From Sipunculus nudus (Eukaryota > Annelida > Sipuncula > Golfingiida > Sipunculidae), in the NCBI GenBank assembly GCA_026874595.1, contig CM049313.1, forward strand, positions 59,415,159 through 59,479,158: a DNA stretch of 64,000 bases. Direction: 5' to 3'. Under the pieces are notes generated by a model that saw nothing but the letters and a program-made list of their open reading frames with translations, made no database searches and was not told where the DNA came from. Shown piece after piece: positions 1-64,000 of this stretch. The translations under genes were made by a program, and so were the position numbers. Position 1 is the first letter of the stretch, and each line of letters opens with the position of its first letter.

Positions 1-531
1 TTCAGTGTGTACTTGTCATCATTCAGTGTGTACTTGTCATCATTAAGTGTGTTTTCATCATCATTCTGTGTGTACTTGTCATAATTTAGTGAGTATTCAT
101 CATCAGTCAGTGTGTACTTGTCATCATTCAGTATGTGCTTGTCATCAGTCAGTGTGTACTTGTCATCATTCAGTGTGTACTTGTCATCAGTCAGTGTGTA
201 TTCATCATCATTCAATGTGTACTTGTCATCAGTGAGTGTGTATTCATCATCATTCAGTGTGTACTTGTCATCATTCAGTGTGTACTTGTCATCATGCAGT
301 GTATACTTATCATCATTCTGTGTGTACTCATCATCAATCATCGTGTACTTGTCATCATTCAGTGTGTACTTGCCATCATTCAGTGTGTACTCCTCATCAG
401 TCAGGGTATACTAGTCATCATTCAGTGTGTACTGGCCATCATTCAGTATGTACTTGTCATCATTCAGTGTGTACTGGCCATCATTCGGTATGTACTTTTC
501 ATCAATCTGTATGTACTCATCATCTTTTTTT
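1..531 (+). repeat. 21-bp minisatellite in the last CRTC intron
   Basis: About 25 copies of a 21-bp unit, TTCAGTGTGTACTTGTCATCA with variants, run from the window edge to the polypyrimidine tract before the CRTC exon. The unit equals seven codons, so a forward frame stays in register across copies and reads as heptads like HHSVCTC or LSSFSVY with very few stops. The array ends 8 bp before the splice acceptor, so it is intronic. I treat its long open frames as a by-product of the repeat. Confidence 0.9.
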
Positions 532-539
532 CCTTCCAG

Positions 540-757
540 GAGCAGATGACAGTATACAGAGACAAGACTTTGCAAGAGAATTAGGGAATGCAATGGCCGG
601 CATGACAGATTCGCTGGATTCTGATTTATTTACTCCTGATGAAGCCCTTAGGGTTGGTCTGGATCCATTAGATCTGGATGGTCTCCAAATGCTAGATCCA
701 GGCAGTTTAGTTACAGATCCGGCCACTGAAGACTCATTCCGAATGGACAGGCTCTGA
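540..757 (+). CDS. CRTC: CRTC (CREB-regulated transcription coactivator), terminal exon
   Basis: This is the last coding exon of a CRTC/TORC protein, the coactivator that binds CREB and drives cAMP-responsive transcription when dephosphorylated and nuclear. The exon follows a good acceptor (pyrimidine tract, then TTCCAG at 534-539) and enters in mid-codon. It ends with LDPLDLDGLQMLDPGS and then TDPATEDSFRMDRL before TGA at 755-757. That matches the strongly conserved CRTC C-terminal transactivation block as I remember it from vertebrates (LDPLDLDGLHML, then DPATEDTFRMDRL). The middle (ELGNAMAGMTDSLDSDLFTPDEALRVG) is acidic, as expected for the TORC_C domain. The N-terminal CREB-binding domain and the rest of the gene lie upstream of the window. 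The identity is secure; only the exact acceptor is inferred. Confidence 0.85.
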
Positions 758-1680
758 TAGACAAACAAATTTGGAAAAAAATAAAAAAACAACATAAAAT
801 GCCCTCATAGTTGCACTGGAATACTCTTCAGGAAGATTCAAGGGAAATTAATAATTCTTTGATAAATTCAGTGGTGACATAATACTGAGACAACCAAGGG
901 TGGTTCCAACTGCTTATACTAATTCGTTTTTTTTATCAGCAATTCTAGAGATTGGTGCTGTAAATAATATTGTAATTTCTGTTCAGGTGTTTAAACCGAG
1001 TAATGTATGGCTCGAAGTTAATTATATTTGTCTTGTCCGGGCAGCCATTGCTACCGAGACTTGGCACCAGGACATTCCAGACAGAGCCAAATAGCTAGAC
1101 GAATCCTGAGGTGGCTGAAAGGTTTCTCAATTTAGTATCATTTCAATATTCAGTTTTTTTCATCACGGTGCATGTCAGTGTATAAGAAGTATTCTTGTAA
1201 TGCGTCTTTTATTTTGTGTGTGTGGTTTGCAATAACAGAAGGACTTCGCTTTTGGTTCAGTACATATGGAGTTACCTTTGCCAATATTGGGCCTGGTTTT
1301 TTCTCAGGCTGTGAATGTGTTTTTTATCTTTGGATTTAATCCTGTTTGTGTAATTCAGAAAGTCTTGTGAGTCCCTTGATGTTTTACCGTCATTAGACAA
1401 AAATGCATGCACTCTCAATTACTTGAGTTTGAATGATAATTCTGTTATTGTTTATATTATTCAAGATATTACAGTGAAAATTTCTCTTGTGAGAAAGTCC
1501 ATGGAATTTTGCATAGAATTTCGATTAACCATTTCACTCAGCTAGATTTACTAGGATTTAATAAAAATATAACTCCTAGCTATATGATTTCATACCAGTT
1601 CAGTATTTATCATATCTGTTATCATAATAAAATCAATGTTTTATTTAAGAATGAATTGAATAAATGTGGTTGGGGGGATC
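758..1680 (+). other. CRTC 3' UTR with candidate polyadenylation signal
   Basis: Noncoding sequence directly follows the CRTC stop. AATAAA at 780-785 is only 23 bases past the stop and lacks a GT-rich follow-up. AATAAA at 1659-1664 is followed at once by a GT/G-rich stretch and is the better cleavage signal, giving a 3' UTR of about 0.9 kb. The UTR end is an inference that transcript data would settle. Confidence 0.4.
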
Positions 1681-2382
1681 ATCGGTCAGTGAGTTATTAC
1701 AAGTTACTCACACTGTGCTCTAAACAGCACTGTTAAAAGTGTTAAGGAGTAGAAAAAGGAGCACTTCTGAACAATATGGATACAATGGAAGTTGTCATGA
1801 AGAAAGAGAAAATAGCTGAATTTGCTTTGGGGGCAGTTTCAATTTTTTACAGAAGCATCTTCATATTATTTTATACTGTTTCTGGCAGAGTTGTATATTA
1901 ATTAGGTTTCCCGACCGGGGGGGGGGGGGGTCAAAGGTCATTTGCCTTGGTTCATGTGATGGCAGATAGTCAGATATCATGATTTCGTAATGACACCAAA
2001 CAACCTAGAAAATAGGTAAACAGGTCAAGGACATTTCAAAAGTCATTACCATGTAAACATGTCACATGACCTGGGCAGTATTTATATATAATGTTACCAG
2101 AGGGAGCCACTTGCAGTAAGGTAAATAAGTAAGCATGCAGGGGTAGTTTTATCAGGACTTGAGCCTGTGTCTCTCTTAATATTGTATCTCGAGTCAGTAA
2201 ATGTTTGAGGAATGAGGGTTTTCATTTTGATACTCATTGGATACACTGCTGGTATTTTTCATGTGCCATAGTGCAAGCTATAACAGACTATTTATCAGAC
2301 CTCCTTTCTAGAACAAATTTCTGTGAACATTGAAAATTTTTAAATGGTAATATATATAAATATATATATATATATATAAATT

Positions 2383-2418
<36 letters not shown>

Positions 2419-5400
2419 CATATACATACATACATACATAAAGTGAATACTCCCCCAAGTGAGGTCTAAAATAAAGAGTAAAACAAAACTGGGACTATGA
2501 CAAAGTGGTCCTTATTTTGAGGTGGTCACTTTACAAAGGTGGTCATCAGGCGAGATTTCACTGAATGTATGTGTGTATGTGTGTGTATATATATATATAA
2601 ATATATAAGGTTCTTTTGTTCCACCTAATATAAAGTGGAGTGAACGCAAGTAAATGTTAATCATATCCAGGAGAACACATTAAGTTTTATCCCCAGAATG
2701 AACTTTTCTTGTGATATCAGGCACATTTACATACTCATGAAATATATGACTAATTAGGAATTCATGCCTGACAATTAAGCGTGGATATATCTCTTGTTGT
2801 TTCTGTTGTAGTTGTTGTGTTTGTTTAGTTGTTATATAATGATTCCTGCAATGCCTCCTTTCAGCTTATGTAAATGTAAAAGATGTTTTTGTTTTATTTT
2901 TTTATGGGGACATTGATGCCTTTCAGCAAGTGTTGCTGCCATCTAGCGGTGATTATGTAAACGATTCAGCGAGCACAGCGCAATAAGCTGCCATCTAATG
3001 CATATTTCACAAGTTACACTCGCTGTAATTTCCAGACATTGGACAAAAATGCTTTCCTCATGTATTGTGGTGATAGATAAAAAATGATATTTTTATGATG
3101 ATCAGGATGTATAAAAATGCGCACAGGATCGCTCACTGCTTCAAAATTTTTGTTTGCGTTTAATGACCAGCTTTCGCACTCCTACCATTCCCAACAACCA
3201 ACCAATCAAGTGTCTGTCACGTTGAAGGTGTGATTTGATTGGTCCGTTTAAATTATATGTACGGGACCGTAACAGTATCTATTCGACTCTTTTGATTCTG
3301 ACGTTGCCTATTTGTAGTTAGCACTTTCATGTTTTCATGGACTATATAAGTTAGTGCTCGTGAGGTAAATTTATTATCAGATGGTACAATCAGTTATCAT
3401 ATTACAAGCTACTCGTTGAATTGATTAACCCCGCTGCAGTACGTCACTTTGTCCTGATATATTGATATAAGCGAGACCAGACGATTTTATTTTAAGCTCG
3501 GCTGACTCGGGTCATGTTGACCTATAGCGGTGGGTCTTTGTCTAATTCGACCGGCGAACAGTTCGTCTGCCCGTACATCCATAGGGCATAATTGTTACCA
3601 TTGGAGTAAGATGGAGCTCTCTTGGCATGTGAACAGATCATTGTGAAATAACTCTGGAGACGAGAAAAAAACCCATAAAAGTCGTGGTCATCTGAGTATG
3701 CAGTGTTATTGAACAAATAGTTCCATTGTTTAAATAAATGATCGTTCCAAGGAAGCATTCATTTGAACAAAATCAAATCAAGTTCTTTTAAATCTCACTA
3801 TTTTTGATAAAATTTTGTTAGAATTTTAGATATGAAAAAATAATTTTAAAAAATATTTCGCTTCAGCCTACCTATTTCCCTATCATCAAGGAAAATTGAA
3901 CGGCATGGAGCTCAGCCGGTTCTTCCATATGTTGCTAACATTTGTGGAGTTCCACTACAAAATCAGTCCATTTTTAATAAAACTTACACAAAAATTACGG
4001 CTTGCCTTGAAATTCTTTAAACTAGGATGTAACAATCTGTTTTACAACATTAGTGGCGCCAACTTTAATATTTAGCTTGAGATTTTTTATCCAAATTAAG
4101 CATTAGTTTTGCGACCGACAAGAAGTATAGATATGCAGTAACTTGTTTGCCTTAGCACAAGAAAATGGAAACACTTTATTACTGTTTGACAACACACTTA
4201 TCTGTCATCGGACCAACCAGTTCCAAAATCTGTTACTTAGAGTTTTGAAGGTCATAATTATGATCCTCAAGTTCTTGGTTTGAAATGGGTTAAAGTGTCA
4301 CGTGACCTTCAGCTGAGCGTAATGACCAGTTGGCCTCATGTTTATTGGTACTCTGCACATGGTGATTTAGGTCCTCATTCATTGTTATAGAGCAAAAAAA
4401 TACCACCTAAGAATGTTAGGGTAAACCTTTTCTCTAAAATGTCAGAACCACAATATCAACATTCAAAACTCTTTCCACCAGAGAAATAAAGCAGATAATG
4501 TGTGACTTTGGCAGCCTCCACCAGAGGGCATTATAATCAAGCCCAGATAGGAAAAGCCTGTTGTCCAGTCAAGCATTCCCAAATTGCAACTGGTATCCCC
4601 AAATGGCAGTAAGACATGTATATTAATTTATAGAATCGCGTAATTTGCCCTTTACTGCAGATTTATTGTGGAGAATACCGGCGGCTACCAGCTATTTATC
4701 ATCACATATTGAACAATCTGAAAGGTGGTTTCATATACTAAAGAACTTCGATGGTACAGTGGGCAAATTTTGATCATTTCAGAAAAAGAGCTGTTTATGA
4801 GTTGACTATGGTGTTACTTTGGATCACAAAATGCAAACAGCGTACACGAAAAACTAACTTCGATCTTCTTATCCTTTGATTTTCTTTGGAGTATGTTCTT
4901 TACTCATTAATTGCCGCCCTGAGGGAATTCTAATTGATTGTCTATTCGTCACCTTTAGGTAAAGAAGAGGTTATGACAAACAGTTTTTTATTGCTATATT
5001 GTTTTAATGTGAGCATAGCGGATGAAAGAGGGCAAAATTTCGTGAAGGAGTCTATAAAATATTTGATAAAGAAATATTTCGAAGTGAGTGGGATAAAACA
5101 TATCAAATGTTTATATGGAAACAAGGTATCACTTGAGTGGCATATCTGAATATGTAAATGAATTCTCATCTCCCCTTCTTCACTGAAGAGTATATGTAGA
5201 TCAGCGAGTCCACGGGCTGTGGTGACAAATAAGTGGCAGTCGCTTGAGGCTTCTCGGAGACATCTGCAAATGTTGTATTCCACCTGTTGAATTCTGTGAT
5301 TGTTTGTACATATTCCATGGACGCTGTCCATTATTTCTACTTTATGTGATATCTGTTCTTGTCCGTAGTTGAGCAGCACTCGTAGTTGTTTTAGTATTAA

Positions 5401-6375
5401 TTAAGGAGTTAATCATGGGCACCAGGGGGCGTGACTGACAAAACATTTGCATATTTACATATTTTACCCTTTCATATCCAGTGTGAATACACGTGGTTTC
5501 ATTTTAACTGCGACTTGCTGTTTAAATTTGGACAATCATTAAGAAAATAGAAACCGACGTTCAGTGGATGAACGCGCATGCACACCAGCGCCACATAGTG
5601 GCATGTAGAGGAGTAGTGACGGTGGACACGATTACAATGAATCACACAGTTAGGGCTTTCGAACAAAATATTGTCACAGTATTATTAGTATGAGATATGA
5701 ACAGTGACAGAAACATCACTTGTGTCGTATGGCTGAAGAAGGGGTGCCTTTGCTAGATTTTCATAAAAGTTTATGGTAATTTAAAATTTCACGGACGTGA
5801 TTAATAATATTATGATCCTGTTTCCAATAAGTTCCGTTTAGCTTTCTCTAGGAATCGTAACATCCATCTCAACAATGAAAGTGTATAACGTGGATGACAT
5901 TAAAACTGGAGAATTTGCTGTAGAAGTGCCGGTGCCCTAATGCTGCTAAAATCTCAACACTGTCCATGGGATTCAGACATTTATTCACGTTCATTGAGTA
6001 GATTCAAGGTTAGAAGAGAGGCCAGTGTGTTAACCTGAAACTGTGTTCGTTGTGTATCTTTAAACTGCCAAGCAGGATTCATATTACTGTAATAGCAGGT
6101 TTATACTGTTCAACGTAGCCGCGGCCATTCATATCCCGTCATGCAGTGCGTCGTGTTTGTTGTCTCACGAGTTCATGTATTGTACACATCTATAGACCAT
6201 GGCCATACGATGGGTTGTCATAGCATCGGATTACTAGGACTTCATATCACGCTGTTTTTTAATGGTTGAACTGTTCGCTAGTTTAGTGTCATTTTATACA
6301 CGAATGGGTACTGCCCTGTACCATTGATCACGTGTTTTATTATTTTAATATTGTTTTGGAATTATATCATACATA

Positions 6376-6377
<2 letters not shown>
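1681..6377. other. Noncoding region, no gene recognised
   Basis: A 14-G run lies at 1917-1930. TA-rich microsatellites lie at about 2350-2440 and 2587-2606. The remainder is AT-rich with scattered stops. Two minus-strand open frames (3522-3758 and 4942-5379) have no recognised domain and no convincing splice context, so I do not call them genes. Confidence 0.5.
2350..2440. repeat. (TA)n microsatellite with TACA tail
   Basis: An imperfect TA dinucleotide run, interrupted by AAAT/TTTA, passes into four CATA/TACA tetramers. Confidence 0.9.
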
Positions 6378-6438
<61 letters not shown>

Positions 6439-6454
6439 CATACATATATACATA
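6378..6454. repeat. (AT)n microsatellite
   Basis: An almost pure AT run of about 60 bp is followed by ACAT repeats. Its translation gives a meaningless Tyr-Ile alternation. Confidence 0.95.
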
Positions 6455-7787
6455 TGCTCACTTATTAATTAATGTTGGTCATACAATTCTTACTGTAGTT
6501 TCCCCGCATCGCGGACCAGTATTTGACAGGTCAACAAAAAACACGTACGCCACACCCAATAAACAGGCTACAGTTTCTGTTTCTTTGTTTGTTCACAGAT
6601 AGAAATGTTGTTATTACACACACATCATCATCAGACCCACATACACACACACGTGGTGTACCAAAGACCTTTAATGTAGACGAAATCGCTCAGGTCCGCG
6701 GCAGTCTAAATATGGACAACGAGCATGACGCCATGTAGGTTTCCAGTAGCGACTTCTGTTAGGCATACTAGGTAACTGAAGTTGTTGGTTATTGAAGATT
6801 TAAACCCCAAATTAATTTATCTTGTTTCTCAGAATATTTGATCGCATATGTGTAATTGATATGAAGATTATATTGATTCGAGATTATTTGAATTTCATTA
6901 AGTGCATGTGGCATTTAAAGGTTTCTTTTTTAATCATCTCTTTCACACCGTTTTGGAATGCTCCCCAGGGGGAGCCATTGTAGTGTGCGCGCGCACGCAT
7001 TTGCATTTTGGGCTACTATTGATGGTAAACACAGTAGCGGTAATAGAGAGCCGTGTTTGACAACGGGATGAACAATTAAGTTAGAACTGTCTTCTTAATG
7101 TATATAAACGGGTACCATCCAAACCCCAGTGTTAATTCATGGGGGCTGGGCACCGTCACCGATTTGCAGATATTTTGTGTTTCTTTCTCCGTCTGTTACA
7201 CGAATTACCTACCATTATATGTTCCTCTGTATCGTAGTTGTTAGTGTATATTTTTAGCTCATTAAACTGCCCATGCTAACATTGTCTACTAACTAACAGA
7301 CACGTGTAGTCGTGCATGTCAATACAGCTATTTTAAATAATAAACTACAATGTACAATATTACGTCTGTGTTGGATCTTAGTTCTGTTCACCTCTAACTC
7401 ACCGCACCATTAGACAGCATGTCATCTTCAGAACAGTGATGTGGCACTTGAGTTCTAACTCAAGTCAACTTGTTCCGGGACTCTTGAGAGTCTCCAACTA
7501 GTACTTGGACTCGGAGGCTAGAAATCAGGCCGAGTCCATCTGAATTCGATAAGAAAATCTCTTCTCAGGGTTGAAGACCGGATTGAAACATGTACCATAA
7601 AGACGTGCGAACTGTTCTCAGAAAATGTCAAAAATGTAAGACATAAATATAGATTAAGATATAGTTCAGATTATATACCGAACTTAGTCTCTATATCGGG
7701 ATTTAAATGTAAATCGATAGTAAAATTAGAAGCCTGTGAACTAAAAAAAAAAAAACACTTGATTATCTCTAAGACCCATTTTAAAAT
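6455..7787. other. Noncoding stretch before the Helitron-like cluster
   Basis: No gene is recognised. It holds a 16-bp purine/pyrimidine alternation with a CG-rich palindrome at 6984-6999. At 7440-7540 is a patch of degenerate GAGTCC/GACTCG words of the type also seen at 15.4, 43.4 and 47.6 kb. Confidence 0.45.
7440..7545. repeat. Degenerate GAGTCC/GACTCG word cluster
   Basis: Words such as CTTGAG, GGACTC, GACTCGGAG and CGAGTCC recur on both strands. Related clusters occur at about 15395-15515, 43370-43435 and 47305-47690, so this is a dispersed low-complexity family rather than a local accident. Confidence 0.5.
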
Positions 7788-7864
7788 TCTTTTTAGTCCT
7801 CAACCTATATGGACTTCTGTAATCGTCCATGTCGTGCATCTGTCGTGCCGTCGGTCCGTCTGGC

Positions 7865-8140
7865 GACCGTTAACGTTTATCTTGTTAGCGGAAAATAAAA
7901 ATGAAAAAAAAATTCAACACAGGAACTTTGTTACATCAGTGCAAATGCATATCAACAAGATCTCGGTTAGGTTCGAAGATGGGTGACCTTGACCTATTTT
8001 ACAAGGTCACAGAGCTAATAATAGAAAAGAGATCTTATGAGCTTATTTCTCAGGAACCATTGGGTGGATTATTATGTAACACGGTGTTGTTATTTGCCTT
8101 GATTGTCTGTAACAGCTGAATCAGGTTGCGCCACCTTTAA
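7865..8140 (+). repeat. Left copy of a diverged direct repeat
   Basis: This segment contains AATTCAACACAGGAAC, a TGCAAATGCATATCAAC block and CAGGAACCATTGGGTGGATT. It aligns by eye with 11690-11975, where the same blocks recur in the same order and orientation. The two copies flank H2 and the H1 array. Confidence 0.7.
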
Positions 8141-8214
8141 TCTCTTAACGGCAGCAGCTAGCATCACCAATTTTTTTGCAAATAATCAGTCATCTGAAAA
8201 ACTCTATCGGATTT

Positions 8215-9753
8215 TATTATTTTTTTTATGCCCCCGCCACAAAGTGGCCGGGGCATATAGTTTTACCCATGTCCGTCATTCCGTCATTCCGAAATAAAAC
8301 AGTTGTACGGACTTTTTTTCGCAATGCCTGCAGATATTGGCCTGATTTTTGGTGTGTGGGCAGATAATGACCAGTTACAGATCGAGTTCGCGTTTCGTCC
8401 CAGTTGACCTACTTTTGACTGTTTTACGGCTCCTGAACATAGAAAATTTCATGAAAATATAAATTTTCATGACAAATACACATGTACTGACTTTTTTGCA
8501 ATACCTGCAGATATTGGCCTGATTTTTGGTGTGTTGGCAGATAATGACCAGTTACAGATCGAGTTCGCGTTTCGTCCCAGTTGACCTACTTTTGACGGTT
8601 TTACGGCTCCTTAACTTAGAAAGTTTCATGAAAAATATAAATTTTCATGACAAATACACATGTACGGACTTTTTTTCGCAATGCCTGCAGATATTGGCCT
8701 GATTTTTGGTGTCTGGACAGATAATGACCACTTACAGATCGAGTTCGCGTTTTGTCCCCTTTGACCTACTTTTGACCATTTAACGGCTCCTTAACTTAGA
8801 AAATTTCATGAAAAATATAAATTTTCATGACAAATACACATGTACGGTTTTTTTTTTCGCAATGCCTGCAGATATTGGCCTAATTTTTGGTGTCTGGGCA
8901 GATTATGACCAGTTACAGATCGAGTTCGCGTTTTGTCCCAGTTGACCTACTTTGGACTGTTTTACGGCTCCTGAACATAGAAAATTTCATGAAAATATAA
9001 ATTTTCATGACAAATACACATGTACTGACTTTTTTTTGCAATACCTGCAGATATTGGCCTCATTTTTGGTGTGTGGGCAGATAATCACCAGTTACAGATT
9101 GAGTTCATGTTTTGTCCCAGTTGACCTTCTTTTGACCGTTTCACGGTGGTCTAACATAGAAAATTTCATTAAAAAGTTCACATGTACGGAATATTTTTCG
9201 CAATGCCTGCAGATACGGGCTTGATTTTTGGTGTGTAGGCAGATTATGACCATTTACAGATCAAGTTCTTGTTTTGTCTCAGTTGACCTACTTTTGACCA
9301 TTTGACTGCTCCTGAACATAGAAAGTTTCATGAAAAATAGAAATTTTCATAACAAATGCATATGTACCAACTTTTTTTCCTCAATGCCTCAGATACCACC
9401 CTGATTTTTTATGTGTGAGCAGATAATGACAGTTGCAGATCAAGTTTGCGTTTCATCCCGGTTGACCTACTTTTCATTGTCTTACGGCTCCTAAACATAC
9501 AAAATTTCATGAAAGACAGAAATTTTTATGGAAAATGCACATGTATGGACTTTTTTTCACAGTGCCTGCAGATACTGGCCTGATTTTTGGTGTGTTGCTT
9601 GATATTGACCCGTAACAGATCGAGTTTGCATTTTGCCCTTATTGACCTACTTTTGACCAGATGACACCTCCTGAACTTAAAAATTTTCAAAATTTAACAA
9701 ATGTATCTAATTTGCCCCAGGCGGGGGCATTCGTGTCGTTCCGACACATCTAG
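8215..9753 (+). mobile_element. Non-autonomous Helitron/Helentron-like element H2 with 179-bp satellite core
   Basis: Subterminal inverted repeats ATGCCCCCGCC (8228-8238) and GGCGGGGGCAT (9720-9730) bracket the element. The 5' side forms a hairpin (GCCAC-AAA-GTGGC). The 3' side has hairpin GTGTCG-TTC-CGACAC (9733-9747) followed by AT and CTAG (9750-9753), then T. Between the ends lie eight tandem copies of a unit of about 179 bp. Subterminal inverted repeats, a 3' hairpin, CTAG and a satellite core are the published layout of Helitron-associated elements in bivalves and flies. There is no coding capacity. The exact 5' base is uncertain. Confidence 0.75.
8304..9690 (+). repeat. 179-bp tandem satellite, 8 copies, inside H2
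   Basis: The anchor TGTAC/TGTAT recurs at 8304, 8483, 8661, 8841, 9021, 9183, 9363 and 9542. The intervals are 179, 178, 180, 180, 162, 180 and 179. Each unit carries GCAATGCCTGCAGATA, GATTTTTGGTGTGT, TTGACCTACTTTTGAC and an AAATTTTCATGAAA-like inverted motif. The first five copies are most alike; the last three are more diverged. Confidence 0.9.
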
Positions 9754-10382
9754 TTTCTAACTGCATTTTCTCTATATTTTATAGGGAAAAAGCTAAGAAG
9801 TATTAAAAATCTTCTTCTCCGAAAATGTCCAGCCAAATTGTCCAATATTTCAAAGAAATGATCCCTGGAACAATCTTTCTCAAGTTTGTTCAAATGGTTC
9901 CAGTTCGGAGATTTTTGGCCGAGTTACAGGTGGTTGAACTAAGTCATCTGTCCAAAAAAGCACACTAAAATTAAAATCTCAGAAACTGCTAGAGCTATAA
10001 TCACCAAATTTTATACCAATGTTTGTCACATATGTCATATCTGAATTTGAGGTATTGGTGGCGCCACCTACATTGATGTGTTTTTTACAAGCGAAAATGT
10101 AATTTTAAAATGTAGCTTTTACACTGATTTATGATGAAACTGTTAAGCTGATTGGTTTAAACTTTACAAGAATTATTCTATGGTAGGGTTCTGCCAGTTT
10201 AATAAGAATAGATTGGGTAAATACAGCTTTAAAAAAGCATTGTAGCCAATTGAAAAAGGCTTTCTGTGTTTGAAACCAGATTTGACAACATGCTGAGTTT
10301 CAGCAGCCAAGTCAAGAGTTCACTCAGTACAAACAAGTGGGGTCCAGACATCACCTTGGCAACTGACCTGGCTCTGGCGGGT

Positions 10383-10446
10383 GTCTAGACAATGTGTCTA
10401 GACGTCAAGACACAGCGTCTAGACGTCTAGACATAATGTCTAGATG
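10383..10446. repeat. Cluster of GTCTAGAC palindromes
   Basis: TCTAGA occurs five times in about 64 bp, mostly as GTCTAGAC separated by short AT or CG spacers. The stretch could fold in several alternative hairpins. It sits at the start of the segment homologous to the right-hand array, where the other locus (36421-36500) also has strong hairpins. Confidence 0.8.
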
Positions 10447-10699
10447 CAGAATTCCCAGACTATTGGAACTATATCTTTCAACTGTTTGAAAAAACTTGCC
10501 TTTTAAGCGAATCGGGTTTATCATCAGGTCACATGTGAACTGCTGTGCCCTCATTTTCGGTTGACCTCTGACCTCTCTCGCTGCCAAGCGTCCATTTATG
10601 CGTCTGTTTCCACATATAAACCCACATATCTCGGGAACCATTTGACCGATCAGGCTAAAAATTTTGCACAAATGTAGCCCTTTGATAGCTTTATAACAT

Positions 10700-11370
10700 A
10701 CACTAAAACGGTGGCGCCGTCTGCAACCATTTTTGCACAGCGTCCATCTGTTCATCTGCCTTGGTATAAAACCACTCATATCTCAGCAGTGGTTTGACTT
10801 TTCCACCTGAAATTTTGCAGGTTTATACATCCTGTAAATTTTTCTCGATTTTATTTCAGGTGGCGCCACCTACATTCACGTTTACTCTGCAGACATCCAA
10901 GCTCATATCTCAGGAACTGTTTGACCGATTGGGCAAAAATTTTGCATGTGTATAGATCTCACATAGCTTATCAACATAGGCAAAATTGGTGGCGCCACCT
11001 GCAACCATTTATGCACAGGGTCAATCTGTTCATCTGCCTTTGGATAAAATCACTCATATCTCAGCAGTGGTTTTGCTTTTCCACCTGAAATTTTGCAGGT
11101 CTATACATCCTGAACAGCTTTCTCGATTTTATGACAGGTGGCGCCACCTACATTCAGGTTTACTCTGCAGACATCCAAGCTTAAATCTCGGGAACCATTT
11201 GACCGATTGGGCAAAACCTTTGCTTGTGTATAGATCCTACACAGCTCTTCATCATAGGTACATAAAATCACTCATATCTCAGCAGTGGTTTGACTTATCC
11301 ACCTGAAATTTTGCAGGTTTATACATCCTAGACATTTTTCTTGATTTTATGACGGTGGCACCACCTACTT
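10700..11370 (+). repeat. 149/129-bp alternating tandem array with GGTGGCGCCACC junctions
   Basis: Palindromes at 10710 (imperfect), 10859, 10988, 11137 and 11354 (imperfect) delimit alternating units of 149, 129 and 149 bp, a dimer of 278 bp. One unit type starts CTGCAACCATT; the other starts CTACATTCA. Both carry CTCATATCTC and AAATTTTGCA blocks. The same dimer (149/131) occurs inverted at 35745-36185. Confidence 0.85.
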
Positions 11371-11512
11371 TCATGTTTACGCTGCAGACATCCATGCTAA
11401 TATGCAACACACCGCACTCTATTCCCCTTGCCACTGTATCCATGCCTCACTTCACCTGTACCACTCTGATTTCTGAGGATACACAGTCGCTTGTCGACTA
11501 CCCATATTCTAG

Positions 11513-11983
11513 TTTTAAAATGTCCTAGTCAGAAACTTGCAGGTCCGAAACGTCCATTTTGCTGAAATCATAATGACTAAGGTAGATATGCAGGACCTAA
11601 GAGGATCAATATTAAATTTTAAAAATAAACCTCCATTCATACTCCCAAACTTTGCACAGGTTCGCATTAGGCCTGTAAGCCTTGTTAACGAATTTTATCG
11701 GACTTTTCAATGTTTGTCTTGTGAGCGGGATATTTGAAAAGAATTCAACACGGGGATTTCATTATACAGTGCAGATGCATATCAACCAAATCTCGGGTCA
11801 AGTTCGGAGATGGGTTACTTTACCTTTTTTCAAGGTCACAGCTATATATATAGAAAAAAATCTTATGGGCTTATTTCACAGGAACCGCTGGGTGGATTAT
11901 TATGAAACATGGTTTGGTTATTGGCCTTGATGGCCTGTAATAGCTCGGCCATGTTGGCGGCGCCACGTACAATTTCAGATTAG
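11513..11983 (+). repeat. Truncated relative of the H1 left segment
   Basis: Positions 11690-11975 repeat the blocks of 7865-8140 (AATTCAACACGGGGAT, the CATATCAACCAAATCTCGGG region, CAGGAACCGCTGGGTGGATT, a GGCGCCAC core). It lies directly between the CTAG end of H1 and the 5' hairpin of H3. It looks like the remains of another member whose ends I cannot fix. Confidence 0.5.
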
Positions 11984-12775
11984 GGCCCCGCTTTAATCAA
12001 GCGGGTGGCCAATATTAATCATCCTGTCCGTCCGTCTTTCTGTCCGTCCACAAATTCGTTTCCGGATGATAACTCCAGTTTGGATTGATGAATGGATTTC
12101 AAACTGTAGATATACATGGCCCACCACTAAAGCAAGAACTCTTATGGATTTGGGGTCACAAAGTCAAAGGTCAAGGTGACAGGACCCACATCTTTGAAAG
12201 GTCTGTGGATGCATTTTAAGCCAAACTATTGAGGCCAGACCATCCATCTTGCAAATACAGGACACCTTCCAGGAGGAGAAGTTCTCCATCGATCTTGGAG
12301 CTCAAAGGTCAAGATCACAGGAGCCATCTGTCCACAAAATCATTTCCTGATGATGACTCAGTTTGTGAAGGCTTTGTTAGTGCTTCATTCAAAATGTTTC
12401 TCTCGAGATTACCTAACAATACGGGTAGAACCATATTGACTTCAACATCACAGGTTCATAAGGTCATTTGTTATATATTTCCTAGCATCACTCAGCCCGC
12501 ACTAGACGTCTATGGGCCTTTTGCGGGGCCCTTTCGGACCTGTCAGTAAAACATAAAAGAATGATCTGGCCTTAGGTTTTTCTTCTGTACGTCCTTCTGT
12601 CTGTCTGTTTTGTATTCCACTTTTTCAAATCAATATAGTTGCATATACATATTAATTCTTTCTACTTCCTCCAGAAAAGGCTTTTTTCTATTTTATGAAT
12701 TTCAGATGATCACCTTTCTTTTTGTCTGCCTTTTTATTTCAACTTCCGGCTTGCGCTCGACCTATGGTCGTCTAG
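11978..12775 (+). mobile_element. Short Helitron-like element H3
   Basis: The 5' side has AGGGCCCCGC and a hairpin CCCGCTT-TAATC-AAGCGGG at about 11988-12006, then a run of TGTCCGTCCGTC. An inverted GCGGGGCCCT lies at about 12524. The 3' end is a hairpin CGACC-TAT-GGTCG (12758-12770), then T, CTAG (12772-12775) and T. There is no coding frame. The architecture matches H2 without a clear satellite. Confidence 0.6.
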
Positions 12776-12787
12776 TTTTTAATTAAT

Positions 12788-13600
12788 ATTTATATGCTTT
12801 TTATTCGTCCGTGTATGACGGGACATATTATGGTATACCCACGGTCCGTCTGTCCGGCTTTCCGTTCGTTAACTTAAAGTGAAGCGGCGATAACTTACCA
12901 GGAAAATTATGGATGTTCACGATACCAATAGACTGTCTCGCCCGAGTTAAATTGTTGGCAAAAACACGCATATTTAATGAGGTCAGAGGTCACCATGCTA
13001 CTTTTTGGTATCGCCGCGATAGCTCATCAGGAATGTAACGGACTCCGATGAAACTCGACAGAAAGATTCACCAATATAACTTCTCTCAATAAGTTCGATT
13101 CCCATTGAATCCCAGGCATATTTAATGAGGTGAGACGTCATCATTCTTGGTGGCGCAGTGATCACTTACCATGAATCTGACAGATATTCATGAAACTAAT
13201 TATAAATATAAACCAATATAGTTCTTCACCCGAATTAAATTATTTAGGAATTCACGTATGAGGTCGGTCACCAGGCTTTGTGGTGTCAACTTGCACCCGT
13301 CTCTTTATTTTCAGTGTTGTCGCAATAACTTACCAGGGCTTTGTTGGATTTTCACTCAACTAACGATTACTACCAACTAATAGACTATCTCGTCTGAGTT
13401 CGATTCCGGGCGAAATCCAGGCATATCTAATGAGGTCAGAGGGCACAAGACGTGGCGTTATGATGTTTTACCAAAAATCGGATGGATTTTCGTGAAACTC
13501 GTTATAAATGTTAAATAATATTATAAATCTCAAAATTTTAATTATCGGCAAAATCTGCGCATAGTTAATGAGGCCAGAGGTCAGAAGACACATGTCAGGC
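12788..13600 (+). mobile_element. Helitron-like remnant H4 with 140-166 bp tandem units
   Basis: It starts with a hairpin CCGT-GTATG-ACGG followed by GTCCGTCTGTCCGG, the same head style as H2 and H3. The anchor GCATAT(T/C)TAATGAGGTCAGA recurs near 12968, 13116, 13255 (worn), 13421 and 13558. That gives five units spaced 138-166 bp. No CTAG end with a hairpin was found, so the 3' end is lost or unrecognised. Confidence 0.55.
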
Positions 13601-13960
13601 GTAACATGCACGCTTGCGGTACTCTTGTTCCAATTTTACCTAGTGAGCAAGATGTACAACAAATTCTTGGTCAAGTTTAAAGATGGGTCATTTCCGCTCT
13701 CTGGTGTTGCTAAAGACCTCGTATTTTACAGTTTATCCTCTACAGGGTGTTGAATCTGTTGATCATCCTTGAGACCTATATCACACCTTTTACCAGACTT
13801 GCACAGGTACCACAAACATCTCTGGTTCCAATCAGGACTTGATCTTGAGATATGTGTACAGATATACATCCACATGGGAACAGATATTTCATGCTTGTTA
13901 ATGTAACTAACCATATGCACTGTTCTATCGGCTGAGGGCTTTTGTCAGCTTCTGCTGATA

Positions 13961-14998
13961 CAGTGGAACCTCTCCTAGTGGGCACCTCTATAAAGTGGGC
14001 ACCTCTATAAAGTGGGCACTTTTGGGCAGTCCCGTTTTTTATTCTCTTTATCATGTTTAGCTAATGTGGGCACCTCTATATTCTGTAAACTGGGCAGTTT
14101 TGAAGAGCTAATGTGGGCACTTCATGGATTTACAGCAACTTTGTAAGCCTTCCTTATATTGCTTTTAAAGATTTAAGATAATATTAACTCTTTATAATTT
14201 ATTAATTATTAATTATGATTAATATTCATAAATTTCAATATTAAAAATCAAAACATATGAACTAAATTTAGAGGTGTACAAGTGAACATTGCATAATCAT
14301 GATTATAATCTACTTGACTCAAAACTAAGCTTTGGATGCATGCATACTAATTAGATTAATATGCCTGCACCAGCTCAAGTCAGAGATCACCCCAGACTAA
14401 ATTGCCCTGAGCTAATTAATTAATATTTGTTTGTTTGGCTAGGAAGACAGAGTGGAAGGAAGCCCTGCTCATTCACCCAATTAATACTCTGTGATGAGGT
14501 GACACTGCTAAATGCCCCTCTGGCCCAACACAGGTAGTCAGGTACACGCCCATTAGACCAGGGCAGTGTTTATTTAACAGTTGTTACATAACGATTCATA
14601 CTGTTGAAATGGTGTTCAACCTGGACTTTCTAAAAGCACATGCAAAGCTACAATGTGCACTTTGCTCCAAACAATCTACAATCACAGCCTTTTCACCACA
14701 AAATAAGAATTGTGACAACTTAACACATTCATTCAAAGTGCATCACACTTAAAGTGATTTATTGACTTCCAGTGACTGGATTGATGTTTTCGTTTTACCT
14801 ACTTGCCAACTTGATATAGAATGTTTTCTTAAGATGATAGTATTTAGATGAGAGACGTACTGTCTTTGCTTTTTCCTTGTGTATTTTTTTTATCCGAAAA
14901 TGACTAGATTTAAAAAATTATATTATTAAGAATTATTACTTCTCATGGTAATGCTAAAATCCACAGGCTGCTTTGCCATTTTGTGCTTATAAAATATA

Positions 14999-15037
<39 letters not shown>

Positions 15038-15377
15038 TATATATATATGAGTTCAGCTATTCTATAGACCATCTGCAAAGAGTTTCATTTTATTGTGCGT
15101 ATTTTTTGTCCATACTTTTATGTAATAAAATAAATATTCTCTATCAAATATCTTGATAATTAAAAATAAATTGTCACTGAAAACTTATCCTTAAATAAAG
15201 AAAGATTATACATGAAAAAAGTTATTTTAGTTATCTCAAAAATGAGTAATTATAGCAATATATCACACTAGGGGCAGCACTCTATGTGCTCGCCATTACC
15301 TCCATATAGTGGGCACCTCTATAAAGTGGGCACTTTGGTCCAGTCCCAAGGGTGCCCACATTATAGAGGTTTGACTG
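13961..15377. mobile_element. Non-autonomous TIR transposon with pogo/Tc1-like ends
   Basis: The left end reads TA|CAGTGGAACCTCTC, then repeated GTGGGCACCTCTATAAA. The right end reads ...ATAGAGGTTTGACTG|TA, the reverse complement of CAGTCAAACCTCTAT. Ends starting CAGT with a flanking TA are typical of pogo/Tigger-type Tc1-mariner elements. Inside the right end is a second copy of the left-end words in direct orientation (about 15305-15345), suggesting a rearranged or composite MITE. The interior is AT-rich and holds an (AT)n run; no transposase is visible. Confidence 0.6.
14997..15049. repeat. (AT)n microsatellite
   Basis: A run of AT dinucleotides of about 50 bp with one GAT interruption, inside the TIR element. 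Confidence 0.9.
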
Positions 15378-15384
15378 TATTCTA

Positions 15385-16800
15385 GACATTTTGGACTTGG
15401 AGACGGCCTTTGACTTGAGCTCCAAAGACTCTGACTCAAAAAAGGTGGACTTGGACTTGTGTGGGTTAGACTCTGACTTTCACTCGGGCTCTAGTAGTGT
15501 GGACTCTACTTAAACACTGTCCTTGTTTAGAATTACTCTATCCCAGTACAGCTTTCAACACAACAGAATTTGTCACGAAAGGCTTGAAATGTATTTGTGT
15601 CAGGAATTACATAAATGCACATTCAAATATAGCAGACACTGCGTGCGAGTTGGGATAAAAAATATAACGGGCTTTACGTGGCACCCCCCTAAAAAACAAA
15701 TAATAATAATGATAATAAATAGATAAATTAATAAAACACATTCTCTTCATTAAACAGGTTCTTTATTAGGCAGCAGATGTCGCCACGTGCTTGACGAAAG
15801 AAATTTTGACGGTAGCAGGAAACCATCGAATCAGCATGAAACGTGATCTTGAAATATATGAATTTAATGTATAATACGGGTTAATTACCCATTCTATAAT
15901 TTCCATTTAATTTTAAGTAATCTGCAGAATTTAGCCTATTTAATAAAGGTCATGCATATAGAAGATATTAAGAAAGTCACTTGGCTAATTAAATGTCTAA
16001 ATAAAACCAAAATATCTACGACCCCTGTTCAGAAAAAAAAATATATGTTTACCCAGGGAGGAAAAATGATGGTTTCAGGAAAAAGTGCGCTGGATTGCGC
16101 CTGCGATTGTATTTGAACCCCATAACGCGGACATTATGCGGAACTATAACCAAAAGGTCGTAGTACGAAGTAACCACGCGGCAGAGCCAGCTGAAAGAAG
16201 GTAAGGTTTGTATGATATATATACCTGGCTGATCAGTGGTGCAATCAAACAGGTCGTCATTCACTTGTGATCGGCAAAATAGTTGAGTTAATGACCGAAT
16301 AAATGAAAATAAACAGTGGACGTGGCGACATCTGTTGGGAAAAAATCTAAACGACCAGCACTCTTGATGGATTATAAAATGCATAGAAACTTAGTTTAGT
16401 GGGTACCACTCTCAAGCGTACAACTGGCTTTTGCTGGCACATTTTATTTTAAAACCCCTTAAATTTCCCTGTAAGTTATGTACCAACTGAACCTCTCGAA
16501 GACGGTCATCCCACTGATGGAGACTTCAGACAGTTTATTTCAAACGGAGTCCATCTCTTCAGTGTAAATGAACCTGACAATATAGGTCATATATATTTTG
16601 TGTGTTTTATATTTTATGTTCTACATTTTCCTAGCATTACACATGTGTTTCCCGGTTATAGAATTCCGGCAGTCGTCTCTCAATGCATTATTCCACCAAG
16701 GGAAGCTGAGTGAAACCTGGCTGGCGAGTATTAAACTCCCTCACACTTACGTCGTACCACTGAGTGTGACTCTACTAAGTGATCTTAAGCAAAGGTCACA
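15385..16800. other. Noncoding stretch
   Basis: It begins with a cluster of GACTTG/GGACTC/GACTCGG words (15395-15515), of the dispersed family described at 7440. The rest shows no recognised coding segment. An open minus frame at 16049-16384 has no recognisable domain. Confidence 0.4.
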
Positions 16801-16802
16801 CT

Positions 16803-17152
16803 GTCACGGTTCTAATTACGGCACTCCGGAATAATCACGATGCTATAAACCGTATCAAACCGTGGTGATCACGAAAATTTCTGTGGATCAAAATAATGGG
16901 CCACGGTTGTACTGGGGTAACTCTACGTTTTATCAAGGTATCACCGCTACTACACCCCGTCAGAAGCCGGTAATGCGACGGATGTTCTAAGGACCACCGC
17001 TGTAGGCTATGGTACACCGGAGTAGTCCCGGCGAGCATTATATGGTATCACCACGGAACATCAAGGGGTTTCTACGGTTTGTCAAGGTTGCCAACGATTC
17101 TGTTACGGATTGGACACGGTGTTGGTACGATTCTTCACGGTGGAGGTTATGT
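16803..17152. repeat. ACGG/CCGT word-rich block, left
   Basis: CACGG, TACGG, ACCGT and CCACGG words recur every 10-30 bp over 350 bp, in otherwise AT-rich DNA with few CGs. No fixed period is visible. A similar block lies at 18130-18400. An (ATT)n microsatellite begins straight after this one. Confidence 0.6.
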
Positions 17153-17154
17153 TT

Positions 17155-17155
17155 A

Positions 17156-17203
<48 letters not shown>

Positions 17204-17252
17204 GACTATTATTATTATTATTATGACTATTATTATTATTATTATTATTATC
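17155..17252. repeat. (ATT)n microsatellite
   Basis: About 30 TTA/ATT trinucleotides with two GAC interruptions. Confidence 0.95.
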
Positions 17253-17999
17253 AAATACAGTCTGTATTTTTATTTGTAATACAATAATCTCTTTAATTAA
17301 TTGAGTTTAATGTTAGTCTAGATACTTTAACTCTATATTAATTATTATTTACCGGTGTAATGGACACAGTTAAGCCTCTCTCTTGTTTTGGTTCATATTT
17401 TTCTACTCCATCTTGTGTTGATTTTTGTTTGGTTCATGTAAACATGAACTTAAGTGGCACTTTGGTCAAGCTAATGAACGAATTCACTAATTTCTCTGTT
17501 GAAGCACCCTCTTATTTAAACTAAGCCTTATTTATGATATCTATTGCGAATATTTATAGGTAATTTTTAATATCACATAAGTAAATATTATAATTTATAA
17601 TATCATATATAATTCAAGGTATTAACTTTGTTAGGGGTCTCGATATCTGAAGAAATAAGAATAAAATATCGTGCGTCATTGTTTGTTTTGTTGGGATCTT
17701 CGGAATTACTAATGGTATAGCTAGGCTTTAAATGCCTTCGACTCGACAGTCCCTTTGTCTTTTTGTCATTGCCTTGACTGTTTTTTTTCAAAACATTCAT
17801 ATTTCATTCTGTTTATTTCCATAGAAACATGTAACAAAATATGTTTTAATTAGGCTTACCAAGTACTTAAATAGGCCTGGGTGTAATAAAATATATGAAA
17901 ACCAGACAGAGGGTACGTGCAGCATATTAATTGGCCTAGTAGGGAACAGAAGCAATGATACTATAATGGTACACAAAATACAATGTTCCGAAGAAATGG

Positions 18000-18085
18000 T
18001 AGCACTTAATTTAGTGGACCTTTGTAATGTGGGAAGTTTGGTCCAGTTGCAAGGTGCCGATTTTAAAGAGAGTTTCACTGCAGAC
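18000..18085. mobile_element. Single pogo-like terminal fragment
   Basis: Words TAGTGGACCTTTGTAATG, TTTGGTCCAGT and AAAGAGAGTTTCACTG resemble the right end of the 13961-15377 element (GTGGGCAC..., TTTGGTCCAGTCC, TAGAGGTTTGACTG). No partner end was identified, so this is a worn one-ended remnant. Confidence 0.45.
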
Positions 18086-18129
18086 AATTTTATTCAAATC
18101 AAATTCATTTACATTAGGGCTGTCACTCC

Positions 18130-18400
18130 AGATCACGCATAACCACTCCCGAAAAGCTACGGATCGAAACGGAAGGCTGTACGGCGGTCCTACGGCGGGA
18201 GGGTGCATGGTAATACCGCAGTCCCACGGAGGGGACGGTTGTAATCAGGTTACACTAAGGTGCCACTACGATATGCATGTCACTACGGTGGGGCTACGGT
18301 GACCTATGAAAGTTTTAAACCGTTTAAACTACCGTAGCGACCTACGGATCGACACGGACCATCCCGGATCGGTACGGTTTGCCGCGGGACTCGCCAAGAC
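18130..18400. repeat. ACGG/CCGT word-rich block, right
   Basis: At least a dozen ACGG words (CTACGG, TGTACGG, CCACGG, CTACGGTG and others) occur within about 270 bp. A perfect TTTAAACCGTTTAAA-like palindrome lies near 18313. The composition is sharply unlike the flanks and like 16803-17152. Confidence 0.6.
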
Positions 18401-19320
18401 TGCCCCCCCCCCATTTTAAGCACCGCGAAACACTGTGGCTATAAATTGTGAATGTGGGACCTATAGGCTTAAAGGCCTGATATAAGATAAACAACTTAAT
18501 TCAGCACCATCTGGGACAAGTGACATGGTGTCTTCTGCTGAACCTTGAGAGTTTATTTCTTCAGAATATCCATAACAGCCAAACAACCAACCAGAAGCCT
18601 TAAAAAATATTGTTTTGTACATGTGATCAGTGACGTTGATCATCTATCATCAATAGGGTTGAAACGTTGTAAAAAAAAATGTTTTTTTCTCAGACATTTA
18701 TTTAATTAAGCCAAAGTCTAACAATACTTTTCAAGTTAGGCCATATTATTAAAATATATTGTCCTACTGATTCTTGGAACAAAATATTATTGTCATTATT
18801 TTACCGGTCGAGACGAATTCAGTGAAATTTTGCTTCTAATCTTGAAATGGTGAATATGATCAATGCAACATTTAGCCTATTTTTATACCTTTCGTAATTC
18901 TTTTGAGGGATTCGTGCCATACGGAAATTTGCAGCATTATCGAGGACCCCGTTTGGATTAAATAAACGGATCCACGAAAACGGGAGCGGACGATCAGAAG
19001 AAAAAATTATATTTTATCACGACCGAACTATAAAATTGGTTACCCCATCAATTTAGATGATTAAACTTATAATTAAAACATTAGAATAGCTCCTATTGAA
19101 ATAACTATACTACAGTTAACTTGTTATAGTGCATTTCATAATAAGAAAAAATGTTAACTTGATCCAGGACGATTGATAAACAGCGAATTAGCAGAATATG
19201 CTATCCTGGTAAAACACGTTTGAGTATAAAATATAAAAAAACATGTCAGTTGGCTGCACCAATAATAACAAATATATCCTCACTATGTGATCCAAATGTC
19301 TTGAGAAGTGTTTAATTTCC
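18401..19320. other. Noncoding region upstream of the ASB-like gene
   Basis: It contains a short C run (18404-18411) and AT-rich sequence. No coding segment was recognised. The proximal promoter is described separately. Confidence 0.4.
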
Positions 19321-19449
19321 CCGGTTATATAGCATCTCGACTCGCTATTTTTTCACGCGCATATTACTGTGACGTTTTTTTTTCTGTAGTGAATGTTTCA
19401 CGACGTCAGAATATGACGTCACATCCGGACGTTGTAAAGTCGGTAGTAG
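19321..19449 (+). promoter_or_regulatory. Candidate promoter of the ASB-like gene with a perfect CRE
   Basis: A TATA-like GTTATATAGC lies at about 19322-19331. A perfect cAMP-response element TGACGTCA lies at 19414-19421, with a half site CGACGTCA at 19401-19408 and an Ets-like ATCCGGA just after. The CRE is only 29 bp before the first ATG, so it may sit in the 5' UTR. Transcription start and factor binding are inferred. Confidence 0.35.
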
Positions 19450-22276
19450 ATGTCAGTTTTAGGCCACTACAGCATCATGAGAAACCTGCCTGTTACAGCC
19501 ACGCAGTTAATCTCCACGTACCTGGAACAGCAGGGACAAGCTTTCCTGAGAAGTTCCCACAAACGACGAAGCTTCTGTCGAGGGCTAGAACGTCATATTG
19601 AAAGCAATGGTGAGATAGTTAAATATACGGGGCTGAACTTAAGAGGGCTAAAAGTGACACTTATTTGTTACTGCTTATTTTTAACTTATAAAATACTATT
19701 ATATATTCCTTACATCAGTGTATAGTAAAAGCATTTTAGGCGTTGAACCAACATTTAAAAAAAAAGAAAATGTGAATTCACTTCATATTCTAGCTGATCT
19801 TTTATGTTTATGGTGAACCTACGTTTGTTGTTTTTGTCAACAACGTCTCGTACACATAACACGTCAAGAAAAATAAGTAATGAAATGACGCTTATTTTTC
19901 CTATATTGCTTAAATAATTGATATATGTATTAATATATTATTATAGTAAGGCATAATAGAAGCCTATTAGGCAGTGACCCACAAAAAGCGAAAAAGTGGG
20001 TTCAGTTGGTGTTTTATCCCCCTGAAATTCACCCCGTATAATGCACCTATAAGATTTTTTATAAGATTGACATAAAAAAAGATAACAAGAAACTTTAGGT
20101 AAAGGGAAAAAAATAAAGTACGGGAGTTATGCCAGTTTGCGGCAGGTCATCTGTATACTGCACTTTTACTGAATTCAGTTCATATTTAGTAATTTGTGCT
20201 CAAAGCGTAAAACCAAGATAACTTCGATAAGATCTTTATTTTACCATATAATGCATCTTCTAAATATCGCATCGACTTCAAACGGTCAACATAAGTCCCG
20301 GATATTTCAATTGACGACCATTAATTGTATAAATTTACTGCATGTGTGAAGAGAATTCCCAAACACAACGGTCACCACGGACAGGTCACATTGGTGTACA
20401 ATAAACCTCCGCCTGTATCGTCCACCCCGATGACATGGCAACCTCGCCATCATAACAACAAAAGTGGTCCCATAGAAAGTCTTTAGAAGCCGTTTTCACT
20501 TAACAAGCGTGTCATATACGATTTATTCAATACCGAAGTCAACATATACATATATATACGGTATTCGATACACCTCGTGTTTGCATTGATAGCGCTGGCG
20601 CGTGAACTTCTTCCTGTTGTGTATGCAATGTGGAAACGGCATTCGACACGCGCAATTAATGCGTGTTCACATGGCGTTAGTTGATGGGATTACTGTATTA
20701 ATGAACTCCCGATGTGGTTTCACCGAAGCGGGTCGAAACGCAAATGAATATGGGTGCAGTGCAAACAGAATGTGGATTTAGAAGCAATTACATAATTCGA
20801 TACCGTATTCTCTGATATAGTGTGAACATGGTTATTTGACCATCCCTGTGACATGACTGAACTCGTGGTCCAAATGGCTGTCGGGGTATCAGGGTTACTA
20901 TATATACATACATGTGTATTTTAGAAGAGCAATGTATGAATATTTTTTTTTGCGTGGTTTTCGTAAGCCTCTACATTCTGTTGCAATGACCCCGCCCAGA
21001 CTGATGGCTATCCCAGTAACACGACTGCATTACGGCTGCTGTTTGAAAAAAAAAAATTATATTTAATTAATTTTTCATCACTGTCTATAAGACGGTCCAC
21101 CCCAAGAGTCAGTATCATCTTTCTGAATTAGAATTAGAGTCCCCTTAATAAGTTACGTCTGCGGGGTTTCATTTTTTTCTCGTGTGACCAATATTGCTAA
21201 ATTTTTGGACCTTCATATTCGCGTGATTTCTTGTTTATCATTCAGGTTGTTACCGGAAGATAGTTGAAGCAGTGGCGACGGACCTGGTGCACGCCTTCAA
21301 TGAGTTTACAGATGTAACAACAGATGGCGTTCGCCGCAGGGCTCCCGTAGAGCTGCTCCACATCGCTGCGCATGTCTGTGAGCGGTATGAGTGCGATGTG
21401 GAAAGTTTGGTCCGGGAAATAGTCAGACTGATAGTGAAACATTCAAGTGATGGAAGCAGCTGGTTTGATTTTCTCAGTCCGTTCGGCAGTATTGACGATA
21501 TGCCGCTCAACACGTTGTATCCATTCAAAGCCGTGAGAAAACAACGAAATGGTTACTACACCAATGAATGGATCACGAAGCCTCACCTTAAGGCTATGGC
21601 CTACTACCTCAAACACGGAAGCAAGGTGTATTCCAGTAAAAGTTCGCTGCTTGGTTTAGAGATCCCTAAGCTGTCATTCGTTGACCAACCCATAAAACAC
21701 CGGTATTTCGGGTACATAACCCCACTCACGCTGGCTTGCCTCGCTGGACACCCAGACGCCGTTTTGGTCCTACTGCGCCACGGGGCGGCGCCACTGTTCC
21801 CTCCAGCTTTCAAGGTAGTCGGAGGCAGAGTGCTTGGGTCGCCATGGGGACATCCGCTGCACGCGCTTATAAATCAATTAAATCTCCGAGGTGGGGATGG
21901 AATTGTAGAAGATCTCAACATAGATGAAGACACGCCACCCCGACAAAATGGATGCCATATCCTGCGCATTCCTATGATGCGACAAAAGAAACTTATTTTG
22001 TGCCTTCTATATATGTTCCGGGTCCTCCAGGCTGCGCCAATCGTTTTCGCTGACCAGGTAGATCATTTTGCAAGGACCACGAACTCCGCCCGGAAAGTAG
22101 TGATTTTGAGGGGGTACGCTCCATGGGTGGAAGAACACATAAGTGCACCAAAGCTGCAACATGTCTGCAGATGCTCCATCAGAAGGTCATTGCAAGAAGC
22201 GGGTTCACTCCCCGGCGGCATAGATGAGTTACCGCTGCCAAATAGGTTAAAGAAATACATAGATTTAGAGTACTGA
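19450..22276 (+). CDS. ASB-family protein (ankyrin repeat and SOCS box), ASB17-like, two exons
   Basis: Exon 1 runs 19450-19609 and ends AATG|GTGAGA. Exon 2 runs 21246-22276 after ...TTTATCATTCAG. The join restores a Gly codon and a single open frame of 396 codons. A stop lies directly before ATG 19450. A second in-frame ATG at 19477 would give 387 residues. An ankyrin-like repeat (YITPLTLACLAGHPDAVLVL, then LRHGAAP) is at about residues 210-235. A C-terminal SOCS box (APKLQHVCRCSIRRSLQEAG, then LPLPNRLKKYIDLEY) is at about 354-396. SOCS boxes recruit Elongin B/C and Cullin-5 to form ubiquitin ligases; the ankyrin part would choose the substrate. The ending LPGGIDELPLPNRLKKYIDL recalls vertebrate ASB17, but the subfamily is inferred. 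ATTAAA at 22353-22358 is a candidate poly(A) signal. Confidence 0.85.
19610..21245 (+). other. Intron of the ASB-like gene
   Basis: GTGAGA donor and TTCAG acceptor. The 1.6-kb interior is AT-rich and without recognised repeats or exons. Short palindromic ATATAC runs occur near 20540. Confidence 0.8.
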
Positions 22277-22960
22277 AGTTTTTCTTAAACGTTTGCAAGA
22301 TTTCCTAAATATCTTGTGATATTGAAACATATTATGCAATATATATGGTGTTATTAAACGAAAATGTTGCAAAGGTTTTAGCAAAGTATATTTGTAAAGT
22401 GTATTTTACACATTTGCTTTTACTTTTATAATTCAACGAAAGCTGTGATATTTTATTTTTTTATAACACTACATGTATGGCGACATTTTTACACAGAGAA
22501 AGCAGGGGGTTTAAAGTAACCATCTCGCTGTCTTTGCATAGACACCACTGCTGTTTACTTTATTAGAGTGAGTATTATTTCATTTCCAGTTCGCAGTGGA
22601 CGTACGCATATCATTATTTATTGTAAATATGCTCTTGCAAACGATATCCGTTCTTGGAACAGGCCAGAGTCGGTAGGCTGTCATGGCAACATATAATCCA
22701 TTCGGTATTCCCTCAACCACTTAACCACTCAACCACAAAAAAACTCGTATAAAATGGATTCCAATTTACATGTTTAATAGGAAAAAAACCCCGCAGTATT
22801 TACACTGGCTCGCTAAAACGGATAATATTTGCATATTTTTATTTTATTTATAATAAGGCCTTGTTTTCTGGACGGGCACTTGTTATTCTTATTGGTATTA
22901 ATATTTTATTTCACAAGTTCTTGTACCATGGACTCGGTACGGGAAGCAGCCTTATAGAGA

Positions 22961-23396
22961 TCACTGCCGATAAGAACAAATTTCATCTGACAAGAAAAAA
23001 TTTATCTTAATTTTCTTTAAACAAGATAAATTGTCTTGCCAGAAGAAATATTTTCTTGACCAGTTTAAAACAAAAAAAAATCTTACTGACTCCAAAGAAA
23101 ATATTTTTTGTCGTTATTATTTAATAGAAAGAAATCTGTTTTTGTTATGTGCAAGTACATGCACTATGTGGATGCATGGCATTATTTCTTGCCATGAGAT
23201 GTCTTTCTGATGGCAAGAAAAATTATCTTTTCAGAAGGAAAAATCTTTTTATAAGAAAAAATTCTTATCCATAACAAGAAAACTTTTCTTGTCCCTCTCC
23301 AAGGAAAAATGTTTTTGCCACAAGATATTTTTGTCTTATAGTAAGAAATTATAAGGAGTCGGGCAAAAATAATTTATCTCTTATTTTCGGCAGTGA
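22961..23396. mobile_element. MITE with TCACTGCCG ends and AAGAAAA/TTTTCTT core
   Basis: The left end TCACTGCCGATAAGA and the right end TCTTATTTTCGGCAGTGA are inverted copies of each other. The 400-bp core is made almost entirely of AAGAAAA, TTTTCTT and ATATTTTCTTG words in both orientations, so the whole element can fold on itself. No coding sequence is present. CACTG ends recall CACTA-type elements, but no target duplication could be fixed, so the superfamily is open. Confidence 0.65.
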
Positions 23397-23520
23397 CGTC
23401 AACGTATTTGCACTAAGACCTGACTGATGCAGGTGTACCGTCAACCTACGGTTGATACTGACCAGAGCTCATTTGGGTTTCTCTTTTCAAGTCAAGCTGA
23501 AGTGTGGATAACGTGGGAGG

Positions 23521-23525
<5 letters not shown>

Positions 23526-23580
<55 letters not shown>
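23526..23580. repeat. (TA)n microsatellite
   Basis: A GTGTGTGTA lead-in is followed by about 25 TA dinucleotides. Confidence 0.95.
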
Positions 23581-23584
<4 letters not shown>

Positions 23585-25055
23585 TAATTAAATAGGATGT
23601 GGATCCGCCCCTGCATTTCTCTCACTTATGATGTGGATGTCTTCATAGATTTATTGTATATTTTATGAGTTTTTTGTCGCATATATGATGCATATTATTT
23701 TTGTGTACTTCCAAAATGTCCAAAAATGAAAAATAAATAATTTTTAAAATATTTTTCACATATTGTTTGTATTTTCTTAAAGTATAACCATACTTTATGA
23801 ACTCCGTCCAGCCAAACTAAACAAATCATAAGAATGTCTTAACACTCGGTTGGGTGGCAGTTGTAAATCTTTAAATTGCAGATAGGCCCAAACACATTTC
23901 CAGTCATACAGTTAAAAAGCTTAAAACAATAATCTGTCTCAATCTAACAAGCTGAAACAAGGTCATTTTTAAACAAACAGTCATGATTTGTTCGGTAGTC
24001 CACATTGTTTATATTATTAATTTAGGAAGACAGAAAGATGATAAATGTAAAAAAGATCTGGAGACGTATATATATTTATATATAGGTAAATTAAAGCAAG
24101 GATGTTTGCCGATACTCAGACCTTACATGCTACAGTGGGGTAGGAGGTCTAAGCCAGGCAGAGCTGAGTTACCGGTTTCATCAATTTAATTTGCTCTAAG
24201 GCGTTGCTTATTGTGGGAGGGGTCAGATCTCCGAATGCACTGGGAAAATAAGGAACTAATCAGAAATTGGCAAATACAGATGTAAGGAACAATAAACAGC
24301 TTTATAGTATTTCATGATCTCACAACAAACAAACAGTTACCAGCTCATTAGTAAACCGCCCATGAGCTGGAAACTGTTGGTTGTGATCCTATGCTGCATG
24401 GTCACTAATCCCCCCTCCGCCAGAGGTCGCTTCTACTCAAAACGAACCTCTTCCAGTTAGCCATCCAGTATGGGACGCCTGGGGCCCACTGCAGGGAGCA
24501 AAATCAGGACTACTTTACCAGCCATTGATTCATATATATTAAGGGATTGCTCCTTCAGATGAAATACAACAAATATATATTTTTTTAATTATCAAAATGC
24601 CCGATCTTTCAGAATTTGGAATGATTATTATAAATATGCCGAAACTGATCATACTGCCAGTCTTGGGGTATGCCCTTTGCTGAATAGAATGGCTGTGGCT
24701 TCTAAGCTTCACTGTCGCTTAACTGCATCTGTCTCCTAATTACGCTAGGACCCTTGCTACTAAGTGACTTGCCTAAAAGCGATAGAATGAAGGCTTTTAA
24801 TATCTCACAGGTCCGCATTATATTATCTCATCAAGCATAACAATTGCTGTATTTTTTGCCTCTGGCCGGAGCAAATCCTTTCATTTTTGAACAAACAAAT
24901 CCAAAGTTACAATTGCACATTTTCCATTCCATCCACAACTGCACAAATTATGAATAAATTAGAATAAACCCTTATGTTACCTGATTAATAAAAAATAGTG
25001 ATAAAAAAGATGACAAAATTAAAAGGACTGCCGGATTAGACATTATTATATATAC
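23581..25055. other. Noncoding stretch between the MITE and lectin unit 1
   Basis: I looked here on the minus strand for the second lectin exon of unit 1 (EPN and WxD motifs) and did not find it. A near-perfect hairpin lies at 24316-24388. No other feature was recognised. Confidence 0.4.
24316..24388. other. Long hairpin (about 27-bp stem, 13-nt loop)
   Basis: The arms are 24316-24348 and 24362-24388. They pair through AACAGTTaCCAGCTCAT / ATGAGCTGGaAACTGTT, with further pairing through ACAA/TTGT and GATC/GATC and two small bulges. The loop is TAGTAAACCGCCC. It could be a pre-miRNA-like hairpin or a fold-back insertion. Sequence alone cannot separate these. Confidence 0.5.
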
Positions 25056-25222
25056 CTTGTTTCTTGAGGTGACAGGCAACATGATAGCTTTCAGCCGGGT
25101 TACGGACCCGGAGCAGAGTTCCGCCTTTGTCATTACAATAATCAACAGCGTTCAGCAACGTCATTTTCACGGTAGATGGCGCCACCAGCAGACAGGTTCT
25201 CGCATGAAACAAGCTGACCAGG
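25056..25222 (-). CDS. Unit 1 lectin exon, N-terminal half of CRD
   Basis: After a TTTCAG acceptor, the frame reads CLLVAPSTVKMTLLNAVDYC then NDKGGTLLRV, and ends at donor CAAG|GTATAT. It is about 70% alike by eye to the unit 2 exon at 39316-39492 and ends in the same phase. The first 30 bases differ and may be damaged. Confidence 0.65.
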
Positions 25223-27078
25223 CTGAAACATTAATATATATATATCTCAGTCGAGGAGCGGTGATACTCTCACGGTCTGTTCAACCCAAGGCGGGCCTGG
25301 GTGACACCAGAATATAAAAAAATAATAATAGAAGCGAGTGCTATCTCCCTATCATGTACTCCCAAACCGAAATAACAGTCTGTAGATTTACATAAATAGA
25401 CTAAGAATAAGACAAGTCAGCATTGAAAAATACAGCGGTTACCTCAAATAAGATAAAAAGTAAAATAAAAATGTATTAAGTATTAGAACTACATCAAAAT
25501 ATACAGTGAAGATAGGGAATATGTGCTAACCGTTCAATACATATGTATGTATCCCAGGCGCCGAAAGCTCAGGCGATGAAAACCCTTTGAGTGATACAAG
25601 AGAACACTCGCCATTTCTTTTAATTTGGATCGAGCTGCAGGGAAGCGAGGTCTCTTGGGGCCGTGCACAATGAGACATACATCGGATCTTCGATATATCA
25701 GGGTACGTCTTGATAACTGTTCCCCCGGAAATGACAGTATCCTTTTTCCGGATATATCTTACGGACGAATTAACTGCATCAGCATCTTCAGTAAAACAAA
25801 GTATAATTTATATTTATGATAAATTTTTATTCATGTTAAAAACTGTATATTATCGTTTCGACAATGCAAGCCAGCTACCGGCATCTCTTTCAAACGCATA
25901 TTTCAATGGGATATCTTCAGGTATGGGCAAGGATAGCCCCGTACAAACTTAAACGTATAAAATATGCAAAGATTTATACATAATTATGAATTTGATTTTA
26001 TTTACCCATGTTAACTAAAATTAAAACGATTTTAAAAAGAATGTTATGTAACACGGAATCCTTGCGATCCCTTTGTACCTTCTTTATATCATTTAAGATC
26101 TTCATTATCATCCACGACTTTCGTGAACTATTTTTTGCGAATATGAGCATGAAAATGCATTCATGTATACTGTATTTCCCTTGCAAACCGTGACCTGACT
26201 TCTTGTTATGACCTTTGACTTCTTCGGACGTTAATACGATACGTCAGCAAGGGACTACCGCCTTTATCCGAAAATAACGAAAGGTTCACAATCATTTATG
26301 GTTAAATGTCCTCACAGAAAATCTCAGCAATTAGCTGTGGTCTTAATTTCAATCAAACATATTAAATACATATTTTGTGCATTTCTCATAGTTCCTGAGC
26401 CAAGAACAATATACGCAAGGCGTATATGCAATTTCGGAATCATGGACTGTTATTAGAAATGATTCAAATAAACAAAAAGAGGTGTTATTTTAATTTGTGT
26501 AAGCATTTGGTGCTGGCATTGGCAGAAACACTCCTGCATGTGGTTGCCTACGCTAACACCTTGTGACTGCACCATATCTCAGAGCCCCAAAACCACTTCA
26601 AGACCAGTGTTTTTTATCAACCAAAACACAATACAGACAGTGATTATATATACATGGTCACAGGACAAAACTGGTGAGACATACAGAACAGTACTGAATT
26701 TAAACATTACCTGTTATTATGAAGTAACTGTATAACTAATAACTTGTTTTTCATTTCCTTCCAAAAAAAATATTACTTTTAATCATAATGCGGGTAATGA
26801 TATGTAATGTAATTTTGATCTAATTTATTATATATATATTTTAAAAATATAACATTTAATTAAAATATCTGTTGCAAAAATGAGTGTTAGGCTTCCCCTG
26901 GTATAGCTGATCTTCTGCCATTGAAATAACTGGTGAACATTATTCACAGCCATAATGTTAACATTACAAATATACCTTGTAATGTTAACATAACAAACAT
27001 ACCTTGTAATGTTTACGTCACAAACATACCTTTTGCATAAAGTAAAACCCACAATGCGGCATATATACGTATGTGCAT
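25056..27078 (-). CDS. PAN/C-type lectin unit 1 (partial gene, second lectin exon missing)
   Basis: Three exons are seen on the minus strand. The signal-peptide exon (27078-27030) encodes MHIRIYAALWVLLYAK. The PAN/apple-like exon (25785-25541, 245 bp) is fully open, with TVISGGTVIKTY and cysteines in RCMSHCARPQ, LPCSS and GECSLVS. The lectin exon (25222-25056) encodes CLLVAPSTVKM, DYCNDKGGTLLRVRNPAES. Signal exon and PAN exon join in phase. The lectin exon lacks the first CPDGY segment seen in unit 2 and its acceptor phase does not fit, and no second lectin exon was found down to the ASB-like gene. The product would be secreted. With half a lectin fold it may be a PAN-only protein or a pseudogene at the array edge. 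Confidence 0.6.
25541..25785 (-). CDS. Unit 1 PAN/apple-like exon
   Basis: A 245-bp open exon, same length as in unit 2, bounded by GAAG|AT and CATAT|GTATTG. It carries RKKDTVISGGTVIKTYPDIS then four cysteines spaced as in PAN modules (RCMSHC..., PCSS, ECSLV). PAN domains bind protein or carbohydrate ligands; the ligand here is unknown. Confidence 0.65.
26944..27030 (-). repeat. 27-bp repeat that triplicates the 5' splice site of the signal exon
   Basis: On the minus strand, AAG|GTATGT of the signal-peptide exon is repeated twice more at 27-bp steps (ACAAG|GTATGT and ACAAG|GTATAT), each followed by TTTGT...TAAACATTAC-like sequence. Use of the later donors would add 27 or 54 bases but meets a TAA in the signal-peptide frame, so only the first gives a secreted product. 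Confidence 0.75.
27030..27078 (-). CDS. Unit 1 signal-peptide exon
   Basis: ATG at 27078, sixteen codons MHIRIYAALWVLLYAK plus one base, then GTATGT. The 49-bp length, M(H/Y)IR start and hydrophobic core match the unit 2 exon at 42432-42480. Confidence 0.65.
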
Positions 27079-27854
27079 GACTATCCTTTACAATTAAGCA
27101 CAGGTTATATCTCTGCGGTTAAACACGATCTACCTAAGATTACCTCCAGGCGGTACACCAGCGCGACCTTCATTATCCCGTCCTGATCGAAGCAAGCAAA
27201 TATTTTAAAACCTGTTAGTGGGTCCGGTTTCCCTGATTTTAGTGGAACCACCATATGATTATTTTGGACCATCAGCCTATATGAATCTTACTGTGTAATC
27301 AAAGCTTCGCTATAACACACATACCTGTACCAAATTACGCTCCTCACGCATCCGTTATACACTGCAGTCGTCCCAGGCATCCTTTCGTGTTACACGCAGT
27401 ATCAAATTCACGTCCATTTAAGTAGCGGTAAAAATATAACAGGATGATGAAACAATTGTTACTTCTGTTTACTGATCGCTCGTGTTGATCTATTTTTGCG
27501 GCGGAGACATATTCATTCGTTTCGATGAGGACATCTTGAAAGCGACTGCAGATCAATTAAAAAAAACTCATATTTTAGCGCCAAAACCATAAAATAATAT
27601 TTTTAGGATAGAGAGCCAATGTTTGTATAAATGCAGAAACGTAGAGTTTCTCCAGGGGCTCCAGACCTTCTGTTTGTTTTTTTTTGTCATCATTCCTCCT
27701 GGGTTGGAACCCTCCCTTTCTTATACCTTGGATCCGCCCCTGTGTAAGCATTTTAACTATGTACGTGTCGTGAATTGCAATTCCAATTTTAGTTAAATAT
27801 ATAGATTTTAGCTGCATTACTGAATCAATTCATGCCTTTTCCCGCCATGAACAA

Positions 27855-27935
27855 AAGATATCGCCTGTCTGCTGCTTGTGTTGACGTTACTCTATCGCCT
27901 GCTTACTGACATTTTAGCGGTTTATTGGAACTGAA
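27855..27935. repeat. Conserved segment upstream of lectin unit 1
   Basis: ATCGCCTG...TTTTAGCGGTTTATTGGA recurs at 43012-43055 (ATCGCCTGTTTGTTCATCTT then TTAGCGGTTTATTTGA). Looser copies lie at 58613-58650 and 61385-61425. Each lies 0.5-1 kb upstream of a signal-peptide exon once later insertions are subtracted. It marks the duplicated segment and may hold promoter sequence. Confidence 0.55.
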
Positions 27936-28079
27936 CGTAGGAAAGTCGTCAGTTTTATCTACTACGCGCAACAATGTGCTTGAAGCCAAGAGGAGAAAAT
28001 ATACGTGTGTACCTAAAATTTGCAAATATATGTTTACATTACATATAGGTCAAAGTATATTTACTTTTGTTTATATTCT

Positions 28080-28270
28080 ATTGGTGCCTCCAAAAGGAGG
28101 TTATGCGTTCATCCCCTTTCGTGAATGTGTTTGTGTGCGTGTGTGTTATTACAGCTGCAATCATGAATGGAATCTCATGAAATTTTCAGGGCATTTCGGG
28201 AATGGACCACTTAAGAATCGATTAGAGTTTTGTATGGATCCGGCACATGATCCGGATTTAGGAACGTGAT
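28080..28270 (+). mobile_element. Short hairpin-headed repeat H8
   Basis: The head CCTCC-AAAA-GGAGG is followed by TTATGCGTTCATCCCC, a GTGTGT run and AATCGATTAGAGTTTTG...CACATGATCCGGATTTAGG. The last part matches 49810-49860 (AATCGATTCGATTTTGGAAT, then CATGATTCGG). It is the same head-hairpin style as H2-H4 but another family. Confidence 0.45.
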
Positions 28271-28399
28271 CAAGGAAAATCACAAATGTAGTGCATCACA
28301 AGTGCTGACAATTTACAATTATTAACAGTAATGTTCAAATGCTCTGTACATGGTTTAAAAAATGAAATGAATAAATAAAAAAATAAAATCACTAAATTT

Positions 28400-30535
28400 C
28401 TTTAAATTTCATTTTCAGTTAAAAACTAAGTATTAAGACAAGATCTGATTCATGAACTGTAGACTTCTATGAATAAGTATGTCTTATTTAAAGACGTAAT
28501 TTAAAGTTTGGTAACAAGCTAGGTCTTTGATTGCACTTGGCAGAGTGTTCCAGAAAATTTGTGCAGCAACTGCATCAGCTCTCTTCCCATGCTCCTGCTG
28601 GCATCTGGTACAGCCAGTAAGTTTCGATGAGCTGATCAATGCTCCCTTTGTTGAGTATATGTATGCAACAGCTCTGAGATGGATGTGGGTGCCTGATCAT
28701 GCGATGTTTTCCATGTGATGGTGAGAATATTGAAAGCAAAGCGTTGTTTGACAGGGAGCCAGTGAAGAAATTGCGGTGTTGTAGATATTCTTTTGTATTT
28801 TAATGGCATAGTTAAAACCCTAATTGCTGTGTTTTGCACTATTTATAATTACTTGAGCAGTTCAGACGGTAAGCCATATAACAGGGAATTGCAGTTGTCT
28901 AATCTGGAGCTGAAAAAGGCGAGAATGAGTTTCCCAGTGCATCCCTGGTCACAGAGCTCCTGATGTCACAGATATTCCTTAGGTGAAAATAATAGGTAGA
29001 GCACATGTTATTGACATGCTGTTCCCAACACATGGTGTGATGAAACACACAACCTAGGTTCCTGGCGTCCGTACTAGATTTTACCCCCAGATGTCCAACA
29101 TGGATGCCAGTGAAAGGAATCTTTTTCAGAAGCCCTGGAGACGTAATGAAGAACACTTCTGCTTTTACAGCGTTTAATTTCAGCTTTCTCCATTGCAACG
29201 GTAGCTGAAGAGGATGAACCAAGTTTGTAAGACATACAACGGGAGTCGTCTACATAATGGTGGGAGTTGGTTTTATGCTTGGCAACAATATCACCTAGAG
29301 GGCCGATGTAGAGTGAGAGCAGAATGGGTCACGTACCGAAACCTGGGGAACTCCATACTCCAAGACTCTAGGGTCGGCCGTCTCGCCTGCCTTCACCACT
29401 GTTTGATCGCGTCCCATAAGGTACGTTCTCAGCCATTCAGTAACTCTCCCAGACATGCCAAATCTCTCCCGCAGATGTGGAAGAAGTATGATATGGTCCA
29501 CAGTGTCAAATACCACACAAATTCCAATAAAACTAATATGACTCCCTCCTTTTTGTCGAGGGACCTCATCAGATCATTGTGAACCCTAAGGAGGGCTGTT
29601 TCTACACTGTGGTGGGCTCGATAAGCTGACTTGAAAGGATGGTGCATGTTACTGTCACCTAAGTACCCCCCATTTGATGAGCTACGACTCTTTCAATAAC
29701 CTTGGACAGGAAGCAAAGATTTGACACAGGCCGAAAATTCTTCGGGAGATCCGGGTCTAATGATGATTTCATCAACAGTGGAGTCATGACTGTATGCTTC
29801 ATGTGTGATGGAAACCATCTGCGAGTGGCTGGTTAACTATCCGGATGATCGTTGAGCAGCAGGACAAGAATATGATCTTTCAGTTGCCTAGTAGGGCACG
29901 AATCTAAGGCAGAGGACTGCTTAGGTGAAGTAAGGACTATCTTTGAAAGCCCCGTCTCATTTGGGAAGTGTGACACTGTGTATCTCAAACAGCTCCTTCC
30001 GGTGTCACCTCTGTGATGGTCTCCTCAAACGTTGTCCGGATATTTCTGATCTTACTATTGAAGAAGTCATTGATAGTTTCAGCTGACAATGAGCTTACAT
30101 GAATCCATTTAGGGTCAGTCAACCTCCTTACAAGTTGGAAGAGCTTCTTTTGGTAAGTTCCACACTCTAGTGCCTTGTCCTCGTAGTGTTTACCTCTGGC
30201 TCTGCAGATCATACTGATAACAAGTTCACGCTGTTGTCTGTACATCTGCAGGTGAACTTGAAGATGCCTGTTTTCCACATGCGCTTCCACATTGCTCTTT
30301 TTCTTTTAACGACAAGGATTTCATCATTCATCCATTCAGTGTGGGTCTCAATATCTGTTGATAGACCATTTAAAAGGACAAAATCCTTGATGTCACTCAG
30401 CCAAGCCTGGTGATCTAAGCGATTATATCTACGAGCCGTGACGGTCTTTCGAGGGAGGGGTGGTCTCAGCAGTCTCAAGGAGCACTCAGTCGCGTGGTGG
30501 TTAGTCACAAGCGATGCTGTGATTTTATCCGTCTA
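28400..30535 (-). mobile_element. LINE remnant, CR1/L2-like non-LTR retrotransposon
   Basis: Minus-strand fragments in order cover much of a reverse transcriptase ORF2. They are: a linker (WMNDEILVVKRKRAMWKRMW, about 30320), SAYRAHHSVETALLRVHNDL (about 29600), FDTVDHIILLPHLRERFGMS (about 29500), a GVPQVSV version of GVPQGSV (about 29330), the catalytic YVDD box (29245-29256), RLKLN-type KLKLNAVKAEV (about 29180), NLGCVFHHTM, and QNTAIRVLT...LHWLPVKQRF (about 28780). The endonuclease is absent, so the copy is 5'-truncated near 30535. Frame changes between fragments and the GVPQG change show it is dead. The 3' tail is a T-rich/TTTATT stretch near 28365-28390. Clade is assigned from motif style. 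Confidence 0.8.
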
Positions 30536-30734
30536 CCATAATTGCTTAGCTAACTGCTTTTCATAACATCTATCTGTCAGTCTAATACATTCAGGTAAAT
30601 GTACATTCTCCTACTAGTTTAAAAAGATAACATGCACTTACCCAAAGTTATCAAGGATTACCATTTCCATGATACTCTGTGTATAACATTCCTTGTAGAG
30701 AGATTCGCATAATTAGGATTATTCGCAGGGAAGA

Positions 30735-30880
30735 GGTATTTTGTGCCTTGTGCTAAGGCTGAGACATCGGGTCTCCGATATATCTTGGTAGGTTTTCATA
30801 ACCATTCCGGTATCCTTTTTTATGGGATATACTTCACCCACCATATCATACAACCGTTGCCTGCCTCCAGTGATAAAGAA
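30735..30880 (-). pseudogene. Decayed PAN-like exon of a lectin unit
   Basis: On the minus strand, ATATCCCATAAAAAAGGATA, ACCGGAATGGTTATGAAAAC and CCTACCAAGATATATCGGAG parallel the PAN exons (CGGAAAAAGGATACTGTC...GTTATCAAGACG...GATATATCG). Frames are interrupted, and no lectin or signal exon was seen close by. It is a relic of a fourth unit, next to the LINE. Confidence 0.55.
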
Positions 30881-31104
30881 GGGATTGTCCGTAGACAGTA
30901 CAGGAGGTAAAATCCCACATGATTTGATGTTGGTATGTATTCAAACATGAAGAATGGAATGTATTCGATTGACATAGTTATAATACATGCATTGATTTAG
31001 TTGTTTTTAAAGTGTTTGAAAATGTATATATGATATTACCCAGAGATCATGGAACCTCAACGAACCGTTTTTGTATTTTTCCTTCGCGTCTCCACAAGTT
31101 CTGG

Positions 31105-31136
31105 CAATAATAATAATAATAATAATAATAATGATA
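31105..31136. repeat. (AAT)n microsatellite
   Basis: Ten AAT trinucleotides ending in ATGATAAC. Confidence 0.95.
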
Positions 31137-31621
31137 ACAATGTCCCGGATACTCACATCCCTTACACATACAAAATATGTTTCCACTTAAACAGATCCTT
31201 ACAATCTCTCCAAAACTATCTCTTTTCAATCTCTCATCAGGTTTTAAGTGCTATGGTAGAAGGGTGATGCAGACACATATTAATCAACAAAGGCCTGCTG
31301 AAAAGGAAGTCTTTAGAAGGGCCTTTCTTTTTGAGTCTTCAAAATGATCCCTGCCCAATTCAAGATACATTTATGAGTGTCTAATGCAGAAGGGACGTCA
31401 CTGATTTTGCCTCGAAATGTTCGACTAAATTAATAAATGATATGATATTTTAATTGGCATGAATATGTGATGGTGCAGTTGCATGGAATACTGTGTTCTT
31501 AACAATAACTTTCAATCCCTGTCACCTGTTACTAACCACATTGTCATCTTAGTTCTGTCCATTGAATCGCTGACATATAACACCACATCACAGTTGTTTT
31601 CACAGCTAAGATAACATTTTT
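31137..31621. other. Noncoding stretch
   Basis: AT-rich, no repeat family or coding frame recognised. Confidence 0.4.
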
Positions 31622-32060
31622 AGGGCCCCGCTTGACAACCGGTGCCCTATAGCGATCAACATGCCAGTCCACCCTTACGTCCTACCGTCAGTGACGCTTT
31701 CCTGCGCGCGATATCTCAACAACAACATGCTTGAATTTTCTCGAATTCACAGGGATGATTGGTACCTACAGGGGCTCCAGACTTGTCAATTACAGACCTA
31801 TCAGAATCCAAATATGGCTAACACAGCGCATTCGGCGTTTTCCTTTGCACGCGATATCTCAACAACAACACGTTTGAGTTTTCTCTTCTAAAATTCAAGT
31901 GATGATCGCTACCTATTAGGGCCCCGAACCTGTCGAATAACAGACCTTCTGGAATTTCAAATAGGCCACCGCAGCACAAGCGGTGATTTTCTTTCGCGTA
32001 CGTTATCTCAACAACAACATGCTTGATCTTTCTCAAATTCTAATTGATGATTGGAGGTAA
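31622..32060 (+). mobile_element. Helitron-like remnant H6 with about 146-bp units
   Basis: It begins TAGGGCCCCGCTTG, like H3, with GGGGC...GCCCTA pairing. The anchor CG(A/T)TATCTCAACAACAACA recurs at 31709, 31852 and 32001 (steps 143 and 149). TAGGGCCCCG recurs at 31918. The 3' end was not found. Confidence 0.5.
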
Positions 32061-34860
32061 TACATACCCCACCCCCTCCCCTCTCTGGGTTGTCGCCCCT
32101 GATCCTTTATGGGACTCAGTTTCGTGCTTCCTGTCACATTCATACCGTTAATGCCGGACAAATATTTGAACCTTTCCGTGTAAGTAACGCTATAGTAAAC
32201 TTCCGTGGGTGATATCAATTTCATTTACCGTCAAGAGAGGGAATGACACATAAGGCAAATAACTTGTACTCCTATGTATTAATTGCAAGAATTCTTGTTG
32301 AAAGTCCTTAATAAATTGCATAAATGATATTAAATATGATTTTTCTACCGATAAATCTAACTGATACATCAAACTATCCATAAATATCACAACTGACCAT
32401 ATAAAGGAGTGCATAGTATTAGTTAAGAACAAAGGTTTCACCAGTTTAACCATTTAATGGTATATTTTAAATACAAATAAGAAAGGGCCATTATAGTAAA
32501 TCAATGTACATGCAGTTTTCACATATTTACGAAGCGTTCGGTTGAACAATTGGATAGAAACCAGGACGCCCAATAAAATATAAAACATAAACAAAGTTGA
32601 ATGATAGCGACTACAGGAGAGCGATATCTGAGAGATATATGCTAAATACAGTTTCTCTGTCACAAACCCCGTCTTATCTCATGGCGATAGACTTTGAAAA
32701 GGATTACCTATTGGACAGTATAATGTAACCCTATCCATTTTACGGGAATTTATGTGAAGAGACATTTGAATGACAGAGGGAGAAACAATAGACAGAATAA
32801 AAAGTTAGATTGTGGTATCCCGTTTTAATATTTACGCACTTAATCACAAATGATGCTGCTTTTCCTTACAACGCAATATTGCATCACCGAGAGGATCGTT
32901 CAGTTCTATTGCAGCTCAGAGTATATACATGACCTCATTACAGGACCTCATCCTCTCAGACAATAACATTCAAATTTAGGAAAAGGCCCTTTGGCAGTAG
33001 ATAAATAAATTTTCTTCAAAGCCGTTGTATTATAACTTATACTTAGATTCATTTATTAACTGATGTAAACCCCATGCAGGCCATATGTCAGAATATAAAC
33101 ATAATACCTGTGTAAGGTGATGGTAATTATTTACTTTCTTGTACTGGTTCCTATTGACCGTGCATAATTCCCATTTTTATTGAAGCCCGGTCCCCTCAGA
33201 AAGTGACATGATATTTTTTGTACATCAGAATCTCCATTTTTTCCATGCATTGTCTAAAGAAATGACACTTGATTCCAGTCAGAAGATTTATAATAATATT
33301 GTAAAGAAAATGTTAGATGAAGTTAACTTTTTGTTAAAAATTATTTCCGGGATGTAAAATCAATAATTAAATTGCAAACTATACAACCGAGTTTTGCATT
33401 ATCATCCCAACCTATACCATAGGATTCGAATTGTCTGTTGTTGGTCTACTGAAGTCACCCGAGCTGTATTTTCTTTTGAAATTTAGACCCCACGATTAAG
33501 ATCTGAATAATTAATTGGCATTTCTTCCAAATGCATGGACAACGTGTCGTAAATCAGGCATAACGTGAAGTAATACCTTATATTATGTGTCGTGTCTAAA
33601 CCCATTTATGAGTAATTTCTGTTCTTCTGTCCATACCGTTATGCCTTATCGTTCGAATCCCTGTAAATGTCAAAGACTGAGTGTTTACTTTTCTGTTACT
33701 CAAAGCTTCATATCTTCATAGAAATTCACATTTCAATAACCTATAGGCAATAATGGTCTACGAGCAAATTTGCATATAAATATAAACCTGCTCAGAGATC
33801 AGCAAGAGAAGAACAATAGCAAGTACAATGAAGCTTATTTGGCGATTTTACTTGTTAACATACATTTCTGTCAAAATCTGTATGTGAATGTATAGTAAAT
33901 GATATCGTGCACTACACATACACATACAAATATACAGTGGGTGCAAATTTGTTGATAATCAGGGCGAGAAAAGGGAATTCTTCTGAATATAAATTATATT
34001 AAATTCATTTGAGTATTCACCATGGGATATTTGATTCAAATTTGGTACACATGTAAGAGATGGTGACTACAAGTGTTCATGTTTTAGAGTACCAGTTTAT
34101 TATAAGATTGGTACCAGTCTGTTATGAGAAGAAACCAAATTATTCAAAGGCTGTACCAGTCTATTGGGCAGGAACAGGAATATTTTTTTTAGGAACAGGG
34201 ATAGAACCACATACTATTAAATCAAGTTGTGTATCCTTTTCTCAGCATTTCATGTGTACGCTGGCGTCATCATACGCCACAGTTATTTCTCCTGCATAAT
34301 GCAAAGACACCTTCCGCTGTAAATTATACATAGTAAATGTAGAATCAAGGCCCGAAAATAATGACGAACTCGGTGCCATGTAAGACAGTGTGGTTGGATT
34401 TTTGTTCGAGAGGGTAGAATTTAAAAATTTCTTCACTATGGACGTTTCGCGAGGGTGACCTTTTCTTGATTGCCACAGAAGCTATAAAATCTAATTAAGG
34501 CAGTAATTGCATAAAATAAATCCCACAATACCTCACTCAATTTCATACCAGTTATTTTAATATGACTTGTATCACAGTCGGCATATCCTCGGTGATTACC
34601 ACAGGTTTTATAATAATTAATACGTGTTTGCATGGGAAGGTTAAGGTATGTCGCACTGATCAGGTTTCATTGCTGATTAACAAACCATGTTTTCATAGGT
34701 GCGATAACTGTTTAATTTGTACAGATGTATCATCCCTTCTTATTCCTTACGGCTGGTAGGATATTTATGGTTGAGATTTTTTCCCCATCCATGAAAATCG
34801 TGAAATTTAAATCCTCGTAAATAAAAAGCCAAACATAATATAATTTTATATCATTTATTT
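32061..34860. other. Noncoding region between H6 and lectin unit 2
   Basis: No coding exon recognised. Around 34088-34170 a TACCAGTCT(A/G)TT motif is repeated three times. Short open frames on both strands lack domains and splice context. Confidence 0.4.
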
Positions 34861-35084
34861 TCATGGATACTGACAGACCACGTGACTTAACTGGGAACTA
34901 TGAACGTCGACCCACGTTGTGTAATTACTGAGCCGGTAGAGGGCGACACAGTCTTCCCCAAGACCACCGTTTGGTTCTCCCCTATCCCAGTTAAAGTAGC
35001 TGACCGTGGGCCCGTCGATCCCCCATCTCCAGTGGTTCTCGGCCTCCCTGTCGCTGATGAAGAGCCAAACAAATGTCGTGAAAC
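34861..35084 (-). CDS. Unit 2 lectin exon, C-terminal half of CRD
   Basis: A TTTCAG acceptor at 35085-35090, then G|FTTFVWLFISDREAENHW. EPN at about 34970 and WVD at about 34910 are the Ca2+/sugar-site motifs. Cys in EDCVALY and VVCQYP would form the conserved disulphides. The stop is at 34861-34863, with an AATAAA on the minus strand only a few bases beyond. Confidence 0.85.
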
Positions 35085-38000
35085 CTGAAATTATTAAACC
35101 ACATGCTTGGTAAATGACATTACTTAAATTTAAAGGTTGTTTGTAAACAAGTGACCCATGGGTCATGACGCTCAGCTGACTGGGAAGAGATTCACAAAAG
35201 GAAATTTTATCACCAGAATGGTAGTATATACCCATTCAACTGAAGCATCAAACAGATTAACCAACAGGCCAAGATTTAGTCTGTATTTATATATCTCAAA
35301 AATAGAGAAAAATGTGTAAACTTTTAAAACTAGAATACGGGTAACCGACAAGTGACTACATGTATCTGCCAAAATCGGATAGTGAGGCATGGATTGAGTG
35401 GCAAGGGGAAATAGAGTGAGGTATGTTGCATATTAGCATGGATGTCTGCAGCCTAAATGTGTATGTAGGTTGTGCCACCTACCACAAATTCAGAAATCTG
35501 TCCAAGTTGTATACACCTGCAAAATTTTAGGCAGAAAAGTCAAACCACTACATGTATATGAGCGATTTTTGCCCATGGCAGACAAACAGACAAACACCGT
35601 GCAAAAATCTTTGCAGGTAACCCCTCCAGTTTTGTGTATGATAAAGACCTATGTGAGATCTAAACACATGCACAATTTTGGCCCAATCGGTCAAATGGTT
35701 CCTTAGATATGAGCTTGGATGTGTCCAGCGTTTACTAGAATGTAGGTGGCGCCACCTGTCATAAAATCAAGAAAGCTGTCCACGATGTATAAACCTGCAA
35801 AATTTTAGGCAGTTATGTCGAACCACTACAGAGAAATGAGTAATTTTAGGCCACGGCAGACTAACAGACAGACGCTGTGCAAACATTGTTACAGGTGGCG
35901 CCACCATTTTTTGTGTATGTTACAGAGCTATCAAAGGGCTACATTTGTATAAATTTTATTTCCTGATCGGTCAAACGGTTCCCGAGATATAAGCTTGGAT
36001 GTCATCAGCGTGAACGTGAACATAGGTGGCGCCACCTGTCATAAAATCAAGAAAGCTATCCTGGATGTATACACATGACGAATTTCAGGTGAATTTGTCA
36101 ATTCACTGCAGAGATATGAGTGATTTTAACCCAAGGCAGATGAACAGATGGACACTGTGCAAACATGGTTACAGGTGGCGCCACCATTTTTTGTGTATGT
36201 TATAAAGCAATCCAAGGGCTACATTTGTATCAATTTTATTTCCTGATCGGTCAAACGGTTCCCGAGATATGAGGGTTTATGAGTGGAAACAGACCCACAA
36301 ATGGACACTGGATAGAGAGGAAAGGTCAGAGGTCAATGCAAATTGGTTAGGCACCAGTTCACATGTGACCCGATAATAGGTGTAAGTTTGGGAAAAATCG
36401 GTCCATTAGTCTCTGAGGAGCTCTCTGGAAACGAACGCCGCCACGGCGGAGGAACTCGGTCAAAAACATAGTATCCGCAAAACTTCGTTTTGGCGGATAC
36501 AAAAATACAGGTGGCTCCACCAGTCTGCAGAAACTAATAAAAACACTTAATGGTCAATATCCATGCAAAAAATCATGGTGATCTCTGCATTAGTTGTTCA
36601 GATACTTCAGTTTTTGTATCAAATTGTCCATTATTCTGAGGGATACTTCGGAGTCCTATAGCTTGAAGGATATGGGTAACAGAGACCTAATTTCAAGTTT
36701 CCACAGGCACCTTTCATGGGCCTCCTTGCATGACAAGAATGAAGATTCTAGGTCCAGTTGTTGCGATTTGTATCCTGTTGACAGATAACCACATCTTTAA
36801 AGGTCTCAAAAAAAAAGAAAAAAATTCGTAAAAATTTGAAAAAAATAGAGGTGGCACACCCAGTCTGCAGACTGATGGAACAGCTCATGATCAATATGTA
36901 TGCCGAAAATCATGACCATCAGTGTTGTAGTTATTGAAATACTGCAGTTTTTGTATCAAATTTTCCATTATTTATGGGGGGGGGGGGTATTTTGGACCCA
37001 TACAGCTTAAAGAATATGGGTAACAGAGACCTAATTTCAAGTTTCCATGGAGACTTTTCATGGGTCTCCCTGTGTGTCAAGAATGAAGATTCTTGGTCCA
37101 GTTTTTATGATTTGTGCCCTGTTAACAGATGTTCATATCTTTAAAGGTCTCAAAAATACAGAAAAATTTCGTAAAAAAAAACGAACAAATACAGGTGGTG
37201 CCACCAGTCTGAAGAAACTTATGAAACACTCCATGATCAATATCCATGCAAACAATTATGGTTATCTCTGCATTAGTTGTTCAGATACTTTAGCTTTTGT
37301 ATCAAATTTTCCATTATTCTGAGCTGTACTTTGGAGTGCCATAGCTCAAAGGATATGGGTAACAGAGACCAAATTTCAGGTTTCCATGGAGACTTATCAT
37401 GGGTCTCCCTGTGTGTCAAGAACGAAGATTCTAGGTCCAGTCGTTACGATTTGTACCCTGTTGACAGATAACTACATCCTTAAAGGTCTCAAAAATGGAG
37501 AAAACAATTCGTGAACATTGAAAAATACAGGTGGCGCCACCAGTCTGCACAAACTGATGAAACATCTCATGATCAATATGTATGTCGAAAATCATGACCA
37601 TCAGTGATGTAGTTAATGAGATATTGAAGTTTTTGTATGAAATTTTTTACTATTCTGGGGGGTAATTTTGGGCCCCATAGCTCGAAGGATATGGGTAACA
37701 GAGACCTAATTTCTGGTTTCCATGGAGACTTTTCATAGGTCTCTCAGTGTGTCGAAAATGAAGATTCTAGGTCCAGTCGTTACGATTTGTGCCACGCTAA
37801 CAGATGACAACATCCTCAAAGGTCTCAAAAATAGAGGAAAAAATCGTAAAAAATCAAACAGTACAGGTGGCGCCACCAGTCTGCAGGAACTGATCGAACA
37901 TCTCATGATCAATATGTATGCCAAAAATGAAGACCATCAGTGATGTAGTTATTGAGATATTGAAGTTTTTGTATGAAATTTTTGACTTTTCTGGGGGGTA

Positions 38001-41000
38001 CTTTGGGGCCACATAGCTCGAAGGATATGGGTAACAGAGACCAAATTTCAGGTTTCCATGGAGACTTATCATGGGTCTCCCTGTGTGTCAAGAACGAAGA
38101 TTCTAGGTCCAGTCGTTACAATTTGTACCCTGTTGACAGATAACTACATCCTTAAAGGTCTCAAAAATGGAGAAAACAATTCGTGAACATTGAAAAATAC
38201 AGGTGGCGCCACCAGTCTGCACAAACTGATGAAACATCTCATGATCAATATGTATGTCGAAAATCATGACCATCAGTGATGTAGTTAATGAGATATTGAA
38301 GTTTTTGTATGAAATTTTTGACTATTCTGGGGGGTAATTTGGGGCCCCATAGCTCGAAGGATATGGATAACAGAGACCTAATTTCTGGTTTCCATGGAGA
38401 CTTTTCATAGGTCTCTCAGTGTGTCGAAAATGAAGATTCTAGGTCCAGTCGTTACGATTTGTGCCACGCTAACAGATGACAGCATCCTCAAAGGTCTCAA
38501 AAATATAGGAAAAAATCGTAAAAAATCAAACAGTACAGGTGGCGCCACCAGTCTGCAGAAACTGATCGAACATCTCATGATCAATAGGTATGCCAAAAAT
38601 GAAGACCATCAGTCAAGTAGTTAATGAGATATTGAAGTTTTTGTATGAAATTTTTGACTTTTCTGGGGGGTACTTTGGGGCCCCATAGCTCGAAGGATAT
38701 GGGTAACAGAGACCTAATTTCTGGTTTCCAAGGAGATTTTTTATGGACCTCTCAGAATCCCAAGTTACAAGGTTCTAGGTCCAGCGGTTACGATTTGTGC
38801 CTGGTTAACGGACGGACAGACGGACAGACGGACAGACGGACGACGGACAAAGAGTGATCGCTATAGCTCAGATGACTTTCAGTCAGCTGAGCTAAAAATG
38901 ATCTCTCAGGCTAACAGATAACTACCCTTCCTCCACAGGACGTCTCTACTTAAAACTTCTTTCACTAAATCACTATGAGGTACGCAGTATTACTTGTCTC
39001 AGCTCTAAAATATTAATATCAAAACTTGTTATTCTTACACTCACGTTTATGTAATATGCCTCGTTACAAATCTTATTCCCCGCATTTAAACGGACTACAT
39101 TACCCCCTTCATAACATTTTAACATACATAATCTGTGTATGTAGAAACTCACATGCATTGTGGGCTGTAGATTCCAAAGCCTAAAAACCCTCAAGGGCAG
39201 AGCCCTATCTGTATCAGTCCGATTCTATTTAGTTAGGGCTTAGAGATAACAATATGTATGCTTAAACGCGATAAGATAAGGTTTTAATAATTTACGTTGC
39301 TGGGAAATTGTATACCATGCTTCTGGAGATGCCGGGAAACGTAAAAGCCTTCAGCTGAGTCACGGACCCGGAGCAGATTTCCACCTTTGTCATTGCAGTA
39401 TCCAATAGCGTTATGCCAATTCATTTTGACATTAGAGGGCGCCACAAGGAGACAGTCCCCTGTATTGATCATGGTGTAACCATCCGGGCATCCTGTATCC
39501 AAATGAATTACTACATATCATCAAATCTCAAGAGGTACTTATTAATTTAATACTTTAATACCTTCAAGATATTATTTTATAATTAGTTCTCTGTACTAAA
39601 ATATGAGAACCATGTTACATAAAGATTCGTTAAGAAACCTAACTGTGAAAAAAGTCCCTTTAAGGAATTAACACACTGCTGACAACACTATACTTTTACT
39701 GTTAACATTTTATTGTTTTAATTGTTGGGCGTTCCATTTAAACGTGTAGTTACATAATCGAACGTTCTTTTGCGGCAATTTATGACTGAATTAAGAAAGC
39801 TATCTCAGTTTATACTCCAGTGCAAAATAGGCAATTTATAGAATAAGCCATCGCGTAACTGCTTTCAGTCTAAACCTATTTTCGTACTTGTGTGAAAAAA
39901 AATCAATATACGTTGCACATGTGGTAGAAATATAAACATGCATGACAAAGTCGTGGTATAAATTTATATGACATAATTAAAAAAAATTGAATACACAGGA
40001 AAGTCGGTTCACCGCAAATGAAAATCGAACCCATGGCCTTCCGATTACCGGTGGTCTGCTATACTACAGATTCCCAACACTATAACAGATTCCAAACACT
40101 TGTGTGTTAGCATACAACCAGCGAAGTGACGTCACAGTAGTGATGCCAAAGTACTATACCTGCTTACTACACGTGTCAACTCGGCGGCTTTGATCGCAGG
40201 AGGAAGACCTCATGGTCCTTTAAAGTGTGCGGACTAAATAACATAGAGAGACATAAGAATAAGCATGCTGGTTCATTGTATAGAGAAATGGAACATGAAC
40301 ACAAGGAATCATACGTTTCTATATAATATATGGTTAGGAATTTATTGTAACTTGGTAAAAAACAGACGACCGGCAATCAGATGCCATGAGTTCGATTCCT
40401 ATTGGCTGTGAACTAACCATTCTTTACATATACATGCATCCCAGGCGCCGGAAGCACAGGTTGTGAAATGATTTGGCCAGAGACAAGAGAACACAGTCCA
40501 AGGTTTGTAATTTTGACCCAGCGGCAGGGAAACGAGGTGGCTTGGTGCCGTGCGCAAAGGGAGATACATCTCGTCTTCGATAAATCATGGTAGGTCTTGA
40601 TAATTGTCCCGCCGGAAATGACGGTGTCTTTCTTCCGTGTATACTTCAGGGACGAAATCGTGGAATAAACATCTGAAATGTTTGTGAAACATATGATCTT
40701 ATTATTTTTCCTCAGCATGAAAACTTACTGTATTCTTTCTTTATCTTTCTATACCAATGTCTCATACTCTGGCTTTCAGGATCTTATTGAACATGTTAAT
40801 GCATCAATGCAGCATGGGACATTATCTACCAGCCAGAGGTAGAGACCGGCAGCATAATCCAACTGAATTTAAAATTAACACCGTAAAATAAGGTCAATTT
40901 TAACAACTGCCTTCATTACGAACCTAAGGAGACCTAACCTTTATATATCAATAGCGTAACCGGATTTGTATTATTTCCCGTATCTCCTCTGATACCACGG

Positions 41001-42480
41001 TACGGATTGCTTTGATTCTCGACATACATATGTTCCGGGTTTGTTCGAAGAGATTCCACCCACTTTATTTGTAATATTTGTAATATATTATTACGTTCAT
41101 AACTAATGATTAAATCGTTGCCCCCTTCGGGCGCCCCTTTTCTTTTTAGTTCGGGCCTGGTAACACAACGGCCATATGGAATGTGTGATGCCGGGACCGA
41201 GCTTTCTTATGGAGGCTCTTTGTGGGGTTTTCGTGCATTTTGCAGTCACTGGCCCGTAGTAATCCCTATTAGTGATTCTTTCTCAAAAAGGGAATCTTTA
41301 AAAGAAATATATTTTGCTTAGCTTTCAAACAGGAATGGTCTTTTGGAGTGCGTGATATTTAAAAAAATATAGCCATTTATGTACCACATACTCTAATGCT
41401 ACCACGAACTTTTGCGCAGCGGAATTGCAGCTCAGTTTTTATGCTTGATAATGGGATAATGCAATTTCCGAGAACACGTCTCAGCGCTACTGTACTACTA
41501 TGCAAGATAGCAGGTTTCTTTACTGGCGGATTGACCGGATCGGAGGGCAACTTTATATAGCGATGTTCAACATGATATATTTTCATATCAGCTTCTCCGA
41601 AAACTTCTCTGGCAAAACCCTTGGTTTTAACACGATTTTTATGCATAATAGCTCACATATAATGGAATTATATATTAAAAGCGTAACGCGATTTGTGTGA
41701 TTTTCCGTATCTCCTCTAATACCACTGTACGGATTGCCGTGATTTTCGAGAAACATATGCTCCGGGTTTGTCAGAAGACATTCCATCCACTTTTATTGTC
41801 CCACAGGACAGAAACCGCCATCAATGTTTTTTTCAACGAAACTTCACCGTGAATGTTAACACGCGGTTGTATCGTTTTAACACTGAAAGGTAAGATCACA
41901 TGTCATAAAAAATGACTGCACCCATTCAGCTACCTCAAAAGTGACCGGGGTTGCATGGCTAGCCGGTCACATTTTACAAAGCATGCAAAACCGTCTACCT
42001 TGTCCATGAGGTCAGTCACACAGCACTTTGAATATAATTTCACTATAACTGGATTAATTTTACGGATAGTAATTGTCCCATACCGTGCTACGGCACGGTA
42101 ATTGCCAGGAAAGTATAAATATAATAAATACGTGCTTTTGTTTGTATTTCCCGGGTGCACATATCCCAGCGCAAAACAAAGGCTCTATTATGAGTGCCGC
42201 TAACGGAAATTGGACGTAAGGCACTCTAGTGTCTATAATCTGGCAATTCATGTCATTCTGTAAAAGTCTGACGATTTGCCTAAAACCTGTGATTTGGTTG
42301 AGATCTATAATTTCTTGATTCATATATTCTTGTCTCACCCGTTGCATCCAAAGCTGCCAACTGAACACTGACAGGTCCACGGCATTACCCAGAGCTTACA
42401 GTTGTTTTTGAAACAAACATTTGAAACTTACCTCTTCCACAACATAAAGTCCACAATATGACAAACTGTCGGATGTACAT
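34861..42480 (-). CDS. PAN/C-type lectin unit 2, secreted lectin, apparently intact
   Basis: Four exons are supported on the minus strand. Signal peptide (42480-42432): MYIRQFVILWTLCCGR. PAN/apple-like (40672-40428): DTVISGGTIIKTY, RCISLCARHQ, FPCRW, LCSLVS. Lectin half 1 (39492-39316): GCPDGYTMINTGDCLL, YCNDKGGNLLRVRDSAEGFY. Lectin half 2 (35084-34861): FVWLFISDREAENHWRWG, WDRGEPNGGLGEDCVALYR, TTWVDVHSSQLSHVVCQYP. Signal to PAN joins in phase 1, and the two lectin exons also join in phase 1. The CRD has the long-form N-terminal Cys, the EPN motif of mannose-type Ca2+ site 2 and WVD in place of WND, so Ca2+-dependent sugar binding is plausible. PAN to lectin phases do not match directly, so a small linker exon between 39493 and 40427 is likely. 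The 4.2-kb lectin intron contains H5. Confidence 0.75.
35465..36300 (-). repeat. 149/131-bp alternating array with GGTGGCGCCACC junctions
   Basis: Perfect palindromes at 35745, 35894, 36025 and 36174 give intervals 149, 131, 149; an imperfect one lies near 35469. The units are reverse-complement homologues of the 10700-11370 array, including AAATTTTAGGCAG, CAGACGCTGTGC and CGGTCAAACGGTTCC blocks. Confidence 0.85.
36421..36500. other. Double hairpin at the junction of two arrays
   Basis: CCGCC-A-CGGCGG near 36440 is followed by GTATCCGC-AAAACTTCGTTTTG-GCGGATAC at 36471-36500. The second is a near-perfect stem with an inner AAAAC/GTTTT pairing. It marks the boundary between the 149/131 and 336-bp arrays and resembles the 5' hairpin heads of the other elements. 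Confidence 0.7.
36510..38860 (-). repeat. 336-bp tandem array, 7 units, with 672-bp higher-order repeat
   Basis: Units start at palindrome GGTGGCGCCACCAGTCTGCA or its variants at 36510, 36850, 37194, 37530, 37866, 38202 and 38538 (steps 340, 344, 336, 336, 336, 336). Unit 37530 is almost identical to 38202, and unit 37866 to 38538, while neighbours differ more. The last doubling therefore copied a 672-bp dimer. Each unit holds ATGGGTAACAGAGACC, TTTCCATGGAGACTT and GATTCTAGGTCCAGTCGTTA. Confidence 0.9.
39316..39492 (-). CDS. Unit 2 lectin exon, N-terminal half of CRD
   Basis: Acceptor ATACAG, then GCPDGYTMINTGDCLLVAPS, ending HLQKHG at donor CATG|GTATAC, the same place as in unit 1. A second possible donor at 39295 would add FPSN but breaks the match to unit 1. 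Three conserved cysteines of a long-form lectin fold are present. Confidence 0.8.
40428..40672 (-). CDS. Unit 2 PAN/apple-like exon
   Basis: 245 bp, acceptor CATTTCAG, donor ATAT|GTAAAG. Open throughout: SSLKYTRKKDTVISGGTIIK, then C-x3-C, C and C spaced as in PAN modules. About 60% of residues agree by eye with unit 1. Confidence 0.75.
40950..41080 (+). repeat. Direct repeat, left copy
   Basis: AGCGTAAC, CCGTATCTCCTCTGATACCA, GTACGGATTGC and CCGGGTTTGT blocks recur in the same order at 41660-41795, about 710 bp away and about 80% alike by eye. The spacer shows no gene. Confidence 0.75.
41660..41795 (+). repeat. Direct repeat, right copy
   Basis: Partner of 40950-41080, with CCGTATCTCCTCTAATACCA and GTACGGATTGCCGTGATTTT. 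Confidence 0.75.
42432..42480 (-). CDS. Unit 2 signal-peptide exon
   Basis: ATG at 42480, MYIRQFVILWTLCCGR plus G, then the strong donor GTAAGT. Basic start, hydrophobic core and small residues before the exon end fit a secretory signal. Confidence 0.7.
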
Positions 42481-43653
42481 GAAGAATTTTTACTCTTGGT
42501 ATTATTTAAAACTCTAGATCAACCCTGGTTCTTTGTATCTGCTCGGTAAATCAAATAAACTGCTGCTCATTTCATCCCGAAGAGCCGTCCTTTAACATTC
42601 AGTCGTGACCGATGAGGCACAACGTATACTTAGTTTTATGCCATTAAGTGTGCCTACCCGAGCTAAATGCCAGTCAGATTGCCAAACGAGTGCAACCACT
42701 ATACTGTTACACCAGGTCTAATATTTGAACCTGTGTTAGGCATGCATCGTAAACCTCCAACGCAAATACCACCAGCCAGCGCTTCTGTTTAAAACATGAT
42801 ATTGCTGATAGATCGAAGACCGTTTAATATCTTCCATTAAACTACCTACGATATGAAAGCCATCATATTAGAGTAACTTTATCTCTAATCATAAGGTCAT
42901 CTCAAGAATAAACACCTATCATATATCAAGTTGACTTAATAGAGTCTACCAAACCTTATTTCTATGCTTGCACTTACGGTGTCTACTATCCTATTCATGG
43001 ATGTAATGTAAATATCGCCTGTTTGTTCATCTTTTAGCGGTTTATTTGAAGAGAAGACAAGTTGGTGATAAAAAGGGTGTTAATGGTATTTATTTTTCTA
43101 TGTACAACAATGGCATAATTGAAACTGGTAAGTGTCCATGTGCAGATTGTTTCAGTTTGTTCTGGTTTCACAGAAAAATATAACCAGGATGACAGCGGTA
43201 CACTGCGTCACGCTCCTTCACATCATCAAGGTTCTTTTTATATAGTTCTAGGACGCTTTGGATACAATCAGCTCAAACAAGCACACATTAATCAATGACA
43301 ATGAATCTAAAATAAAAACCATCATATAAAATCATGAAACAATTCTTGTAGCTACACCATCCTTCCGAGTCTCTCAGGTTCGAGTCCAAGTCCGCCTGTT
43401 TCGAGTCAGAGTCATTTTGAACCCGAGTAGTACAGTCATTTTGTAACATGACCTCACACAAATTGCAACAAAAGCTATCTCATTTGTTTTGTATCCCAGA
43501 AGGTATCCTTTTGAACATATAAAAAGTCCTAAGATATTCTCCTGGGGGAAAGTAGTAAAATTTAGGAATATCCAAAATGGCCGCCAGAAGGCCTAGAATC
43601 CATCAAATTTAATTAATCAAAAGGGTATAAATATGTAATTCGACATTTTCAGG
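42481..43653. other. Upstream region of lectin unit 2
   Basis: It contains the conserved segment 43012-43055 shared with units 1 and 3, and a GAGTCC-type cluster at 43370-43435. No gene was recognised. Confidence 0.45.
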
Positions 43654-43686
43654 TTTTTTTTTTTTTTTTTTGGGGGGGGGGGGGGG
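43654..43686. repeat. T18-G15 homopolymer pair
   Basis: A T run of 18 is followed at once by a G run of 15. Such runs are prone to assembly error. Confidence 0.9.
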
Positions 43687-43997
43687 TCGCAGAATCCAAT
43701 TCTGGTCTTTATTTGTTAATTTAAAGTGCCCAAGACTCATATGTGGGGGTCGATGTGGAAACGGTCTGACGCATGGGGTGCGGTAGGGGCGGGGGTTGTA
43801 GCACGACTCAGTTGGCATTTATATTGAGCAGGTAACCCTAATTTGGTAATGTGCAGCGCTCACCTAACCTGTTGCAATAATTTTGTAGTAATTAGATTTT
43901 CAACAAACATGAAGAGGGCATGACCCGTATGCTGGGTTAAAACGGAATTGTTCTCGCCAGGTAGGGGTAGTTAGAAAGTATACTAAAACAGTCACGA

Positions 43998-44160
43998 TTG
44001 GTCTGGTTTATGTCAAATGACGAGTCGCCTGCTTTTAAAACGCTCCAAGAGGTTATTAGATGCAACTGTCAGAGTAACTGCAGCACCATCAGATGCACGT
44101 GCAAAAATAATCACATAGCGTGTACCCTGGCTATGGCGACTGTGGTCGATTATCAGGTAG
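43998..44160 (+). pseudogene. Fragment with a CXC-type cysteine motif
   Basis: An open stretch reads TLQEVIRCNCQSNCSTIRCT then CKNNHIACTLA. The spacing C-N-C-x3-C-x4-C-x-C-x6-C is that of the CXC/tesmin-like cysteine motif often found near the C-terminus of transposon-related or orphan proteins in marine invertebrates. The usual following CGxC is missing. No upstream exon or domain was found, so it is most likely a gene or transposon relic. The frame before the Glu-Val-Ile is not supported. Confidence 0.4.
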
Positions 44161-44183
44161 GAAGCCTTTTTTTCATATCATGA

Positions 44184-46617
44184 GCCAGCATTCAATAATT
44201 TCATACTACATTTTTATTTTCCTTTTAATTAAAGTTTTGTTGTGTCTGCAGGTAAAATCTTATTTCCTTTAGATTATTGTAAACACATGTAAATTGATAA
44301 TGCATAGCATTGATATACAAAATGTATACATGTAGCACCAACCATTAATGCAAGGCCACCTGTTTCTTAACGGTAATACATAACTAATATATAGTACAAG
44401 TAAAACATTTTACACAAGGACATGAATATGCACAGGTCACAAAGTACAAAGGCAAAACAGAGTGCAGTTACTTTGACCCACTGAAGTCATTTTTTGTTAT
44501 TGTGGGATAAATTTATACACATGATATACAGAGTGCATGGATCTTTGAATATTATTAATAATTAATTTTGAATTGTCAATTCTAAATTTCTAGTTTCATT
44601 TTGCTTTGCTTTTCAGTTACAATTTTAAAAGAATCGGTTTGCAGTAGAATAACTCTTTTGAGAAGAAATTGAATTTGGTGGCTTAGTTTTTTTTTTCAAG
44701 AAAACCAGCTGAAAGTCCGGGAATAGTCTAACAAAACGTTTGCTGATCGGGTATTTTCAACATTTAGACGATCTCTTTGGATTGAACTTTCTAATGATGT
44801 TAAATGAAGCGAAAATATTGACGACTTTGAAAAAAAAAAGTACCTTTTTTCGACTTAGATTTTTTATTAAATTTTAACTCTTGTGTCATAATATAATTTA
44901 GTACTTTTGTAAAGCGCCACTGAATAAAAATATTTATAAAAGTAGGCTCTATATTAAATAAATAAAGTTTAAATTTAAAAGTCAGAGATTTTTTATCCCA
45001 GTTGACTGCTGGAAACCATGTACGTAACTGACAACAGACACTTTGTGATAAGAATGGACAAGATGACGTCTGATTTAACATGTGCTCATTACATATCTAC
45101 ATGATTTTATTGATATGGTGATTAAAAAAATCTAAAATATAAACTAATAAAAATAACGTCTGAGCGGAAAAGGTAGTATAAGCTAGATATTGGTTGATAT
45201 GATTTATCTGAACTGATAAGTAAGAAAATTGTTGTAAATAATACTTTGTGATCTGACCATGTGTTTTCTAATGGTGAAACTGGAGCATGTGAGCAATTTG
45301 TAAACATGAGATCTCTATACCATTTCCATGATCTATGGTTGACATGTTGATAAGTTGTTGACAGCTCAGTAGTTGGAACGTTTGTTCAATTAAATCCAAA
45401 TTTTTTTTTTCATACCATTTTATACAGTTGCCTTATAATTAACATCCCAGTCCACAGTTGCAAGGACTTATGGTGGGGGAGGGATTTTGAGGCGCTGAAT
45501 AGTGGGAGTTTCAACATCCCTGCATTTACATATGGAATATGAAACTTAATTCAACAGTTCGTACAGGAAAAACAGTAGATGCATAATTACTGAATATTTA
45601 TAAATCAACAGACAGACAGGTAGACGAACAAATCTGATCACATTATTTCCAAATTCTCCTTGGGCAGGAAATTGATGAACAAAAGTTTGCATTAGTTCCT
45701 CACTTTTTATTTTATCATTTTTTTTTAAAGTTTATAACTTTCATACATTTGAAATATCATATATATTTGGATATACATAAATGAGTCAATTCGAAATTCT
45801 ACATATCCTAATCATTTATCGCTAATTTTGCTTCTTAACATCACATTTTGCAAACTGATGGATTTAATCTTATTTCGAAATTATTCAAAAGGAATTAAGA
45901 GCCACAATACCACAACATGGCATCTTGTAGATTACATTGGAGATAAAACAGCGTTTCGGTTTTGGAAATACAGTTCAAGCAATAACAATTATTCCCTTAC
46001 ACTTTATGTATATTGCTGTGGGGGTAATGGTAGTGATTTGAGAATAACTGTGCACCTTCGACAGCGGGGGGGGGGGGGGGGGGGGGGATTATTGACAATG
46101 CAAGTGGATCTTGGCAATGAAAGTGAATACAATAGAGCCCCCTCCCCCAAGTCAAATTTTACCTCGCCTTGTTTGTGAGCTTTGATTACAAATTTCATAT
46201 TTTAACCGATTAAATCCTTATGTGTATATGCTGTGAAAATCAAATCAGCAGCGCTTACTAGAATAAAATGTGCCATGGTCAAAGTTGGGAAAAATTAAGT
46301 TACTAATTATACACTCATGCTAATAATTATAAGAATTTACAAAAAGTTGATCTAATTTCTTTCATTCAATTAAATCTTGATTAAATAGTTGTTAACTTGA
46401 AAAAAAAATCTCCAACTATAGCAGTTACCATGTTAAGATAAAAAATATATTTCTTTATATTTTGATAAGGTATCTTATTAATGCTATGGTCCATAATTTT
46501 TAAAAATTTATGTAATATTGACCTATTTTTTGGCCCGTTCATAGGAAATATATAGCGGAAATTTATAAATGTTTATAAATATGAACAAACACAAACGAGA
46601 GGTTTTGATTTTAGGCA
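44184..46617. other. Noncoding stretch
   Basis: AT-rich. A G22 run lies at 46066-46087. Poly-Gly or poly-Pro frames over it are artefacts of the homopolymer. No gene was recognised. Confidence 0.4.
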
Positions 46618-46868
46618 GTCATGAAGTGTAACAACAGGTTTCTCCTTAAATTCTCGAAGGACCGAAGTCGCATTAGTCCAATTTTGGGCTTGGTAGGAGA
46701 AGTAAGGGAAATTATGGACATCGAATTGTATGTAATATTTTGTATTTGTCGGTCTAATCGTTATAAAACGTGCCAGTCAAACGGACAGACAGACAGACGG
46801 ACGGATGACAGACAATGGATCATAACTATAGCTCAAAAGACTTATAAGCGGCTGAACTTAAAAATTGT
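46618..46868 (-). mobile_element. Helitron-like head fragment H7
   Basis: On the minus strand TTTTTAAGTTCAGCCGCTTA, then TTGAGCTATAGTTATGATCC, then a TCCGTCCGTCTGTCTGTC run. This parallels the H5 head (TTTTTAGCTCAGCTG, GAGCTATAGCGATC, TCCGTC run). The tandem body is absent, so only the 5' part was kept. Confidence 0.5.
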
Positions 46869-47991
46869 AGTGTATGTCAACACTTTGGAGATTGATAAGG
46901 TTTTCCGGAGATCTTTGGTTATTGTTGCCATTTTCAGATAGTGATGCTCATGTCATGATGTCCCTATAATTCACAGATTGCTGATTTTATATCTGTACCA
47001 TAGTGCCTTATAGTTCATGAAATACACTTTATTTCAAAACTACCTGAACAAGAATAAGCAAGAGGTTATAAGACAATAACCAAGAGATTATTCATACAAC
47101 ACCGTTTGAACGCTGATGTATATATGGTGAAATAAAAGGTATTTTCTACTTTGTCAAATTTGACGATTTTCAAACTTTCCCTCCACACAATTGCTTAGGA
47201 CTTTTTTTCTTTCATTAAGGCCATTCTAAGGAATCAAAATCAATTGCTTTTGCTTTTGTTGCAATTTGTGTGAGGTTGACCACTGATTTCGGGTAAAATG
47301 CCTGTACTAGAGTCCAAGTCCGAGTCTTAGTGCAATACAAATATCCATAAAAACAAATTTAAAAATGGAAATTTCAGATATCATGTACATTTTTAAGTCA
47401 TTTCATACATGTTTTTACTATAATGTTTTATTAAATTCATAGCTATCGTTTCTGGACAAAGCTTAGTGTGTATATACATAGCGTTATTAATTTGTGATAT
47501 TCTGCTAAAATTTCGTAAATGTGCATACATATTAAGTCTTTATAATATGTGACCGAATCGTTTTCTTTTGGATTCGAGATGGACTCGGCCTGATTTCTCG
47601 AGTCTTTATCTCCGAGACTAAGATCGAGTCCGAGTCCAGGATCTTCGAGTCCGGTCCGGACTCGAATCCAAGTCCTCACTCCAGCCCTCCATCACTGCGA
47701 CATAGATCGTAAATCGGTAATTTCGGTCTTTCCGTTTATGCATAAGATTTATTAAGGACCATAAGGTTTAATTATATCTGGGAATAAGGTGTCATTGCAA
47801 TGTCTCATGTGAATGTGCACAAGGGAAATGTGTATCTTTATTAATAGTAATAAAGATGAAGTGTGACGGGAGAATTGTCATTAAAACATCATCGGTGGAT
47901 ATTGTTAACAGATAACATATCTTTGCAAAAATAGGCCCGAAAATGAGAAGACCGGATGCCATGTTAAATATCCTTTTACTGCATTAGAACT
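46869..47991. other. Noncoding stretch with GAGTCC cluster
   Basis: At 47565-47690 CGAGTC, GACTCGG and GTCCGAGTCC words are densely packed, the richest example of the dispersed family in this window. No gene recognised. Confidence 0.5.
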
Positions 47992-48160
47992 TCATGGGTA
48001 CTGGCAGACAAACTAGTTGTCACGGTACTGGAAACGTCAGCCCAGTGGTGGTAATTACTGATACCTAAGAACGCAGCACAGTCTTCACCAAGACCACCGT
48101 TTGGCTCATGGTTAGGCCGTGTAGGTGACCTGGTGCTCGTGGTTCTCCCATCTCTACTGG
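47992..48160 (-). pseudogene. Unit 3 lectin exon remnant
   Basis: EPNGGLGEDC is identical to unit 2, followed by WAD in place of WVD. The closing Cys is absent because the frame runs through SSTVTTSLSASTHE. The 5' half before HWRWG is missing. Confidence 0.7.
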
Positions 48161-50255
48161 CAAAAGGGAAATAAAATAAAGGTAAACCTAATTAATTATG
48201 TGGAGCTCGCTTAAATCCAATAACCCACTTGAGTCGAAGTTGCATGTTCGATGTTTGAAGTTAATCATTACTGAATAAACTCAGCATCGAACCACGGATA
48301 AGTCGAAGCTTTATAGCAAGTCCCTTTGACTTTTACGCTCCCGAGGCAGCGGATATCTTGCGCTTCTAAAGAAGCAACTGATTTTCACGCTGCCAGCTTT
48401 GACCGTTTATGATATATTTAGACACCAGATGGCGGTTCGTTGTCCGCTGAAATAAACGTGCGTATGATGTGACAAGCAGCCAATCAGATGCCAATAAACA
48501 AAAACGCGACAGGCATCCTGGCTCCGCCCATTGCTGCGCTTCAAGCGCCGCTTGAGGAGTTTCCGGTCGAATTTAAATTGCTCCCTCTGCATTCTCGCAT
48601 CATCGACCGGTTCGATTATGACATTATGACTGTGTTAGCGTAGCCATGTATCTGTTGTCTGCAGAACTGAAACAAGCCAGCGAGGTGTGCACGCAGCCTT
48701 TGTTGTTACGTTTCGTTTGAATTACAGCTCACCGGCCGAGCATCCTATGTGCCCAAGGCCCTAAGCAAACCACGTCAGGGGCAATTCTCTCTGAGCCTGT
48801 GGTCTGTTCAGACGGTTACGCTGGGCGATGAGCTGTCACTCAAAACGAAATAAACATGATTGGCTCCATGTATTCCTCGCTTGGCTTTGTCTTCCAGCAC
48901 AAGGTCTCATCTGATTGGACAAAAATACAGTGCTCCCCTCTGGTGTAGCAATTCAGGATACGAGGTCATAACAAACAGCGCCTTACGATATAGGTAGTAG
49001 CCCTATAGGTAAAGCGCTGTGTAAAGAGCGTATTTGACTTTTAGCACAACCAGGTTGATCACTGTAGTTCGTGTAATGACATGTGTCAGGTAAAAACTAG
49101 GTTGTACGTATAGAACTCAATCCCAGGATTCTTTGAAATAACAACATAAACGAGTAAATTCGAAAGGAGCATAATATACTTTTGTACAATCCGGCACATG
49201 GACTTACTATCTCAAATCCGCGTTATGCGTTATATATGATTCAATGTGTGAGTAATTTAAATATAGTCCACGTGTGCCTTTTACCATAACAAGACTGCGT
49301 GCACCATGGGTCCAATCTTTCGAATACGCTACAACTGCGAAACAGAATAAAGTAAAATTACAGAGGAAGCACAGAAGAAACATCGAAAAATCTAGAATTT
49401 TCCATTTACTCGGTTGAGATCAGGTGACGTGCACGTTATCTTTGGCAACTCTGATCGCGCCTAACGCCAGCTTATTTCCATTTCCGTAATAGAGAAAGGA
49501 AACGGCTTCAAAACGAAATACTTGCAGATACAAAATTATCTGATTGTGAAAACACTTTATTTCATAAATTTTAACATACCTTGATGTGAACAGGTCCTTT
49601 TTAATGTTTTAGCAAATTATCTTGAATGCGCGACCTCTGGTGAAATTGTACTGGACCTGGTATTTTCCACAAGCTCAAGTGTGATATTTGTCTTCGCCAG
49701 TATATTTATAGTAGGGTATGCATGCTTCCCCGTTCGGGCGTGTTTGTTTTAGTGTATGTTTTTTTTTCACAATATAACTCACGTAATCATGAACTCGGAG
49801 GAAAAAAGAATCGATTCGATTTTGGAATGGTTCCAGCTCATGATTCGGCTTTCAGAAATATTCATAAATGTACAGTCACATATTCCCAGACTGAACATGG
49901 GAATACGGGCCGAACTTGTTGGGGACCATATGCCCAATTAAACCTGGGTTGCGGAGTACCCCCTCCCCCATTAAGGGTAGCCCGTATGGCGGAGGCCTGC
50001 ATTCCTAATATAATATTAAGATATTTTTGTTTTGAGCTTTAGCTAATGATTTAGTATATATTTATATATTTACAATATAACAAATTTACATGTTTCGCAG
50101 GCGATAGCCAAATCCTTGCTCAAGAAAAAGTTCTCTTATTGGTTCAAAGATTTTAATTCTGAAATGAGAAGTTGACAAAAGTTACTAGAGCTACAACACC
50201 TATTTCAAATTTTGAAAAAGTGGCAGATATATAATGTATGTTAACCATTCAAAAC
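48161..50255. other. Noncoding stretch within unit 3
   Basis: No lectin exon recognised. 49262-49330 shares blocks (AGTCCACGTG, TTACCATAACA) with 59775-59830, in line with segmental duplication. 49725-49880 is a relative of H8 (28080-28270). Confidence 0.45.
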
Positions 50256-50487
50256 ATATGTATGGACATTAGGCTTCTTAGACTCGGACGATAGCTTTCC
50301 TTGACGAGAGGCAAGATAACAGAATCCATTACTTGTAATTTGGATCCAGCTGTATCTTGGTGCCGTGCGCAAAGGGAGAGATATCCGGTGTTAGATATGT
50401 TTTGGTAGGTCTTGATAACTGTTCCCTTGGAAATAATGGTACCTTTCTTCCGGGTATACTTCACGGACAAAATCGTTGAATTGACAG
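50256..50487 (-). pseudogene. Unit 3 PAN-like exon, frameshifted
   Basis: Acceptor ATATCAG, donor CATAT|GTTTTG. The first 45 residues follow units 1 and 2. A 13-bp shortening then changes frame, so the last two cysteines are out of frame. Confidence 0.7.
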
Positions 50488-53431
50488 CTGATATTGCAAA
50501 GAGGGGAATTCCCACGGAAAAGAGCCGTACATCTTAAAATCATATAAATATGGGCATAAATTCGGATATAAACAAAAGAATTTCAATCACGAAATTAAAA
50601 TAAAGTATTTGCATATACTATTTTACACACAAGTTTTTTAATTATACGTGGCACTGTATGAATGATATCTCTATGATGTAACACGACACTGATGGAATTT
50701 CTTTATACCCCTTTTATATCTTCCCAATGTCTGAATCTTGAATCTTATTAGTTAAATAAATCCTGCTGACTGATTAATACATGCCATTTCGAGGCGAGGG
50801 TGGTAGAAATACTGTCATTTTCAAGCCCGTAGGCTGGGAGGGGGGGGGGGGGGTTCGGTGGGTTCGGACGAACCCCCCCGCTGAGCAACTGAGTTCCACC
50901 TGACGAATACAGATATGCTATAATCTAGGAAAATTATACAGAACTTAATGTTGAACCCCTTCTGTCCGGTTCCATGCATGTCCTCACAGGGAGAGACTAT
51001 ATTTCTGTATAAATATTGTTTAAAGTGGCCTCTTTTCTTAAGCTCTGTCAGGGATGAAGACTGTAATTATGGTTCAAAATGTTTAATTTCACCCCTGAAA
51101 CAAGAGAAAACTGTTGATTGCCCTTTCTCATGCAAAGAGGGCAGTAGCATCCTCTTGTTTCCGGGCCAACGGATGTAACTTTAAGGCCACTTTGTCAATA
51201 GCGCACGCACAGAGGGCATACATGCCAAGAGACCAAACCCAGCTTGTTCCCATCAAAATAACAAATAAAGGAAGAAACCAAACAAAAAGTTAAAATATAT
51301 CATAAAGATTTATAAATGAGCTTATGGAACTTTTCGATATGTTGGGGATGTAAAATAAAAGGGCCTTGCATATTGCTTCGTAGCTACAGGCCTGTCACGC
51401 AAACAATTCTATTTGTTCTTTCTTGTTTGCGTTACAGCTCCTAAGGTGGAGAGTTTACCCTCTAACGCTTAGTCAGATCTGACCAAAGCGGTTCGGACTA
51501 TGATATTCGGCGTTCAGCGGGAGGACATGCAACAACCTCTACATATTACGCATAATACGGGTGTGTTGACTCGGTTGAGAATTAAATTTTAACTTAAATG
51601 TTCAGTATGTATTAAATTATTGTCACTTACACTCAAGAAATACAGAAAATGGTTACCTCAATCGGCTCTTGTTAACAGCCTGGCAAGGCATGTTGGCTAG
51701 GCTAAGGAGGGTCTATCCTTGGGGGATTTATGAGGGAACCACCATATTTAAGTGTTTTAGGTAATTTGTATAGATCCCCCTGTTAATTTGCAAGTGATAC
51801 CCTTTTGGGGTTGTGGTCGAATAAGAGGGGAAACTCTCACCAACAGGTGTTCGGATTCCATTCCTAATTGCTTCGGTGGTTCAGAAGAGTATATAACCGT
51901 CTATAGTCGTCCTATCAGCAGTTTGTCTGCCCGTTAGATTAGCTTGTTTACTCACCGTTATCTACGGATTTTAAAAATTTAACATAGAGTACGATGTACA
52001 GACGTTCTACTAAACCGGACACTAGGTCAATGTGTTTGTTCCTTTAAAAAATTAAACTAAACCAGATTGCATTCAAAACCTATTTTAACAATTCAAGACT
52101 GAAAAATGTTTAGCTTGTATTGTTCTGATTAAGGCACAGAGCATTTCATTATATGTTTGATATATATGAAGAAAATTAGGTCAGTATTGAGTAATTATGG
52201 ACTGGATCCTGTGTTTAGTCGAGAATCTTTTTACTTAATGAATATGTTAACCGCTTAAGCTAGAACTCAGTTCATCCAGAAAATAACTACAGTTAATTTA
52301 GATTTAAGTCAACACTGGAGATCAGGTCAGAAATTCTATGTATTTTTAAAATAATCAACAAATGTAAAAACACTACCATGAATTTCACCCTATACTTTGA
52401 CTATCGCATATTGTTTTCTAGTAAGCACTGTTGATTTAATTTTCAAATACCATGAATACATAGATTTAAGCTATTGGTTCTGAAAGTCTAAGGCAGTTAC
52501 CCCCCCCCCCCAAAAAAATGGTCAGGTATGGGAGTTTTCAGGGGGTAATACTATATAATTTATGAATAATTCAGATCAGGTAACAGGCCACCTCCATAGA
52601 GTACTGGAGGGCAAGCTGGCGAATTGCTATAGATATATGTCGAAGTGGAGCACACCTGCTGTGTACCCCTTGCCTGAAGGGACTGAGGAATGACATAATT
52701 ATCATTTAATATGTTTAATATTAATATGGATTTTATTCACCGAGGCTCTTTAAGTTACTTGGATCGTTTATTTTGTCAGCCTTTAGGCTATACACCCTCT
52801 AAACAGTTCAGTCTACTAATTTCATTTATCATACAGTACAATGTATATACCTGATTTGTTTTTTTTTTCGGAACTCGCAGAAGTGCCCCGGGATCTTAAT
52901 TGATCCCTTAAAGTTCCAGCTCCGGCCAAGGTCTGTCCTATATACTGCGCCATTTGTCATAGAATTTTTAATATAATTCTGATTCTTTCAGCTACTAACT
53001 GCCTCGCCTGCTGGTCATTTTTTTTTTATTTATGCATATTTCAAGTATACCTAGAAACAGCAGACAGTATATCCCGTTTGACACCAAACATCACCCGGTT
53101 CATTTCTATCCAAAAATGTTAATTTTAAAGTTATTAGCATTGAATGTATATCAATTTCAAGCAACCTCATTTAACTGTCAGTTAACGTGATAATCAATTG
53201 AATAGACAGCTACTGGAGAATTACTGAGGTGTGAGTTTGACAATGAATATGGTTGTATAAAAAAGGTTATATATAAAGGTTCCACCATCACTGAAAACGA
53301 ACCCTCACACTCAGCAGTCAGCTACGGGCCTGATTTTACTGAGGTCATATTCGCATCAATTTATGTTTTACTTTGTTTTGCCACGCTGTTATGCGGAAGA
53401 CCACAACCAGACTTACAGACCGCAGACTTAC
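50488..53431. other. Large intron or noncoding stretch of unit 3
   Basis: It holds a G-run palindrome at 50847-50879, a poly-C/poly-A stretch near 52501-52517 and otherwise AT-rich sequence. No exon was recognised. Confidence 0.4.
50847..50879. other. GGGGGGGTTCG palindrome
   Basis: Perfect 11-bp arms GGGGGGGTTCG and CGAACCCCCCC with an 11-nt spacer, at the end of a longer G run. Confidence 0.85.
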
Positions 53432-53482
53432 CTTCTCCCCACAAAAAAAAATTCACAATAAGGTTCACATACGGATGTACAT
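53432..53482 (-). pseudogene. Unit 3 signal-exon remnant
   Basis: It starts MYIRM then TGA. It is 51 bp rather than 49, with a T9 run, before an intact GTAAGT donor. Confidence 0.6.
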
Positions 53483-54460
53483 TTTTAATATAAATTACAA
53501 TTCTTGGTGAACCCCAGTTCATTGTATCCTTTCTGTGAAATCAAGAACAAATTACTGTCGAATCCTGAACGTGTGAGGCGAAATCGAGGAATCATGAATA
53601 AAATCGGCTAGCCTGCTTTAACTGCCGACACCAACAAGTAACTGATCTCGCTGTTTACCTTACTGTGTAATTAATCCCTCAATTACACCCAATGCCTGGC
53701 CTAATTCAGCATTCACTACAGGTAGATAAATAAATTTTATTCGCTGATCGTTTGGTATTTTTTGTCAATCAAGGTATTCACCATAGTATATGGTTTGTGG
53801 TAATTGTGTTTGATTGTAAATCCAGGTAGCCACATGATGTTTGCCCACTACATAATAAGACATAAAGGGGCATAATTCATCGGCTGAACCACTAAATGGT
53901 ATTAAGTCAATAATTAAATGTCCATTATCAGACGTTATAACATGTGTTTCTCCGAGTTCAGCATAGGTTCTGTCGAATGACGAATGAAAACACTATACCT
54001 TTGACAGATGGAAATATTGGAGGTAGTGGGGTTATACATCTGACATAGTTAATGATACAAGGAAATATGTATGTACACAAAGGAGGATGGAGTGCAACCT
54101 ATTCTTCCACCATACAAATATACGCACGGACTGAATCATTATATTGGTTGTTGGTGGAGCGATAGTGACTGTCCTTATGATAAGGTGGAACACATGCAGG
54201 TGTCCATTATCACTAAGTATTTATCCTGTTCAACAATGTATAGAAACATCCTTCTAAGTGAATAAAGAAAAAAGTGAAGACATGTAAGGAATACAGTTGA
54301 GAGCAATCATTTTATTCGTAACCAACTTAAATTAATTTATTTAATTTTATTTATTATGTATTTATTATTATTAACTAAAATAAGTTTTCTTTGTCACCGA
54401 TGTCAATTAGTATGTTTTTTTTTGGTTTGCTCTAAATCTTACTTAATGTATGCATTCATA

Positions 54461-54760
54461 TGTGGGGGCGGTGGTGTAATGGTTAATTTGCCGGGCTCAT
54501 GATCGAGAGGTCGTGAGTTCGAATCCCGGTCACAGTGCCAAGACCCTTAGGCAAGGTTCCAACCGAAAGTGTGTCAACCCAGCAGTAAAAATGGGTACCA
54601 ATAAATACTGGGAAGGTAACCTGCGATGGACCAGCGTTCCATCCAGGGGGAGTTTAACTCGTAAGTCGCTTCACGCTACAGAAACCGGGATAAGCTCCGG
54701 CCTGATGAGCCATTAGGCTCGGGTGTAAAAGCCCAGCAGACTTTACCTTTACCTTACCTG
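54461..54760 (+). mobile_element. tRNA-derived SINE with 10-bp target duplication
   Basis: The 5' head is tRNA-like with A box TGGTGTAATGGTT and B box GAGTTCGAATCCC. The middle carries GGACCAGCGTTCCATCCAGG and AAACCGGGATAAGCTCCGGC, a domain seen in several invertebrate and fish SINEs. The tail is CTTTACCTTTACCTTACC. It is flanked by the exact 10-bp duplication TGCATTCATA at 54451-54460 and 54761-54770, so both ends are certain and the copy is fairly young. RNA polymerase III transcription is expected for the family. Confidence 0.9.
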
Positions 54761-54937
54761 TGCATTCATAAATTGTTATGTTCAGTAAAGTTGCATAATA
54801 TCGACCCGATCATGCGCAATCCCGGCCTGGTCTTTATGCAGGAATGATATATTTTTCAGAACAATTAAACACGACCCATTCTAATAAACTCCACAGATAA
54901 GATTAAGGTACTTCAGTTGAGCCCCTTTTCAGAGTAT

Positions 54938-55085
54938 TGTTACGGAACTTAATATAAACAGATCACGTATGCGTGATGAACACAAATTCTGTAACGGAGA
55001 TAAAAAAAATCAGATTCTGTAACACTAGGCATCGGGAAATGTCTAGGGGAATGAATAAAGAGGTCAGTGTTTTTTTTTAACAAAT
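54938..55085 (-). repeat. Shortened LTR, left end of the gypsy fossil
   Basis: It begins TGTTACGGAAC and matches the first 140 or so bases of the full LTR at 57804, then passes into internal sequence. Confidence 0.8.
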
Positions 55086-57803
55086 AAATAATTCTGATTG
55101 GGCTTTACAAATCAGGGCTTTATGATTTACAATATTGTACAACATCTTTCCTGAGGTTAGGCCAACAGAAGTGTGTACTAACTTTCTGATAAGTTTTATG
55201 TATACCTAAATGGCGAGACAAAGTAGCCTCATGTGCCTTGCCTAGAACTTCACTGCGAAAGCTTTTGGGCATTAATATTTGATGTTTGATGGCCCACTCA
55301 TAATCAGCGCATACATCAGGTGGTCGCCATATACGCATAAGCACTCCATTTTTGACATAGAAATAAACTGGGTTTTGTGACAGCTCATCTTTAGAAACTG
55401 CCCTGGGAAACAAACATGAAATATCAGGGTCCTTATGCTGTTCCGCGATAATTCCTGACCTTAAGAATGCTGCATCCTGTAGACAAGAGTCGTTAGACGA
55501 GTCACTAGTGACTCCCAGAGTATTACCATCTGGACCATTATCCTCATGTGTGTTTTTCTTGGCCATAGATCCAGTTACAGCACATGAAGGATACAAACCA
55601 GGAATTTCCTGACTTTCCGGATCAGTGTCCTGATCAAGTGACGGCTTTTCTGTTACTATTGGTACAGGCTGTACTTTATCACCTGCAACATCATTGCCTA
55701 GTAGCAACTGAATTACCTTAAAGGGTAAAGTAGTTCTTATGCCCACAGTAATATTCCCAGAAATTAAATCTGACTCTAAATGGATACTGTGAAGCGGAAC
55801 TGAAGTGTGCCTGTCTGAAAACACTACATTAACAAGTGCATGTGCACCAGTAAAGGACCTATTAGAAAATGGCAAAGTGTTTGCTTACATGAGAGTCTGG
55901 CCTGAACCAGTGTCCCTCAAAATTCTAATAGGGATAGAATCTGAAAAATCACTTGAAAGTGATACGAAACCATCATATATGAATGGCTCAAATAACTCGA
56001 TTTCAGAGTCAAGAGAAGAATCTACTACCTCAACCTCATCAAACAAAGAACTGACATTGACAGTGTCAGTCATAAACTCTGTTTCAGAGTCATCTAAGGA
56101 ATCTACATCCTTACCAAAATCCTCATGGGAGTCAACTGAGGAATTTTCCTCAGCAGAAACAAACTTTTGTTTGTCATAAGCGGACCTGGCCTCATTTGAA
56201 ATACTCTCGCAAGAGTCATAAAAGGACTTAGCCTTATTTAGAGAATACTCCTCGCAGGAGTCTTGAAAGGACCTAGCCTTATTTAATTCCTCCCAGGAAT
56301 CAACTGAGGTTTTTACCCCGCAAGCCACGGATTCTTCTTCAGATTCAGACGGCACTTGGGCCTCCGTAGCATCAAACTCTTTTTTTGAGTCAACAAAGGA
56401 GTTCTACCCCTTATTTACATGAAAGGAGCCTGGCTCTTGTACTATGCTATGCATAGATTTTGAAACAAAACCAGAAGGTTTGCTATTTGGTCTATTCGCA
56501 AGTTTCCAGCAGTCAGATATTAGATGACCTTCCTTCTTGCAGTAATTACAGATTTTCTTTGAAAATGACTGGTCTTTGTTGGACTTAGACACAGTGGACG
56601 TGGACTGAGATGTAGCGATGGGCTTTGCTGAACTATCAGGACTACTTGTACTGGGTGACTGCGCTTTAAACTTCTGTTGACCACACTGAGTTACATTCTT
56701 GTTTGTGAATGACTAGTTTGATTTGCTAGTAAAGGACATTTTGTATGTCAATGCATAATCATCAGCTAATTGAGCAGCAATGTCAAGTGTTTCAGGACTT
56801 TTCTCATCGAGAAAACATCTGCGTCAATGCAGCGCTTAAATTCTTCAAGCAAAATCAACTGGCGCAAATTGTCATAATCTTTCATTACGTTATTAGAACT
56901 ACACCAGCGATCAAACAACCGCTCTTTTGTCCTAGCAAATTCTACGTAGGTCTAATTTTTGCGCTTTTCCCAATTTCTGGATTTCTGGAGGTAAGCCTAA
57001 GAACTAACTTATAACCTTTAAGGATTAACCGTTTTACCAGGTCATAATCAGCAGCAGCTTCTACTGAAAGCTCTGTATAAATTTCTCTGGCCTTGTCAGT
57101 CAATACACTTTGTAACAGCATAGCGCAATTTTCCTTAGGCCATTTTAAATTTTCAGCTACCTTCTCAAAGTGTAAGAAATATTTATCAACCTCTTTTTCT
57201 TGAAATGGTGGGACAAGTCTGATGTGTTTAGTAACATCAAAACTGTGAGTTGGGGCAGCACGTAGACTATGTTCTAGTTTAAGTCTTTCTAACTCCAGTC
57301 GTTTTAACTCAATTTCTTTTTCTTTTTCTAGTCTTTCTCTTTCTAACCGTTCTTCCCTCTTTTTTAATGCTAGCTCATGTTGCATTTCCAACTTTTTAAA
57401 TTCTAATTGCATAGCAAGGCTATCATTTTTTTATGTTTCAACTTTAGTCTCTTCAATTAAACCTTTGCTAATAAAATCTTGCATGATTTTAGCAATGATA
57501 TCAGGCTTTCTCAAAGTTTTTTTCACACTTAGACCTAAGTGTTGTCCCAAACGCAACAACTGTTCTTTTGACAACTGTTCAAGTTGATCAGGGTCCGGAT
57601 CGTCAACAATTGTCTCAGGTTGAAATCTGCCATGTTAAGATGTTAAAACAATAACAAAAAAAAACACTGAGATAAATCCTGTAAACAATGTACTGTAAAC
57701 AATATGTAATCTTGTAAACAATGTATGATAAAACAATATGTCCAGGTCAAGGCCTAATAAATTTGAAAACTATTAAGCATCCCGACGAGAGCCCCCAATT
57801 TTA

Positions 57804-58586
57804 TGTTACGGAACCTAATATAAACAGATCACGTATGCGTGATGAACACAAATTTTGAAACGGAGATAAAAAAATCAGATTCTGTAACACTAGGCAGCGG
57901 GAAATGTCTAGGGGAATGAATAAAGAAGTCAGAGGTTTTTTTAAAACAAATAAATATAATTTATTCTTAAAACAACCCTAACAATACAATACACTAAATC
58001 AATACAATTACACAGTCAAACAGCGTTGTAGCAACAGGTCAATACAATTACACAGAAAGATAATGGTATAGTACCTCGATACCAACACCATCACCACGAT
58101 AAGTCCTTTGAATGTAAACTCTCGAGAATTACAGTTCAGTGGAAAGTTCTTGCAACAACACAGAAAGTAAACTGAAGTCCAAATGTATAAAATCCAGGAG
58201 AAAGTTCTTATAAATCTATCATTGCCGCATTCGTCGGATAAGGTCCTGACACACGCTTCTGCGTCCGCTGGTATCTGCTCTGCTCTGCCCTCTGGTTCTA
58301 GAAAACAGCCCCTTTATATACCTTCACCCCCAAAGCCGGGAATTTTCCACTTCTCGAACAGTCTATAATGACCCTACTCAACAGTAAACACTCGTTTCAG
58401 GAATTCTCTAGAAAGACATAGCCGTGTGTCTCTACACATACCAGGCTCATCACGTGACCTATGACCAGGCGTGAAAACTCAAGGCTCACATGACAACGAA
58501 AGTTCAACCAGTACGGATTAAACATAAAATGTAACAACAACACCGAGTTACGCCCGTGTCACACAATAAAAAGAGCACCTGTAACA
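57804..58586 (-). repeat. Full LTR (783 bp), right end of the gypsy fossil
   Basis: The ends TGTTAC and GTAACA form a perfect 6-bp inverted repeat, with TG...CA termini as expected. Confidence 0.85.
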
Positions 58587-61500
58587 GTATGTACGTGTGG
58601 CGAATAATGAGTGTACTCTGTTCACCTTTTAGTGCTTTATTGAGAGAACGGGCCATTCCTTATGGGATTCAGATACGTGTTGTCTTTGGTAAGTGCACTT
58701 GGTCGAAAAATTTTTTTTTTAATATTTCCCACAAGCTCTTGCGCAAACGCAATTGATAGAAAAAGTAAATTACCTGTTACTGAAGCCCCGATACTGCTTT
58801 AGCCACATATGTTTAATTGACTAACATATATGTTTATATACATTTTCTTCAAACTTCATGTTTATATGCAGAAGCAGTAAAATTGTGTCAATATAAGGAA
58901 GAATTCATTGAATTAAGATTTCTCTATATTTGTAAAGTTAAAATTCATAAACATGTTATTATCGGCAATGCTCGGAATAAAAATAGATTTTACCACTGTG
59001 CAAACTGTAGACGAATTAATATTACCAACATGTGGCGTTAGTATATTTGCATTGACGATTTCAGCATTTGTGAAAAAAAGTATTTGTTCAAATTTATTGA
59101 CGGCATCTCGTTTTGTCCACCAGTGAGTCAAGATATACAAGAATGCATGGTGTATCAGCCTGTCAGCGAATTCGTGAGGGAAAAGGCCCAGGAGGGAACA
59201 GAAGGAAATTGGTATGAAATCTCGGTAGACATCAGGAAAAATGGGGGACTGATATATATTTCAATTGCTGAATATGTACCTTTGGAATGATAATAGGTAA
59301 CGTTCTACTTATGGTTGCATATCACTGTCGAATTTATTTGATAAAAGAAAGATTATTTTTAGAAATTAAAACTACTAAAACACGATAAGATATGTCTTTT
59401 TTTATTTAAGAACACGTTTAAACAAATATAAAACACATAATATTTTATGATTTATCGTTCTAAACCCATTAACGTATAAAATTTAATCTATATTTTATTT
59501 TATTTAGGAACTATATGGGAAATACTGTGGTGATCACGATTAATTTTCGAGATTTTCAGCTCGCTTGTTTCGCGACGGTTCCATTTTCAGTAATATGCGC
59601 CGAGCATATCCATATACATTTAAAGGGACATAATCAGGAACAATATTATGCCTATTATTTTACACTATCAGTTCAGTTTTGCTTTATACAAAAGTTTCCA
59701 AGTAAAACCATCCAAGCACAAAGTCTCAGTACCTCGCTTACGGCTATTTAACAGCTGATATTGTTCTGCATGTTTGTAAGCACAGTCCACGTGCGAATGT
59801 TTACCATAACACGGCCGCGAGACCGGAGATCCGATTGTGACTCGCAACACGCTATATTTCAGACAGCGGGAACATGTATTGCATTTTTGGGTCAGATTAG
59901 TCAAAGAACTCTTGATTGACGCGTTATGGCCCGGACGATGCACGCGCTGAGTTTATGTTGACACTTGTGATCTCTCCCGGTCAACTATTTTTAACACTCA
60001 TTTACAGGAGTAAGCAACTGTTTTCAGGGCAATATTTTCGAAGGTACAAATTAATTTTAAAGGGAAGAAGTTATTTTTCGTGTCATTTCAACATGCTATA
60101 TAGGTGATGGGCCTCTCACAGTCATAACAATTAACGAGGACCCAATGCAACATATAACGCATGGAAGTCCTTGCTCATTGTAGCCTGGTATTATGGAAGG
60201 TCTTATATTATTTATTATATTTATCATTCATTTTATGATTATGTAAACATATGTTCTCATTTATAATATCACTTTTTTACTATTCGATGCAAGTGGGCTA
60301 GAGAATATAAATGAGATGAAAACGGGGCTACAATATAAGCATTTTTCATCTGTGTAGGTGTGGCGTCTTATTGACGAAGGCTATTCGCGATAATTTCCGT
60401 TTCTTGAATATCCCGAATTTGAACTTGCCAGTTCAAGCGTTTCCACTCAAGTGTGACCATGCACATGCGATATACCCTGTCACTGCCACAGAAACACACG
60501 ATTGTTTATACCCTTTAGTCACCAGGCGCGGTGACTACTGCACCTGTCGGGTGAGTATTCGTCCCCATTGTTGGTATATACCATCGAGGAACCCCAACGG
60601 CCCTTTCCTTTGTGAGGGAAACTCGGCCGTGTCGCACGGCCTCCCAATTAAGCCCGCAGTGCGTTCTCTCTGGTTGGAGGCCGACCATGAGAAATAATTA
60701 TGCCTCGGCTCGGATTTGAACTCATGATCTCCCGGATTTGGGTGCTGTGCTCGAACCCTAGACCATAGGAGTCAGTAATATAATCATTCTTTTTCCACCT
60801 ACACGGGCAGGTGCGATCGGGAAGGTCTATACTACATCCTATTACTTGGTTTGGTTACTTTTACGGGTTTCATCCGCTGTTAACTTAAGGATGTTGGGCG
60901 GTTGTTAAACGAAGAGGAAAAAGATGCAGACATCAACTTTTTTTCCAAAACGTCCGGTATATCTTGATCTTTAGAGTTCCTTCGTCAATTCTTTTTAATT
61001 GCCAGGAGATTTTTTTGTGGTTCAGGTGTCCATTTACTATTTTGTAAAATACAAAATTGTAGCTATGGAGAGGTTGCTGTATCTAGTGATGCTGTAAAAG
61101 TAACACTTATTTTAATAATGAAAAACATACATTATCTGCGCTTTCACATGGCAATATAAAATTGTTATTAACAGTGTTTGCAATATGAATGTAGCGAAAA
61201 CAAACACACAAGCACACTATTAGTTGTCCCTGGGGCTTTCCCTTGTGCATTAGGGACACAGATTCGATGATATTTTCCTTGGCGACTGAGTGACACATGC
61301 CCAAAGAAACCGGAGACACATTACAAGCAAATCATTCCATGGTTTCCGGTCAATCAGGCTGAAGGAATACATGTCATTCTATCTTCGGTTTACTCACCTT
61401 TTAGTGGTTTAATGGACAAAGAGGGAGCAACCGGAGAGAGAAAAAGGACAAGTGATCCATGGGTCATGACGATAAGCCGGTTTACATGTTGTTGCTATGC

Positions 61501-62034
61501 TAACAGATGCATTTATGTGTTTGGCATCGGTTGTTCTGAAAGAACTGTACCTAGGCCTGTAATTTATTCAAATGAGGTCAAAGTGACATAATTAGGTGCT
61601 AAACTGGCAAGATTTAGCACCAGTGATTGTGGTACTAGTAATAATTGAACAATTATTATACTGACTGTATTAGCAAAGAGTGTGTTTTCCGAACGAGGCT
61701 TGTAGAATATAGGTCGCTGTGACCTTTAAGATTAGATGACAGTCCTATGTTTATATCAAAACAGGAATCATTTTTGCCAATCGTATTATAATCTTTATTC
61801 GATCCAAAACAAAACTCAATAAACAAACGGTCATTACAAACTCACGTCTCACAAACACAAATTATGACATTTTATGACATTTTATGACATATTATCTCAT
61901 ACTTATAAAAGTTATTTGATCCACCTTTGTTCGCAATGTTCTCAGTAACCGCGTTGCTTATGACACTGTACTATACCTCATTTTAAAGTTTATTGTTCAC
62001 GCCGTGACATTGCCGATGTGAGAATAAAAATTGT
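58587..62034. other. Noncoding region with duplicated lectin-upstream segments
   Basis: Copies of the conserved upstream segment lie at 58613-58650 and 61385-61425 (CTCACCTTTTAGTGGTTTAA). 59775-59830 resembles 49262-49330. A short open frame at 59123-59290 has no recognised domain. A minus-strand SINE is listed separately. Confidence 0.4.
60530..60775 (-). mobile_element. tRNA-derived SINE, second family
   Basis: On the minus strand it starts with a tRNA-like head (TATGGTCTAGGGTTCGAGCA, then B box GAGTTCAAATCC). A body follows with GGCCGTGCGACACGGCCGAG, a self-complementary segment, and CCCTCACAAAGGAAAGGGCC. No target duplication was found, so limits are approximate. Confidence 0.5.
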
Positions 62035-62157
62035 TCATGTATACATCATTTCGAATGATTTTTGCGTCTTATATGAAATAATTGGAGGCAACCATGCACC
62101 AAGAACAGCCGAACTGCCTTCATCAGTGACCGGAATTCCTGCATACACAAAGACAAC
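62035..62157 (-). CDS. Candidate terminal exon of an unidentified minus-strand gene
   Basis: After TTTTTGTTTCAG, a 41-codon open stretch reads VVFVYAGIPVTDEGSSAVLG then AWLPPIISYKTQKSFEMMYT and stops. AATAAA on the minus strand (TTTATT at 61989-61994) lies about 40 bases beyond the stop, where a poly(A) signal belongs. I do not recognise the family and found no partner exon up to the window end. It could be the 3' end of a gene that starts beyond 64000. Confidence 0.35.
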   Translation of the reverse strand, partial: VVFVYAGIPVTDEGSSAVLGAWLPPIISYKTQKSFEMMYT

Positions 62158-64000
62158 CTGAAACAAAAACCTTCGGGATAAGGATTAACGATTAGGCCTA
62201 TGGTGCACATGAAAACCCTTTGCTGTCGGTGACGGATTTAAGCATGTTTGGCCTGACATTTGACCGAATCTCTGACCAACATGCATGGTCAGCAAATGTA
62301 AAAACATGTTTCTCGAGATCCCTTGACAATAAATTCTTATGTCAGCAAGCAAAAATGGTTAATCTCACAATTCATCCAGGTAATCCCATTGCTTAATGTT
62401 GAAAGACGCTCAACAACTGTCGCTGCACTATCGACCACCTAGCATTTATATCTTATATAAAAAAATCTGGAATCATTGGTACCACGCAAACTATCTATGA
62501 AAGCACGTTTAAAAGTTTTGTTTATATTTGCAATGCGACGACACGGATATTAAACCGCAAAGAGATCCATGGATTAATCAATATACAAAATATGTTTCAT
62601 GGACAAATACCTTCTGTTGGTAATATTTTGCATTGATTTTTGCTCTGTTTAATTTTTTTTAATTACACTCCTCAGGATTTCTTCGTAAAAGCGCCATGTG
62701 TGAATGAATGCGGGTAGGAAGCTTATCCTTGACATTCATATTTATATAGCGTCAGTGGGGAGAATGTAACATATACATTACCACGCCGAAAGTCGGGGGA
62801 AACAGTGCTTAATATAGCTAATCAGTGCTCTGCATAGTTTAGTTCAACAAAACCTGAAAAGCTCCCCAGTTCCGTAAAAGGGGTGTCCAGTCCGGCGGGG
62901 GTGGGGGTGGGTGGAGGGTTTTGGTAGCACAAATTGGTCCGAAACCCTTCAAAAAGGTTGCGACGGCTTAAAAAAAAAGGGGGGGGGGGTTCCGGATCCG
63001 CTAATGAAACTAACTAGGTATGCATATCCCCGTTTATTCCTCTAGGACCTGCTTCCTTCCCTTAAAACATACGTTTAATTAATCTTTCACATCTTCCTTA
63101 CACCAATCTACCCTTTATGGGTCTAATAAAATAATAATATAACAAGACAAAGATCTTAAAAAATCTGAATGCCTCATGTCCCATTCAGGTTCGCAAATGT
63201 AAATATCATCACTGACTAGGTCTTCAAGGTACACCTACTGATGTATGATTTATTTAGCAGCGAGCACGTACAGCGCCACTATTTAAAAGATATGTGTACA
63301 TATCTCCATGAAACAGTTTCCAGCTGAAAATCTGTATTTTCCTTTTCACTTTTAGAATAAAAAATCATCCAACATTCCTTATCTCCTTGAATACATCTTC
63401 CCAACCCCGGTTTATTAGTTTGGGAGTAATAAAACAGTTGACACGACGTCAGAATATCATATTAACATTAATTCTCTGACTACAATCTAAATATTCCTTT
63501 GTCGATTTAGAAAAGAATTACATTACACAAGTTGATACATTGATACCATGGGATAAATTTACTTCGCAGGCAGACATTCAAAGTTCTTACGCATAAAATC
63601 CGCGATGCATAAATTATTTTAATATTTAATTATAGGCGGCAGCTCAGGATCAACGAGTGCAATCAGTTTTACGACAGAATGACGGCTTTTCCATGACGTT
63701 CTAACTCTGGATGTTGAACGTTGCCGAAATACCCGGAAGAGGGCGCGATTTTTTCATAGCTTTAATGCGTGTGGATTACTGATGAAGGGCACTTACTTTA
63801 TTGCTGTCATCATTGCGTTTCATATAAACAAGTAACAATTCTCTGTTTCATCACCCTTCTTACATCCCATCTTGGGTAAATATTTTAAACCTTTAAGGTT
63901 TACTAAAAAAACTTGACTTTGAGCAATAACAATCATAAATCTGTTCAAAGACAAGGTATTTCATAATATAAAACTGCACAGTTAAATTCTATACACTTAA
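62158..64000. other. Noncoding end of the window
   Basis: It holds a G-quadruplex-like run (62895-62918) and an A9-G11 run near 62970-62990. No gene was recognised. Confidence 0.4.
62895..62918 (+). other. Potential G-quadruplex
   Basis: GGGGG-T-GGGGG-T-GGG-TGGA-GGG satisfies the four-tract rule with loops of 1-4 bases. Confidence 0.7.

Follow-up and report, generated by a model that had tools for sequence, protein, structure and literature searches.

We identified the 12-bp palindrome GGTGGCGCCACC, together with the T that trails it, as the second box (box B) of a satellite-like monomer with two boxes that occurs in four families (F1, F2, F3 with its subtypes A and B, and F4) within the window, the 64-kb stretch of DNA analysed here. 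In all 20 aligned units its partner lies upstream: box A, with the sequence ATATCTCRGNAAC or a variant of it, begins 79-85 bp before the palindrome, a spacing range of 6 bp. The base directly 3′ of the palindrome is always T (20 of 20). The idea raised in an earlier note on this DNA, that a conserved box is common to different-looking arrays, is supported. We hold the anatomy and the common descent of the monomers to be quite probable, and lean towards an explanation of the whole in which box B of the monomer has been kept by descent with some constraint; a putative role of the palindrome in binding a protein, read from sequence, is the tentative part of this account.

All twelve exact copies claimed previously were found in the 64-kb window, starting at 10057, 10859, 10988, 11137, 35745, 35894, 36025, 36174, 37530, 37866, 38202 and 38538, and the unit lengths of 149, 129-131 and 336 bp given with them come out of the coordinates as the same spacings. 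Allowing up to two mismatches yielded 22 matches in the window against a mean of 0.48 and a largest count of 3 in 100 dinucleotide shuffles, and GGTGGCGCCACC is the commonest palindromic 12-mer in the window, two AT-run 12-mers aside. Ten of the matches are inexact, with no more than two mismatches, and seven of these lie inside units like those of the exact copies (8124, 10710, 11354, 11956, 35468, 36510 and 37194). At the other three (4052, 21784 and 25175) the monomer model matches the palindrome only, or nothing, and these are probably chance matches.

The second box was sought in 20 array or single copies that had been set in one orientation; with ungapped scoring alone the best match of the minus-strand unit at 35468 is shifted to 87 and that of the minus-strand unit at 35745 is tied. 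In F3A, the hub family (see below), box A reads ATATCTCAGGAAC at 10905..10917 on the plus strand, 83 bp upstream of the palindrome at 10988. A strict test applied an anchor derived from F3A to the 79-87 bp interval of eight of the 20 units and to 100,000 positions drawn at random away from the repeat clusters. Scores reached 12/13 in F1_8124 (0 of 100,000 random positions), 11/13 in F1_11956, F2_10057, F4_38202 and F4_37866 (P 0.0002 each) and 10/13 in F3B_10859 (P 0.0025), and were weaker in F4_36510 (9/13, P 0.017) and F3B_35745 (8/13, P 0.087), all of these P values being indicative since the anchor was picked after the units had been seen. On the opposite flank of the palindrome the same anchor scored at chance level in eight of eight units (P 0.32-0.96).

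The two F1 monomers lie on the plus strand at 8045..8135, with box A ATTTCTCAGGAAC at 8045-8057 and the palindrome variant GGTTGCGCCACC at 8124-8135 (spacing 79), and at 11873..11967, with box A starting at 11873 and the variant GGCGGCGCCACG at 11956-11967 (spacing 83); the two copies share 80% identity over 7872-8117 and 11709-11945. F2 is a single plus-strand monomer with an exact GGTGGCGCCACC at 10057..10068 and box A at 9974-9986, again at a spacing of 83. The surrounding region, 9780-10068, holds two diverged monomers 158 bp apart with box A-like starts at 9816 and 9974, the first having a segment picked by eye at +82 (9898) and the second the palindrome at +83.

Apart from the palindrome the sequence of the units had been taken to differ. 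The units look instead like distant relatives, with the second box at 79-85 bp in 20 of 20. With palindromes masked, each family left out in turn and the top score from 20 shuffled windows as benchmark, held-out HMMs recovered all four F3A units (E 7.5e-11 to 0.003) and, of six F3B units, put one, 11354 with 13.3 bits, above the benchmark. None of the two F1 and none of the seven F4 units exceeded that benchmark, F2 (E 0.014, 11.1 bits) fell just below one shuffled match of 11.4 bits, and an unrelated place at 40994-41055 scored 10.1 bits. Nine upstream segments of 85-101 bases, box A included and palindrome excluded, were also compared in 36 pairs, where biv stands for a monomer near 9814 and F4b for the second of the two half-units in the 336-bp repeat. 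Six pairs reached P ≤0.01, namely F1-F3A and F3A-F3B (0 of 500 shuffles as good for either), F3A-F4a (P 0.002), F2-F3A (P 0.008), F2-biv and F4a-F4b, and among those not significant were F1-F2, F1-F3B, F1-F4a, F2-F3B and F2-F4a. The pattern makes F3A a hub family whose ancestral monomer the other families likely share, a kinship not proven pair by pair; we infer that the F1, F2, F3 and F4 monomers descend from one old monomer. Cross-family identity is 0.895 at the palindrome against a mean of 0.489, the former value being inflated because the units had been selected by the palindrome.

F4 forms the central tandem array of an element that has the clear anatomy of a HINE (a non-autonomous Helentron, thus a small transposon of the rolling-circle type), located at 35151..38894 on the minus strand. 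This element has a 13-bp exact subterminal inverted repeat, GCTCAGCTGACTG, at 35170-35182 and 38880-38892, within the 11-15 bp expected of HINEs. As in HINEs, the left module has a hairpin (38864-38894) followed by a microsatellite, here (ACGG)n at 38808-38849, and a right-end palindrome, TGACCCATGGGTCA at 35152-35165, sits beside the subterminal repeat at the 3′ end. The central array at 36501..38809, also on the minus strand, is built of 336-bp units that each comprise two related half-units of ~168 bp, of which only one carries the palindrome (36510 with one mismatch, 36850 with three, 37194 with one, and exact copies at 37530, 37866, 38202 and 38538). On the same strand a C-type lectin ORF (34864-35235) has an open frame that continues into the right end of this element. 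A third HINE-like element, at 8227..9756 on the plus strand, has a hairpin at 8227-8257, an 11-bp subterminal repeat (ATGCCCCCGCC, 8228-8238 and 9720-9730) and a 180-bp central array without GGTGGCGCCACC. At 11983-12060 a hairpin-like GGGCCCCGCTT..AAGCGGGTGGCC is followed by a GTCC-type microsatellite, with a similar start at ~31623, and this is perhaps the left module of a further HINE-like element.

HINE features have been described (PMC4067079), and the nearest published parallel is found in Crassostrea gigas, where Cg_HINE elements carry satDNA-like central repeats and where, in the excerpts available of that study, clusters CL1/2/10/13 and CL4 have two relatively conserved segments in common in monomers that are otherwise dissimilar (PMC7492417). 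The F4 element shares with Cg_HINE inverted repeats, both subterminal and in the left module, a microsatellite of GTCC type, a short central array and a palindrome at the right end; it differs in that the Cg_HINE palindrome described in those excerpts, which do not give GGTGGCGCCACC, is terminal (PMC7492417), whereas GGTGGCGCCACC lies inside each monomer.

F3, the 149/130 array, is the central repeat of a second element, present in two copies. Copy 1 (10519..11520, plus strand) contains three A/B monomer pairs with palindromes at 10710 (two mismatches), 10859, 10988, 11137 and 11354 (one mismatch), the palindrome of the third A monomer being deleted. Copy 2 (35322..36500, minus strand) has palindromes at 35468 (two mismatches), 35616-35627 (four mismatches), 35745, 35894, 36025 and 36174 and a hairpin at 36471-36500. 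BLAST self-matches confirmed the opposite orientation claimed for the two copies, which are 77-80% identical. Copy 2 is nested in the F4 element: the flank to its left (35286-35320) aligns with an F4 unit (36 columns, 83%, E 8e-6), in a match that stops 19 bases short of the palindrome at 37194. The F3 element is probably HINE-like, a qualified assignment because a terminal hairpin is present but no clear subterminal inverted repeat, there being a 7-bp exact match only in copy 2 and none of at least 8 bp in copy 1. To the left of copy 1, dense inverted repeats of GTCTAGAC occupy 10384-10444; copy 2 has no match to them in self-BLAST.

The palindrome had been placed at the junctions of units. 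In BLAST self-matches the 149/130 array has its edges at 10625/11403 and 35430/36273, outside the palindrome and either at box A or at the expected start of the next box A: on the right, likeness to an inner unit runs to 45 bases past the first base of the last palindrome and stops just where another box A is expected, and to the left of box A only 10- and 14-base matches occur. Both F3 copies inherit the same edges by descent and these therefore amount to one observation; as they are not in the palindrome, whether it counts as a unit junction depends on the register chosen. At 36501 the 336-bp array has an edge nine bases from the palindrome at 36510, and this is the insertion point of the nested F3 element. 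A junction at the F1 palindrome was considered and rejected: the BLAST match between the two F1 copies ends just before it, but the alignment continues beyond and other elements come next.

In another reading the palindrome is a rearrangement hotspot at which monomers have been cut and joined, through illegitimate recombination or a transposase-like cut-and-paste, which we regard as unlikely. Precedents have been published, such rearrangement having been proposed for the box motifs of Meloidogyne satellites and suggested by the phBglII400 palindrome: Meloidogyne satellites have a 17-bp box common to divergent nematode monomers, and one Meloidogyne box has been proposed to be recognised by a transposase-derived protein (PMC3694981), while a 12-bp palindrome in phBglII400 contains 13 of 16 junctions and DTC84 has a conserved palindrome near its repeat junction (PMC5139131). 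Two breaks in the window are also close to the palindrome, the nested F3 insertion nine bases from the F4 palindrome at 36510 and a deletion that has broken the third A monomer of F3 copy 1 no more than ~10 bases from the expected palindrome start (three bases away in the alignment, although the exact place is ambiguous). These are single cases however, and T-rich targets are preferred by HINEs anyway (PMC4067079). With the F3 array edges (the one observation) at or just before box A, and with the lone monomers (8124, 10057 and 11956) keeping their spacing without a tandem neighbour of their own kind, the suggestion of a hotspot for joining units finds little support. The comparison with Meloidogyne Box 1 and Box 2 holds in that a short box persists in strongly diverged monomers; Box 1, as described in excerpts of the source, is however CENP-B-box-like and located at monomer junctions (PMC3694981), whereas in our case the only array whose edges can be judged has them outside the palindrome, although two breaks lie within ~10 bases of a palindrome position. 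The phBglII400 and DTC84 palindromes, compared by description and not by letters, differ from ours in the same respect (PMC5139131).

When the two F3 copies are compared, the palindromes differ at 3 of 60 positions and the remaining sequence at 194 of 930 (Fisher p 0.0013), a count that leaves out the third A monomer, whose palindrome is deleted in copy 1 and has four mismatches in copy 2. The palindrome offset is the lowest of 128, tied with the overlapping +1 and +2. Across the seven units of the 336-bp F4 array, in contrast, the palindrome window ranks 82 of 325. That the palindrome is kept while its flanks diverge thus holds between the F3 copies but not in the 336-bp array, where its conservation is unexceptional. 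The arrays are CpG-depleted (o/e 0.44-0.57).

That descent alone accounts for these observations, the palindrome being a functionless, slow-changing stretch of an ancient monomer that unequal exchange and the copying of elements would have homogenised, is a substantial possibility, a little short of even. The families appear related, and the palindrome of the 336-bp array is kept no better than many other windows. Degenerate copies occupy the expected place at 36850 and at 35616-35627 (the latter read from the alignment of the F3 copies), and the central CpG is gone in 5 of 20 units. Related half-units without the palindrome point the same way: in F4b the best segment 40-140 bp past the anchor matches no more than 8 of 12 letters in seven of seven units. 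Three tandem monomers of ~145 bp at 31695..32054 on the plus strand also have a box A-like ATATCTCAACAAC (TTATCTCAACAAC in the third) and no palindrome downstream. From F4b and these monomers it follows that the palindrome is not essential to the monomer. A second palindrome in the F4 half-unit, TCCATGGA, was considered as a counterpart and rejected, its position not being homologous. Against descent alone stands the palindrome's roughly four times lower rate of change relative to the rest between the F3 copies, and we infer that it has survived in part through descent and in part through constraint.

Where constraint acts, it would most likely come from a sequence-specific DNA-binding protein, either a host factor or part of the Helentron machinery, and such a candidate protein would use the palindrome during replication or amplification of the repeats. 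A more specific version of this idea is that the elements have captured a transcription-factor site that would bring a cell-cycle factor to the repeats. The central TGGCGCCA matches the core of the palindromic E2F-type site in its letters, and a palindrome suits a dimeric protein. The E2F core is not known to require the outer GG or the following T, however, and both are as constant as the centre in our units; this captured-site version is in our view very unlikely. A literature search on E2F-type palindromes gave nothing relevant by title among the matches listed.

Least probable of all, to the point of being nearly negligible, is that the unit encodes a structured RNA or ribozyme. The self-complementary 12-mer could fold as a 4-bp hairpin, but none of nine Rfam matches (E up to 1) lies at the arrays, folding of five segments gave z-scores of -1.1 to +1.8, and the palindrome variants are without two-sided compensation; ribozymes and RNA structure were set aside after Rfam and the folding of the five segments had given nothing. 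Prokaryotic or viral relatives were likewise rejected. Patterns of box A plus palindrome matched one stretch in viral contigs and 29 in genome contigs, all 30 being phage or bacterial DNA by title and GC (0.44-0.74), and the monomer model (E up to 1) matched the palindrome region only, in 5 of the 30. Three further patterns had no match in viral contigs, and blastn gave no match for 10600-11420 against phages or for 36400-38900 against plasmids.

We also considered that box A and a GC-rich palindrome ~83 bp apart are read as one unit by a conserved protein in several HINE-type families, a doubtful proposition that, if true, would mean that divergent satellites of the lineage have been selected for one binding architecture. 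BIV160-type monomers may have a different GC-rich palindrome at the same place, a suggestion that draws on one monomer of the window (9816, 9898). The monomer at ~9814-9816 is possibly BIV160-like, and its +82 segment was likened by eye to the BIV160 box. For the BIV160 primers bivF and bivR, the only BIV160 sequences compared, the best six listed ungapped matches each lie outside 9780-9900. Bivalve BIV160/Cg170 repeats resemble our monomers in having two well-conserved motifs despite divergence and in their association with mobile elements (PMC5139131), although homology is not established, the published primers matching best elsewhere than at the candidate monomer.

The earlier note offered the palindrome as its best candidate for something undescribed. 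This stands in so far as no described role was found for it in the open-licence literature: within the open-licence text covered the GGTGGCGCCACC string occurs only in a chitinase paper, and six strings from the units are absent from that literature. It does not stand for the phenomenon, since conserved boxes or palindromes are known from bivalve HINE/pearl repeats and nematode satellites, and conserved boxes also from Helitron ends (PMC8268682, PMC11136912). The class, mobile-element central repeats with a conserved box, is thus known, and the new example is a palindrome with a partner box ~83 bp away in four families. It bears on the old question of why tiny boxes outlast otherwise diverged satellite-like repeats. 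The palindrome with its partner box at a near-fixed distance in several families provides a probe for a binding protein, if there is one, and the pair can also serve as a tracer of mobile-element central repeats turning into satellites.

Elsewhere in the window we noted SOCS-box/ankyrin and integrase-bearing ORFs; on the strength of these and the C-type lectin ORF we regard the DNA as eukaryotic. Three related segments (25510-25769, 40413-40679 and 50225-50494; 68-76% DNA identity) have open frames, two of which were scanned with no Pfam match, and are perhaps exons of a duplicated gene. At 54938-57956, direct repeats of ~153 bp (93.5% identical) surround ORFs matching integrase H2C2 and, weakly, a zinc knuckle, which is probably an LTR-type retroelement.
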